From: a virus
IMG/VR virus record: IMGVR_UViG_3300021376_000163
Coordinates: 1 to 36,673 of that record
DNA: 36,673 nucleotides
Strand: one strand, 5' to 3'
Part shown: positions 1 through 36,673 of the stretch, one piece after another
Layout of the letters: each line of letters opens with the position of its first letter
Position numbering within the stretch: the stretch's first letter is position 1
Made by a program: the position numbers and the translations under genes
The notes under the pieces: generated by a model
What the model was told of the DNA's origin: nothing
Seen by the model: only the letters and a program-made list of their open reading frames with translations
Databases searched by the model: none

Positions 1-365
1 GCTTTAACTTCAGTATCCTTCCGTAACTGTCTAATCGCTCTTGAAACAAACCAAGAAGTGATATTATATTCTGCTCGTTGGGTTTCAGGGTGTACGCAAA
101 GGCGTGAAAGTTCAAAGAGTCCTTCTTGCTCATTTCTTTCTAGTCCAAATGCTCCTTGTGCTACTTCTGGGACAGGGAGTCCAGTAAAGATACAGACTCC
201 CTTAATGCCACCAATATTCAGTGGACTAAAATCATTGCTCTCATAGAGACCGTAGTTATATCCACTCTTAAATCCTTTAGAAAAGTCCTTAAGATAATGA
301 AACCGCAGAAGTAACTCTGCGGCTTCGGATTTACTTACACGGTCAATGTAGTAATCAGACTTCAC
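1..365 (-). CDS. Mom-like DNA-modification / GNAT-fold protein, cut by left edge
   Basis: I read 121 codons from a GTG start at 365; the gene continues past base 1, so the C-terminus is missing. The GTG overlaps the gp32 stop by four bases (GTGA), which suggests translational coupling to gp32. The protein opens with SDYYIDRVSKSEA, then a tract with FHYLKDFSKGF and SGYNYGLYE, a strand GGIKGVCIFTGLPVPE, and the block LFELSRLCVHPE followed by SWFVSRAIRQL. The 'ELSRLCV' and 'SWFxSRAIR' blocks resemble what I recall of the Mom family, whose phage Mu member modifies adenine in DNA using a GNAT-like fold. Role as a DNA-modifying enzyme is inferred; a general acetyltransferase-like protein is the alternative. 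I am confident of the gene and only moderately of the family. Confidence 0.7.
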   Translation of the reverse strand, partial: MKSDYYIDRVSKSEAAELLLRFHYLKDFSKGFKSGYNYGLYESNDFSPLNIGGIKGVCIFTGLPVPEVAQGAFGLERNEQEGLFELSRLCVHPETQRAEYNITSWFVSRAIRQLRKDTEVK

Positions 366-1291
366 TCTTCGGCAAGGCGGGCGAAGTAGGACATGGCATC
401 ATCATCCTCATCTTCATCAGTAGAGGCAACGGTGCGAGTAGGTTTCAGTGAACTCAGTTCATCACGGAGATCTTCGGTGAGTTCGCGGGTAGAACCACGA
501 GTGGTATCTTCTTCATCATACTCTTCGGAATCCTGGTAACGGGGAGTGCCTTTGTTGCCAAGCACATAGTCCAGGCGCTTCTTCAGTTCATCATAGGTTT
601 TGAACTGATCAGCAGCAACGAGTTCGGAGAGAGAATACTGCTTCTTCCATACTGCCTCCATGGCATCATCATCGTCAAGGAGAGGTTCTTGGCGAGCAAA
701 CTCAGAAGAGTCGTAGTTGCGATAACCAGCAACGTTCTTTGCCTTCAGTTTGAAGTTAGCACCCTGCCAGAAGTCAAACGGATCGATTGCCTCCTCATCT
801 TCAAACTCAGGTTGCATAGCAGCGGTGAGTTTGTCGAAGATCTTCTTACCAAACTTATACAGGAAAACTTTACCTTCATTGGTAGGATTAGCAGGATCCT
901 TGACCACATAGATGTTGGCAACATAGGTCAGTTTGCGCTTTTGCTTACGTGCCTGCTCCTTACCAGCATCAGTGCCGTTGTTCCACAGCATCGTGTTGTG
1001 CTCAGACACAGGATCCTTCTGACCCAGAGTGGTCAGGGAGTTCTCAATATACCAACCACCAGGACCTTGGAATGCGTGACTGTAGAGTTTCACAAACGGA
1101 AGATCCTCACCGTTTGGAGCAGGCAGGAAACGGATAACGGCATAACCATTGCCGCTCTTATCACACTCCAGTTTCCATAGACGGTCATCACCAGAAGATG
1201 AACCGTTAGTATTCATTTTTTCGACTTCCTTGACCAGTTTTGCGGTCAGGTTGCCAAGTTTTGATTGCTTTTTAAGGTCTGCGAAAGACAT
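362..1291 (-). CDS. gp32: gp32 single-stranded DNA-binding protein
   Basis: This is the 309-residue single-stranded DNA-binding protein that coats ssDNA in phage replication, recombination and repair. The N-terminal cooperativity region (MSFADLKKQSK) and the core with LTYVANIYVVKDPANPTNEG and FLYKFGKKIFDKL match T4 gp32 in order and spacing. The C-terminus is highly acidic (EDEDDDAMSYFARLAEE), as needed for binding partner proteins in T4. T4 gp32 holds a zinc ion through one His and three Cys; here the corresponding segment (about residues 85-100) has no Cys, and the whole protein has a single Cys, at position 43. It has its own sigma70-like promoter at 1336-1364 and a GAGGT ribosome site before the ATG. 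The neighbours gp33 and gp59 support the identification. Confidence 0.96.
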   Translation of the reverse strand: MSFADLKKQSKLGNLTAKLVKEVEKMNTNGSSSGDDRLWKLECDKSGNGYAVIRFLPAPNGEDLPFVKLYSHAFQGPGGWYIENSLTTLGQKDPVSEHNTMLWNNGTDAGKEQARKQKRKLTYVANIYVVKDPANPTNEGKVFLYKFGKKIFDKLTAAMQPEFEDEEAIDPFDFWQGANFKLKAKNVAGYRNYDSSEFARQEPLLDDDDAMEAVWKKQYSLSELVAADQFKTYDELKKRLDYVLGNKGTPRYQDSEEYDEEDTTRGSTRELTEDLRDELSSLKPTRTVASTDEDEDDDAMSYFARLAEE

Positions 1292-1335
1292 TTGGATTAC
1301 CTCGGATTAATTGGATTCGGGGGATTTACTCGGAT

Positions 1336-1364
1336 AGTATAACAGGGATGCCCTCAGGCGTCAA
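1336..1364 (-). promoter_or_regulatory. sigma70-type promoter for gp32
   Basis: On the minus strand, TTGACG (1364-1359) and TATACT (1341-1336) are separated by exactly 17 bases; each hexamer differs from consensus at one position. The element overlaps the last codons of the DUF1825 gene and lies about 45 bases before the gp32 ATG. It would let the host polymerase express gp32 separately from the upstream cluster, in keeping with the large amounts of gp32 that T4-like phages need. Confidence 0.7.
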
Positions 1365-1686
1365 GGTAGTTTTTGAGGGATTCGATGGTCTGATTCATAC
1401 TATTGAATAAAATTGACATATCGGTTTCTGGTGGGAATCCCATCAATGCCACCGATTTGCGTAGGTTCTCTTTCATTTCAACCGCTAAAGGATCGTCTGA
1501 GAGAGATAATCTAGTATACATCACTCTTTGCTTTTGTAGCAAGTTTTGAAGTTTTTCAATGTGTTCTATTTTGGTTTCACGACTCATCGCACCAAAAGAC
1601 AAAATACTTCCGTAAATTTCTTCTTGGAGTCTATTGATTTCTTTTAGTTCGTCTTGAATAATGTCAGATTTGAAAAATTCACTCAT
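1354..1686 (-). CDS. DUF1825 family protein
   Basis: This 110-residue protein starts MSEFFKSDIIQDELKEIN and has the block KIEHIEKLQNLLQKQRVMYTR followed by LSLSDDPLA and a C-terminal helix with MNQTIESLKNYL. The pattern is that of DUF1825, a small helical family found in nearly all cyanobacteria and in T4-like cyanophages; its function is unknown. Its start overlaps the gp59 stop by eight bases, so it belongs to the gp33-gp59-gp32 replication unit. The gp32 promoter sits inside its 3' end. The cyanobacterial counterpart suggests an old gene taken from the host. Family assignment is from recall of the consensus. Confidence 0.85.
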   Translation of the reverse strand: MSEFFKSDIIQDELKEINRLQEEIYGSILSFGAMSRETKIEHIEKLQNLLQKQRVMYTRLSLSDDPLAVEMKENLRKSVALMGFPPETDMSILFNSMNQTIESLKNYLDA

Positions 1687-2275
1687 TGACTATAGACCGT
1701 AGGATTTTTTTGAATTGGAACACATCAATATTTAGAAATGGATTATACTTCTTAATTTTCAGACTGACGGTTTCCCACACCGGGTCCAGAAGTTTCTTAT
1801 CAAAATCTGCGGAGAAACGGAATATTTTGTCGTAGATTGTTAATGTTTCTAAGGACAACTGCCCGCTTAGAAACTTTTTGAGAACTGGTGGATGTCCTTT
1901 GGAACAGTTGAATAGATTCTCTAATTCGCTCTCCAAGAATAATTCGTTGCTTTGCTCTTTGAACAAGTAAGTCAAACTCTGTTGGCGTTTTTTCCACTCG
2001 GAATAAACTTGCTCTCCGCCATTTATTAAAGAACCAATCCATAAATTTTGTGGGTTATCGGATGCTACAAAGTTTGATACTAGAAAATCTACGACTTCTT
2101 TATCGTTATACTTGCGACTTGTCTTTTCGAACCAGTATTTGTCCTTGCGTTTATTAAAAGAAGTTACACTAGCACGAGTCTTCGCACCATATTTAAAGAA
2201 GTCGTATTTTGGATTTGTGAAATGATTTTTGAGTGACAGATAATGTTGATAAGTTTCAAAGGGTGTCACGGTCAT
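1679..2275 (-). CDS. gp59: gp59 loader of the gp41 replicative helicase
   Basis: The product loads the gp41 helicase onto gp32-coated forks and recombination intermediates. I place the start at the ATG at 2275 (MTVTPFETYQHYLSLKNHF), giving 198 residues; this ATG overlaps the gp33 stop as ATGA, while the longer reading frame runs into gp33. The N-terminal PFETYQHYL, the block NPKYDFFKYGAKTRASVTSF and the basic RKDKYWFEK are features I associate with gp59 in cyanophages; T4 gp59 has 217 residues. The C-terminal half contains a Lys-rich helical region ending KKYNPFLNIDVFQFKKIL. Its place between gp33 and gp32 (with DUF1825 inserted) follows the T4 order 33-59-32. Confidence 0.9.
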   Translation of the reverse strand: MTVTPFETYQHYLSLKNHFTNPKYDFFKYGAKTRASVTSFNKRKDKYWFEKTSRKYNDKEVVDFLVSNFVASDNPQNLWIGSLINGGEQVYSEWKKRQQSLTYLFKEQSNELFLESELENLFNCSKGHPPVLKKFLSGQLSLETLTIYDKIFRFSADFDKKLLDPVWETVSLKIKKYNPFLNIDVFQFKKILRSIVNE

Positions 2276-2532
2276 AGAGGCAGTTTTGCTTTCGAAGTTC
2301 GCTTCATAAAGTTCAAACGGGTTGCATCCCATTTGAGTCTCTCTTTTAGAGGTTTTGAAATGAGTTTTGTTACTGATTCTACTTCAAGACTATTGATTTC
2401 GCAATAGTGACAAATAGCATCAATATAGTTGAAGTTTTCTTCGGCAACAATCTTTTCAATTTCCAAAGCAAACTTGGAAGGTGTTAAAAACTTGCTTTCT
2501 ATTGCCTGTTCTAATTCCTTATTTGGTTCCAT
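2272..2532 (-). CDS. gp33: gp33 late-transcription co-activator
   Basis: In T4, gp33 bridges the host RNA polymerase and the sliding clamp for late transcription. I choose the ATG at 2532 (MEPNKELEQAIESKF), giving 86 residues; the frame is open further upstream but that would overlap the exonuclease gene by over 100 bases instead of 14. Recognisable features are FALEIEKIVAEENFNYIDAI, CHYCEINSLEVESV, and the basic tail LNFMKRTSKAKLPL. The end overlaps the gp59 start as ATGA. Position directly before gp59 is the same as in T4. The many NATAAATA octamers elsewhere in the window are the expected targets of this late system. Confidence 0.8.
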   Translation of the reverse strand: MEPNKELEQAIESKFLTPSKFALEIEKIVAEENFNYIDAICHYCEINSLEVESVTKLISKPLKERLKWDATRLNFMKRTSKAKLPL

Positions 2533-3199
2533 AGAGTTCCAGTTTATCTCTAACAAACTTTCTAACGTATTGGGTGAGAAGTTTGATGTACTTTGATTTG
2601 TCTCTTTCTTCATAGACGACGCATTCTCCATTTTCACAAGCCATAATGATTACAAGTTTTTTAACTGATATTCCAGTCAGTTCGTATAGCATACAACCAT
2701 ATGCCATACATTGAACAAAATAGTGTTCGATCCACTCGCGTGGTTTTGGTTTTTTAGAAGTCTTAAAGTCGATTATTGCTAACTCGCCGTCATATTCAGC
2801 GATACAGTCAACAGTCCCAGCAATGCCTAGTTGCTTACTATATAGGGACCCTTCAAGGGCGTAAATATTATTTATACGCTTTAAGTCCGTTTTTGCAATC
2901 TTAAATAAGAAATCCGACATTGGTTGAACCTTTGGCAAACTCTCATTCTTCAGATGATGCTCTACCAATGTGTGCATATCGGTTCCACGACTTGTTGCCG
3001 CTTTTGTAATGCGATCTGCCTCTTCATCACCAACTTTCTTACGCCAATTAATAAAAATCTCTTTATTAAAATGACTGGTAATAGAAGTAATAGAGACCAA
3101 CTTTAGAAGTTGGTCTTCATCTGGAACTTTATAATAACGAACACCATCTATAGTCTCCCTTTCAAGTTCGGGGAGAGTCACATCAACATGATTGAACAT
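2519..3199 (-). CDS. PD-(D/E)XK exonuclease (MGME1-like)
   Basis: This 226-residue nuclease probably acts in replication or recombination end-processing. The catalytic core is visible: GTDMHTLVEHHL (residues 72-83), then GIAGTVDCIAEYDGELAIID with Asp131, and the DxK-type motif IIDFKTSKK with Asp144 and Lys146. This order is typical of the PD-(D/E)XK superfamily; the GTDMH block recalls the RecB/MGME1 branch usual in T4-like cyanophages. A helical C-terminus with YEERDKSKYIKLLTQYV follows. It shares one base with the phoH stop (TAATG) and overlaps gp33 by 14 bases, so it is translated as part of one operon. Confidence 0.85.
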   Translation of the reverse strand: MFNHVDVTLPELERETIDGVRYYKVPDEDQLLKLVSITSITSHFNKEIFINWRKKVGDEEADRITKAATSRGTDMHTLVEHHLKNESLPKVQPMSDFLFKIAKTDLKRINNIYALEGSLYSKQLGIAGTVDCIAEYDGELAIIDFKTSKKPKPREWIEHYFVQCMAYGCMLYELTGISVKKLVIIMACENGECVVYEERDKSKYIKLLTQYVRKFVRDKLELYGTK

Positions 3200-3957
3200 T
3201 AAAAACCTGCTTCCATTTTTGCAATAATGTACTCCTTAACAAGACCAGAACGTACAATATCATCAACTCCAAATTCAATTAAATCGAAGGATGGCATTGC
3301 TCGCAGGATCTTCATAAAATCAATAATACCGTTACGCTCATTTGTTTTTTGTAGATCTGACTGAGTAGCATCACCACAGAAACAAATTTTCGTATTTTCA
3401 CCAACACGAGTAATTATACTGTCTAATTCATGAAAATTCAAGTTTTGAAATTCATCAACGATAACAATCGAATTATCAAGTGTGGTTCCACGAAGGAATG
3501 AAGTAGACCAGAACTTAATCGTTTCTTGTGATTTAAGATTTCCGTAGAGCATCTCAAAGTCTGCATCAGAAGGCATCTGGAACATATACTTCACCATATT
3601 CTTATAAGGAATCTGGTAAATATCTGCTTTATCTTCATGCGAACCAGGAAGGAAACCAATCTCTCTAGTAGCAACTAGAGAACGAACAAGATAAACTCTT
3701 TCATATGGTGTTTTTTCGTCTAGAACATCTAGTAAAGCATTATAGAGAGTGATAAAGGTTTTACCAGTACCAGCACACCCATAAGCAACAATGTGTTTTC
3801 CATCTTGATATGACTCAAACAGAGTTTTTTGGTTTTCTGTAAGAGGTTCAATGTCGACCAGATACTCAGCATTAAGAGGTTTTCTTCTCTTCATCTGCTT
3901 TGATGTGAGTCCAACCCCGATGGGTTGCTCTGCAGATGATCTTTTTCTTCTTGCCAT
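3199..3957 (-). CDS. phoH: PhoH-like P-loop ATPase
   Basis: The 252-residue protein has a Walker A motif AYGCAGTGKTFIT (Gly60-Thr67 core) and a Walker B motif SIVIVDEFQNLN (Asp168, Glu169), with VGENTKICFCGDATQSDL further on as the sensor-like strand. These are the hallmarks of the PhoH family. The basic N-terminus MARRKRSS is common in the cyanophage form. PhoH is widespread in marine phages and was named for the phosphate regulon, but its role in infection is unsettled; an RNA- or DNA-linked ATPase or helicase function is the usual guess. It shares single-base stop/start overlaps with both neighbours. Confidence 0.93.
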   Translation of the reverse strand: MARRKRSSAEQPIGVGLTSKQMKRRKPLNAEYLVDIEPLTENQKTLFESYQDGKHIVAYGCAGTGKTFITLYNALLDVLDEKTPYERVYLVRSLVATREIGFLPGSHEDKADIYQIPYKNMVKYMFQMPSDADFEMLYGNLKSQETIKFWSTSFLRGTTLDNSIVIVDEFQNLNFHELDSIITRVGENTKICFCGDATQSDLQKTNERNGIIDFMKILRAMPSFDLIEFGVDDIVRSGLVKEYIIAKMEAGF

Positions 3958-4205
3958 TAGATTTTCTTTACACGTGAACCAGGTGCTTTAGATGCTTTTG
4001 CCAGGACGTCATTCCATCCAGGATTTTTGTTGACGAGTTTATCTCGCCATTCACCCACTTCCCCAGGTTGTGGGCAAGTAGAAGGATCTGACCAATCACG
4101 AATCCATTCGGGATTCTCATTCTTCCACTGGTCCCAGTCGTGGATGCTCATTTCCACTTCTTTCTGTTCGCCAGTTTGCGTATTCACTACAGGGTATACT
4201 GCCAT
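3957..4205 (-). CDS. small conserved cyanophage protein, FmdB-like N-terminus without cysteines
   Basis: This 82-residue protein begins MAVYPVVNTQTGEQKEVEMS, then a Trp-rich middle (WDQWKNENPEWIRDWSDP), a single Cys in STCPQPGEVG, and a basic end GSRVKKI. The opening resembles short phage proteins of the type 'MPTYxFxNxxTGExxE', which look like FmdB zinc ribbons that have lost their metal-binding Cys pairs. I do not know a function. It is coupled to phoH by a one-base overlap and follows thyX after 24 bases, so it belongs to the same transcription unit. Confidence 0.8.
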   Translation of the reverse strand: MAVYPVVNTQTGEQKEVEMSIHDWDQWKNENPEWIRDWSDPSTCPQPGEVGEWRDKLVNKNPGWNDVLAKASKAPGSRVKKI

Positions 4206-4229
4206 TGTTATGAATTCAATATAATTTAT

Positions 4230-4865
4230 TTAGACCCACTCAAGGGCTTCCGCGACTGATGGAAACTGCTCCTTAAACACATCTTTGCAAGCAAGTGCAA
4301 TGTCCATGTGCTCTTGTTGAGTACCATTAGCAGAACGAAGAGTGATATAGTGAATCCAACTGCGGCAAGATCCACTCATATAAATGCGTGTAGGCGTTGC
4401 TAGAGGCAGTACAAAACGAGCACACTCTTTTGCCACCCCATGAGATAGAAGTTCCTTGTAGAGTTGCATAGAGTGTGCAAAATGATCCTGAATCTTACTC
4501 TGTAAAGTCAGTTTTTCATATTCGCCAATATCATCAATAGAGTTTTGACGATTCTTGGTATCTTGACGACGAAGATCGGGTACAGGAATATAATCACTCA
4601 AAAGAGATGAATCAGCATAACGTTGTGAAAACTCTTGATAGGTGAAAGAACGATGACGCAAAATCTGTGCTGCAATGCCACGATTCGTTTCAATCTCAAG
4701 AGTCATAAAAGACTGCTCAAAAACAGACCAATGATTATGCTTAATACAATAAGCAAGCAACTTGGCATAGTTTTCGTTGTCCTGATTCGCAGGATTACTA
4801 ACTCTCGCAACAAATGCCATTGTTTGTTCTGCATCGGGAGTTACACTAATCAGTTTTACACTCAT
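4230..4865 (-). CDS. thyX: flavin-dependent thymidylate synthase ThyX
   Basis: The enzyme makes dTMP from dUMP with FAD, NADPH and methylene-tetrahydrofolate. The diagnostic ThyX signature RHR-x7-S-x-R is present as RHRSFTYQEFSQR (residues 70-82), preceded by HNHWSVFEQSFMTLEIE, where the His and Glu help bind flavin and substrate in the family. At 211 residues it is full length. The C-terminal half includes the LPLATPTRIYMSGSCRSWIHY stretch, typical of ThyX. It starts as ATGA with the preceding 55-codon gene. Phage ThyX supplies thymidine nucleotides for genome replication. Confidence 0.96.
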   Translation of the reverse strand: MSVKLISVTPDAEQTMAFVARVSNPANQDNENYAKLLAYCIKHNHWSVFEQSFMTLEIETNRGIAAQILRHRSFTYQEFSQRYADSSLLSDYIPVPDLRRQDTKNRQNSIDDIGEYEKLTLQSKIQDHFAHSMQLYKELLSHGVAKECARFVLPLATPTRIYMSGSCRSWIHYITLRSANGTQQEHMDIALACKDVFKEQFPSVAEALEWV

Positions 4866-5029
4866 TTCTTTCCAAATCCTTTTGATGTTTTTGCTTCCAA
4901 TTCTGCGAGTTCTTCTTTAACAACTCGCAATTGAGATTTCATTTCAATGATCTTTTCGGTCGTATAAAGATGCTCTTGCTTTACAAGACGTTCAAGTAGT
5001 TTTACAAGTTTTCTTGCTCTATTAATCAT
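4862..5029 (-). CDS. small coiled-coil protein, 55 residues
   Basis: This gene lies between the HNH gene and thyX and is too short for routine calling. The ATG at 5029 opens MINRARKLVKLLERLVKQEH, followed by a heptad-like helix (EMKSQLRVVKEELAELEAK) and the tail TSKGFGKK. The stop overlaps the thyX start as ATGA, and the start overlaps the HNH stop by eight bases. The charged helical composition, tight coupling and lack of in-frame stops make it a convincing gene. I recall similar short proteins near thyX in other cyanophages; function unknown, possibly a small oligomerising protein. Confidence 0.75.
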   Translation of the reverse strand: MINRARKLVKLLERLVKQEHLYTTEKIIEMKSQLRVVKEELAELEAKTSKGFGKK

Positions 5030-5534
5030 TTAACATTCCAATAATAACATAGTTTTTGTGATGCTGCCTATCACCTTTGTACGTTTTGTGAAGATTTTGT
5101 TTTGTAAGATTATTGTCCAAACAAAATTTTGTTAGATTATTAACTCTTACAATTTTTCCATCTGGTTTTTTAATCAACCATTTTTTTGAATTATCTGGAA
5201 TTATGAAGACATTATTTCTAATGGCGTCTTCAATGTTTTCTTGCATTGTTCCCCATTTTAAATTTGATAACGAATTGTTATCTTTATTATCATCCAAATG
5301 CCTAACAACCTCATGATTGTTAGGGTTGGGAATGAATGCTAGGGCAAGAAGTTGATGCAATCCTTTATGTTTTCTTTCGCCATTAATATTATATAATGTA
5401 AAAGAATAATATCCCCTTTTATTTTTATGCCCAGAAATATATTTTTTAAGTTTAGTTGAATAAACTCTTCCATCTGAGTATATTTTGTAATTGGGATATT
5501 CTTTAAGAATTTTACAATCCGTCTCCATCATCAT
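5022..5534 (-). CDS. HNH homing-type endonuclease with NUMOD4-like N-terminus
   Basis: The 170-residue protein has a NUMOD4-like start (LKEYPNYKIYSDGRVYS, residues 10-26), an HNH_3-type core (LHQLLALAFIPNPNNHEVV with His60, RHLDDNKDNN with His79, and NLKWGTMQENIEDA with Asn100), and a C-terminal stretch (KKPDGKIVRVNNLTKFCLDN) like the small DNA-binding modules of intron-encoded nucleases. Such freestanding nucleases cut intron-less or variant alleles and spread by repair. The gene overlaps both neighbours, by 23 bases upstream and eight downstream. It is richer in A/T codons (Asn, Lys, Ile) than nearby core genes, which fits an insertion. No intron boundary is evident. Confidence 0.88.
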   Translation of the reverse strand: MMMETDCKILKEYPNYKIYSDGRVYSTKLKKYISGHKNKRGYYSFTLYNINGERKHKGLHQLLALAFIPNPNNHEVVRHLDDNKDNNSLSNLKWGTMQENIEDAIRNNVFIIPDNSKKWLIKKPDGKIVRVNNLTKFCLDNNLTKQNLHKTYKGDRQHHKNYVIIGMLND

Positions 5535-5736
5535 CGTTGTATAACCTATATTGGTTATTTATATGATTAGTCACATCATCATCATCGTCCTCAAAGATTT
5601 CATCGTAGTCGTGTAGTCCACTCTTTACCTCATCATAGTTGAGATAACTTTGAGTGTCGGAGTAGACTTCTGCTTTAAGAGAATCTACGAGTAATTCAAG
5701 GTTACGGACGATCAGTTTTAGTTTTTCCTTGTCCAT
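5512..5736 (-). CDS. small acidic protein with Asp-rich tail
   Basis: I choose the ATG at 5736 (MDKEKLKLIVRNLELLVDSL), giving 74 residues, because a purine-rich GAGAG lies upstream of it and nothing suitable precedes the ATG at 5754. A helical N-terminus is followed by YSDTQSYLNYDEVK and an acidic stretch (DYDEIFEDDDDDV and DDDGDGL at the end). I recognise the MDKEKLK...LELLV opening from other cyanophages but know no function. The end overlaps the HNH gene by 23 bases. A terminator at 5766-5797 separates it from the gene upstream. Confidence 0.7.
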   Translation of the reverse strand: MDKEKLKLIVRNLELLVDSLKAEVYSDTQSYLNYDEVKSGLHDYDEIFEDDDDDVTNHINNQYRLYNDDDGDGL

Positions 5737-5765
5737 AAGATACAGTTCTCTCATGCCATTTTACA

Positions 5766-5797
5766 CAAAAAAGGGGAGATCGTCAAGACCTCCCCTT
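5766..5797 (-). terminator. rho-independent terminator
   Basis: On the minus strand an 8-bp stem AAGGGGAG / CTCCCCTT (5797-5790 with 5778-5771), with an 11-base loop, is followed by a run of T residues. It lies right after the gene at 5802-5975 and would end its transcript. Confidence 0.75.
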
Positions 5798-5801
5798 ATT
5801 A

Positions 5802-5975
5802 TTACTCACTCAGTATATTTCTACATATCCGTTTACAAGTTTGTTGGTCATCATCACATTCTATTAGACAGTTAAAATAATCATTAATTAACTCCATTTC
5901 ATCATTACATCGGTCAACTGCTTCTTCAAAGTGTCGCCATTCAGCAAGTTGATTGTAAGAGACAAGGTTGTGCAT
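5802..5975 (-). CDS. small conserved hypothetical protein, 57 residues
   Basis: The start is the ATG at 5975 (MHNLVSYNQLAEWRHFEEAV); a perfect GGAGG lies five bases before it. The product is helical and acidic, with three Cys in its second half (NCLIECDDDQQTCKRICRN). The pattern LVSYNQLAEWRHFEEAVDRC is one I recall from cyanophage genomes, but no function is known to me. Just upstream (6000-6070) an AT-rich stretch has a poor promoter match (TTGAAC and TAGAAT, 19 bases apart) and a possible 7-codon leader MSENSLL with its own GAGGT site. A strong terminator follows the gene. Confidence 0.8.
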   Translation of the reverse strand: MHNLVSYNQLAEWRHFEEAVDRCNDEMELINDYFNCLIECDDDQQTCKRICRNILSE

Positions 5976-6123
5976 AATGTCCTCCACGCACAAGGATAAT
6001 CATAACAAAGAATTTTCGCTCATTTGTATGACCTCATTATTCTATCATTATCTATACAATAGTGTTCAATTTTATACATTTCCGCAATAAAAATTTATGC
6101 CTATTAAAAAAACTTATAGACAT

Positions 6124-6150
6124 AAAAAAGAGGGAGAGTCAATCTCCCTC
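6124..6150 (-). terminator. rho-independent terminator
   Basis: On the minus strand, an 8-bp perfect stem (6150-6143 with 6137-6130; GAGGGAGA / TCTCCCTC), a five-base loop and six T residues. The stop codon of the 51-codon gene at 6139-6294 lies in the hairpin loop, so the hairpin overlaps the end of that gene. It closes the small-gene array. Confidence 0.8.
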
Positions 6151-6294
6151 AAACTTAAGCATTTTTTCAAACCACTCATCCAAATGAACGATATAACAAG
6201 ACCAATAATTACAACCTCTATATGTTAGTTGATAACAAGCAGGAGGTCGGTTGTCCTTGTCCATATCATCATAATGATATGTGTAGTTTTCCAC
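6139..6294 (-). CDS. small protein with YRG motif, 51 residues, GTG start
   Basis: The GTG at 6294 shares its G with the TAG of the gene before (TAGTG), which argues for this start over the internal ATG at 6264. The protein reads VENYTYHYDDMDKDNRPPAC and then YQLTYRGCNYWSCYIVHLDE, ending WFEKMLKFEGD. The LTYRGxxY segment resembles the core of DUF4278, a short cyanobacterial family, and echoes the YRG motifs in the 45-codon gene of the same array. Three Cys are present. Function unknown. The stop lies inside the terminator hairpin. Confidence 0.6.
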   Translation of the reverse strand: MENYTYHYDDMDKDNRPPACYQLTYRGCNYWSCYIVHLDEWFEKMLKFEGD

Positions 6295-6380
6295 TATCTA
6301 TCCAACCACTGAACATACATTGATAAAAATACGGTTGTTAAGGCAATTGCGGCAGTGGATGAGACTATGAACTGTGCCAT
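6294..6380 (-). CDS. 28-residue single-pass membrane peptide
   Basis: The ATG at 6380 is preceded by AGGAG at good spacing and shares one base with the preceding TAA (TAATG). The peptide MAQFIVSSTAAIALTTVFLS then MYVQWLDR is a single hydrophobic segment with a polar C-terminus. Its stop couples to the next GTG. It could be a small membrane-acting peptide (regulator or host-membrane factor), but this is only inferred from hydrophobicity. Confidence 0.6.
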   Translation of the reverse strand: MAQFIVSSTAAIALTTVFLSMYVQWLDR

Positions 6381-6478
6381 TACTTTGCTCCTACTAATTG
6401 TGCTAGTTGGGCTTGATGACGACGCTGTTCTTTTTGTTTTTGTTCTTTAATGAGTTGTAGGAAGTTAAGTTTTTTCAC
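6380..6478 (-). CDS. 32-residue basic helical peptide, GTG start
   Basis: The GTG at 6478 overlaps the stop of the DUF4278-like gene (GTGA), just after a strong AAAGGAGGGG site. The peptide VKKLNFLQLIKEQKQKEQRR then HQAQLAQLVGAK is one charged, Gln-rich helix. The stop TAA is joined to the next start as TAATG. The double coupling is the main evidence that it is translated; no family recognised. Confidence 0.6.
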   Translation of the reverse strand: MKKLNFLQLIKEQKQKEQRRHQAQLAQLVGAK

Positions 6479-6612
6479 TTATGCCCCTCCTTTACAAAAC
6501 GAACACCACGATAGGTCTCGTTGTACTGTTGGGGTTCTTGCTGTTGCTGTTGTTGTGCCTGCTTACGAACTTCTGTGTCGTATGCTTGACCGCGATAAAC
6601 TACTTTCGACAT
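6475..6612 (-). CDS. DUF4278-like small protein with poly-Gln stretch, 45 residues
   Basis: The ATG at 6612 follows AGGAG by eight bases. The protein reads MSKVVYRGQAYDTEVRKQAQ, then a run of Gln (residues 18-25), then EPQQYNETYRGVRFVKEGHK. A YRGxxY-type motif near the N-terminus and a second YRGV motif near the C-terminus match the form of DUF4278, a small family common in cyanobacteria. It heads a run of four coupled genes ending in the terminator at 6124-6150. Function unknown; the cyanobacterial flavour suggests host origin. Confidence 0.7.
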   Translation of the reverse strand: MSKVVYRGQAYDTEVRKQAQQQQQQEPQQYNETYRGVRFVKEGHK

Positions 6613-6645
6613 TGGTTTTCTCCTAAAGAAATGAGATGGTTAGTC

Positions 6646-6838
6646 CCGTTCCTTCAGTCGGCTTTTGCGTCTATGAAACAACTTTTCTTTGTTAACTGTT
6701 TGATTTCATATACAAGATCATTTTTTTGATAATCTGTAACAAAATTACTAGCATTAACTCTGCTAATAAGAAGTTGTGCTTGTAAACAGGTTAAGAATAG
6801 TTGTTCCATAGATGAACGATTCCGTTCCGAGTCGGCTT
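6646..6838 (-). repeat. imperfect direct repeat flanking a small gene
   Basis: On the minus strand, AAGCCGACT followed closely by GGAACGG occurs at 6664-6646 and again at 6838-6822, with spacers of three bases and one base. The first copy overlaps the stop of the gene at 6654-6809; the second lies just upstream of that gene. The copies may be a protein or RNA signal, or a scar of gene insertion. Confidence 0.4.
6654..6809 (-). CDS. small conserved hypothetical protein, 51 residues
   Basis: The ATG at 6809 opens MEQLFLTCLQAQLLISRVNA, followed by SNFVTDYQKNDLVYEIKQLT and a Cys-containing tail KKSCFIDAKAD. An in-frame stop lies shortly upstream, so this start is the only ATG option, and GGAACGGA upstream may act as a weak ribosome site. 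The helical N-terminal 'LTCLQAQLLI' pattern is one I recall from cyanophages. No function known. It is bracketed by the two copies of the GCCGACT..GGAACGG repeat. Confidence 0.65.
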   Translation of the reverse strand: MEQLFLTCLQAQLLISRVNASNFVTDYQKNDLVYEIKQLTKKSCFIDAKAD

Positions 6839-6858
6839 ACTTGCGTCCTATTCAGTTT

Positions 6859-7059
6859 TTAGCACCTTTGAATCACATCCTTTCGGAGTTCTAATAGCAA
6901 TCGGTCTTCTACTCTTTGGTGGACTACATCGTCGTTTTTAACGATGTCCATTAGTTCCCACGCGGCGTCACAACTTATGGTCACAGGATATGATTTGAGT
7001 TGTGGCGTTGAAACAGAAAGAAGTGGAACCCATGCTAAAAGCAAAAGTGCTTTAGTCAT
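6859..7059 (-). CDS. small exported or membrane-anchored protein, 66 residues
   Basis: The protein starts MTKALLLLAWVPLLSVSTPQ: a Lys followed by a hydrophobic run ending in small residues, as in a signal peptide. The rest (SCDAAWELMDIVKNDDVVHQ, then RVEDRLLLELRKDVIQRC) is helical, with one Cys near the start and one at the very end that could pair in the periplasm. I recall the SCDAAWELMDIV block from cyanophage proteins of unknown function. Two host-type promoters lie just upstream, so early expression is plausible. Confidence 0.75.
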   Translation of the reverse strand: MTKALLLLAWVPLLSVSTPQLKSYPVTISCDAAWELMDIVKNDDVVHQRVEDRLLLELRKDVIQRC

Positions 7060-7079
7060 AGGATGAACGTTAGGAGGTT

Positions 7080-7109
7080 ATTATACTCCTATTCCCTCTA
7101 TATAGGCAA
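7080..7109 (-). promoter_or_regulatory. sigma70-type promoter
   Basis: TTGCCT (7109-7104) and a perfect TATAAT (7085-7080) lie 18 bases apart on the minus strand, about 20 bases before the ATG at 7059. It would drive the signal-peptide gene and the small genes below it. Confidence 0.6.
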
Positions 7110-7153
7110 CCTTTGTGTGAAAACTGTAACAATAAATACGAAACTGTATCTTT

Positions 7154-7183
7154 ATTATACTAAAAAGCGTGAAGATTTGTGAA
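7154..7183 (-). promoter_or_regulatory. second sigma70-type promoter, overlapping a terminator
   Basis: TTCACA (7183-7178) and TATAAT (7159-7154) lie 18 bases apart on the minus strand. The -35 box is inside the hairpin loop of the terminator at 7162-7194, so ending one transcript and starting the next use the same bases. Confidence 0.5.
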
Positions 7184-7194
7184 AACCCTCACGC
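7162..7194 (-). terminator. probable rho-independent terminator
   Basis: Minus strand: stem GCGTGA / TCACGC (7194-7189 with 7172-7167), a 16-base loop and five T residues. It lies 40 bases after the stop of the gene at 7235-7594. Confidence 0.55.
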
Positions 7195-7234
7195 GAGAAA
7201 AATTTGCCGGGAAAATTTCCACCGATATGGGGAA

Positions 7235-7594
7235 TCACTTTCGCTTTTTCTTTTCGGGTGACTTATATCCCCAGAGTTTGGGACTGATTCTACCGTGTCC
7301 AAACTCTATTGACTTAACACCTTCACGGAATTTGTCCCAATACATATCGAAGATATCAACTTGTTTATTTGCTCTCGTTAGATCGTAACAAATCTGCCCA
7401 TCAACCTCATACTTTACAATCCGTGCATCATTGGGTGCTTCTTTAGTACACACCTGCTCCCAAGTTCCATTCTCGACGAGAATTTCACATCCATATTTCT
7501 GTTTGGAATTTTCCTTTTCGGCAGGTGTCCAGTTGTACATAAGATCTTCCTTTGTAGATATCTCCTCGGACATCTTTGCTGTATTTCTTGACAT
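7235..7594 (-). CDS. conserved cyanophage hypothetical protein, 119 residues
   Basis: The ATG at 7594 has GGAG nine bases upstream. The protein has an acidic N-terminus with MYNWTPAEKEN, then YGCEILVENGTWEQVCTKEA, a Tyr/Asp-rich core (ICYDLTRANKQVDIFDMYWD), and a basic end (SPKLWGYKSPEKKKRK). The 'YDLTRxxKQVDIFDMYWDKF' segment is one I recognise as conserved in T4-like cyanophages, but I know no role for it. It follows the DUF6433 gene after 27 bases and is probably co-transcribed with it. Confidence 0.75.
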   Translation of the reverse strand: MSRNTAKMSEEISTKEDLMYNWTPAEKENSKQKYGCEILVENGTWEQVCTKEAPNDARIVKYEVDGQICYDLTRANKQVDIFDMYWDKFREGVKSIEFGHGRISPKLWGYKSPEKKKRK

Positions 7595-7621
7595 TACAAA
7601 TACTCCAATTGGTATTATATA

Positions 7622-8248
7622 TTACGAGCGCCCTCCCCATTTGATCTCTGGGTAAGCTTCCGCAACAATTTCTTTTGTAATCTTATACTTATCTCCAAGT
7701 CTTTTATCTTTGGTTAAGATAAGAATCTCTGCCTCAAGTGGATGAAGTCCTTGAAGAATATTAATAAACATAGTCTCTCTACGAAGAGAACTCAACCCAT
7801 CGTTACCACCTTTAACAAAGTTATAAAAACGTTGGAACTCTTTACGAATAGAAGACTTGCCTTGATCCTGTGATCCAAGAGAGTTAGATCCCAACTCATT
7901 CATCTTAGAAACAGCATCATTCACTTTCTCAGACAGAGTTCCACTGAAAGAATTCTGTTCGTCTGTTCCAGCATATGGAACATCACCAGGTGGCAGCAGA
8001 CTAACTACGCTCTCATCAAAGTTCCAAATAAGAACAACCTTAGTGGCAGAATCATTAAACTTACGCAATGCCTCAACCTTTCGTGCAGTAGTCTTTTCGT
8101 TAGAAACAATATTCAAGATCTCGTATACAAAAGGATTGTTGGGGAGATCTGGAATAGGTTTCTCTACTGCCTTTGGTTTTGCTGAAGTCTTAGGAGCAGC
8201 CTTTGCTTTACTCGTCGTTGTCTTCGTCGTCGTTGATTTCGTTGTCAT
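7622..8248 (-). CDS. DUF6433 family protein
   Basis: I choose the ATG at 8248 (208 residues); the frame extends to a TTG at 8260, which looks less likely. The first 35 residues are Thr/Lys/Ala-rich and probably disordered (MTTKSTTTKTTTSKAKAAPK). The globular part has NPFVYEILNIVSNEKTTARK, VEALRKFNDSATKVVLIWNF, DESVVSLLPPGDVPY, and a C-terminal HPLEAEILILTKDKRLGDKY. This matches my recollection of the DUF6433 family conserved in T4-like cyanophages; function unknown to me. Its 5' end overlaps the preceding membrane-protein gene by about 40 bases. Confidence 0.8.
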   Translation of the reverse strand: MTTKSTTTKTTTSKAKAAPKTSAKPKAVEKPIPDLPNNPFVYEILNIVSNEKTTARKVEALRKFNDSATKVVLIWNFDESVVSLLPPGDVPYAGTDEQNSFSGTLSEKVNDAVSKMNELGSNSLGSQDQGKSSIRKEFQRFYNFVKGGNDGLSSLRRETMFINILQGLHPLEAEILILTKDKRLGDKYKITKEIVAEAYPEIKWGGRS

Positions 8249-8441
8249 AATAGTTTTCAAAATTAAATGCGATTACTTCGTCAGGTATAAGATTACCTTG
8301 CTCATCGAACATCTCAGGATGAGGTCTTGGAATTTCCCGATAGTTCATCATATATTCTCTTGCTACCCAACCCACCATTACTCCCACTATAAGAAACAAA
8401 ACGGTTAGAAAGGAACCGAAAACTAAACTAACTGCGAGCAT
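8208..8441 (-). CDS. small single-pass membrane protein, 77 residues
   Basis: The ATG at 8441 has GAGGT seven bases upstream. An N-terminal hydrophobic segment (LVFGSFLTVLFLIVGVMVGW, residues 6-25) is followed by a polar tail REYMMNYREIPRPHPEMFDE and an acidic end. A transmembrane anchor with a cytoplasmic tail is the likely topology. The block 'VGWVAREYMMNY...HPEMFDEQGNLIPDE' recalls a conserved cyanophage protein of unknown function. It overlaps the DUF6433 gene by about 40 bases and the upstream ORF by 14 bases. Confidence 0.75.
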   Translation of the reverse strand: MLAVSLVFGSFLTVLFLIVGVMVGWVAREYMMNYREIPRPHPEMFDEQGNLIPDEVIAFNFENYYDNEINDDEDNDE

Positions 8442-8679
8442 TTCTTTTACCTCGGGAAACTACTTTTCTTTTCCTGGACTTAAAGGAAAATTCAAAATAG
8501 ATGGTTACTTCCCGATTGAGAAAGCAAACCATCTTCTCAAAGATGATGTGGAACGGTTGAGTCTGCTTTCTTTTGCCTCCATGAAGAATAAGTTCAACTC
8601 CGCGATTAATGCGGATCTTATTTTTATTTATGTTATTATCAGACGAGTCGTTGTTCTTTGAGGAATTGGATTGTGTCAA
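8428..8679 (-). CDS. small basic protein, start uncertain
   Basis: The open frame begins at a TTG (8679) preceded by AGGAGG, but that region is also the end of the glutaredoxin gene, where the AGGAGG codes for the conserved GGSVDT block, so the ribosome site may be a coincidence. The conserved-looking part is KIRINRGVELILHGGKRK, QPFHIIFEKMVCFLNREVTI, and the basic C-terminus KSRKRKVVSRGKRNARS. A late promoter octamer lies inside the frame at 8625-8632, so a start further in, possibly non-ATG, would make sense. It could be a nucleic-acid-binding protein given the basic tail, but this is only a guess. Confidence 0.5.
   Translation of the reverse strand: MTQSNSSKNNDSSDNNINKNKIRINRGVELILHGGKRKQTQPFHIIFEKMVCFLNREVTIYFEFSFKSRKRKVVSRGKRNARS
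8625..8632 (-). promoter_or_regulatory. late promoter octamer CATAAATA
   Basis: A perfect NATAAATA on the minus strand just after the glutaredoxin stop. It is placed to drive the small basic protein, the membrane protein and DUF6433 genes at late times. Confidence 0.5.
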
Positions 8680-8875
8680 CTGACCCTCCTAATTTTTTAT
8701 CATCACAAATTACCTGAGGAAAAGTTGATCCTTCTCCAAACTCGGCATAGAACTCATCTTTGGTAAAGTCCGTACCAAGAGTATACACTACAAAGTTACT
8801 GCCTGTCAACTCTAATACTTGTTTGACTTTACTGCAATAAGGACAATCATCCTTGGAATAAACTGCGAAATTCAT
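8639..8875 (-). CDS. glutaredoxin
   Basis: The 78-residue protein has the classical dithiol active site CPYC (residues 11-14), the cis-proline loop STFPQVICDD, and the glutathione-binding motif GGSVDTIQFL. The length and beta-alpha pattern fit a minimal glutaredoxin. T4-like phages use such proteins to reduce ribonucleotide reductase and other thiols. Here it lies directly after the oxygenase cluster, so it could also maintain reducing conditions for Fe(II) enzymes; this second idea is speculative. Confidence 0.93.
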   Translation of the reverse strand: MNFAVYSKDDCPYCSKVKQVLELTGSNFVVYTLGTDFTKDEFYAEFGEGSTFPQVICDDKKLGGSVDTIQFLKEQRLV

Positions 8876-8896
8876 AATTGGTTATAAAATTATATA

Positions 8897-9430
8897 CTAT
8901 TTAACATCCATATCCCAGGAAGTAATCATACGAAGTTTGTTTGTTTTCATGGCATCGGCATAATGTATCGTTGAACTTGGCCAAGTATACATTACACCTT
9001 CTTTGGGATTTGGAATAGAAGCAAGTTGAGTTGTATCATTTACTGGATCATTCCATGGTCCAATAAACTTAGTCGGTTCATGGACTTTATCATTATATTC
9101 AAGGTAAAGTAATCCAGTATATCCAATCGAACGATGGTTATGTGGGCAATGATTTTCGTTCCTTTTTGTATATTTTAAGGTCCAGATATCAGTCACTCTT
9201 AGGTGCTTTAGTTCTGCTTCTGTCTTAAACTGTTCTAGTTCCTCTGCAAAAATATTTTCAAAATCAAGGGCATATCTATTCTTTTTAGAATGGCGATCTG
9301 TTTGAAAAGTATTTGCTCCGTAATAATCAAATTTGTTTTGATTTATCCTAGACAATAGTGCTTTCTTTTTACGATCCCATTCATTGACTTCATAAGAAAA
9401 AAGAGGAACATAAAATAGAATATTAATCAT
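8897..9430 (-). CDS. 2OG-Fe(II) oxygenase-like protein, group 1, member 7 of the run
   Basis: The 177-residue protein ends with a double-stranded beta-helix signature: HCPHNHRSIGYTGLLYLEY (candidate first ligands in HNH), then EGVMYTWPSSTIHYADAM with the distal His, and LRMITSWD with the Arg that would hold 2-oxoglutarate. This resembles the 2OG-FeII_Oxy_5 (TIGR02466-like) pattern 'HxHxxSxxSGxxYL ... FPSxxxH ... R', with the second ligand less clear. It overlaps the next gene upstream as ATGA. Substrate unknown; a virion protein is inferred from context. It is the last gene in the run before glutaredoxin. Confidence 0.7.
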   Translation of the reverse strand: MINILFYVPLFSYEVNEWDRKKKALLSRINQNKFDYYGANTFQTDRHSKKNRYALDFENIFAEELEQFKTEAELKHLRVTDIWTLKYTKRNENHCPHNHRSIGYTGLLYLEYNDKVHEPTKFIGPWNDPVNDTTQLASIPNPKEGVMYTWPSSTIHYADAMKTNKLRMITSWDMDVK

Positions 9431-10137
9431 CTGTCATTAGCATGATGAACAAATGGTCCTTGTGCGTTTACATAATGAAGGAAGATTTGGTGATGGTAGG
9501 TGTCATCTTCTTTCTTACGGAATGTGCGCCACAGGTTTTCCAATTTACTATACTTGGATTCTAGTGGATCACGCCAGTGCTCACGCTCACATCCTTTATA
9601 GACAGCAGCATCACCATTCTTCATAAGAACATAAGACTCGCTACCATCAGGACGCTCAAACCAAATTGGCCAAGGATTGGAAGAGTTAGTGCTAATTTGA
9701 AGAGTCACACTGACTTCACACGCAGGGCGATCACTATGACGCTTCAGTTGCTGACCGACATAATAGAAACGGTCATAGAAGTAGGTAGGAAGCAAGTCAA
9801 TACCAAGACGCTTCTCTACTTCCTTACGAACAAGATAGTGAAGTTCCTTATACATTGGAACATTATATCGTGCCAGTGATCCATTTACCTGCTTCTCATC
9901 TGGGACATAAGTAAACTTATCCTTACGGATATAATTCATTTGTCCAGTAATACGATTACCATTCTCGTCCAGTGGAGGAGCACAGTAAAGATTTTCTGGG
10001 TCGGCAATGAGTCCAGGCATGAAAAGATATCCATTCTTCTCAAAGGACTCATTCTTCGTCATGTTAGTGGTGGTTTGGGTAGCACAACGCTGATACCCAT
10101 CTTCATAGACACCACCAGTTGATACAAACTCTCTCAT
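9427..10137 (-). CDS. 2OG-Fe(II) oxygenase, cyanophage type
   Basis: The start is the ATG at 10137 (MREFVSTGGVYEDGYQRC), with GGAGGT seven bases upstream; 236 residues. The iron-binding pattern is clear: QLKRHSDRPACEVSVTLQIS gives His-x-Asp (His134, Asp136), and KGCEREHWRDPL gives the distal His187. The SVTLQIS strand, the Trp-rich WPIWFERPDGS and the closing HHQIFLHYVNAQG fit a family common in T4-like cyanophages. The N-terminal FEKNGYLFMPGLIADPENLY is typical of oxygenase entry regions. Base composition is closer to the core genes than in the oxygenases at 17.9-19.7 kb, suggesting longer residence. Target unknown. Confidence 0.82.
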   Translation of the reverse strand: MREFVSTGGVYEDGYQRCATQTTTNMTKNESFEKNGYLFMPGLIADPENLYCAPPLDENGNRITGQMNYIRKDKFTYVPDEKQVNGSLARYNVPMYKELHYLVRKEVEKRLGIDLLPTYFYDRFYYVGQQLKRHSDRPACEVSVTLQISTNSSNPWPIWFERPDGSESYVLMKNGDAAVYKGCEREHWRDPLESKYSKLENLWRTFRKKEDDTYHHQIFLHYVNAQGPFVHHANDR

Positions 10138-10152
10138 AATACTTACCTCCAA

Positions 10153-10770
10153 CTATCGCCATCTCGGGCCAACCACCCAACCTACAAGACTCTTACGCAA
10201 ACCAGATTTCACCTTACGAACTCGGTGTGGAGTGCGAGAATCAAATAGCATTAGAGTTCCGCGTTGCTTTGGAGCAAAATAAGATTTACCACTATTATCA
10301 AGGAACTGAACTTCTCCACCAGTATAATCATTAGGATCGGACAGTTGAAGAGCAAAAGAAAGTTTTCTTATATACTCACCATTCAAAGTGATTTGATCTT
10401 GAGCTATATTTGTTCCAGATCCAACAACTAATTGTGGTTTATAAAAGGTGTCAAGATCACCGTCTTTGTGCCAATTATAAAACTGCCCTTCACCATATTG
10501 TGTGTACTGAACACTACCACCATCAATATCAGTCAGATCGTAGCAGAAGTTCTCACGGTTTACCTTATCAATATAATACCACAACCAACCACCGATCCAG
10601 TGCGAAGTAGGAATCCAAGCATTCTTACTATTGCGGATAACCTTATCCACTTGCGCTCCCATGATCTGGGAGTCTGCCGCAATAGAGTCGAATGTTTGAA
10701 GGTCTTTCTCTACGATTTCCACAATTTCAGTTGGCAAATTAGTCATGTGCCAACAAGTTAAAAAAGCCAT
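10153..10770 (-). CDS. prolyl 4-hydroxylase-like 2OG-Fe(II) oxygenase (PKHD type)
   Basis: This is one of the clearest oxygenases in the window (205 residues). It has YGEGQFYNWHKDGDLD with His101 and Asp103, the strand RKLSFALQLSDPNDYTGGEV, and RGTLMLFDSRTPHRVRKVKS with His182, followed by Arg192 in GLRKSLVGWVVGP. This is the classical P4Hc/PKHD arrangement of HxD...H...R/K. Enzymes of this family hydroxylate prolines or similar residues in proteins; the actual substrate is unknown. A GAGGA lies upstream of the ATG. It sits 49 bases after the halogenase-like gene. Confidence 0.88.
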   Translation of the reverse strand: MAFLTCWHMTNLPTEIVEIVEKDLQTFDSIAADSQIMGAQVDKVIRNSKNAWIPTSHWIGGWLWYYIDKVNRENFCYDLTDIDGGSVQYTQYGEGQFYNWHKDGDLDTFYKPQLVVGSGTNIAQDQITLNGEYIRKLSFALQLSDPNDYTGGEVQFLDNSGKSYFAPKQRGTLMLFDSRTPHRVRKVKSGLRKSLVGWVVGPRWR

Positions 10771-10819
10771 AATTGAATAATATTCCTCAGTCTGATTATA
10801 TATGAAAGTATCAAAGATG

Positions 10820-11326
10820 TCAAATTCTCATGTCAATAAAAACTTCTCCCCTTACCAATATTTCATCAATTTCATCCTTGACTCTAAGGTGATCGATGAT
10901 ATCTTTTTCTCTAGCAACATTGACAAGAGATTTATTAACGTGATATACCCTATCAATAATTGATTCTACATTTTCATTTGGATTCCAATGCTTATAAACC
11001 ATTTCACATCTTTGTTTGAAATAATTTACTGTCTTTTTTGTGTCCAGAACGTATGTTTCATCAGATACTTCTAGAAAATCATTTAGGGAAACAACGTTAC
11101 TTATTTCTTTATATTTGTTTTCGCACCATCTGCATCCAAGAAAAAAATCGTCCTCTGATACACCAAAAAATCTTAATCTATCAATAAATGTTTTATTAAT
11201 TTCAAAGTACGTATCAATTTCCTGATCAGAATATACAACAAATGTGCATATATTAGGAGAGATGTATTTAATTTGATAGGCAATCATCCAACAGAGTGCT
11301 GGATTTCCAAAAATAACATACTTCAT
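10820..11326 (-). CDS. tryptophan halogenase-like N-terminal fragment (degenerate or truncated)
   Basis: I choose the ATG at 11326 (MKYVIFGNPALCWMIAYQIK; 168 residues). The order of features resembles the beginning of flavin-dependent tryptophan halogenases: an initial strand and turn where those enzymes have GGGTAGW(M), here FGNPALCWM; then TFVVYSDQEID for the ESxxIxxxGVGE region; then FIDRLRFFGVSEDDFFLGCR, like the 'FLxxLGIxExDF' helix; and YVLDTKKTVNYFKQRCE. The flavin-binding glycines are gone and known halogenases are about 500 residues, so this is either an inactive remnant or a new small derived protein. The reading frame is intact. A completely different function is possible. Confidence 0.45.
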   Translation of the reverse strand: MKYVIFGNPALCWMIAYQIKYISPNICTFVVYSDQEIDTYFEINKTFIDRLRFFGVSEDDFFLGCRWCENKYKEISNVVSLNDFLEVSDETYVLDTKKTVNYFKQRCEMVYKHWNPNENVESIIDRVYHVNKSLVNVAREKDIIDHLRVKDEIDEILVRGEVFIDMRI

Positions 11327-11337
11327 AATAGAATAAT

Positions 11338-11910
11338 TTAATCGTTTGGTCTGTAAATGAACCATCCAGTTGCTACATATTTAGTTTTTGTTTTTGATAT
11401 CTGCCCGTAATGATTCCACATCCAATACGCAGGCCAAATAATTAAATTTCCTCTTTTTGCTCTTAAAGTTCTTCCTACTGTTGGAAATATAGTTCCACCA
11501 TCTTTAACATCATTTAGGTAAAACATCCATACTAAAATTCTATTAGAACTTTGTATAGAAGACGATTCGCAGTGTTTGTAGAAATAACCCTCACCCGGTT
11601 CATATTTTTGAAGATTCCAAGTAAAATCTATCACATATTCCTGAACACAATCCAATCCATTCCTATAGTATTTTTTGTCATATAATCTGGCATAATGATC
11701 GAGTTTTGGTTTGATGATAGATGATGCCCAGTCTGTTGGATCATAATAATCGAACCCACAATCTATAGACTTTTTTTTACCATTAGATATTCCACCACCT
11801 GTCCTACCAGGCATTTTTGGCAGTTTATTATTTCTCTCAAAATAATATATTAAATTTTCTGTCTCTTCCTTTGAAAGGGCATTTGGATATATTTCAATAA
11901 AATCTTTCAT
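11338..11910 (-). CDS. 2OG-Fe(II) oxygenase, P4H-like, HxE type
   Basis: The 190-residue protein has NLQKYEPGEGYFYKHCESSS with His113 and Glu115 as the HxE pair, RILVWMFYLNDVKDGGTIFP as the central strands, and GNLIIWPAYWMWNHYGQI with distal His167, followed by Lys177 in KTKYVATGWF. This is the P4H-like beta-helix order with Glu in place of Asp and Lys in place of Arg at the 2OG site. It is clearly related to the enzyme at 17922-18488, which has the same KYEPG, HxE, WMxYLND, GGT and TKYxxTGW blocks. It overlaps the next gene upstream by 17 bases. Substrate unknown; fibre proteins are suspected. Confidence 0.85.
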   Translation of the reverse strand: MKDFIEIYPNALSKEETENLIYYFERNNKLPKMPGRTGGGISNGKKKSIDCGFDYYDPTDWASSIIKPKLDHYARLYDKKYYRNGLDCVQEYVIDFTWNLQKYEPGEGYFYKHCESSSIQSSNRILVWMFYLNDVKDGGTIFPTVGRTLRAKRGNLIIWPAYWMWNHYGQISKTKTKYVATGWFIYRPND

Positions 11911-12529
11911 GCTTAAAATTTAAGTATCCAGAACTAACATTATATTCACCAGTCAGAACATAATTAAAGGCGATACAATATCTCTCTTCATCTGATTCAG
12001 ATGTTTCCACTTCATGCAAAAGATGTGAGGGAAACAAAAACAAGTCTCCTGGTTCAGGTTTTTTATACCAAGTTTTTGAATTTAAGATGTTATTATCCTT
12101 TACAAAGTTTTGAATATTTATTGTAGATGTACAATATGTAGGAATCATGGGTGGTATTGAAAATTCAACTCCTCCGCTCTTCTCGTCACACTGAAGATAC
12201 AAAATTCCACTGAACATAGAGTTCGAGTGCAAATGCTGCTGTGATTTATTGCCTTTAAGATGCTTACATGTCCAAGAACTAGTATGAGTTAGTTTTAAAA
12301 CTTCACTAACTTGAAGTTCAGTGTATATAAATTTTTTAAGTTCTTGTTCAACACATTCTCTTACTTCAAAAAAGTAAGAATTGTCAAAGATAAATTGATT
12401 TTTACTTATCCATGCCCAAGAACCCTCTTCATATTCTAATTTTTTTACATTAGCAATAGTCCTTGATAGATCTACACTCAGTTTTTCATAGTATAGAGGA
12501 ATGGAGAATAAAGGAAATACGACACTCAT
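11894..12529 (-). CDS. 2OG-Fe(II) oxygenase, 2OG-FeII_Oxy_5 (TIGR02466-like) type
   Basis: The 211-residue protein matches the 2OG-FeII_Oxy_5 layout: QQHLHSNSMFSGILYLQ (His99 and His101), then KPEPGDLFLFPSHLLHEVET (distal His172), then EERYCIAFNYV with Arg183. Between these is the SKTWYKKPEPG turn, which also occurs in the paralogue at 19107-19724 as SKTWSVHPEKN. The N-terminal FPLFSIPLYYEKL is typical of the family ('xxxFPTPVYxxxL'). It is joined to the gene upstream by ATGA. In this family the exact metal ligands are less well defined than in P4H. Confidence 0.85.
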   Translation of the reverse strand: MSVVFPLFSIPLYYEKLSVDLSRTIANVKKLEYEEGSWAWISKNQFIFDNSYFFEVRECVEQELKKFIYTELQVSEVLKLTHTSSWTCKHLKGNKSQQHLHSNSMFSGILYLQCDEKSGGVEFSIPPMIPTYCTSTINIQNFVKDNNILNSKTWYKKPEPGDLFLFPSHLLHEVETSESDEERYCIAFNYVLTGEYNVSSGYLNFKHERFY

Positions 12530-13128
12530 ACTTTGACAAAGTTAAAATTAATCACGCATCTCATCTCACCTGATGGTACACTATCATACCATTTTGTATT
12601 TGTCAATGAACTTCTTCTCTTTGGAATCTCTGCTCCATGAAGCATACTACCATCAAAAATAACACATCTTCCTTGCTTTGGTTTTACACTTTTGCCATTT
12701 TTGAATAGTGTCTTAGCATCATGATCGACAACATAATAAATCATTACAACATGTTCATCATTTTCATTGTCTTGGTGCCATGGTGTATGCCTAAACTCAA
12801 ACTTGCTTGCCTGGGGTGGTATCAGGTTTGCTTGAACTCTATCTAAAATATATCCTTCTTTGGGACCATATGCCATTAGAGGGATAATAAAATTATCTTT
12901 AATAAGATCAAAATAAGGCGATTTTATTTCACCCCTGTCAACAAATTTATGTCCAAACCAATGGATTTCTTTTGATGTAAGTGGGTTGTACTTTCTTATT
13001 TTTTCCCTTCCATCATTCTCATCAAATACTGTTCCATACTTATAGTACCAGGGAAAAGTATCTTTAAACAAAGAATTTATCACCTCTCTTTGACAGAGTG
13101 GTGGAATCATAGTATCACTGACATTCAT
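12526..13128 (-). CDS. 2OG-Fe(II) oxygenase, HxD type
   Basis: The 200-residue protein has RHTPWHQDNENDEHVVMIYY with His118 and Asp120, then QGRCVIFDGSMLHGAEIPKR with distal His164, and EMRCVINFNFV with Arg190, the expected 2OG clamp. The segment VQANLIPPQASKFEFRHTPW leads into the metal site as in phytanoyl- and prolyl-hydroxylase-like phage enzymes. It is the first gene of the group-1 run and starts six bases after the stop of the small companion gene at 13135, so it is likely read from the same late transcript as the fibre genes above it. Confidence 0.86.
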   Translation of the reverse strand: MNVSDTMIPPLCQREVINSLFKDTFPWYYKYGTVFDENDGREKIRKYNPLTSKEIHWFGHKFVDRGEIKSPYFDLIKDNFIIPLMAYGPKEGYILDRVQANLIPPQASKFEFRHTPWHQDNENDEHVVMIYYVVDHDAKTLFKNGKSVKPKQGRCVIFDGSMLHGAEIPKRRSSLTNTKWYDSVPSGEMRCVINFNFVKV

Positions 13129-13134
13129 ATTACT

Positions 13135-13506
13135 TTAGTTCGTTGCCCAGGCTAAGTTATCTTCGTCCCAATCATAGCGTATTGTGCCGCCATTTTCAAT
13201 AGCATCTGCAGGAATATTAACGGGAGCAGACCATTGATACGTTGTAGTGCTCAATATCCATGAAGGATATGGTTGAGGATCAATAAATGCATTATTTACA
13301 CTATCCCAAGTTCCACCAATAGATGGACAATTATAAAATTTATCTGCTGGATATGGAAAATTTCCTTCTAAATCATCATCAGAAACAAATCCAACAACCC
13401 ACTCTGATGGGTTTGGTAATATAGATCTCTTATCTTCCGAAGCAATAATAACATTTAGAATATTTCCAGATTCATCGATCTTAGCTAGTCTAGTTTGGTA
13501 TCCCAT
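13135..13506 (-). CDS. small fibre-companion protein (WDEDAYQADN family), shortest copy
   Basis: The ATG at 13506 has GAGGT six bases upstream. This 123-residue protein has the family plan: an N-terminal strand pair (RLAKIDESGNILNVIIASED), a middle GGTWDSVNNAF, then PQPYPSWILSTTTYQWSAPV and the end YDWDEDNLAWATN. Its C-terminal block is reduced: the AYQADNTxGWV of the other copies is missing here. Four relatives lie at 19741, 21614, 32851 and 34921, each next to a fibre gene. The role may be an adaptor, a fibre-associated virion protein or an assembly chaperone; sequence alone does not decide. Confidence 0.75.
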   Translation of the reverse strand: MGYQTRLAKIDESGNILNVIIASEDKRSILPNPSEWVVGFVSDDDLEGNFPYPADKFYNCPSIGGTWDSVNNAFIDPQPYPSWILSTTTYQWSAPVNIPADAIENGGTIRYDWDEDNLAWATN

Positions 13507-13514
13507 GTTTTACC

Positions 13515-14408
13515 TCAAGGTGTTGTGTATCGAATGTAAATTCCGCCAGATCCGCCAGAACGGTAATTGTTTCCTGCACCTCCACCACCAGATCCTGCAA
13601 CTGAAGCATTTCCATTAGGATCTGTTCCACCATCTGCCTGTCCACCTTTACCACCTCCGCCCCAGCCACCGGGCCCGCCAGGGCCGCCGAGGTTGTTTCT
13701 AACATTTCCACCTCCTCCACCTCCGGAGAAGTGTCCATAAGTTCCACTAGGACCAGGAGCACCAAAACCTGCCGGAGCCCATACCGAGGATCTATCAGAT
13801 CCATTTCCACCATTTCCACCACCATTTCCAGGAGACCCAGAGTTACCGGAACCACCACCACCACCGCTTCTTGCTGGGTTTGGTGGGAAGTAAATTGGTG
13901 AACCTGATCCACCAGGTTGTCCTTGTGGACCACCACTTCCACCACCACCAGGTGGTCCAGACCAACCAACACCTCCACCACCACCAGAAGCATTGGCAGG
14001 ATTTCCTGGAACAGTTCCATCACCACCACCGCCTCCACCATAAGCGGTGATAGGATTTGGTCCACCATCATCATATATACTAGTGCCACCGGTGTTTCCT
14101 CTGGGATTACTACCACTCCCACCAGTGCCGACAGTCATTATCAATATTCGACCAGGAGAAACTGGTGTGGCAGGAGAGTAAACATTTCCACCTGCTCCAC
14201 CGCCACCACCACTTCCACCACCACCACCACCAACTACTAAAACATCTAGAGATGTAACTGAAGAAAGGCCAGGAATTTTTAGAGAATCTGTTGTGGCAAA
14301 GTAATGGAATGTATACCCACCCACTTCGGAAACAGTTCCTCCTGTAATCTCCGCTGATCCAGAAAATAAGATTCCAAGATTGTCTGTAATATAAGTTAGA
14401 AAAGGCAT
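13515..14408 (-). CDS. Gly-rich fibre-tip-like protein
   Basis: After about 55 ordinary residues the sequence becomes extremely Gly-rich: LDVLVVGGGGGGSGGGGGAG, then runs of GGGGG separated by short polar or Pro-containing turns (GNPANASGGG, GPPGGGGSGG, GAPGPSGTYG). The chain ends GGIYIRYTTP. The form is that of the phage Gly-rich domain family, thought to pack as poly-glycine-II helices in adhesin tips. The Pro residues are often in X-Pro-Gly, which is the context preferred by collagen prolyl hydroxylases. GGAG lies before the ATG. It closely follows the 515-residue fibre gene (three bases apart). Confidence 0.82.
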   Translation of the reverse strand: MPFLTYITDNLGILFSGSAEITGGTVSEVGGYTFHYFATTDSLKIPGLSSVTSLDVLVVGGGGGGSGGGGGAGGNVYSPATPVSPGRILIMTVGTGGSGSNPRGNTGGTSIYDDGGPNPITAYGGGGGGDGTVPGNPANASGGGGGVGWSGPPGGGGSGGPQGQPGGSGSPIYFPPNPARSGGGGGSGNSGSPGNGGGNGGNGSDRSSVWAPAGFGAPGPSGTYGHFSGGGGGGNVRNNLGGPGGPGGWGGGGKGGQADGGTDPNGNASVAGSGGGGAGNNYRSGGSGGIYIRYTTP

Positions 14409-14411
14409 AGA

Positions 14412-15959
14412 TTATACTCCATAATCTCCGTTCATGTTTCCAATAACCATGTAGCTTGCGATAGCACCATCGCCAACAGTATCTATACCAACAAAGTTAA
14501 AGATATCTATCTTGTTTGCCGTTCCCGTGGGTGCTGCTGATCCTTGCCAATGAATTGTTTTTCCTGTTCCATTATAAGAAACGGCATTCACAATTCTTGC
14601 CGTAGCTTTTTGTCTAATCACAACCGAATGTGTTAGAACATGATTGGGAAGATTAGTTGGAATGTTTGTGATAGCAAGTGTTACATTACCACTAAGAGTA
14701 TGATCCGCATAAGCAACGTTTCCATTACCAGCAGCGAAATCTAGTGTAGCAGTTTCACCTGAAGTCCACTTAGTTGATTTCTGTGCCATCGAAGCAGTGG
14801 CAGTGGCAACAAAAGTAGAAATACCCGATGCTTCAACACCACCAGTAACAGTAACACCAGCACCAGTAGTTGCTAGTTTTTGAGAAGCATCATAATAAAG
14901 ACTTACAGAACCATTTGGCGTAAAGATGCCCATGGGTTCTCCGCCACTACTATGTCTTATTTCAATGGGACTTCCAGTAGCGGTATCAATAATAAATGAA
15001 CCAGATGTATTTTTATTTCTAATTAGTGAATTGTTTGTAGATGATAGATGAGTAATTACAAGATCACCACCACTCAATGCTCCTAATTGAATTTCATCAT
15101 CATCACCTAATTTTATATCATTTTGGAATGTGGCAACACCAACAACATCTAGTCCACCACCAGTGATTCTTAAACCTGCTCTTGCAGTGGCAATACCAAT
15201 TGAATCTTGGTTGGTAACGTTCTCATAAGTAAGGTCGCCAAGAACCGTTACGTTTCCACTGAAGTTAGCGGAAGAACCAGATAGAACTCCACCAACCGTA
15301 GCAGCACCAGAAACGTTAACACTGGTTGCACCAATGGTCCCAACAGTAATATTAGGAGTTCCAGAAAGACCCGTTGCGTTTCCTGTTACGTTTCCAGTTA
15401 CGTTTCCAGTAACATTACCAGTCAGAGCACCAGAAAATGTAGTGGCGGTGACGACACCAGAGGCATTAATTTGATTAATAGTAAGAACAGTGGAGTGTAA
15501 GGTATTACCACCAACCTGAACACCATCGGTGTGATGTATGGTGACTCCAGTTCCAACTTTGACTTGATTATTAGACCCATCAAGCGTGATCGAACTTGTT
15601 CCTATGGTAAGAATACCAGTGATCCTAGCATCACCAGTCACGACTAGTTGTGTTGTTCCACCACCGACGACGGTATTACCAAATGTTGAAACCCCAGAAA
15701 CATTAGCACCAGCAGCAGAAAGTGTTGCTGCCGTTAGAATTCCACTTAACTGAATTCCTGGCGAAAGAATATCAATACCAGAGGCAAAAGTTACAACACC
15801 AGCAACATAGGCACCCTGGTTAAAGTTAACTGCAGATTGGACCGTAAAATTTCCAGCACAGGTAAGAGTTTGACCTGCTCCAATGGTCATCCCTTTGCTA
15901 TAAACCGGAGCAGTACTCCCGTCTTCACTTACAATATTGTCTACTCTTAACTCAGACAT
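14412..15959 (-). CDS. modular tail-fibre protein, 515 residues
   Basis: The N-terminus MSELRVDNIVSEDGSTAPVY is the attachment-type motif shared by several fibre genes here. Repeats typical of beta-helical or trimeric fibres follow: NVTGNVTGNVTGNATG (near residue 190), 'SVNVSGAATVGG', 'GIATARAGLRITGGGLDVVG', 'VTGGVEASGISTF'. The C-terminal part (YADHTLSGNVTLAITNIPTN, then HVLTHSVVIRQKATARIVNA) resembles a terminal domain seen in marine phage fibres. A late octamer lies at 15981-15988. It shares exact-type modules with 15988-17889 and 25097-28474. Confidence 0.85.
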   Translation of the reverse strand: MSELRVDNIVSEDGSTAPVYSKGMTIGAGQTLTCAGNFTVQSAVNFNQGAYVAGVVTFASGIDILSPGIQLSGILTAATLSAAGANVSGVSTFGNTVVGGGTTQLVVTGDARITGILTIGTSSITLDGSNNQVKVGTGVTIHHTDGVQVGGNTLHSTVLTINQINASGVVTATTFSGALTGNVTGNVTGNVTGNATGLSGTPNITVGTIGATSVNVSGAATVGGVLSGSSANFSGNVTVLGDLTYENVTNQDSIGIATARAGLRITGGGLDVVGVATFQNDIKLGDDDEIQLGALSGGDLVITHLSSTNNSLIRNKNTSGSFIIDTATGSPIEIRHSSGGEPMGIFTPNGSVSLYYDASQKLATTGAGVTVTGGVEASGISTFVATATASMAQKSTKWTSGETATLDFAAGNGNVAYADHTLSGNVTLAITNIPTNLPNHVLTHSVVIRQKATARIVNAVSYNGTGKTIHWQGSAAPTGTANKIDIFNFVGIDTVGDGAIASYMVIGNMNGDYGV

Positions 15960-15980
15960 TTATTTGGAATGCTTTTCTTT

Positions 15981-15988
15981 TATTTATT
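15981..15988 (-). promoter_or_regulatory. late promoter octamer AATAAATA
   Basis: A NATAAATA match on the minus strand, about 22 bases before the ATG at 15959 and touching the stop of the gene upstream. It probably also serves the Gly-rich gene, the companion gene and the group-1 oxygenases further on by read-through. Confidence 0.65.
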
Positions 15989-17889
15989 TAGAAAAGGTTT
16001 AGTACGTTAGTTTTTAATGTTGTTCCAGCACCAATGTGGAATGTGGCACCAGAACCAACCACAATCACATTCTCTCTCATAAATGCAAGACTACCTTCAT
16101 ATACACTTACATTAACATCTGCTTGAGTGTTCGGTGGAATATAAAGTGCTTTTGGAGTCTTAAAGATCTTATTTAATGGACTGGTTTGATCATTACTAAG
16201 TGCCGTTGCAAATCCACTTACACCAGTCAGTTGAGATCCGTCACCAACAAATGATGTTGCCGTGAGAACACCAGAAACATTAACATTATCAAACTCGGCA
16301 TGTCCATCTACATCTAAATCACCGTTGGCATCAATGTTCCCTGAGAATGTAGAAATACCAGAAACATTAACATTGTCTAACTCAGTGTGCCCATCAACAT
16401 CTATGTCACCATTAGCATCGATAGCGTTCGCAAAAGTGGCAACGCCAACAACATCTAGTCCACCGCCAGTGATTCTTAATCCTGATCTTGCTGTTGCGAT
16501 TCCAACCGAATCAACGTTAACAACATCCTCATAAATTAAGTTACCAAGGACACTTACGTTACCACTGAAATTGGCACTGGTGGCAGTAAGAATACCAGAA
16601 ATGTTAACATTATCAAGTTCGGTATGACCATCTACATCAATATTGAAAGCAGTTACAATACCACTAATGTTTACATTGTCTAACTCAGTGTGCCCATCAA
16701 CATCTAGATCGCCATTTAGATCTGTTGCTCCAGCAACTGTAGCAATGCCAGAAGCATTAAGATTCCTTGTGCTTATATCTTCACCTAGAGTGGCACCACC
16801 TTCAACAACCAGTGATGGAGTATAAAGAGTTCCACCAACATAAAGATCATTTTTAAAGGTTCCAATTCCAGTGAATGTGGAAAGACCAGCGACCTCTAAT
16901 TGATTAACTGCTACTGTGGTTGTATGTACAGTAACTCCTGCTCCAACATTAATCGTGTTTGTACTTCCATCAAGTGTAATGGATGATGATCCGACTGTTA
17001 GAACTCCTACAACTCTTGCATTTCCAGCAACACTTAGATTGTTACCGACAAATACATTACTCTGTGAGGTAACAATACCGACGAATGTAGAAACACCAGA
17101 TACTCTTAACTGATCAAGTTCAGTATGTCCAATTACATCTAGGGTGCTGATGCCGTTGTTAAAAGTGGCAACACCAACTACATCAAGTCCACCACCAGTG
17201 ATTCTTAAACCTGCTCTTGCAGTGGCAATACCTACAGAATCTACGTTAGTGACATCTTCATAGATTAATGTTCCGCCAACTGTTACATTACCACTTGCAA
17301 CAATATTACCAGTAACACTAATACCATCAGTGGTTGTTTCTAATTTCTTAGAGTTATCATAATAAAGTTCTGTTGTCCCAGAATCATTGAATATGGCATA
17401 ATCTTCCGTGCCCGCAGAATTTTGGAGCCTAATAGCACCAGTTCCTCTAAGATATAAATCTCCTGCACCAGAATCTACAATATATGAATTACTTCCATCA
17501 TGGTAGAGTTGGAAAGAGTCTCCTCCTCCCATGATAACTTTGTCACTATTACCAAGATAGATGTTACTCTCAAATGTAGTGATGCCAGAGACTCTTACAT
17601 TATCAAACTCTGCATGTCCATCTACGTCTAGATCACCATTAAGATCTGTGATTCCAGTAACAGTAACAATACCAGAAGCACTTATGTTTCTTGTGGTTAG
17701 GTCATCACCTAAAGTTGCTCCGCCAGTGATATTTAATGAAGGTGCATATAAAGTTCCACCTACATATAAGTCATTTGCAAAAGTTCCCAGTCCAGTTACA
17801 GTGAGACTTGTTCCAATCCCAACGGACCCGTAAGTATCATTTACTGTTAAAAACTCAGGGAATTGAGATAACTCTCTGTTTCTAGACAT
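15988..17889 (-). CDS. modular tail-fibre protein with DVDGHTELDNVNVSG repeats, 633 residues
   Basis: The protein consists of beta-rich repeats of about 15-25 residues: 'DLNGDLDVDGHAEFDNVRVS', 'NIDVDGHTELDNVNISG' and related copies, 'VGGTLYAPSLNITGGATLGD', and two 'SVGIATARAGLRITGGGLDV' blocks (with one R-to-S variant). A module YHDGSNSYIVDSGAGDLYLR near residue 130 is also found in the 1125-residue fibre. The C-terminus has NKIFKTPKALYIPPNTQADV and a compact end. Such repeats form trimeric fibre shafts. No Gly-rich or collagen-like part is present, so this may be a shaft rather than a tip. A late octamer lies at 17906. Confidence 0.86.
   Translation of the reverse strand: MSRNRELSQFPEFLTVNDTYGSVGIGTSLTVTGLGTFANDLYVGGTLYAPSLNITGGATLGDDLTTRNISASGIVTVTGITDLNGDLDVDGHAEFDNVRVSGITTFESNIYLGNSDKVIMGGGDSFQLYHDGSNSYIVDSGAGDLYLRGTGAIRLQNSAGTEDYAIFNDSGTTELYYDNSKKLETTTDGISVTGNIVASGNVTVGGTLIYEDVTNVDSVGIATARAGLRITGGGLDVVGVATFNNGISTLDVIGHTELDQLRVSGVSTFVGIVTSQSNVFVGNNLSVAGNARVVGVLTVGSSSITLDGSTNTINVGAGVTVHTTTVAVNQLEVAGLSTFTGIGTFKNDLYVGGTLYTPSLVVEGGATLGEDISTRNLNASGIATVAGATDLNGDLDVDGHTELDNVNISGIVTAFNIDVDGHTELDNVNISGILTATSANFSGNVSVLGNLIYEDVVNVDSVGIATARSGLRITGGGLDVVGVATFANAIDANGDIDVDGHTELDNVNVSGISTFSGNIDANGDLDVDGHAEFDNVNVSGVLTATSFVGDGSQLTGVSGFATALSNDQTSPLNKIFKTPKALYIPPNTQADVNVSVYEGSLAFMRENVIVVGSGATFHIGAGTTLKTNVLNLF
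17337..17510 (-). repeat. fibre module shared with 27301-27475
   Basis: The stretch coding for DSGAGDLYLRGTGAIRLQN and SGTTELYYDNSKKLET recurs in the 1125-residue fibre gene. The first 52 bases (17337-17388 and 27301-27352) are identical and the rest is very similar, in the same orientation, about 10 kb apart. Such stretches are natural substrates for recombination between fibre genes. Confidence 0.85.
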
Positions 17890-17905
17890 TATAGGTCTTT
17901 TTAGT

Positions 17906-17913
17906 TATTTATT
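17906..17913 (-). promoter_or_regulatory. late promoter octamer AATAAATA
   Basis: A NATAAATA match on the minus strand about 17 bases before the ATG of the 633-residue fibre gene at 17889, just after the group-2 oxygenase stop. Confidence 0.65.
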
Positions 17914-17921
17914 AGATTATA

Positions 17922-18488
17922 TTAGACCAAATCATAATTTTGATTTTGACCTGGATATAAACTACACCATCCAGTCATAATATATTTTGTTTCTGTATTT
18001 GAAACTATACCATAATGGCTATGTGTCCATCCTGCTGGCCAAATATATAAGTCCCCTTCTCTAGGAGTGGATGTAAAGTTTTGTTGTGGCCAACAAGTTC
18101 CACCATCATCGTGAATATCATTTAGATAGATCATCCAGGCAAGTATTCTTCTTTGATCTGGTTCCACATTCCCGTGCTCCATGTGCTCACCAGGATAACT
18201 ATTTCCTGGTTCATATTTTTGTATATTATAAAGACCATCTAATCCCCAAGGATAATATAACTTTTTGAGAAAAGAATATTCTTCACAATATTCAACAAAT
18301 GGTCCTTGAAGAGATTTAAAAAGAAATGAAAAAGTGTCTTTACTTATATCACCGCAAGCAAACCCAGGAACAAGAAGATAATTTCTTTTTGTTACTATTT
18401 TTTTAGATTGATCGAAATAATTAATAATAATTTCACACTGCCCTTTTGTTAAACACTTTTCCCTTTTGAAAATGAAATCTTTATTCAT
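17922..18488 (-). CDS. 2OG-Fe(II) oxygenase, P4H-like HxE type, paralogue of 11338-11910
   Basis: I choose the ATG at 18488 (MNKDFIFKREKCL), three bases after the previous stop; 188 residues. NIQKYEPGNSYPGEHMEHGN has His102 and Glu104; RRILAWMIYLNDIHDDGGTC forms the core strands; EGDLYIWPAGWTHSHYGIVS has distal His158 (or His156); and TETKYIMTGWC has Lys168. The match to 11338-11910 in every block shows that the two arose by duplication or parallel gain. It is much richer in A/T than the oxygenases near 9-10 kb. Substrate unknown. Confidence 0.84.
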   Translation of the reverse strand: MNKDFIFKREKCLTKGQCEIIINYFDQSKKIVTKRNYLLVPGFACGDISKDTFSFLFKSLQGPFVEYCEEYSFLKKLYYPWGLDGLYNIQKYEPGNSYPGEHMEHGNVEPDQRRILAWMIYLNDIHDDGGTCWPQQNFTSTPREGDLYIWPAGWTHSHYGIVSNTETKYIMTGWCSLYPGQNQNYDLV

Positions 18489-18490
18489 GA

Positions 18491-19105
18491 TTAGGCAGCA
18501 TGTAAAAACTGAGTCATACAAAATCTACCATTTTTTTTATGACATTCCTCATCATTCATTTCTATGATAGTAACGGAATGTGTTATACATGATGGAAATA
18601 TAATAGACATATTATTTTTTATTTCAACAAAAAACATATCATCTCCAAGATAAAATAATAAATCTCCACCTTTAAATTTTTTTGGTTCCTTATAGAGCCA
18701 TGTCAAGCATGTAGCCAAAGATTGATCTTTATGTTGCTTATAGTAGTCACCATTTTCATAATAAGAGATTAAAGTATTGTATGAACCAATTTCTATACTT
18801 TGAAAAAACCAAGATGGATTGCCTCTAAAAATTTTTTCTTGGACCTCAATTTCAATAATTTTTTTATTTAACTTCAATATATTTGAATACTCTCGATCAG
18901 AATAGAATTTATCCAACCATATACAATTATTTCTTTTTAAGATTTCTCCATTTTTTTTAGCTGTACCTGATTTTTCTGGAGGTAAAAAATTTTTAGGATA
19001 ACATAAAAAATTTAACTCCTCCCAAATAATAGAAAGTTCATTTTCATCATAAACATTTTCCATAGAAATATATGGAAATTCTCCATCAAAATGTTTGACT
19101 AACAT
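18491..19105 (-). CDS. 2OG-Fe(II) oxygenase, prolyl-hydroxylase-like
   Basis: The 204-residue protein has LISYYENGDYYKQHKDQSLA with His125 and Asp127, GGDLLFYLGDD as the middle strand, and NNMSIIFPSCITHSVTIIEM with distal His176, followed by Arg194 in GRFCMTQFL. This is the P4Hc (PF13640-like) pattern. The N-terminal half is Lys/Asn/Ile-rich and not distinctive. It sits between two other oxygenase genes with a gap of only one or two bases on each side. A hand count of 18541-18660, within this gene, gave 29 G/C in 120 bases, so it is AT-rich and possibly a recent arrival. Confidence 0.84.
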   Translation of the reverse strand: MLVKHFDGEFPYISMENVYDENELSIIWEELNFLCYPKNFLPPEKSGTAKKNGEILKRNNCIWLDKFYSDREYSNILKLNKKIIEIEVQEKIFRGNPSWFFQSIEIGSYNTLISYYENGDYYKQHKDQSLATCLTWLYKEPKKFKGGDLLFYLGDDMFFVEIKNNMSIIFPSCITHSVTIIEMNDEECHKKNGRFCMTQFLHAA

Positions 19106-19106
19106 A

Positions 19107-19724
19107 TTATAGAAATAAATTTATTCTAGAGTCGTCACTACCAAATTCACCAAAGGGAAAAAAATTAAAAGCAACTGAGTATCTATCTTTATTAGAGAAA
19201 TTTTTAAGTATCATATGGTCAATATGACTTGGGAATAATATAACTTTATTTTTCTCTGGATGAACACTCCATGTTTTTGAATTGAAATTATTATATTCTT
19301 TTTCTGGATTTGTAAGGATAGAATTTTTGCTGTCATTTGGATTAAAAAATAATATTGGTGATTGATCGAGATGATCTGTCAAATATAAAACTCCACTATA
19401 ATATGAATTTTTATGTGAATGCCTTTGAGAACCACAATTTGGTGGTGTTTTTGTAACCCACGATGTAGTCATTTTAAAATTGGTCGTTTCTAATCCCAAA
19501 ATATTATTTTTAAATTCTATAAACCCATTTTCAATCTGGTCTTTTATAACTTTAAATTTATCCAAAACATTATAATTTAGACTAACTTGAGATCCCGTAC
19601 CAAAAGTAGTATCTTTAAAAGAGTTTGTCTCTATTAATTTTTCATAATAACTTTGTGCATCATTATTCACAAAAAAAGTGCATAAGACAGTTGGAAAAAT
19701 TGGTGTTATTTCAAATTTGTTCAT
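19107..19724 (-). CDS. 2OG-Fe(II) oxygenase, 2OG-FeII_Oxy_5 type, paralogue of 11894-12529
   Basis: The 205-residue protein has SQRHSHKNSYYSGVLYLTDH (His102 and His104), NKVILFPSHIDHMILKNFSN (distal His170), and KDRYSVAFNFFPFGEFG with Arg181. The N-terminal FEITPIFPTVLCTFFVNN and the turn NFNSKTWSVHPEKN follow the same plan as 11894-12529. The pair probably descends from one gene. This is the first gene of the group-2 run, starting 16 bases after the companion gene stop. Product may modify the fibre encoded next to it, but nothing in the sequence names the target. Confidence 0.84.
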   Translation of the reverse strand: MNKFEITPIFPTVLCTFFVNNDAQSYYEKLIETNSFKDTTFGTGSQVSLNYNVLDKFKVIKDQIENGFIEFKNNILGLETTNFKMTTSWVTKTPPNCGSQRHSHKNSYYSGVLYLTDHLDQSPILFFNPNDSKNSILTNPEKEYNNFNSKTWSVHPEKNKVILFPSHIDHMILKNFSNKDRYSVAFNFFPFGEFGSDDSRINLFL

Positions 19725-19740
19725 AACAAAAAAATATTTT

Positions 19741-20238
19741 TTATAGACCTAAAATTTCTTTCAGTTCTTCTTTAGTTATACCCAACTCTTTTAGCTTTTC
19801 TAGTGCTGGATTTACCCGATCAATATAAACCCAACCAGTAGCATTGTCTGCTTGGTATGCTTCTTCGTCCCACTCATAACTTTTACCTGCAGGAACTTCA
19901 GTTCTTTCTACAGTTGGTGCTGCTATTGGAGGTTCCCATTCGAAGTGATCGTTTAAAATCCAAGATGGATATGGTTGTGGAGGAATAAAAGCATCCTGCG
20001 TTTCATCATAAGTATCTCCAATTCTAGCATACTTTCTGCACTGCTCTGGAGTACACTCGTCATGAACAATATTTAACACACAGGTACTAACCCATCTGCC
20101 ACCATAGTTTTCATTACAAAAGATTTCTCCATATGAAACATCAACTTGGTTGGTTTCTGGATTAGTAATACACTCATCTGTCAGAACAATTACTTGTTGA
20201 ACAATATTGTTACTATCAATTGAAGCAAAGTGATTCAT
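19741..20238 (-). CDS. fibre-companion protein (WDEDAYQADN family) with C-terminal helical tail
   Basis: The ATG at 20238 has GGAGGAG upstream. The 165-residue protein has the family plan: NHFASIDSNNIVQQVIVLTD, GEIFCNENYGGRWVST, FIPPQPYPSWILNDHFEWEP, and YEWDEEAYQADNATGWVYID. Unlike the other copies it continues for about 25 residues with a charged helix (LEKLKELGITKEELKEILGL). It follows a Gly-rich fibre gene and precedes the group-2 oxygenases. Five Cys lie in the N-terminal two-thirds, including a CxxEQC-type pair, which could bind metal or form disulphides. Function unknown. Confidence 0.78.
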   Translation of the reverse strand: MNHFASIDSNNIVQQVIVLTDECITNPETNQVDVSYGEIFCNENYGGRWVSTCVLNIVHDECTPEQCRKYARIGDTYDETQDAFIPPQPYPSWILNDHFEWEPPIAAPTVERTEVPAGKSYEWDEEAYQADNATGWVYIDRVNPALEKLKELGITKEELKEILGL

Positions 20239-20253
20239 TTTATTGCTCCTCCC

Positions 20254-21591
20254 TTAAGATTGGTATCCCGTGACTTTAATGATCATAATTCCTGGTGAAC
20301 CCGCACCTCCACCAGCACCTCCTGTTGTAGAACCATAGTGTTCAGCACCACCAGCACCTCCGCCACCACCGGCACCATATCCTTGTCCACCAGATCCACC
20401 TGGACCTGGGTTTCTTCCACCGGTGCCACTAGCAGTTCCACCAGCCGTTCCTATTATTGTATTATCTGTTGATGGTGCTAAAGGTGCTGGCAGAGCGCCG
20501 TTAGGTGCGACTATTAGACCACCACCACCACCTGATCCACCATCACCAGCAAACTGAGAATTTCCTCCAGGACCTCCAGCACCACCATTGCCATTTGATA
20601 AAGTATATGCTGGGAAATAAGGAGCAAATGGAGTAATGGTAAAAGAAGCATTCGTTCCCGGGATTCCAGCATACATGTTTGGACCAGGATTGCCAGGTCC
20701 ACCAGCATATGGACCGCCACCAGGTTGTGGTGATGGCATTGCTGGTGATGGATATGATGGAGTTGTAACTGGGAAAGAAGTTCCTGTTTGTGCTATGGTT
20801 TGACCAATTTTATAATTTAAAGATCCGCCAGCGCCCCCAGCTCCACCTTGACCACCACTATCATTACCTGGATTTCCTGGAGAACCAGAAGAACCATTAG
20901 CTCCGGTACTTAAATGAAGGATATCTACAGTAGCATCTGGACCAAAATTATAAGTTGAAGTTAAATTTGCTGTTGTTGGACTTGTATATACAAAATATTG
21001 TGTTATTTGTTGCATATTTTTTACTGTTCTCCAACCACCTGCTCCACTATATGACTCTATAGATTGAGTGTCTGAATTAAAAATCATAGAACCAATAACT
21101 GTTCCAACACCAGCATTTCTACCTGCTGTAGTTGTGGAACCTAATCCAACACCAGCGGTAGAAGAAAGGAAAGCGTTTCCAACAGTTATAGTATTTGTAT
21201 TGCCGTTTAAAGTAATTGTAGAGGTTCCTGTTGTAATAACTCCAGTAACTCTTAAATCGCCATTAACAACTAAAGATGTTGTGGCTCCACCAACAGTAAC
21301 ATTTCCAGTTGTTAAAATTCCAGTAACAACAGCACCAGAAGCTTGTGCTTGTATTTTAACATTACCATTAGAGTCTTTTAATGCTGTGGCATCAATCCCA
21401 GTTAAATTACTTCCATTACCATAAAATGCAGAGGCTGTTACAACGCCAGCAAATTGAGCATTAGTTCCACTATTAACATTCAGTTGCAATATAGTGGTAA
21501 TTCCGGCAATCTCAACACCATAAGCACCAAAAGTTATAGTGCTTAATCCACTTCTACTAGATATTGAATTTACACGAATCTCTGACGCCAT
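20254..21591 (-). CDS. fibre protein with Gly-rich, Pro-containing C-terminal domain, 445 residues
   Basis: The N-terminus MASEIRVNSISSRSGLSTIT is the shared attachment motif, followed by fibre repeats (NVTVGGATTSLVVNGDLRVT) and the connector VGLGSTTTAGRNAGVGTVIG. From about residue 230 the chain turns Gly-rich with many X-Pro-Gly turns (GSPGNPGNDSGGQGG; PGNPGPNMYAGIPG) and then GGSGGGGGL and PGPGGSGGQGYGAGG stretches. It ends SPGIMIIKVTGYQS. It is richer in Pro than most relatives, which makes it the best candidate substrate if prolyl hydroxylation occurs. A late octamer lies at 21611. Confidence 0.84.
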   Translation of the reverse strand: MASEIRVNSISSRSGLSTITFGAYGVEIAGITTILQLNVNSGTNAQFAGVVTASAFYGNGSNLTGIDATALKDSNGNVKIQAQASGAVVTGILTTGNVTVGGATTSLVVNGDLRVTGVITTGTSTITLNGNTNTITVGNAFLSSTAGVGLGSTTTAGRNAGVGTVIGSMIFNSDTQSIESYSGAGGWRTVKNMQQITQYFVYTSPTTANLTSTYNFGPDATVDILHLSTGANGSSGSPGNPGNDSGGQGGAGGAGGSLNYKIGQTIAQTGTSFPVTTPSYPSPAMPSPQPGGGPYAGGPGNPGPNMYAGIPGTNASFTITPFAPYFPAYTLSNGNGGAGGPGGNSQFAGDGGSGGGGGLIVAPNGALPAPLAPSTDNTIIGTAGGTASGTGGRNPGPGGSGGQGYGAGGGGGAGGAEHYGSTTGGAGGGAGSPGIMIIKVTGYQS

Positions 21592-21610
21592 AGTATATTG
21601 GTTTTTTAAG

Positions 21611-21618
21611 TATTTATG
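21611..21618 (-). promoter_or_regulatory. late promoter octamer CATAAATA
   Basis: Minus-strand match 20 bases before the ATG at 21591. It overlaps the stop of the companion gene at 21614. Likely to serve the fibre gene, companion gene 19741 and the group-2 oxygenases. Confidence 0.7.
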
Positions 21619-22069
21619 GAGTTACTAATACCCATCCTTGAGTATTATCTGCTTGATAAGCATCTTCATCCCAAACATAATATGGTCTCAAAGCACCTTC
21701 ACCAGGTTCTTCTGGTTTTACAATCGGTGGTTCCCATAAACCTGTTGTTGTATTAAGAGTACTCCAAGAAGGATATGGTTGTGGTGGATAAAAAATATCA
21801 TGCTCACTACTGTAGTACCATCCAATACCAGGATAGTTAGCACGAAGAGCTACACCGCCATCAGGTTCTCCAGTTTCTGGATCATAATGAACACCACCAC
21901 GAGTATTATATGAACACTTTTTCCAAGTATCATGTCCATGATGTTTTTGGAGATGTGCTAATCCAATCTCCTCTTTTTCAATACCACCTCTAGTCATACA
22001 GTCAATAGTATCGATGTAAATGACTGAGAGAACAACGTTATCTAAACCTAACTTTGCGTAAGCTGCCAT
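21614..22069 (-). CDS. fibre-companion protein (WDEDAYQADN family)
   Basis: The 151-residue protein has MAAYAKLGLDNVVLSVIYID, MTRGGIEKEEIGLAHLQKHH, GHDTWKKCSYNTRGGVHYD, NYPGIGWYYSSEHDIFYPPQ, PYPSWSTLN and the end YYVWDEDAYQADNTQGWVLV. It is close to the copy at 34921-35376 along its whole length, while its last 55 bases are identical to the end of 32851-33261, so it looks like a mosaic. A late octamer at 22100 lies upstream and the oxygenase group 3 precedes it. Role unknown; constant association with fibre genes suggests a virion component or a chaperone. Confidence 0.8.
   Translation of the reverse strand: MAAYAKLGLDNVVLSVIYIDTIDCMTRGGIEKEEIGLAHLQKHHGHDTWKKCSYNTRGGVHYDPETGEPDGGVALRANYPGIGWYYSSEHDIFYPPQPYPSWSTLNTTTGLWEPPIVKPEEPGEGALRPYYVWDEDAYQADNTQGWVLVTP
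21621..21675 (-). repeat. 55-base perfect direct repeat, copy 2 at 32858-32912
   Basis: The bases coding for the end of the companion protein (DEDAYQADNTQGWVLVT) are identical at 21621-21675 and 32858-32912, about 11.2 kb apart and in the same orientation. The genes differ over most of the rest of their length, so this is a local conversion or recombination joint. Confidence 0.9.
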
Positions 22070-22099
22070 TATTATAATATCAGCATGTACCTATCAGTA

Positions 22100-22107
22100 T
22101 ATTTATA
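22100..22107 (-). promoter_or_regulatory. late promoter octamer TATAAATA
   Basis: A perfect T4-type late octamer on the minus strand, 31 bases before the ATG at 22069, overlapping the end of the oxygenase gene upstream. Confidence 0.75.
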
Positions 22108-22633
22108 AAAAGGTGCCAACCAAAACAATTCTTCTTCCTTCAGTTGGTGGTAGATGGTAGTGCTCTCCTTCAAAGATTATAACCTCATCTTCCTTGCCAG
22201 AATAACTTTCACCACCCACAACAGTATCTCCACTGTAAGTATCAGTCAAATAAATTAAAGCATTTGTGTGGGTAAAATTATGGTCTGTATGAGGAAATCC
22301 AGGTTTTCCAGTTTTTGTGGGATGAACACAATTTGCATGTAATCTAAAAATAACTTCTGGTTTAATGTTATTAAAATTTAATATCTCAACAAATACATCC
22401 TGAACTTGGGTTAAAAAACTAGAACTTGGAAAAGAATAGTATGTTTTACCCCCATGACCACCAGGAGATCCTAAGAAACAATGGCTATAATATCCAAAAT
22501 TTTCATAAGTATCGTCACTTATTGGATTAGTTACACTAGAATCCATCCAATGCCATGGAAAGTTAAAACTAAGAACAGACTCTTTTAGTTCTTTATAGTT
22601 GGATGTTTTAGGATTAAAAAGTTTACTTATCAT
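22103..22633 (-). CDS. 2OG-Fe(II) oxygenase, small HxD type
   Basis: The 176-residue protein has PTKTGKPGFPHTDHNFTHTN with His115 and Asp117, GDTVVGGESYSGKEDEVIIF as central strands, and FEGEHYHLPPTEGRRIVLVG with distal His160 (or His158) and Arg167 or Arg168. This is the compact form of the beta-helix fold with a short N-terminus. It overlaps the next gene upstream by 11 bases. The N-terminal half contains FPWHWMDSSVTNP, which looks like an oxygenase entry region but has no known meaning. Target unknown. Confidence 0.82.
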   Translation of the reverse strand: MISKLFNPKTSNYKELKESVLSFNFPWHWMDSSVTNPISDDTYENFGYYSHCFLGSPGGHGGKTYYSFPSSSFLTQVQDVFVEILNFNNIKPEVIFRLHANCVHPTKTGKPGFPHTDHNFTHTNALIYLTDTYSGDTVVGGESYSGKEDEVIIFEGEHYHLPPTEGRRIVLVGTFL

Positions 22634-23243
22634 ATAAAAATGTATAACTAACTCTACAATTTTTTATTCCTGGTTTCATTTCGACATCACAAGTTTCGTG
22701 GAAAGAATCTCCCATAAAAATTATGGCTCTGTTGAACTTATATGGTATTATATCATACTTTGATTTTTTTAAATATTCTCTTACCTTTTCCATAGACCAA
22801 CCCTTCTCATCACTACTATAGTTTTCCCAAGGTCCCTTTGGTCTTTTTTTCTTATATAAGATCAACCCATTCTTATCTTTATTGCCAACACAATCATCTG
22901 GTGTTACCCAAACATTCACTGTAAAATGTGAAGGGTCTGTATGTGGTCCAACACCTGTTCCAAAAGTATTAAATCTAAGACTCCATGCTCTAGAATAATA
23001 TTGTTCTTTTAAAAAAGAAACTCTAGGAACAACAAAGTTGTTAGATATTTCTTTAAGGGACCAATCATCAGGTTTGAGATCAAAGTTTATTGCCTGATAG
23101 TTACTCCATGTTTTTACAGATGAAGATTCGCTTGGAAACTGTAATGTTATATTTCTAAGTTTTTCGCAAAGATCCTTTGGAAAAAAGTTATCAACTACCA
23201 AATATCCTTTAGTTTTTATTTTTACTAAATCCAACCACTTCAT
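22623..23243 (-). CDS. 2OG-Fe(II) oxygenase, HxD type
   Basis: The 206-residue protein has FGTGVGPHTDPSHFTVNVWV with His101 and Asp103, GLILYKKKRPKGPW as the middle strand, and NRAIIFMGDSFHETCDVEMK with distal His182, then Arg197 in NCRVSYTFLY. The N-terminus GYLVVDNFFPKDLCEKLRNI is the typical start of prolyl-hydroxylase-like proteins ('xxxVxDxFxPxxxCxxL'). The middle (WVTPDDCVGNKDKNG and the Ser/Asp-rich EKGWSMEK) resembles phage oxygenases in which an extra loop follows the metal site. It lies two bases after the gene upstream. Confidence 0.84.
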   Translation of the reverse strand: MKWLDLVKIKTKGYLVVDNFFPKDLCEKLRNITLQFPSESSSVKTWSNYQAINFDLKPDDWSLKEISNNFVVPRVSFLKEQYYSRAWSLRFNTFGTGVGPHTDPSHFTVNVWVTPDDCVGNKDKNGLILYKKKRPKGPWENYSSDEKGWSMEKVREYLKKSKYDIIPYKFNRAIIFMGDSFHETCDVEMKPGIKNCRVSYTFLYDK

Positions 23244-23244
23244 T

Positions 23245-23766
23245 TTAAATGGGTATCAAAGAAAGAATTTTATCTGGGGTATTTTTTGGTTGAACACAAA
23301 CATAAAAACCTAATGTTATTCTTGGATTATTATAATTTTGTTCAACAACTACCTTATGTTTTCTATTACCAGGTCCAATATAGATATTTCCAACCTCGTT
23401 TTCAATTTCATATTCTTCAAACACAGTTTTTGTTTTCTTGGGATCTATACAAATGTATCCATGATAGTCCCAATGATGATCATGCCAGTCCAAAACTTGA
23501 TCTGGTCTGTGGTAGTTTAACCAGCACTGCATCCACTTATTTTCTTCCGGAACATAATCGTAAATAATATTTTTCAACTCAAAGAATAATTTACTAAAAA
23601 GTAAACTTGGAGAAGTTAATCCAAAAAAATTATATCCTTTATAAGTCCAAGTAGAATCATTTCCAGGAAAATATATTTGGTGAACAGAGTGGGCTCGATG
23701 TATCTGTTCCAGCATTTCATCCTTATTATCAATAATAAGTTGAGATTTATAAATTTTATAATCCAT
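23245..23766 (-). CDS. 2OG-Fe(II) oxygenase-like, His-rich active site
   Basis: The 173-residue protein has a striking cluster QVLDWHDHHWDYHGYICIDP (His95, His97, His98, His102), followed by VGNIYIGPGNRKHKVVVEQN (distal His137) and PRITLGFYVCVQP (Arg149). The layout H-x-H ... H ... R suggests a 2OG oxygenase in which His replaces the usual acidic ligand; a cupin-like metal protein is the alternative. The LNYHRPDQVLDWHDH segment recalls oxygenase-like proteins of cyanophages. It is the first gene of group 3, 29 bases after the Gly-rich fibre gene at 23796. No clear promoter lies in between. Confidence 0.75.
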   Translation of the reverse strand: MDYKIYKSQLIIDNKDEMLEQIHRAHSVHQIYFPGNDSTWTYKGYNFFGLTSPSLLFSKLFFELKNIIYDYVPEENKWMQCWLNYHRPDQVLDWHDHHWDYHGYICIDPKKTKTVFEEYEIENEVGNIYIGPGNRKHKVVVEQNYNNPRITLGFYVCVQPKNTPDKILSLIPI

Positions 23767-23795
23767 AACAAATGTTTTCCTTATTATATCACATC

Positions 23796-25067
23796 CTAAC
23801 TATTAGGATAAGAAACTATAACGATACCAGACCCTCCAGCACCACCGTTCGAAGAACCAAAAAACCAACCGCCGCCACCACCACCACCAGTATTTGTTGA
23901 TCCTGGATTGCCATTAGGAGATGGAATAGTATCTCCACCGGTTCCACCACCACCAGCACCACCGGGTGATCTACCTGGGCTTTGTCCAGCACCACCTCCA
24001 CCACCGGCAAAGTATCTTCCTGGATTTGGACCAGGTGTTCCATAAGAAGGTGGAGCCCAAGAAACAGGAAGACCATTTCCTCCACCAACTGGACCAGGAC
24101 CATTTCCAGTTTGTCCTGCGCCGCCACCCCCACCATATCCAGCAGGATATCCTGGATTACCTTCACTTACTGGTGTCGCTCTTGGATCATTTCCCCCAGC
24201 ATTTCCTGTTCCACCATAAGCACCACCAGATCCACCGTTTCCACCAGCAGTACCTGACCAACCACCACTTCCACCACCAGTAGCAGTAATAGAGGAAACT
24301 CCAACTCCACCACTAGCAACTACAAATGTTGTGGGAACACCATTACCACCGCCAGATCCACCGCCACTTCCAGCAGACCCACCGTTACCGATGGTTACAG
24401 TATAACTTCCAGGAGTCAGTGTTGTTGAAACTAAACGCATTCCACCAGCACCAGCACCACCACCAATTCCAGCACCACCACCACCTCCACCACCAACAAC
24501 TAAAATATCTGCAGTGTCAACTCCAGCAGATACAGTTAGTGTACCAGGACCAGTAAAAATGTGGCTAGTGTATCCAGGTCTATTGCTGGTATCAGTAACG
24601 TTACCACCACTTGCGGAAATAACTGTTGTTTGATCTCCTACCGTTTCCCACGCAGAACCTGTATAAACTTGAAGAACATTATATGTTGTATTATAAACCA
24701 GTGATCCGGTGGCGATTCCAGTAAGAGCATCTCTTTCTGACGCTGTTACAGACCCAACTCCAATGTGATTAGATTTTATAAATGAATTACCAATAGTAAT
24801 ACTTGTAGTACTAATTCCTAGTGCATTTGTTGCTGTTGAAGCAGTTCCTGTTAAGTTTCCAGTTACATTGCCAGTCAGGTTTCCAGTTACATTACCAGTC
24901 AAAGCACCACTGAAACTTGTTGCAGTTACAACACCAGTGGCACTTATTTGACCTATTCCTTCAATAGACCCTGAAGCCTTAATTACAACATTATTTCCAA
25001 CTACAATAGAACTGGCTACAGAAACTGTGTTAATGCCACTTATACTGTTGAAATTAATAATTGCCAT
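23796..25067 (-). CDS. fibre protein with Gly-rich C-terminal domain, 423 residues
   Basis: It starts MAIINFNSISGINTVSVASS, with fibre repeats (GALTGNVTGNLTGNVTGNLT) and a connector HIGVGSVTASERDALTGIAT-GSLVYNTTYN, a variant of the AGRNAG connector. The Gly-rich part begins near VDTADILVVGGGGGGGAGIG and includes PGRYFAGGGGGAGQSPG and PNGNPGSTNTGGGGGGG. It ends GSGIVIVSYPNS. The long poly-Gly runs support a poly-glycine-II-like packing of the tip. A late octamer lies at 25091 and the group-3 oxygenases follow directly. Confidence 0.84.
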   Translation of the reverse strand: MAIINFNSISGINTVSVASSIVVGNNVVIKASGSIEGIGQISATGVVTATSFSGALTGNVTGNLTGNVTGNLTGTASTATNALGISTTSITIGNSFIKSNHIGVGSVTASERDALTGIATGSLVYNTTYNVLQVYTGSAWETVGDQTTVISASGGNVTDTSNRPGYTSHIFTGPGTLTVSAGVDTADILVVGGGGGGGAGIGGGAGAGGMRLVSTTLTPGSYTVTIGNGGSAGSGGGSGGGNGVPTTFVVASGGVGVSSITATGGGSGGWSGTAGGNGGSGGAYGGTGNAGGNDPRATPVSEGNPGYPAGYGGGGGAGQTGNGPGPVGGGNGLPVSWAPPSYGTPGPNPGRYFAGGGGGAGQSPGRSPGGAGGGGTGGDTIPSPNGNPGSTNTGGGGGGGWFFGSSNGGAGGSGIVIVSYPNS

Positions 25068-25090
25068 TCTACTTTATCTTCCCATTCTTG

Positions 25091-25098
25091 TATTTATT
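25091..25098 (-). promoter_or_regulatory. late promoter octamer AATAAATA
   Basis: Minus-strand match 24 bases before the ATG at 25067, touching the stop of the 1125-residue fibre gene. It could drive the Gly-rich gene and, by read-through, the three oxygenases of group 3. Confidence 0.65.
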
Positions 25099-28000
25099 AC
25101 ACGACCACCCAAGCACCATCAATGGTTAAAGACCCTTGAACATCAACAGGTCCTGCCATTAATCCATTGAATGCTGTACCAATATAATGGTTACCTCTTA
25201 AAGTATTGTCATGAACGATCATTCCATTAGAAATATAAAGACCTTGGAATGAATTAGCAATTCCAACAAGTGATGGTTGATTTAAAGTTACTGTATTAAT
25301 TCCAACACTTGTGGTGGTTGAAATTCCTGCAGAAGATTGTTCCCAGAAAATATTACCTATAGTTCCTTGAGTGCCCTGAGTTCCCTGAGTTCCATAAGTT
25401 CCCTGTGTACCTTGAGCACCATAAGTTCCTTGAGCACCCTGTACTCCCTGAATACCCTGTGTTCCTTGGACACCTTGTATGCCTTGGGTTCCCTGAACAC
25501 CTTGAGTACCTTGAGTTCCCTGAACACCTTGAACACCCTGAATTCCTTGTACTCCTTGGATACCTTGGATTCCCTGAAGAGCAGCGTTTTGAATTGTTGA
25601 CTTCTTCAGTTGCCCATCAGTATTGTCGTAAACAAGAATATAATCCCCAGATTCTGGTTGTCCAGTGGTTAGTTCAACCCGATCACTAATCAACTGTGGT
25701 GAGACTGATCTCAGTGATGAAGCAGTGACACCAGAACCAAGAGTAGTGGAAGATATAATCTCTACACCATTAATTTTGATTGCACTGTCTGTAATTTGAA
25801 CTCCACCAGCGGCAAGTCTTACCCCATTAGGAACTTGAGTTGAACCAATACCGACCGCATAATTACTCAACCAGGCATCAGTACCAAGTCCAGAGAATGA
25901 TCCAGACTTGAACCACATCAGTTTCTTATAAGTTACTGGTGAGGTTTCTAGTCCAACCAAGTAAAGATCAACTAGAGGCGAACCTTCGGTAGATGCAATC
26001 GCAATACCACCATGATTAGCGGTAATATCATTCGAGACATCATTATTATTGACATCAGTAGTAACACCAAGAATAATGTCCTTATCGAATACTTGTAAGT
26101 CTTGTGCTTGAATTACTGTGGTCGTTCCACCAATGCTTAAGTTTCCTGCAATGTATAAGTTATTATGGAATGTTGCGGTTGTGTCGTAAACATCAAAGTT
26201 TGATTGAACCTTTAATGTGGTGATCGTTGCAATACCACTTACATTTAGATCATCAACTTCAGTTTGTCCATCTACATCTAAATTACCATTAAAGTCAGCA
26301 TCTCCAGTAACAGTTACAATACCCGAAGCAGAAATATTTCTAGTAGTTAAATCATCCCCAAGAGATGCTCCACCAGTAATACTCAGCGATGGTGCATATA
26401 AAGTTCCACCAACAAAGAGATTATTTTGAGTTGTAACGATGCCAACAAAAGTAGAAACACCAGTAACAGAAAGATCTACATCAATAGTTGCAGTGGTTGA
26501 AGAAATAGTCGCAGTATTAGATCCTGCATTATAAAAGTATAAAATATCTTCATTTGCCCCTGCAGATGTTTCGGGGATAATGTAGGTGTCTTGATTTACA
26601 TCTTTAACTCCACCTAGAGATCCCCAGGCATTACCAGGACCATATCCTTCAAAAGAGGATAACTGACTATTATATCTTATCTGACCAGCAACGGGTGCTA
26701 TATCTCTTTCAGACGTATTACCTGCTGGAATTTGAATTGAATTTGTGCTGTCAAATACAACTTTGTCTTTAAAAGTCGTTATTCCTACAAAAGTTGAAAC
26801 CCCAGATACATTTACATTATCTAATTCAGTGTGTCCATCAACATCTAAGTCACCATTAAGATCTGTTGCTCCAGTAACAGTAACAATACCAGAGGCACTT
26901 AGATTTCTTGTAGTGATGTCTTTGCCTAGGCTTGCACCGCCAGCAACAACTAGTGAGGTAGCATTTAATTGTTGTGCATAAACATTGCTTTGGAATGTTG
27001 CGACACCAACAAAAGTAGATAATCCGACAACTTCTAGTTGATTAAATGTTGATGTTGTAGTGTGAATCGTAACACCAGAACCAACGTTGATTGTATTTGT
27101 AGATCCATCTAAAGTAATAGATGACTGACCAACTGTAAGAACTCCAGTGACTCTTGCGTTTCCTTCAACTAATAATGCGGTTGTTCCCACACCAATCGTA
27201 ACTGTTCCAATACCATTAGAAGATCCAAGAGTTGTGATTCCACTTACTAATAGTTGTTGAGAATTTGTAGTTCCATAAACTGTTACTCCAGCATCAAGAG
27301 TTTCTAATTTCTTAGAGTTATCATAATAAAGTTCTGTTGTCCCAGAATCATTAAAGATTGCATAGTTTTCAGTGCCACTCGTATTCTGTAAACGAATAGC
27401 ACCAGTTCCTCTTAGATATAAATCTCCTGCCCCAGAATCTACAACATAAGAATTAGTGCCATCATGGTAAACCTGAAGAGCACCACCAGTGCCCAGGTTT
27501 ATTCTGTCATCATTACCAAGATAAATGTCTTCTTGGAATGTTGCGATACCAGAAACAACTAAAGATTCTAAAGTTGTAGTTCCTTTAACGTCTAGATTTG
27601 TACCTGGATTAGTTGTACCTATTCCAACATTAGAAAATGTATGAATACCTGCGCTATTTGAAACCCAAAGATTTACACCCTGAATACCTTGGATGCCCTG
27701 AGTTCCTTGAGTTCCTTGAGTACCCTGAACACCAAAGATACCCTGAATACCAGAAATACCTTGAGTACCCTGAGGACCAGCAGATTCAAAGGTTAGGATA
27801 TCAATGATGTCTCCAGCACTGGCACCAACACTTAAGACTACATTGGTTCCACTAGTGGCAGTATAATCATTTGGAGTTAAACGAACACCATTTAAGAATA
27901 CATCAATGTTTGTTCCATCAGCATAAGTTGCCGCAAAAGTTGTTTGACCAGCAGTTGCGGTATAATTATATTCCGTTCTTAAAAAACTAAAACCTTGTAC

Positions 28001-28474
28001 ACCTTGAATACCTTGTGGACCCTGGACACCCTGGATTCCCTGTACTCCTTGAACACCTTGAGTACCTTGTGGACCTGCTGATTCAAAGGTGAAGATATCT
28101 ACAATATCACCAGCTACCGATGCCTCGTACAAACGGATTGTACTGGTATTGACAATTGTAAACTCTGACGATGTTAAGTGAACACCATTGACAAATACGT
28201 CTACATTATTTGCCGTGGCATTGAGTACAGAGAAGTCTGTCTGCCCATCAGTTGCTATAAAATGAAAAGATTCTCTATTAAATGTAGAACCCTGAACACC
28301 CTGAACACCTTGGGTTCCCTGAACACCTTGAATACCTTGAATACCCTGTGTGCCTTGTGGTCCTAACTGCCCAAGTCTTTTCCAAGAAGTCCCATTCCAC
28401 TGCCATCTATTACCGTTGGCAACATAGATATCATTTATAGATGGACTTAATGGAAAATCTAGTGCTGCTGCCAT
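25097..28474 (-). CDS. giant modular tail-fibre protein with four collagen-like blocks, 1125 residues
   Basis: Collagen-like Gly-x-Gln triplets occur at about residues 38-62, 134-161, 234-266 and 965-1035 (for example GTQGIQGIQGVQGTQGVQG). Between blocks 1 and 3 lie two copies of a phage fibre domain (FIATDGQTDFSVL and YTATAGQTTFAAT, each with an xVDVFxNGVxL core). The long middle carries 'DLNGDLDVDGHTELDNVNVS' repeats and a YHDGTNSYVVDSGAGDLYLR module. A chaperone-like C-terminal peptidase motif was not seen. The triplet positions are mainly Gln, Thr, Val and Ile; proline appears only as Gly-Pro-Gln, not before Gly. Proposed role: long tail-fibre shaft or adhesin. Confidence 0.9.
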   Translation of the reverse strand: MAAALDFPLSPSINDIYVANGNRWQWNGTSWKRLGQLGPQGTQGIQGIQGVQGTQGVQGVQGSTFNRESFHFIATDGQTDFSVLNATANNVDVFVNGVHLTSSEFTIVNTSTIRLYEASVAGDIVDIFTFESAGPQGTQGVQGVQGIQGVQGPQGIQGVQGFSFLRTEYNYTATAGQTTFAATYADGTNIDVFLNGVRLTPNDYTATSGTNVVLSVGASAGDIIDILTFESAGPQGTQGISGIQGIFGVQGTQGTQGTQGIQGIQGVNLWVSNSAGIHTFSNVGIGTTNPGTNLDVKGTTTLESLVVSGIATFQEDIYLGNDDRINLGTGGALQVYHDGTNSYVVDSGAGDLYLRGTGAIRLQNTSGTENYAIFNDSGTTELYYDNSKKLETLDAGVTVYGTTNSQQLLVSGITTLGSSNGIGTVTIGVGTTALLVEGNARVTGVLTVGQSSITLDGSTNTINVGSGVTIHTTTSTFNQLEVVGLSTFVGVATFQSNVYAQQLNATSLVVAGGASLGKDITTRNLSASGIVTVTGATDLNGDLDVDGHTELDNVNVSGVSTFVGITTFKDKVVFDSTNSIQIPAGNTSERDIAPVAGQIRYNSQLSSFEGYGPGNAWGSLGGVKDVNQDTYIIPETSAGANEDILYFYNAGSNTATISSTTATIDVDLSVTGVSTFVGIVTTQNNLFVGGTLYAPSLSITGGASLGDDLTTRNISASGIVTVTGDADFNGNLDVDGQTEVDDLNVSGIATITTLKVQSNFDVYDTTATFHNNLYIAGNLSIGGTTTVIQAQDLQVFDKDIILGVTTDVNNNDVSNDITANHGGIAIASTEGSPLVDLYLVGLETSPVTYKKLMWFKSGSFSGLGTDAWLSNYAVGIGSTQVPNGVRLAAGGVQITDSAIKINGVEIISSTTLGSGVTASSLRSVSPQLISDRVELTTGQPESGDYILVYDNTDGQLKKSTIQNAALQGIQGIQGVQGIQGVQGVQGTQGTQGVQGTQGIQGVQGTQGIQGVQGAQGTYGAQGTQGTYGTQGTQGTQGTIGNIFWEQSSAGISTTTSVGINTVTLNQPSLVGIANSFQGLYISNGMIVHDNTLRGNHYIGTAFNGLMAGPVDVQGSLTIDGAWVVV
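25361..25573 (-). repeat. collagen-like Gly-x-Gln triplet block (block 4)
   Basis: Around seventy codons of uninterrupted Gly-x-x triplets, nearly all GxQ (GIQ, GVQ, GTQ), encoded by near-tandem 9- and 18-base units. They can slip or recombine, so length variation between related phages is expected. Further blocks with the same codons lie near 27680-27770, 27990-28075 and 28290-28365. Confidence 0.85.
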
Positions 28475-28487
28475 CAGGGTTTTTCTC

Positions 28488-28527
28488 TATTTATTGACGA
28501 CGTAATATTCTCTTTTAGTTATTTATG
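28488..28527 (-). promoter_or_regulatory. two late promoter octamers (AATAAATA and CATAAATA)
   Basis: Minus-strand matches at 28488-28495 and 28520-28527, 14 and 46 bases before the ATG at 28474. The upstream one overlaps the stop of the gene at 28523. A double late promoter fits the largest gene in the window. Confidence 0.65.
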
Positions 28528-28549
28528 AGGTTGGGTAAGCAATGATGAC
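28520..28549 (-). repeat. 30-base boundary repeat, copy 2 at 35774-35803
   Basis: The 30 bases covering the late octamer CATAAATA, the stop codon and the last codons (IAYPTS) are identical at 28520-28549 and 35774-35803. The boundary unit 'end of Gly-rich gene plus late promoter of the next gene' is therefore repeated as a block. Confidence 0.85.
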
Positions 28550-29725
28550 AACGCCTGATCCGCCATTAGCGTGAGTTACATGTCCACCACCTCCTCCACC
28601 ACCGGTATTTGTAGTTCCAGCAGTAGCACCTGGATTTGGTTGACCAGGACCATCAAGAAATCTACCGCCGGCACCACCACCACCTGGTCCAGCAGAACCA
28701 GCTGCCATACCTTCAGAACCACCACCTCCACCACCAGCATAAAGAACGGAAGAACCAGTAATAGAAGAAGGTTGTCCCGGTCCACCATTACCTGCTTTTC
28801 CTGGAAATGGACCACCTTGCCCACCTACACCTCCAGCACCGCCTCCGCCGCCGCCACCAGAACTGGATGCTGGTTGTGCGTATCCATCACCACCATTACT
28901 TCCTTGAGTGTTTGGTGTTGAAGCAGTCGGGGTTCCTGTTACTTTATTTCCAGAACCACCAGGAAATCCACCAGCGTTATTACCAGGAACTCTAGAACCT
29001 CCCCCACCACCAGAACCACCAGGTCCACCACCAGTATTAAATCCACCACCAAGTCCACCACCTTGTGCTGTAGCAGAAGTTATTCCTGGATTTGTAATAT
29101 AAGAGGGAGTTCCGTTCGTAGCTGGAGATACTCCTCCACCACCAACTTGAACTGTATATGTTCCTGGACCTAGATTAGTAAATGTTCCCGTAACAAAACC
29201 ACCAGCACCTCCACCACCTCCAGAAGTATCTCCACCAGCTCCACCACCACCAACTACAAGATACTCAAGAGTTCCAGGAGCTCCAGTGATAACAAAGGAA
29301 CCTGGTCCCGTAAAAGTGTAGTATATATAACCAGAACGACCTGTGTTAGCTGTTATTGAACCAGGAGAAACTGTAACTGTAAAAGATTCTTCCGCTGCTT
29401 TAGCCCAACCAACTGGAGTATAAACTTCTAATCTATTGAGATTACTATCATATACTAGAGTTCCAATGGCAGTTCCAATACCAGCATTCTTTCCTGCCGT
29501 TGTTGTAGTGCCGATACCAATGGAAGTAGAAGTAATAACAGTATTCCCAACAGTAATACTTGAACCAGCACCAAGAGTTTGATTCAAAGTAGTCGCAGTT
29601 ATAACACCCGTTACATTCAGTCCAGTAATATTACCAGACAACCCACCAGTAAAGGTAGCAGTTCCAATAGAAACAGTGCTACCTTGTGCGCCTACTATTT
29701 CATCTACACGAAGTTTGCTAGCCAT
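28523..29725 (-). CDS. fibre protein with Gly-rich C-terminal domain, 400 residues
   Basis: The start MASKLRVDEIVGAQGSTVSI carries the attachment motif. The connector TSIGIGTTTTAGKNAGIGTA is followed by LVYDSNLNRLEVYTPVGWAK and a beta domain. From about residue 155 the chain is Gly-rich (GTLEYLVVGGGGAGGDTSGG), with Pro turns such as SPATNGTPSYITNPG and NNAGGFPGGSGNKVTG. It ends GSGVVIIAYPTS, like its relatives. It lacks long fibre repeats, so it may be a short adhesin or tip. A late octamer variant lies at 29740. Confidence 0.84.
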   Translation of the reverse strand: MASKLRVDEIVGAQGSTVSIGTATFTGGLSGNITGLNVTGVITATTLNQTLGAGSSITVGNTVITSTSIGIGTTTTAGKNAGIGTAIGTLVYDSNLNRLEVYTPVGWAKAAEESFTVTVSPGSITANTGRSGYIYYTFTGPGSFVITGAPGTLEYLVVGGGGAGGDTSGGGGGAGGFVTGTFTNLGPGTYTVQVGGGGVSPATNGTPSYITNPGITSATAQGGGLGGGFNTGGGPGGSGGGGGSRVPGNNAGGFPGGSGNKVTGTPTASTPNTQGSNGGDGYAQPASSSGGGGGGGAGGVGGQGGPFPGKAGNGGPGQPSSITGSSVLYAGGGGGGSEGMAAGSAGPGGGGAGGRFLDGPGQPNPGATAGTTNTGGGGGGGHVTHANGGSGVVIIAYPTS

Positions 29726-29739
29726 TATGGTTTTTTAGG

Positions 29740-29747
29740 TATTTAGG
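29740..29747 (-). promoter_or_regulatory. late-promoter-like octamer CCTAAATA
   Basis: Variant of NATAAATA on the minus strand (C instead of A at position 2), 15 bases before the ATG at 29725, overlapping the stop of the gene upstream. The same variant recurs at 32848. Confidence 0.45.
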
Positions 29748-30915
29748 CAGTGGGGTAAGCAATGATGACGATACCGGAACCACCTGCTCCACCACTACTA
29801 TTATTTCCTCCGCTACCTCCTCCTCCAGTATTTACTGTTCCAGCGGTTCCTGGATTTGGTGGACCACCACCAGGATATCCACCACCACCACCACTTCCTC
29901 CAGTAGTAGAACTACCGCCAGCACCACCACCACCACCAGCACGAGTTACGGGTGTTCCAGTAATAGAATATGCTAAACCGTTTCCACCAGGACCACCAGT
30001 GCTTGGGGCAGGTGTTGAGCTTCCTGCTGATCCGGCGCCACCACCGCCACCACCGCAACTAGTTGCTGGAACAGCAGTTCCACCATTATTACCCCATCCA
30101 ACTGGGGGAGAAGTGCTGTTAGAAGTTCCGCCTGGAGCACCAGTTGCAGTTCCACCTGCTCTTAAAGGTGCTGATGGATGATATCCACCACCACCTGCAG
30201 AACCACCAGAACCACCAATGCTTGGTTCTGGTGAAATACTTACCCCTCCACCTCCACCACCTTCAGAGATTATAGATGCAAATACACTGCCATTTCCTTT
30301 TCTACTTGCAGTTGGGGTATTATTAGCAGCTGGACCTCCACCACCACCAACTGTAATTGAATATGGACCTGGAGATACTGGTAGTGTTCCAAATTTCAAA
30401 CCACCAGCACCACCTCCACCACCCTCATACATTGTAGGGTTTCCTCCACTACCAGCACCACCCCCTGCTATAACAAGATATTCTACATCTCCACTTCCAG
30501 CATTGACTACAATACTTCCAGGTCCAGTGAAGGTAAATACTGCCCAACCAGAACGACTAGAAGTATCAGCACTCACAGTTGGGCTTGTAATAGATAGAGA
30601 TTCTAAAGTTTTTACATTTTTCCACCCTTGAGGTCCATAACCCTCAAAAGCATTTGTTGTCATGTTATAAATGAGAGTCCCAACAGCAGTCCCTACACCA
30701 GCATTGCGTCCTGCTGTTGTTGTGGTGCCGATGCCAATACTAGTTGCCTTAATAAAACTATTACCGACTACAATACTTGATGTCGCTGTTACTACACCAG
30801 CGTTTACATTACCAGTTACATTACCAGTCAGGTTACCTTGAATATTGCTACCAAAAGTAACGGTAGAAACCCCAGAGTCTGCTTCTATATTATTAACAAC
30901 TATCTTACTTGTCAT
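29743..30915 (-). CDS. fibre protein with Gly-rich C-terminal domain, 390 residues
   Basis: I choose the ATG at 30915 (MTSKIVVNNIEADSGVSTVT), which overlaps the previous stop as ATGA and has GGAG six bases upstream; the longer GTG frame is less likely. The connector TSIGIGTTTTAGRNAGVGTA and IYNMTTNAFEGYGPQGWKNV precede a beta domain, then VEYLVIAGGGAGSGGNPTMY and long Gly runs with YPGGGPPNPGTAGTVNTGGG near the end. It ends GSGIVIIAYPTA. Pro-Gly turns are frequent (SPGPYS, GAPGGTSN). It is the third gene of a coupled unit with two small proteins (30912-31390). Confidence 0.84.
   Translation of the reverse strand: MTSKIVVNNIEADSGVSTVTFGSNIQGNLTGNVTGNVNAGVVTATSSIVVGNSFIKATSIGIGTTTTAGRNAGVGTAVGTLIYNMTTNAFEGYGPQGWKNVKTLESLSITSPTVSADTSSRSGWAVFTFTGPGSIVVNAGSGDVEYLVIAGGGAGSGGNPTMYEGGGGGAGGLKFGTLPVSPGPYSITVGGGGGPAANNTPTASRKGNGSVFASIISEGGGGGGVSISPEPSIGGSGGSAGGGGYHPSAPLRAGGTATGAPGGTSNSTSPPVGWGNNGGTAVPATSCGGGGGGAGSAGSSTPAPSTGGPGGNGLAYSITGTPVTRAGGGGGAGGSSTTGGSGGGGGYPGGGPPNPGTAGTVNTGGGGSGGNNSSGGAGGSGIVIIAYPTA
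29753..29784 (-). repeat. 32-base repeat at the 3' end of Gly-rich genes, copy 2 at 35787-35818
   Basis: Bases 29753-29784 and 35787-35818, coding for the GSGIVIIAYPT end, are identical and in the same orientation. Confidence 0.85.
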
Positions 30916-31154
30916 ACGATTCTCCACTCTCCTTGAACTGTGACGGTATAACCAAGACCGACTGTTACGGTTCCAGCAGTGACTCCGTTGGTTCCTACTG
31001 GTATAGTCACATTCTCATCAATAGAATTCTTGTTTGCCTTTATGATACCATAAGTATCTAGCCACTGTTTCTCACCATTCGCAGAAATAATATCCTTGAA
31101 GTCAACGGTGCTACCAGTTTGAGACCTTATGTTTTGAACATAAATGCGTGTCAT
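30912..31154 (-). CDS. small fibre-base-like protein, 80 residues
   Basis: The ATG at 31154 (MTRIYVQNIRSQTGSTVDFK) overlaps the previous stop as ATGA; the GTG at 31166 is less likely. The protein reads DIISANGEKQWLDTYGIIKA, then a repeat-like region with TIPVGTNGVTAGTVTVGLGY and the end TVTVQGEWRIV. The N-terminal motif resembles the attachment segment of the larger fibres, and the 'TIPxGTNGxxAGxxTxxxGYTV' part is widespread in phage structural proteins. It is a clear paralogue of the next gene, with about half of its residues the same by eye. Confidence 0.78.
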   Translation of the reverse strand: MTRIYVQNIRSQTGSTVDFKDIISANGEKQWLDTYGIIKANKNSIDENVTIPVGTNGVTAGTVTVGLGYTVTVQGEWRIV

Positions 31155-31390
31155 ACAATCACCCACTCCCCAAGTTGTGTGACTGTGTATCCATCGGCAA
31201 TGGTGATTGGACCTGCTGAAAGACCATTCGTGCCTGCTGGAATTGTTATGTTCTCTGCGATAGTGGTGCGATTGGTTTTAATCACACCATAAGAATCCAC
31301 CCATTGCTTATCACCATTGGCAGTGATAGTTTCCTTAAACTCCGTTGTGGAGGTTGTGGAATCAATAATGTTAGCCTTGAGTGTGCTCAT
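31151..31390 (-). CDS. small fibre-base-like protein, 79 residues, paralogue of 30912-31154
   Basis: It starts MSTLKANIIDSTTSTTEFKE, followed by TITANGDKQWVDSYGVIKTN, ITIPAGTNGLSAGPITIADG and the end YTVTQLGEWVIV. The shared motifs ANGxKQWxDxYGxIK and TIPxGTNGxxAG, with the same length, show tandem duplication. It has a late octamer at 31406-31413 and is coupled to its copy by ATGA. A small virion component is the most likely role. Confidence 0.78.
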   Translation of the reverse strand: MSTLKANIIDSTTSTTEFKETITANGDKQWVDSYGVIKTNRTTIAENITIPAGTNGLSAGPITIADGYTVTQLGEWVIV

Positions 31391-31405
31391 TGGGAGTTTT
31401 TTGAG

Positions 31406-31413
31406 TATTTATG
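31406..31413 (-). promoter_or_regulatory. late promoter octamer CATAAATA
   Basis: Minus-strand match 16 bases before the ATG at 31390, overlapping the stop of the upstream gene. Confidence 0.7.
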
Positions 31414-31585
31414 AAGGCTCGTCTGCTGGTAGTGGCTCGTTGCCTTCGGCTAGCCAGGCGAGATATTCGTCATAATCAGTATTACCGGGAACAGTCGGGA
31501 TAAAAGCAGAATCTGACGTTCTTTTGATGATTGCTGGATTGGGTACAGCGACACTATCCATCAAAAGCGAAGTTAGTTGATACAT
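31409..31585 (-). CDS. small tail-fibre-associated protein, 58 residues
   Basis: The ATG at 31585 has AAGGAGG seven bases upstream, better than the TTG at 31591. The protein reads MYQLTSLLMDSVAVPNPAII, then KRTSDSAFIPTVPGNTDYDE and YLAWLAEGNEPLPADEPS. The ending 'IPxxPGNxDYxxYLAWLAEGNxPxPAD' is a motif I know from small phage tail proteins (XkdW-like), which sit beside fibre genes. It lies 12 bases after the 411-residue fibre gene. Confidence 0.8.
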   Translation of the reverse strand: MYQLTSLLMDSVAVPNPAIIKRTSDSAFIPTVPGNTDYDEYLAWLAEGNEPLPADEPS

Positions 31586-31597
31586 AGTCAAACCTCC

Positions 31598-32833
31598 TTA
31601 AAGTTCCGCCGAAGCGTTGGCTGCAGTTGAACCATACACATAAACCATTCCACTACTGCTAGAAACAGCTTGCAACGATACGGTGTCAATGCCAGTTGTT
31701 GAAACATTAAGTGAGCTGAGCCTGCTTGTTGTTCCAGTACTTGTAATAGTCACCGTAGGGGCTTGCCGCATTGGCACCTTGAACTCATAGTTAAAAAAGC
31801 CTGATTCGGAAGTACCTGGCGCGTTAAAGCTATTAGAGAAATTGGTCATAAGTTGATAGTACCTATAGCACAAAGCCAACTCCTGCCCGTAGCTCCTGTG
31901 CTCAAACGGGGTGGCGACTGTGCCGACTTCTAGTTGGACTCCTGTAAACCAAAAGTTATTTCCAACAGTTTCTAATAGATTAACTTGTCCTGGTGCTCTG
32001 TTTGCGTTTGTAAGAGTGCCCCAAGTTGTTTGTAAGGTTCCGGAACTATAAGTTGAACCTGCAGCTAACCACCAGGTTACACGAAATGAAGTATTATTAT
32101 CATTATCAAAAACACCAGTTGTATCAGCAGGATATGTTAGGACTTTCTTTTCCCAAGTGTTTGCTGAACTAATAGTATATGATTGTGAACAAGTTCTTGT
32201 ATTATCAAAGTCTTGCAATTCTACAATATAAGTTCCAGTTGTACTAGAACGAACCCAGAATGATAAGGTTACTGGTTGGGCATTTGCAGTTCCTTTTTTA
32301 ATTCCTTGAACATTATAACCTTCGATTGGTTGGCGAATCAATTGATATTGTGATTCTCCTAAAGATGTATCAGCAGTAGTTACATTAAAGAATAATGCAT
32401 TCTGGAAACCATCAGCATAAGCATTTCCACCAGTTGTAGAGTTTATGCTGGTTTGACCAACAGATACAGCACCATCGTGAGAAAACTCTATTTTAAATCT
32501 ATCAGTCACATAAGCACCATTAGTTGTAGTTCCAGCGGCACCAGTAATTCCTCTTTGATTGACTACCATCGATCCATTGATGATGATATTTCGGTTACTT
32601 AATGGTCCAGCAGAAGGATAAGCATTCCCATTAACCGTTAAGTTAGTGGTAGAAACACTGGTAATACCAGAAAGCGTTGGAGATCCAGAAAGTCCAGTAG
32701 CATTACCAGTCAAAGGTCCAACAAAAGAACTCGCACTTATCGTAGAAGAACTCGCAGTAATATTCGCAGCATTTATTGTTACTGTCTGACCGCTTCCTAC
32801 TGGTTGTATTTGATTTACATTCAGTATACTCAT
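31598..32833 (-). CDS. tail-fibre protein with conserved receptor-type C-terminal domain, 411 residues
   Basis: The N-terminus MSILNVNQIQPVGSGQTVTI is followed by a fibre repeat segment and then SNRNIIINGSMVVNQRG, TTNGAYVTDRFKIEF, SFWVRSSTTGTYIVELQDF, FWFTGVQLEVGTVATPFEHR and SYGQELALCYRYYQLMTNFS. This succession is a widely distributed C-terminal domain of phage fibres ('NLLINGxMxVxQRG ... PFExRSYGxELxxCxRYY'), unlike the Gly-rich domains of its neighbours. It may bind host surface sugars. The octamer variant at 32848 lies upstream. Confidence 0.88.
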   Translation of the reverse strand: MSILNVNQIQPVGSGQTVTINAANITASSSTISASSFVGPLTGNATGLSGSPTLSGITSVSTTNLTVNGNAYPSAGPLSNRNIIINGSMVVNQRGITGAAGTTTNGAYVTDRFKIEFSHDGAVSVGQTSINSTTGGNAYADGFQNALFFNVTTADTSLGESQYQLIRQPIEGYNVQGIKKGTANAQPVTLSFWVRSSTTGTYIVELQDFDNTRTCSQSYTISSANTWEKKVLTYPADTTGVFDNDNNTSFRVTWWLAAGSTYSSGTLQTTWGTLTNANRAPGQVNLLETVGNNFWFTGVQLEVGTVATPFEHRSYGQELALCYRYYQLMTNFSNSFNAPGTSESGFFNYEFKVPMRQAPTVTITSTGTTSRLSSLNVSTTGIDTVSLQAVSSSSGMVYVYGSTAANASAEL

Positions 32834-32847
32834 AAGAGTTTTTTAGG

Positions 32848-32855
32848 TATTTAGG
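32848..32855 (-). promoter_or_regulatory. late-promoter-like octamer CCTAAATA
   Basis: Minus-strand variant of NATAAATA, 15 bases before the ATG at 32833, touching the stop of the companion gene at 32851. Confidence 0.45.
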
Positions 32856-33261
32856 CGGTTACTAATACCCATCCTTGAGTATTATCTGCTTGATAAGCAT
32901 CTTCATCCCAAATATATCCAGAAGTTTTTTTCTGTTCTTCTGTAAGTTCTGGAGAAGGACCTAACGGAGATACCCAGTCAGCAGTATCGTTATCTAAAAT
33001 CCAAGACTGAAAAGGTTTTGGTGAAATAAATGCATCCAATTCTTCATTATATGTAAATCCAGTACCAGCATAACGAAATCTAAAACTATCGTTATATGAG
33101 GTTTGAATCCAATTACCTTCCAACTCTAATATATCTCTACAGTATGCAATACCAATACTTTCATCTTCTATTCCAGTCTCTGGATTGATAATTTTTTCAT
33201 TATCAATGACAATAACTTGAGTAACAACATTATTTTGATCTATTCGTGCAAAATGTGCCAT
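32851..33261 (-). CDS. fibre-companion protein (WDEDAYQADN family)
   Basis: The ATG at 33261 (MAHFARIDQNNVVTQVIVID) has a strong AAGGAGG upstream; the longer frame overlaps the previous gene. The 136-residue protein has GIAYCRDILELEGNWIQTSY, YAGTGFTYNEELDAFISPKP, QSWILDNDTADWVSPLG and the end YIWDEDAYQADNTQGWVLVT. The N-terminal half matches copy 19741 more than copy 21614, yet its end is base-for-base identical to that of 21614. It follows a Gly-rich gene and precedes the 411-residue fibre. Role unknown. Confidence 0.8.
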   Translation of the reverse strand: MAHFARIDQNNVVTQVIVIDNEKIINPETGIEDESIGIAYCRDILELEGNWIQTSYNDSFRFRYAGTGFTYNEELDAFISPKPFQSWILDNDTADWVSPLGPSPELTEEQKKTSGYIWDEDAYQADNTQGWVLVTA

Positions 33262-33280
33262 ATAATTATTCCTCCTTGAT

Positions 33281-34066
33281 TCAACTATATGGATATGCAA
33301 TAATAACTAGTCCGGATCCACCATTACCATGTCCTCCATTTGTGGGAGATCCACCACCACCACTACCGGAACCAGGTGGTCCACTCGAAAATCTGGGTCT
33401 ACCCAAACTAGATCCATCTGGGGATTCATACCCAGAGTCTGCACCTTGACCTATTAATTGTGGATTTCCGGTAATAGTAATAGTTGTTCCAGCACCACCC
33501 CTCCAAGCATTTCCATTAGCACTAGAACCAGCTCCACCAGATCCAGGTATTCCTTGGTTTGGTGCTCCACTATAATCTGCATTACTTCCACCTGGGCCAT
33601 TTGGTGGACCTCCTCCCCCACCAGGAGCAGTTACTGGTCCAAAAACACTTGGTTGCCCAGTTCCACCAGTAGATTGTGGTGGACTAGAAGCCGCACCTCC
33701 TCCTCCTATTGTTACTGTATATGGTCCTGGTGTTACCGCAAGACTGCCAGTTCTAAGAGTTCCGGAAGCTCCCCCAGGGCCAAAAGATGCTCCGAAGGAC
33801 CCACCACTACCTCCACCACCACCACCAATAACAATATACTCAACACTTAAAGAACCAGATGTTACATTAAATGGTTCTGATGTTGTAAAAGTGTGAATAA
33901 CATAACCAGATCTAGTGTGAGATAATGTTCCTCCAGTTGCCAGAAATCCATTAGGAGCGTTTGTTCCGCCTCCGGTATTGCGGCTTGCAACAAATTCGGT
34001 TAGTTTACTTAGTTGACCACTAAAGGTAGAAGAGAGAGATCTGAATTTAGTACTACGAATTCCCAT
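33281..34066 (-). CDS. Gly-rich fibre-tip-like protein, 261 residues
   Basis: It starts MGIRSTKFRSLSSTFSGQLS and, after a short segment (GTNAPNGFLATGGTLSHTRS and GYVIHTFTTSEPFNVTSGS), enters the Gly-rich domain at VEYIVIGGGGGGSGGSFG. Pro-Gly turns include GPNGPGG, GAPNQGIPGSG and SSGPPGSGSGG. It ends GSGLVIIAYPYS. There is no long shaft, so it may be a tip that sits on another fibre. Upstream signals are weak; it is probably co-transcribed with 34087-34494. Confidence 0.82.
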   Translation of the reverse strand: MGIRSTKFRSLSSTFSGQLSKLTEFVASRNTGGGTNAPNGFLATGGTLSHTRSGYVIHTFTTSEPFNVTSGSLSVEYIVIGGGGGGSGGSFGASFGPGGASGTLRTGSLAVTPGPYTVTIGGGGAASSPPQSTGGTGQPSVFGPVTAPGGGGGPPNGPGGSNADYSGAPNQGIPGSGGAGSSANGNAWRGGAGTTITITGNPQLIGQGADSGYESPDGSSLGRPRFSSGPPGSGSGGGGSPTNGGHGNGGSGLVIIAYPYS

Positions 34067-34086
34067 TGTAAATGTACCTTATTTTA

Positions 34087-34494
34087 TTAGATATCAGTAT
34101 CACCAAGTATTTGATAATTAATCATTGACCCAATACCAGACCCTGTAGTTGGTGGAGATGGTGCAGTTATTTCAACGACTAACTTTTCTTGGTTTTTAAG
34201 GACAATAGGATAATTACATTCAAAGAAAAATGTTTCGTTTGAAGCGAGATCAACTCTTAACAATCTATATCGAGTATTTCCAAATCCAACAACTGGTGAT
34301 GAAATAGTCTCTGGATAAACATAAAGTGATGATGTAGCAGTTGCAAGTCCAGTATTATGCATAATAACACCACGAAGATATGTGGTGGAAGCAATACCGA
34401 CAGCTGTCTGTGTCGTACCAACAGTTAAGATACCAACCGTGGCAATACCAGTAACTGATTGAATACCCAATAATTTGGTTCTTTGAAGTCCCAT
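34087..34494 (-). CDS. small virion beta-protein, 135 residues
   Basis: The start MGLQRTKLLGIQSVTGIATV leads to a beta-rich domain (YLRGVIMHNTGLATATSSLY, VGFGNTRYRLLRVDLASNET, FFFECNYPIVLKNQEKLVVE). Aromatic and Val/Ile strands alternate with Gly/Ser turns, as in a compact beta-sandwich. The LGIQSVTGIATVGILTVGTT tract resembles fibre repeats. I recognise no family, but the neighbours make a virion role likely. An octamer variant lies at 34513. Confidence 0.72.
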   Translation of the reverse strand: MGLQRTKLLGIQSVTGIATVGILTVGTTQTAVGIASTTYLRGVIMHNTGLATATSSLYVYPETISSPVVGFGNTRYRLLRVDLASNETFFFECNYPIVLKNQEKLVVEITAPSPPTTGSGIGSMINYQILGDTDI

Positions 34495-34512
34495 TGTATA
34501 TGCTTTTAGAGT

Positions 34513-34520
34513 TATTTAGT
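34513..34520 (-). promoter_or_regulatory. late-promoter-like octamer ACTAAATA
   Basis: Minus-strand variant of NATAAATA, 19 bases before the ATG at 34494, overlapping the stop of the gene at 34516. Confidence 0.4.
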
Positions 34521-34827
34521 TAAACAAAGCAGCATCAAGTTCATTAAAACTTGGTGGCAAAGTTAAATTAGTAAGTGCCGAACCATCACCTTGATAAGAA
34601 GTTGCTGTAACAACTCCAATTACTTTTAATCCTGAAGTAGATACAGTAGTAAAAGTAGAAACACCTGTAGTGCTTAATGTGTTTCCACCAATCTTAACAT
34701 TTCCACCCTGAATATCAAGGGCACTGGTTGGAACAGAGGTGCCTATACCAATATTACCAGCGGAGTCTTGATACACTCCCCCTGTTCCTGACTGATGTAA
34801 CCAACGATTAAACCTAATGTCAGACAT
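34516..34827 (-). CDS. short fibre-like structural protein, 103 residues
   Basis: It begins MSDIRFNRWLHQSGTGGVYQ followed by DSAGNIGIGTSVPTSALDIQ, a start I know from cyanophage structural proteins and from fibre N-termini in which 'GNIGIGTxxPxxxLDV' marks the shaft base. A fibre repeat segment (LSTTGVSTFTTVSTSGLKVI) and a short tail LTLPPSFNELDAALFN follow. It may be a fibre attachment protein or a truncated fibre. A late octamer lies at 34846-34853. Confidence 0.78.
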   Translation of the reverse strand: MSDIRFNRWLHQSGTGGVYQDSAGNIGIGTSVPTSALDIQGGNVKIGGNTLSTTGVSTFTTVSTSGLKVIGVVTATSYQGDGSALTNLTLPPSFNELDAALFN

Positions 34828-34845
34828 TATAACATGCTTTTTGAA

Positions 34846-34853
34846 TATTTATG
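34846..34853 (-). promoter_or_regulatory. late promoter octamer CATAAATA
   Basis: Minus-strand match 19 bases before the ATG at 34827. It lies in the 93-base gap after the companion gene; a weak 5-bp stem (AACCC / GGGTT) in the same gap is too poor to call a terminator. Confidence 0.7.
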
Positions 34854-34920
34854 CTACTTGACAACCCCTCACAATATAAGTAGAATACCTTTGTTAGGGT
34901 TAAAGATCAATAATACTTAG

Positions 34921-35376
34921 TTATTCCGGAGTATTCAGTACCCAACCAGTAGTATTGTCTGCCTGATAAGCATCCTCATCCCAAGTATAATAAGACCTTG
35001 CTGTCATTTCTTCTGCGGTCAACTCTGGTTGTGGAATAGGAGCATCCCAATGACCAGTTGTGGTATTCAAAGTATAAGAAGCATGTGGTTTTGCTGGATG
35101 GAAGATATCGTGCTCGGTGCTATAATACCATCCAATGCCAGGATAGTTAGCACGGAATGCTGTCTTGCCACTTGGAGTGCCGTCTTCACCATAGTGAACT
35201 CCACCACGGCTATTGTATGAACATTGTTTCCAAAGTTCGTGTCCGTGATGCTTCACAAGGTGAGCAAGTCCAATCTCTTCCTTCTCAATACCACCACGAG
35301 TCATGGTATCAATCGTGTCCATCGCAACAACTGCAGTTACGATATTGTCGAGTCCTAACTTTGCGAAATGTGCCAT
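34921..35376 (-). CDS. fibre-companion protein (WDEDAYQADN family)
   Basis: The 151-residue protein has MAHFAKLGLDNIVTAVVAMD, MTRGGIEKEEIGLAHLVKHH, GHELWKQCSYNSRGGVHYGE, NYPGIGWYYSTEHDIFHPAK and the end YTWDEDAYQADNTTGWVLNT. It is nearly collinear with the copy at 21614 but has lost the PYPSW motif (here PHASYTL). It starts three bases after the stop of the gene upstream. The repeated pairing with fibre genes suggests a virion part or an assembly partner. Confidence 0.8.
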   Translation of the reverse strand: MAHFAKLGLDNIVTAVVAMDTIDTMTRGGIEKEEIGLAHLVKHHGHELWKQCSYNSRGGVHYGEDGTPSGKTAFRANYPGIGWYYSTEHDIFHPAKPHASYTLNTTTGHWDAPIPQPELTAEEMTARSYYTWDEDAYQADNTTGWVLNTPE

Positions 35377-35378
35377 TT

Positions 35379-35747
35379 TTATAATACGGGTTCGGGTCCT
35401 TCTGGTTTTGGGTGCTTTTCTTTTACTGCGTCAATAGCAGTAATCCAACTTCCATTATTTAGGTTACCAGACTTTATATCGTGGTAAAGCATATCCAACT
35501 GATCTTTGAGATGTGGATACTCTTTTTCACGGGTTCTCTCATAGAGATAGTAGTTATAGATATCTACTTCTCTTTTAATTTCTTCTTGTATCTCTTCCCA
35601 AGTGGGTGGTTCTCTACCTTCATCATCTTGCCACCCAACAAAGGTGGTGTTTGAAAGGTCCCAACGAGCACCAGGACGAAGAGTATTAATTGCGGTATCT
35701 ACACCAGGAACAGGGTATTCGATACCCTTGAACTTTCTGTATGCCAT
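35379..35747 (-). CDS. small phage tail protein with 'YPxxxDQLDMLY' motif, 122 residues
   Basis: The sequence opens MAYRKFKGIEYPVPGVDTAI, has ARWDLSNTTFVGWQDDEGRE, PPTWEEIQEEIKREV, and the tract EYPHLKDQLDMLYHDI, with the end WITAIDAVKEKHPKPEGPEP. The 'YPxxxDQLDxLxxD...W...I.AVKxKxPKP' pattern is common in small proteins beside phage tail-fibre genes (XkdW-like). It is thought to be part of, or help to assemble, fibres. A late octamer is at 35774. Confidence 0.82.
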   Translation of the reverse strand: MAYRKFKGIEYPVPGVDTAINTLRPGARWDLSNTTFVGWQDDEGREPPTWEEIQEEIKREVDIYNYYLYERTREKEYPHLKDQLDMLYHDIKSGNLNNGSWITAIDAVKEKHPKPEGPEPVL

Positions 35748-35773
35748 ATAGTCAAATAAGTGATATACGGGAG

Positions 35774-35781
35774 TATTTATG
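35774..35781 (-). promoter_or_regulatory. late promoter octamer CATAAATA
   Basis: Minus-strand match 27 bases before the ATG at 35747, overlapping the stop of the last gene in the window. It is part of the 30-base repeat shared with 28520-28549. Confidence 0.7.
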
Positions 35782-36673
35782 AGGTTGGGTAAGCAATGAT
35801 GACGATACCGGAACCACCACTTCTACCAGTACCGCCACCGCCACCACCAGTGTTTGTAGTTCCAGATGTACCGCCGGTACCAGGCAAACTCAATCCACCA
35901 TCTCCACCACCACCAGGACCGCCTGCACCTCCGCCGCCACCAGAGCTGCCACCACCACCGCCAGCCCTAGTGGTTGATGTTCCATTGATGGATGATGCTT
36001 GTCCTATACCACCACTTCCACCTGGTGTGTTTGCAGTTACATTTCCCCCAACACCACCAGCACCGCCACCACCAGCACAAGTATATTGAGGTCCACCACC
36101 TCCACCACTAGTTCCTCCAGGATAACCTTGTTGATTGGGTCCCGGATATCCTGTGGCAGTTCCACCTACTCCTGTGGTATATCCAGATCCACCACCAGAA
36201 CCACCATCCCCACCAGAAAGACCAGCATGTCTTCCATATCCACCACCTTCTGATGTTACAGAGTTAAATGAACTGTCAGATCCTTTACTTCCATTATTAC
36301 CATCAACAGTCGCTCCAGCCCCACCACCACCAATCGTAACTGGATAAGATCCTGGTGTTATAGTCATTGATGTACTAGTTTTATATCCTCCAGCTCCACC
36401 ACCACCGCCTGCAGTAAATCCACCACCACCTCCGCCAGCGATTATAAGATATTCTACAATTTTTTGTCCTTCAGTAACACTAAAGGTTCCTGGTGAAGTA
36501 AAGGTATGAACCTTATATCCAGGTCTTGATACAGTTGACTCTGTTCCTCCGCTAGCACTAAATGGTGATGTTAGTCCACCGATCCATTGATTTCCATCAT
36601 ATACCTGAACTTGAGATGTATCGATATTATAAATGGTAAAACCTTTTTCAGTATTGATACCAGCATTTCTACC
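35777..36673 (-). CDS. fibre protein with Gly-rich domain, 5' end beyond right edge
   Basis: The frame is open from the last base of the window to the stop at 35777, giving 298 codons without a true start; the ATG at 36367 is internal. The first residues are GRNAGINTEKGFTIYNIDTS, the remainder of the connector motif found in four other fibres, then GNQWIGGLTSPFSASGGTES, a beta domain, and VEYLIIAGGGGGGFTAGGGG. Pro turns include GYPGPNQQGYPGGTSGG. It ends GSGIVIIAYPTS. The missing part should contain the attachment motif and perhaps shaft repeats. Confidence 0.85.
   Translation of the reverse strand, partial: GRNAGINTEKGFTIYNIDTSQVQVYDGNQWIGGLTSPFSASGGTESTVSRPGYKVHTFTSPGTFSVTEGQKIVEYLIIAGGGGGGFTAGGGGGAGGYKTSTSMTITPGSYPVTIGGGGAGATVDGNNGSKGSDSSFNSVTSEGGGYGRHAGLSGGDGGSGGGSGYTTGVGGTATGYPGPNQQGYPGGTSGGGGGPQYTCAGGGGAGGVGGNVTANTPGGSGGIGQASSINGTSTTRAGGGGGSSGGGGGAGGPGGGGDGGLSLPGTGGTSGTTNTGGGGGGTGRSGGSGIVIIAYPTS

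Follow-up and report, generated by a model that had tools for sequence, protein, structure and literature searches.

Twelve putative 2-oxoglutarate-type oxygenase genes interleaved with fiber genes in a cyanophage fragment, including a conserved pair that may modify phage fibers

Results

The window analyzed here is the whole 36,673-nucleotide stretch of IMG/VR record IMGVR_UViG_3300021376_000163, a 36.7-kb marine cyanophage fragment. All twelve open reading frames that an initial annotation had proposed as 2-oxoglutarate (2OG)-Fe(II) oxygenases (here O1 to O12) are present on the minus strand, and their reported interleaving with fiber genes is real, with fiber-like genes at 13515, 14412, 15988, 23796, and 25097, and by composition only at 20254. 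Gaps between neighboring genes of the block range from -31 to +49 bases. The features are as follows.

8897..9430, minus strand: O1, PF13759-type oxygenase; HxH (97-99), distal H156, R167
9427..10152, minus strand: O2, phrog_2954 (named "ferrochelatase" by PHROGs and RefSeq); model predicts a 2OG oxygenase fold like that of prolyl hydroxylases; pairs with 10153
10153..10770, minus strand: O3, PF13640 oxygenase, 50 bits; phrog_61 8.5e-36; partner of 9427
10820..11365, minus strand: orphan ORF in group 1; no Pfam, PHROG, or phage tblastn match
11338..11910, minus strand: O4, PF13640 oxygenase, 35.4 bits; HxE, Lys replaces Arg
11894..12529, minus strand: O5, PF13759 oxygenase, 77.8 bits; HxH
12526..13128, minus strand: O6, PF13640-like oxygenase, HxD; 23.9 bits (cut-off 27); phrog_274 5.1e-28
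13135..13506, minus strand: phrog_7759 small protein, 4.5e-14; comes after the Gly-rich fiber gene
13515..14408, minus strand: Gly-rich fiber-like protein (35% Gly); phrog_2295 1.8e-22
14412..15959, minus strand: tail-fiber protein; phrog_30742 1.5e-18
15988..17889, minus strand: tail-fiber/baseplate-wedge-initiator-like protein; phrog_8215 1.6e-27
17922..18521, minus strand: O7, PF13640 oxygenase, 32.9 bits; phrog_61 3.2e-31; HxE, Lys (single sequence)
18491..19105, minus strand: O8, PF13640 oxygenase, 27.6 bits (cut-off 27); phrog_61 2.4e-20; HxD (125-127)
19107..19724, minus strand: O9, PF13759 oxygenase, 62.9 bits; HxH
19741..20238, minus strand: phrog_7759 small protein, 2.3e-30
20254..21591, minus strand: Gly-rich fiber-like protein (22% Gly overall), by composition only; no PHROG match
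21614..22069, minus strand: phrog_7759 small protein, 1.1e-29
22103..22633, minus strand: O10, phrog_274-type putative oxygenase ("DNA endonuclease V" in PHROGs), 3.6e-26; HTD, H158, R168
22623..23243, minus strand: O11, putative oxygenase, phrog_1644 ("minor coat protein" in PHROGs) 3.2e-12; HTD...H...R
23245..23766, minus strand: O12, phrog_2696 1.2e-50; HxH; PF13759-like fold (model)
23796..25067, minus strand: Gly-rich fiber-like protein (29% Gly); phrog_2295 1.4e-42
25097..28474, minus strand: tail fiber, 1125 aa; 25-triplet collagen-like GXX run from residue 968 on

Pfam searches bore out the proposed family for six of the twelve genes, of which 10153, 11338, 11894, 17922, and 19107 exceeded the PF13640 or PF13759 cut-off clearly and 18491 narrowly (+0.6 bit); 8897 (26.5 bits, cut-off 27; phrog_81 at 7e-23) and 12526 (23.9/27) fell just below, and the other four had no Pfam match over the cut-off. 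Two of these four, 9427 (no match) and 23245 (PF13759 at E 0.15), are the genes we modeled with AlphaFold2, and both models match 2OG oxygenases and show their double-stranded beta-helix, the assignment being relative to the families among the structure matches listed. The O12 (23245) model (pLDDT 86.7) matched 3bvc (Z 16.1) and 2rg4 (Z 15.8); cupins also match this model in Foldseek. The genes at 22103 and 22623 are identified by PHROG profile and conserved motif: O10 has no 2OG Pfam match, and its motif recurs in relatives, while O11 matches phrog_274 at 3.4e-4 and PF13640 only at E 0.083, and two relatives retain its triad and Arg. A 2OG-type oxygenase identity is well supported for ten of the twelve genes and plausible for the other two, O11 being the weakest case of all twelve; the 2OG/Fe-dependent activity is a prediction. 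Kinship of O11 with the Syn9 gp46 "minor coat protein" was rejected, as no similarity was found.

Among ten relatives searched against Pfam, one of two O12 relatives matched PF13759 (0.009) and two of three O2 relatives matched PF13532 (8e-4 and 1.5e-3); no 2OG family was found for four O10 relatives or the single O11 relative. Profile comparison with the O3 alignment returned probabilities of 0.55% (O11), 0.82% (O10), and 1.3% (O2), so that test lends none of them support, and O2 is judged by its fold; the O2/O3 profile alignment does pair the HxD motifs. The O2 alignment, used as a profile against PDB sequences, retrieved no 2OG enzyme (one match, E 0.2). A viral-contig scan yielded five relatives for O9, two for O10, and zero for O11, and megablast of the region against phages gave no match. 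The orphan ORF at 10820 was considered as a decayed tryptophan halogenase, an idea that came from its N-terminus and from halogenases near the Syn9 2OG genes, and was rejected (no Pfam PF04820; BLASTP not significant; hhalign E 0.2).

An H-x-D/E/H pair with a distal His occurs in 12/12 genes, as the initial annotation had described. Eight carry HxD/E...H and four HxH...H (8897, 11894, 19107, and 23245), the latter kept in relatives and also present in the sequences of 2rg4 and 3bvc, which are solved PF13759-type proteins. Within individual families, HxH is kept in 22/22 O1 sequences including that of the window (Arg in 21/22), 25/26 for O5, and 5/5 for O9; O3 keeps H, D, H, and R in 37/37, O4 its Lys in 7/7, and O6 the triad and Arg in 8/8. 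The 2OG-binding Arg/Lys usually lies about 10 residues after the distal His. The claim that every gene has a downstream Arg or Lys held, by sequence, for 11/12: the residue is kept among relatives in nine (O1, O3, O4, O5, O6, O9, O10, O11, and O12) and was read from one sequence each in O7 (17922) and O8 (18491). The exception is 9427, which has no invariant Arg/Lys at the usual distance; O2 has instead an invariant Arg at distal His +2, and the nearly invariant residue of its last strand is Gln.

O2 matches phrog_2954 at 8.9e-57 and keeps its catalytic H, D, and H in 37/37 sequences. Its model (pLDDT 92.4) has as best Foldseek match the Pseudomonas putida prolyl hydroxylase P4H (E 1.2e-7), and VIA-align places human PHD2 first (Z 14.6). 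The ferrochelatase domain PF00762 is absent from O2, from six named phrog_2954 relatives, and from the S-SCSM2R fusion described below; the six named proteins have no Pfam match of any kind. Across 22 phage genomes PF00762 was found in none at E values up to 1, whereas controls matched in 10/14, 8 of them over the cut-off. The model thus predicts that O2, commonly labeled "ferrochelatase", is itself an oxygenase. For O3, profile search found the PBCV-1 collagen prolyl hydroxylase (5c5t) at 1.3e-6, with PKHD-type hydroxylases ranking higher (2.2e-10); its S-SM2 match is T4-GC 412.

One O2-based scan plus the window gave 58 O2 homologues of >150 aa in 27 locus clusters, one of which has no upstream ORF and three more fewer than three. 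Of the 26 clusters having an upstream ORF, 24 have an O3 gene as the next gene upstream of O2. Of the 24 with at least three upstream ORFs, 21 include a fiber-like ORF among the first six, where fiber-like means a Gly content of at least 20% over 120 aa or similarity to a window fiber by phmmer. In S-SCSM2R, S-SCSM1, and ACG-2014f, phrog_2954 and phrog_61 are fused in one CDS and frame. Glycosyltransferase genes come after the S-SCSM2R fusion, along with genes for a DegT-type synthase and an amidinotransferase. The ACG-2014f fusion has NAD synthetase on one side and, on the other, a hypothetical gene that precedes a CpeT-like gene; none of the three phages has a phrog_2295 fiber match. What is new here is a phrog_2954 protein that has no ferrochelatase domain, has a modeled prolyl-hydroxylase-like fold, and is paired with an O3-type oxygenase.

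We then counted 2OG places of four families in 19 complete cyanophage genomes and obtained 0 to 23 per genome, with at least one in 18/19. The total of 218 is a lower bound: phrog_61 rows had to reach 1e-6, any phrog_81 or phrog_274 row that overlapped a place already counted was dropped, and several weak stand-alone rows, some between 1e-7 and 1e-3, were also left out. A dozen such genes, which the initial annotation had regarded as unusual, is not exceptional, and its view that T4-like cyanophages carry a single or few is outdated; large numbers are not new, as S-SCSM1 was published with 24 (PMC9602691) and a comparable run follows the fiber genes of Syn9.

Gly-rich fibers were anchored by phrog_2295 matches, rows weaker than about 1e-6 being dropped, which anchored 10 of the 11 genomes with a match. 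S-PM2 falls outside because its only phrog_2295 match is weak, and the fiber family phrog_8745 was not used because it matched in only 6/19 genomes. Of the 125 2OG places in the 10 anchored genomes, 35 have a Gly-rich fiber match within 5 kb, against 8.3 under the rotation null, and 0/5000 rotations reached 35. The other 90 lie farther away, including all in P-SSM2 (0/23 within 5 kb) and Syn9 (0/12), and single-genome probabilities range from 0.04 to 1. By comparison, 0/28 psbA, psbD, and talC genes lie within 10 kb of Gly-rich fibers (nearest, 38 kb). The pair occurs as separate adjacent genes in 7/7 genomes with a strong phrog_2295 match and in 1/12 otherwise; counts across genomes are not independent because the genomes are related. 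The phrog_2295 match is absent in 8/19 genomes, most of them rich in 2OG genes, and the fiber before the S-SM2 pair is not Gly-rich (13%). For S-SZBM1, nine 2OG genes were described as scattered (PMC9146016).

The collagen-like run of the 25097 fiber is mostly GXQ and contains zero proline, which leaves no target there for prolyl hydroxylation of the collagen type. Pro-Gly exceeds Gly-Pro in 57 of 74 Gly-rich regions and falls below it in 7, a count that has no control set and is only compatible with prolyl hydroxylation. Over the Gly-rich fibers, Gly-Pro is depleted (212 versus 345 expected) and Pro-Gly enriched to a lesser extent (365 versus 344); the preference is no argument, because depletion dominates and there is no control from enzyme-free phages.

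Discussion

The recurring arrangement of oxygenases beside fibers, together with the re-reading of one member of the pair, suggests that the fibers are chemically modified by the virus that makes them. In the reading that we favor, the twelve genes would encode small Fe(II)-dependent oxygenases, most of them probably using 2OG, made late and alongside the fiber proteins from the same tightly packed block. They would act in the infected cell, ahead of assembly, hydroxylating Pro, Asn, Lys, or other side chains of newly made tail-fiber and other virion proteins, and would themselves be absent from the particle. The core would be 10153 and 9427, acting as a single two-part enzyme mostly on Gly-rich fibers, while the remaining ten would vary by lineage along with the fiber set; the benefit might be fiber stability or altered receptor binding. 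We give this explanation, late oxygenases hydroxylating fiber or virion proteins with the O3-O2 pair as core, about an even chance (roughly 0.5). A broader version is more tentative and, in our judgment, falls somewhat short of even odds: that marine T4-like and podovirus phages share a conserved two-enzyme fiber hydroxylase (a PF13640 oxygenase plus the miscalled "ferrochelatase", sometimes one fused chain) that modifies Gly-rich fibers posttranslationally, and that lineages add oxygenases, sometimes FAD halogenases, matched to their fiber set as a chemical route to fiber diversity. As for the particle itself, the article text on the S-SCSM1 virion proteome (45 proteins, 13 of them termed unknown) names no oxygenase (PMC9602691), and in the S-SCSM1 record at 196-228.8 kb seven 2OG genes have no "virion protein" note whereas adjacent fiber genes have one. 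The dedicated virion-modifying system proposed in the initial annotation gains from the conserved pair, its fusion in three phages, the recurrence beside Gly-rich fibers, and the contrast with psbA/psbD/talC; it loses from the 90 places beyond 5 kb, the fusion phages without phrog_2295, and the one fusion beside glycosyltransferases.

The enzymes could instead act on host proteins, in the manner of P. putida P4H on EF-Tu, and reprogram translation, their position beside fibers reflecting late expression only. Foldseek does rank the P4H solved with EF-Tu first for O2, and most 2OG places (90 of 125) are more than 5 kb away from the anchor fibers; a shared fold does not fix the substrate, however, PHD2 ranks first in VIA-align, and the pair keeps the company of fiber and tail genes across distant phages. 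We regard this reading as unlikely, though less so than the other alternatives. Slightly less probable is the modification of sugars or glycan-bearing products, on the virion or host surface, together with phage glycosyltransferases. This would suit the genes that follow the S-SCSM2R fusion, the glycosyltransferase that HTVC023P carries about 6 kb beyond its pair, and those about 8 kb past the ACG-2014f fusion, but no glycosyltransferase appears among the PHROG matches listed for 40 window proteins (one list giving the best 25 of 42 families) or is annotated in the examined regions of Bellamy, S-SM2, and S-SSM5; as the window is a short fragment, the full genome may hold some.

A role in draining or sensing 2OG or in DNA repair, serving host nitrogen metabolism or genome repair, has been proposed in print (PMC3037559, PMC9146016). 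It leaves unexplained why a genome may hold as many as 23 divergent places, it does not account for the pair, its fusion, or the fiber linkage, and the S-SZBM1 2OG genes do not lie between uvsY and uvsW (PMC9146016); we rate it a shade below the glycan reading. Least probable among the alternatives is that the fiber region is a recombination hot spot gathering mobile genes, proximity being functionally meaningless. The genes found between fibers differ greatly from one relative to the next, and S-SCSM1 has nblA and a helicase, too, between the virion genes of this region; yet the O3-O2 order is nearly fixed, the catalytic residues are invariant, and psbA, psbD, and talC stay away from Gly-rich fibers, although these are the only such genes compared and form one block.

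Cyanophage 2OG oxygenases are present in many copies and currently classed as metabolic genes, and as of 2022 no study had specifically addressed what they do for the virus, according to the text of PMC9602691, whose authors proposed host reprogramming. An ISME J 2024 time series (PMC11561400) features the phrog_2954 "ferrochelatase" prominently as an auxiliary metabolic gene, and in pelagiphages it was proposed as an iron/heme partner (PMC9599517); were it a fiber-acting oxygenase with its neighbor, both readings would change. Oxygen-dependent fiber modification, if true, would couple phage infectivity to O2, iron, and 2OG.

Among solved enzymes, P. putida P4H (4iw3) and human PHD2 share the fold of O2 with identities of about 10-16%; the former acts on the protein EF-Tu and the latter on HIF. 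The viral 2OG hydroxylase 5c5t resembles O3, but it comes from an algal virus and acts on collagen, whereas the collagen-like run of the window is without Pro. Among phages, S-SCSM1 (MK867354) likewise has many divergent 2OG genes (22 places in our four-family count), with ORFs 240-243 between virion/fiber genes 236 and 244; unlike in the window, O2 and O3 are fused as ORF 248. In the pelagiphages HTVC008M and HTVC023P, 2OG genes adjoin a "ferrochelatase", taken by the authors for a true one (PMC9599517), near tail and Gly-rich genes, but the hosts differ and the HTVC023P type is a podovirus. Bellamy (NC_047838), S-SM2 (NC_015279), and S-SSM5 (NC_015289) carry O3 then O2 within or just past fiber genes with more 2OG neighbors, though the 2OG places of the region number only 5, 4, and 6, respectively. 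In Syn9 (NC_008296), a 2OG-type run at 33-45 kb follows fiber and fiber-assembly genes, but as one block without interleaving, with two tryptophan halogenases ahead and a JmjC-type protein inside; the region carries the names "ferrochelatase", "DNA endonuclease V", and "minor coat", as do the window families.

Gene order of the oxygenase block

The 36,673 bases of the window constitute the complete virus record. Its proteins matched chiefly those of Synechococcus and Prochlorococcus phages (Kyanoviridae where the record states a family), with homologues of ssDNA-binding protein, helicase loader, exonuclease, PhoH and thymidylate synthase in the left part and a long series of fibre genes in the right part. 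An HNH endonuclease gene (5022-5534) adjoins the thymidylate synthase gene. All twelve ORFs that the initial annotation had named as putative 2OG-Fe(II) oxygenases are present, and its observation that they form groups interleaved with fibre genes was borne out by the gene order. As all genes discussed lie on the minus strand, transcription would proceed from high to low coordinates, and intergenic distances between neighbours in the block (-31 to +49 bases) suggest a coupled operon.

Gene order of the block in reading direction (genes named by lower coordinate)
23796, minus: Gly-rich fibre
23245, 22623, 22103, minus: group 3 oxygenases
21614, minus: phrog_7759 protein
20254, minus: Gly-rich fibre-like protein
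19741, minus: phrog_7759 protein
19107, 18491, 17922, minus: group 2 oxygenases
15988, 14412, minus: fibres
13515, minus: Gly-rich fibre
13135, minus: phrog_7759 protein
12526, 11894, 11338, minus: group 1 oxygenases
10820, minus: orphan ORF
10153, 9427, 8897, minus: group 1 oxygenases, continued

Five small phrog_7759 proteins occur amid Gly-rich fibre genes (13135, 19741, 21614, 32851, 34921) and are possibly a fibre partner or assembly factor. The orphan ORF within group 1 (10820-11365) matched nothing in Pfam, PHROGs or phages; among the fetched loci outside the window's record, one identical copy was found, in a near-identical locus.

Profile and structural evidence for oxygenases

Six of the twelve genes scored above the Pfam cut-offs (18491 by only 0.6 bit) and two fell slightly under. 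For 22103 and 22623, which matched phrog_274 and phrog_1644, the HxD, distal His and Arg were retained in most aligned relatives. We observed HxH in place of the expected carboxylate in four genes, where it was conserved among the aligned sequences (8897, 22/22; 11894, 25/26; 19107, 5/5; 23245, 11/11), with an Arg or Lys present beyond the distal His. HxH was also found in the sequences of the solved proteins 2rg4 and 3bvc, both of which match 11894 by sequence. The model of 23245, built from an alignment of 11 sequences (pLDDT 86.7; range over five models, 69 to 87), likewise resembled 3bvc and 2rg4 (VIA Z of 16.1 and 15.8, respectively), with cupins and 2OG enzymes ranked together by Foldseek.

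Oxygenase-like proteins are filed in PHROGs as "DNA endonuclease V" (phrog_274), "minor coat protein" (phrog_1644) and "ferrochelatase" (phrog_2954). Since many of the places matched by phrog_61 in cyanophage genomes are also matched by phrog_274, the first of these names looks wrong.

The phrog_2954 protein is very likely not a ferrochelatase

Gene 9427 (O2) belongs to phrog_2954, which is named "ferrochelatase" both in PHROGs and in RefSeq phage records. No Pfam match was obtained for it, and the ferrochelatase profile PF00762 matched neither O2 nor six named phrog_2954 relatives. Among 22 phage genomes, 17 of which carry phrog_2954 (14/19 plus 3/3), none gave a PF00762 match even with E values of up to 1 allowed, whereas the controls gave a match in 10 of 14 genomes, 8 of them above the cut-off. 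The O2 model, built from an alignment of 33 sequences, reached a mean pLDDT of 92.4 and a pTM of 0.89. Among PDB structures, Foldseek ranked highest the prolyl-4-hydroxylase of P. putida, solved in the presence of EF-Tu (E 1.2e-7, TM 0.52/0.60), with AlkB chains nearly as good; in VIA-align, human PHD2 ranked first (Z 14.6, 166 residues, 2.8 A), many 2OG enzymes being tied. Thus, the absence of PF00762 together with the predicted fold indicates that the name is very likely wrong.

The label has a history: PMC3037559 (Sullivan 2010) lists a "hypothetical with ferrochelatase domain", PMC9599517 describes a pelagiphage "ferrochelatase" always adjoined by a 2OG oxygenase and discusses haem and iron, and PMC11561400 (2024) presents phrog_2954 as a headline seasonal gene. 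No statement of the phrog_2954 protein as an oxygenase was found in the passages and search listings examined, which came largely from outside subscription journals. The S-MS29 GenBank record gives both names under the O2 match.

A conserved O3-O2 pair

Gene 10153 (O3; PF13640, phrog_61) directly precedes O2. Across 58 IMG/VR loci, all retrieved by one O2 scan, and the window, we recovered 58 O2 homologues longer than 150 aa, which fell into 27 sequence clusters. O3 was the direct upstream neighbour of O2 in 24 of the 26 clusters where O2 has any ORF upstream, and in 21 of the 24 clusters with at least three upstream ORFs, one or more of the six nearest was fibre-like. Matches to phrog_2954 and phrog_61 shared one frame and one annotated CDS in three complete genomes (S-SCSM2R, 427 aa; S-SCSM1, 453 aa; ACG-2014f, 362 aa), and Pfam placed PF13640 towards the C-terminus of each of these proteins. 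Judged from these sequences, fusion suggests that the two domains may act jointly. Because O2 matches the first half of phrog_3531 (362 positions) and O3, O4 (11338) and O7 (17922) match its end, this family also looks like a fused two-domain form. This re-reading of phrog_2954 and the pair is the more interesting outcome, and is specifically testable by virion proteomics.

Linkage to Gly-rich fibres

We considered 10 complete cyanophage genomes that match the Gly-rich fibre family phrog_2295. Of their 125 positions matching one of four oxygenase families, 35 lay within 5 kb of the fibre match, versus a rotation null mean of 8.3 (a value reached in 0/5000 rotations for 35), and 56 lay within 10 kb, versus 15.0; single-genome probabilities at 5 kb were only 0.04 to 1, and the pooled figure ignores kinship. 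In the same genomes, 0 of 28 psbA/psbD and talC genes lay within 10 kb (nearest, 38 kb), although these form one block and therefore amount to about ten observations. A separate adjacent pair occurred in 7/7 genomes with a strong phrog_2295 match versus 1/12 others (Fisher 1.6e-4, or 0.013 counting the three fusions as pairs; kinship ignored). Pelagiphages HTVC008M and HTVC023P carry the same module near Gly-rich proteins.

Several findings count against the reading that the oxygenases act on fibres: 90 of the 125 positions, the majority, lay beyond 5 kb, with 0/23 within it in P-SSM2 and 0/12 in Syn9, whose 2OG block begins just past that limit. The phrog_2295 match was absent from 8 of 19 genomes, fusion phages among them, and the S-SCSM2R fusion lies upstream of glycosyltransferases. 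In S-SM2, the fibre preceding the pair is only 13% Gly; S-PM2 and S-RIM32 carry phrog_2954 separately, behind a helicase, though other 2OG genes in these phages come after a short-tail-fibre gene. In the window, the fibre at 25097-28474 contains, from residue 968, 25 consecutive GXX triplets of collagen-like type, most of them GXQ and none with proline.

A Baltic study (PMC9301287) had already named prolyl hydroxylase and collagen in the tail fibres of viruses and termed its use cryptic, so the notion of hydroxylated fibres is not altogether new. PMC3037559 lists at most five 2OG genes in any one genome and gives a 2OG/nitrogen model, PMC9602691 reports 24 such genes in S-SCSM1, and PMC12774648 (Phold paper) finds that marine phage 2OG proteins have EGLN3-like folds and metal ligands that are conserved. 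PMC9602691 also singles out three of the 45 S-SCSM1 virion proteins as unlikely to be structural, with no oxygenase named, and describes 13 as unknown. The window locus is a large example of an arrangement recurring in cyanophages.

Tryptophan halogenase genes were observed near 2OG genes in the stretches of Syn9 (14966-18071) and HTVC008M (17764-19158) and in S-WAM1 (31495-32742); in HTVC008M, a 2OG-PrnA pair is located between the terminase genes. PF04820 matches occurred in 9 of 19 cyanophages, some away from 2OG genes. Inside the Syn9 2OG run, gp49 (21598-22308 of the same Syn9 stretch) carries a JmjC_2 domain (1.3e-16).

Follow-up and report, generated by a model that had tools for sequence, protein, structure and literature searches.

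In marine phages, the proline content of Gly-rich tail tips differs with the presence of 2OG-Fe(II) oxygenase genes. Pro makes up 7.4% of the tips in oxygenase-bearing records versus 2.0% elsewhere (3.6-fold, p 2e-15), which is the largest change of any residue. Tip Pro being about 3.6-fold higher where a hydroxylase-like gene adjoins, the virus may therefore chemically modify its host-recognition proteins. That the linked phage oxygenases hydroxylate tip prolines is about an even proposition. Its computed basis consists of gene linkage, the composition contrast, fold classes, and conserved catalytic residues; enzyme activity, tip Pro as substrate, and an effect of the hydroxyl are what we infer.

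Gly-rich tips and collagen-like segments of the tail-fibre region

The window, i.e. the whole analysed stretch of 36,673 nt (IMGVR_UViG_3300021376_000163), is the tail-fibre region of a T4-like cyanophage. The following features, named by their lower coordinate, are encoded on the minus strand (-):

35777..36673 (-): Gly-rich tip protein, 5' end truncated at the window edge; PF21722 E 4e-17; domain at residues 55-298 with 7 X-Pro-Gly
33281..34066 (-): Gly-rich tip protein; PF21722 E 5e-15; 6 X-Pro-Gly, none of them Asn/Ser/Tyr-Pro-Gly
29743..30927 (-): Gly-rich tip protein; PF21722 E 8e-14; 6 X-Pro-Gly
28523..29725 (-): Gly-rich tip protein; PF21722 E 2.5e-8; domain with 12 X-Pro-Gly
25097..28474 (-): 1125-aa fibre; PF01391 E 1.7e-21; four short collagen-like segments and other long repeats
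28283..28372 (-): collagen-like segment, residues 35-64
27986..28075 (-): collagen-like segment, residues 134-163
27671..27778 (-): collagen-like segment, residues 233-268
25349..25573 (-): longest collagen-like segment, residues 968-1042, 25 triplets, no Pro at Y
23796..25067 (-): Gly-rich tip protein; PF21722 E 2e-15; domain with 9 X-Pro-Gly
23245..23766 (-): oxygenase-like; phrog_2696, phrog_81 weaker; HDH...H...R
22623..23243 (-): oxygenase-like; HTD...H...R; PF13640 E 0.083
22103..22633 (-): oxygenase-like; phrog_274; HTD...H...R
20254..21591 (-): diverged Gly-rich tip protein without PF21722 match; 10 X-Pro-Gly
19107..19724 (-): 2OG-FeII_Oxy_5 family protein; PF13759 E 4e-17
18491..19105 (-): 2OG-Fe(II) oxygenase; PF13640 E 6e-6; HKD...H...R
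17922..18521 (-): prolyl-hydroxylase-like oxygenase; PF13640; HxE...H...K; solved prolyl 4-hydroxylase (P4H) relatives E 0.014; invariant catalytic residues
13515..14408 (-): Gly-rich tip protein; PF21722 E 1.6e-6; domain with 8 X-Pro-Gly; followed by the oxygenase cluster
12526..13128 (-): oxygenase-like; phrog_274; HQD...H
11894..12529 (-): 2OG-FeII_Oxy_5 family protein; PF13759 E 9e-22
11338..11910 (-): prolyl-hydroxylase-like oxygenase, candidate modifier of tip Pro; HxE...H...K; solved P4H relatives E 9e-5
10153..10770 (-): putative PKHD/PiuC-type 2OG-Fe(II) oxygenase, T4-GC 412; PF13640 E 6e-13; 3dkq and 9ghl nearest solved
9427..10152 (-): homologue of phage 'ferrochelatase' (T4-GC 615, phrog_2954); family with oxygenase-like HxD...H pattern
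8897..9430 (-): 2OG-FeII_Oxy_5-like protein; PF13759 26.5 bits, slightly below cut-off; phrog_81

All seven proteins named as Gly-rich in a sequence-only reading of this DNA have a C-terminal Gly-rich domain with 28-39% Gly, and PF21722 is above cut-off in six of them. The AF2 model of the 35777 domain (pLDDT 94.6, pTM 0.91) resembles the Pam3 fibre (gp24; 7ypx, 7yfw), with a Z of 14.9, 168 residues aligned and 28% identity, and the Bxb1 tail tip with a Z of 14.5. A search of the tips against PDB sequences gave no match, and both structures surfaced only by fold comparison. In the Pam3 fibre the Gly-rich domain is receptor-binding; in it and in gp38 of S16 and PP01, Gly-rich motifs are packed as a lattice, and the variable distal loops have been proposed to serve host recognition (PMC9608196, PMC6851490). 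Profile and predicted fold support the assignment of the Gly-rich tips to this domain type, and by analogy with Pam3, S16, and PP01 they would bind the host, as the earlier placement of these domains at the receptor-binding end had proposed. Unlike Pam3 gp24 and gp38 of S16 and PP01, the tips of the window are Pro-rich and sited among oxygenase genes. The Gly-rich part of S16 gp38 has 3.6% Pro and three X-Pro-Gly, and S16 has no PF13640 hit; therefore, such turns need no hydroxylation.

The seven domains contain 58 X-Pro-Gly in total. Over-representation of X-Pro-Gly as such was rejected, as about 52 Pro-Gly are expected from composition when the domains are shuffled individually. Asn-Pro-Gly is in excess over the shuffled domains (9 versus about 2.9), as is [Asn/Ser/Tyr]-Pro-Gly (20 versus about 10), and Gly-Pro is depleted (37 versus about 52). 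Regarding the proposal that all seven domains are rich in Asn/Ser/Tyr-Pro-Gly turns, the number of X-Pro-Gly and this excess speak for it, but only 20 of the 58 are of this type and 33281 has none; the residue most often preceding Pro-Gly is Gly itself, in 18 of 58.

The Gly-X-Y segments of the 25097 fibre comprise 30, 30, 36, and 75 residues with 57 triplets in total, of which 82.5% have Gln at Y. Pro is found at X in four triplets and at Y in none, and both X-Pro-Gly of this protein lie outside the collagen-like segments. Thus, the fibre lacks the Pro at Y of Gly-X-Y that marks a substrate of collagen-type P4H. In the collagen-like segments of all oxygenase-bearing loci, Pro occupies Y in 5 of 831 triplets, and the view that these triplets are a poor target of prolyl hydroxylases holds. 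The term 'collagen-like shaft' used for this protein fits real segments but is overstated, because these account for only 15% of the 1125 residues.

Gene linkage and proline enrichment across phages

Among loci of 8 kb or more, a Gly-rich ORF is found near the 10153-type gene in 59 of 66 and near the 11338-type gene in 20 of 27, compared with 4 of 41 control loci with thyX. In 42 of 44 cases the closest tip is encoded upstream in the same orientation, and the median distance is 518 bp. This pattern is found in two unrelated phage groups, the Kyanoviridae and the HTVC023P-type podoviruses; in HTVC023P and HTVC033P the same genes are preceded by tips whose final 280 aa contain 6.8-11.1% Pro. In 14 complete cyanophages, the number of oxygenases showed no clear relation to the number of PF21722 tips, and several encode 7-9 PF13640 proteins and no PF21722 tip at all; therefore, only the linked oxygenase would matter, if any. 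HTVC008M has nine PF13640 hits, yet its tip Pro is only 3.9%. The HTVC008M and Mosig genomes contain several adjacent oxygenases, some of which are annotated as phytanoyl-CoA dioxygenase or Asp/Arg hydroxylase.

As to sampling, tblastn with a tip query against isolate phages yielded only six records because low-complexity filtering masks Gly-rich sequence, and a scan of bacterial genomes by the tip profile found just two loci. The T4-like capsid marker PF07068 had no match in the tip-bearing records and none in the controls either.

Background Pro is 3.7-3.9% in oxygenase-bearing records versus 4.2% in the others and shows no comparable difference, and the Gly, Asn, Asp, Lys, and Glu contents of the tips do not differ comparably between the two. 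Tip Pro-Gly amounts to 2.29 per 100 aa with a linked oxygenase versus 0.41 without. The contrast persists in loci picked by their tips alone, with no selection for an oxygenase: tip Pro exceeds 4.5% in 9 of 10 loci with the 10153 type and in 0 of 24 loci that lack it on contigs of at least 9 kb. In complete genomes devoid of PF13640, the tips are Pro-poor (ICBM1, 2.4%; CRP-143, 1.6-2.0%), and a further Gly-rich protein of HTVC023P, which is not upstream of the oxygenase, has 1.6% Pro. Three loci (L223, L018, and L085) are exceptions, carrying the oxygenase at a tip Pro of 2.0-3.1%. In a Pro-masked tree of the tip domains, 4 of 119 branches are well supported, leaving one usable independent pair, and ancestry is thus not fully removed from the comparison.

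Pro directly before Gly accounts for 32% of tip Pro, which is 0.93 of the expectation from composition, and the extra Pro is spread beyond X-Pro-Gly. The Gly-rich domains, which had been suggested as the site of hydroxylation, are the likelier place, given their 3.6-fold higher Pro content in phages with a linked oxygenase; the signal, however, is Pro at many loop positions and not X-Pro-Gly specifically.

Oxygenases of the window and their relatives

The nearest solved sequences to 10153 are PiuC (9ghl) and Sbal_3634 (3dkq), which share the HxD...H...R pattern and are weakly similar (E 2e-4 to 3e-3); a P4H follows only at E 0.23. H101, D103, H182, and R192 are invariant in 17 relatives, and the HxD...H iron triad is thus present. 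Collagen-type P4Hs have a Lys ten residues past the last His, a position taken in 10153 by the invariant Arg192. With this Arg for Lys and a sequence that groups with PKHD/PiuC, collagen-type P4H was rejected as a candidate function, and 10153 is classified by sequence as a putative PKHD/PiuC-type enzyme, the similarity being weak. The phage 10153 type differs from PiuC and Sbal_3634 in being tied to tail tips. The earlier choice of 10153 as the tip enzyme is upheld in that no oxygenase type is more tightly linked to tip genes, but the protein is PKHD/PiuC-like and not a collagen P4H.

The 10153 protein belongs to the cyanophage oxygenase cluster T4-GC 412, which has been published as auxiliary metabolic genes. 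Cyanophage oxygenases have been interpreted as metabolic (PMC3037559, PMC9602691), as have those of HTVC023P-type phages, for which co-location of oxygenase and ferrochelatase was reported (PMC9599517). In the literature consulted on both, no tie to tip genes or tip Pro was found.

The AF2 model of 11338 (pLDDT 89.9) retrieves prolyl hydroxylases in all 50 of the matches listed, the best being 4iw3 (Z 20.6, 176 residues, rmsd 2.5). It shares its predicted fold with PPHD (4iw3), PHD2, algal P4H (3gze), and PBCV-1 vCPH (5c5t) at Z 20.6 to 19.2, as well as the final His-x9-Lys, but differs from them in its HxE instead of HxD iron motif and in having phage virion genes as neighbours. H113, E115, H167, and K177 are invariant in 28 sequences, so that a variant iron triad and the 2OG-binding Lys are kept. 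By fold, triad, and Lys, 11338 is a predicted prolyl-hydroxylase-like enzyme, and the prolyl-hydroxylase-like enzymes of the window are 11338 and 17922, not 10153. The 'ferrochelatase' family of 9427 gave no ferrochelatase match against solved structures and Pfam and no oxygenase matches above chance, and comparison of its profile with that of the 11338 family gave only a weak result.

Explanations for proline-rich tips

In the proposed mechanism, the phage 2OG-Fe(II) oxygenases would be expressed together with the tail-fibre genes and would hydroxylate Pro in loops of the Gly-rich receptor-binding tips during virion production in the host. The constant partner would be the 10153-type enzyme, whose gene immediately follows the last tip gene, and 11338 and 17922 may take part in this phage. 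The hydroxyls might stiffen or hydrogen-bond the loops standing on the poly-Gly lattice or alter the contact surface; the collagen-like segments would not be a substrate. In its general form the proposal is more tentative: in two or more unrelated families, marine phages possibly hydroxylate tip Pro via a dedicated tip-linked oxygenase module, which moves between families with the tip genes, and the tips are Pro-rich as a result.

Alternatively, the enrichment could have structural or ancestral reasons in two successful groups of marine phages between which fibre modules are exchanged, with the oxygenase co-travelling for another reason and the Pro unmodified. Most oxygenase-bearing tips belong to Kyanoviridae and HTVC023P-type phages, their independence is not established by the tip tree, transfer of multigene modules between these families has been reported (PMC9599517), and S16 gp38 has its X-Pro-Gly without a PF13640 oxygenase. 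This explanation is nevertheless rather unlikely, as Pro alone of the abundant residues shifts several-fold, the HTVC023P protein outside the oxygenase context is Pro-poor, and the contrast persists where the oxygenase was no criterion. The oxygenases might also act on another residue, e.g. Asn, Asp, or Lys, or on another fibre protein such as the small proteins after each tip, tip Pro being incidental. Their spread over several families and the annotations in HTVC008M and Mosig are consistent with such targets, but no other abundant tip residue differs comparably with oxygenase presence, making this improbable. A metabolic role in 2-oxoglutarate levels, iron, or DNA repair, with a chance location in a hypervariable insertion region, would agree with the published interpretation and with further oxygenases far from the tips in the same genomes; it is highly improbable given the conserved order, strand, and spacing of tip and 10153-type gene, the rarity of Gly-rich ORFs at control loci, and the recurrence of the arrangement in two phage families.

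The many marine phage 2OG-Fe(II) oxygenases are usually taken as metabolic helpers. If the tie to the composition of the receptor-binding tip is true, the tip-linked group would gain a structural role, which would be open to ordinary virion proteomics, and in some common ocean phages the tip sequence alone may not describe the host-facing surface.

Organization of the window and its oxygenases

The 36.7-kb record is a T4-like cyanophage segment whose left end encodes, judged by its translations, gp32, gp59, PhoH and ThyX; the closest records are those of Synechococcus phages, S-SKS1 among them. Between about 36.6 and 8.9 kb, the minus strand carries fibre and tip genes that alternate with a dozen oxygenase-like genes. 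Trios of oxygenase-like genes, named by their lower coordinate, lie behind fibre/tip modules:

23245/22623/22103, minus strand, oxygenase-like trio
19107/18491/17922, minus strand, oxygenase-like trio
12526/11894/11338, minus strand, oxygenase-like trio

Between 8897 and 23766, each such set consists of three different families, hinting at modifications of more than one kind in each module. The genes at 12526-13128 and 22103-22633 both match phrog_274, labelled 'DNA endonuclease V'; they read HQD...H and HTD...H...R, respectively, resembling 2OG-Fe(II) oxygenases, and on sequence grounds the label looks wrong for both. Directly after fibre or tip genes, five small related proteins are encoded (13135-13506, 19741-20238, 21614-22069, 32851-33300 and 34921-35376), which share a P-Y-P-S-W-like motif and Y-x-W-D-E and had no meaningful match in a Pfam search. 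These proteins may be tip chaperones. The tip gene of HTVC008M is likewise followed by a protein similar to them.

The sequence-only reading had named the product of gene 10153 as a candidate prolyl hydroxylase. This protein, the cyanophage oxygenase T4-GC 412, matches PF13640 and has H101, D103, H182 and R192 in common with seventeen relatives, but its closest solved relatives are PKHD-type PiuC proteins, and the match to a prolyl 4-hydroxylase is much weaker (E 0.23). For 11338, by contrast, the closest relatives are bacterial prolyl 4-hydroxylases (E 9e-5), and so they are, weakly, for 17922 (E 0.014). HxE...H...K is kept in 28 of 28 sequences of the 11338 family, and all 50 fold matches listed for the predicted 11338 model (pLDDT 89.9) are prolyl hydroxylases, the best among them being a Pseudomonas putida enzyme (Z 20.6 over 176 residues). 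The window thus encodes prolyl-hydroxylase-like proteins, but the one originally named sits with the PKHD-type enzymes. The adjacent gene at 9427-10152 belongs to the phage 'ferrochelatase' family of Kyanoviridae and HTVC023P-type phages (T4-GC 615, phrog_2954). No member of this family matches the Pfam ferrochelatase models, and its invariant residues HxDR...H-W-R...Q-x-F-x-H resemble a 2OG-Fe(II) oxygenase; by sequence, this annotation may be wrong as well.

Pro-Gly sites in tips and fibre

A C-terminal Gly-rich domain is present in seven window proteins, six of which score above the PF21722 cut-off (20254 does not). The predicted model of the 35777 domain (pLDDT 94.6, pTM 0.91) has the same fold as the Gly-rich domain in the fibre of cyanophage Pam3 (Z 14.9 over 168 residues with 28% identity) and resembles the Bxb1 tail tip (Z 14.5), whereas the ALK/LTK Gly-rich domain scores far lower (Z about 7). 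In the Pam3 domain, Gly-rich motifs form a lattice with variable end loops proposed to contact the host (PMC9608196), and gp38 of S16 and PP01 has the same arrangement (PMC6851490; PMC12892980). By this analogy, the expected location of the window's domains at the receptor-binding end is well supported.

X-Pro-Gly occurs 58 times in the seven domains, about 52 being predicted by shuffling each domain, so Pro-Gly overall is not in excess. In the same comparison, Asn-Pro-Gly is about three times as frequent as expected (9 versus 2.9) and [Asn/Ser/Tyr]-Pro-Gly about twice (20 versus 9.9), whereas Gly-Pro is depleted (37 versus 52). Asn/Ser/Tyr-Pro-Gly is absent from the 33281 domain, one of those for which such turns had been noted. 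In the 35777 model, each of the seven X-Pro-Gly is placed either at the end of a strand or outside strands, and those at positions 5 and 51 belong to turns of the beta-framework, not of Gly-rich loops.

The collagen-like part of the 1125-residue fibre comprises four segments, 171 residues altogether, with Pro four times at X and never at Y of the Gly-X-Y triplets. Among 831 triplets from the oxygenase-bearing loci covered by this count, including the window, Pro stands at Y five times and Gln is commonest there. That the collagen-like part is a poor target for hydroxylation of Pro before Gly is thus right and general, and the absence of Pro at Y argues against the link between phage prolyl hydroxylase and tail-fibre collagen drawn in one paper (PMC9301287).

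Linkage of oxygenase genes and proline-rich tips

When loci of 8 kb or more are counted, 59 of 66 with 10153-type genes (PKHD/PiuC-type relatives of 10153) contain a Gly-rich ORF, as do 20 of 27 with 11338 relatives and neither of two with 17922 relatives, versus 4 of 41 for a control thyX gene from the same phage type. In 42 of 44 cases, the tip gene closest to a 10153-type gene lies upstream of it in the same orientation, at a median distance of 518 bp; in the window the distance is 2.7 kb, with other oxygenases in between.

Across all records, tips of oxygenase-bearing loci contain 7.4% Pro versus 2.0% in others (p 2e-15), while the two groups have similar contents of Gly (34.6% versus 33.9%), Asn, Asp, Glu and Lys. 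This set was partly oxygenase-selected. A test free of such selection used domains fetched by the tip profile alone, their records being screened with PF13640 and, for the first set, with PF13759 as well. Median tip Pro was 7.1% in ten records with a 10153-type gene and 1.8% (maximum 3.1%) in 24 without one on contigs of at least 9 kb; 9 of 10 versus 0 of 24 exceeded 4.5%. This value was also exceeded on six shorter contigs that lack the gene; five of them have tips resembling those of HTVC023P-type phages, so the gene may lie beyond the contig. Other proteins of the same loci contain 3.7-3.9% Pro versus 4.2%, so the contrast is not a genome-wide bias, and GC content does not explain it either.

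The additional Pro is found in loops (11.4% versus 3.5%) and insertions (16.8% versus 3.1%), hardly ever at conserved Gly columns. At several alignment columns, Pro rises from near zero to 40-58%, and many oxygenase-bearing tips have Gln-Gly-Asn-Pro-Gly-Gly where others have Gln-Gly-Asn-Asn-Gly-Gly or Gln-Gly-Asn-Ala-Gly-Gly. Pro precedes Gly in 32% of cases (0.93 of the composition expectation) versus 20% (0.58) in other tips. X-Pro-Gly, the target originally proposed, is accordingly one part of the additional Pro but not its rule. A Pro-rich segment other than X-Pro-Gly, G-N-T-P-P-V-S-P-P-Q-G-N, is conserved in HTVC023P-like tips (loci L139, L141, L143, L145, L150, L154, L155 and L159).

Ancestry and proposed function

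Common ancestry of Pro-rich tips and their oxygenases would offer another explanation. HTVC023P-type pelagiphages, podoviruses unrelated to T4 (PMC9599517), have an oxygenase that shares 73-76% identity with the one in the main non-cyanophage group. HTVC023P itself has three tip genes, with 8-11% Pro over the final 280 residues, ahead of its oxygenases and 'ferrochelatase'; HTVC033P is similar, with two (6.8-7.9%), and Kyanoviridae have the same order of tip, oxygenase and 'ferrochelatase'. A further Gly-rich protein of HTVC023P (locus L310, 15338-16264), not upstream of the oxygenase, has 1.6% Pro, a contrast within one genome. The pairing in two unrelated groups weakens the ancestry argument without removing it, and a Pro-masked tree of 124 tips was too poorly resolved for counting independent events. 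The complete genomes of ICBM1 and CRP-143 lack PF13640 and have 1.6-2.4% tip Pro; S16 lacks it too, the Gly-rich part of its gp38 having 3.6% Pro and three X-Pro-Gly. Exceptions are oxygenase-bearing loci whose tips have little Pro (L223, where a 10153-type gene adjoins the tip gene, 2.0%; L018, 2.7%; L085, 3.1%), and the HTVC008M tip has 3.9% Pro, although eight of its Pro precede Gly.

Published readings of the oxygenase genes of cyanophages and HTVC023P-type phages are metabolic (PMC3037559; PMC9602691; PMC9599517). In the paper collection searched, none combined oxygenase, tail fibre and ferrochelatase, and judged by title and abstract, none of those on hydroxyproline, bacteriophage and tail fiber concerned phage tips. 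Linkage, composition, folds and the conservation of catalytic residues are results of this analysis, whereas activity, substrate and benefit are inferred. The best-supported account, which we consider about as likely to hold as to fail, is that the linked oxygenases would hydroxylate tip Pro.
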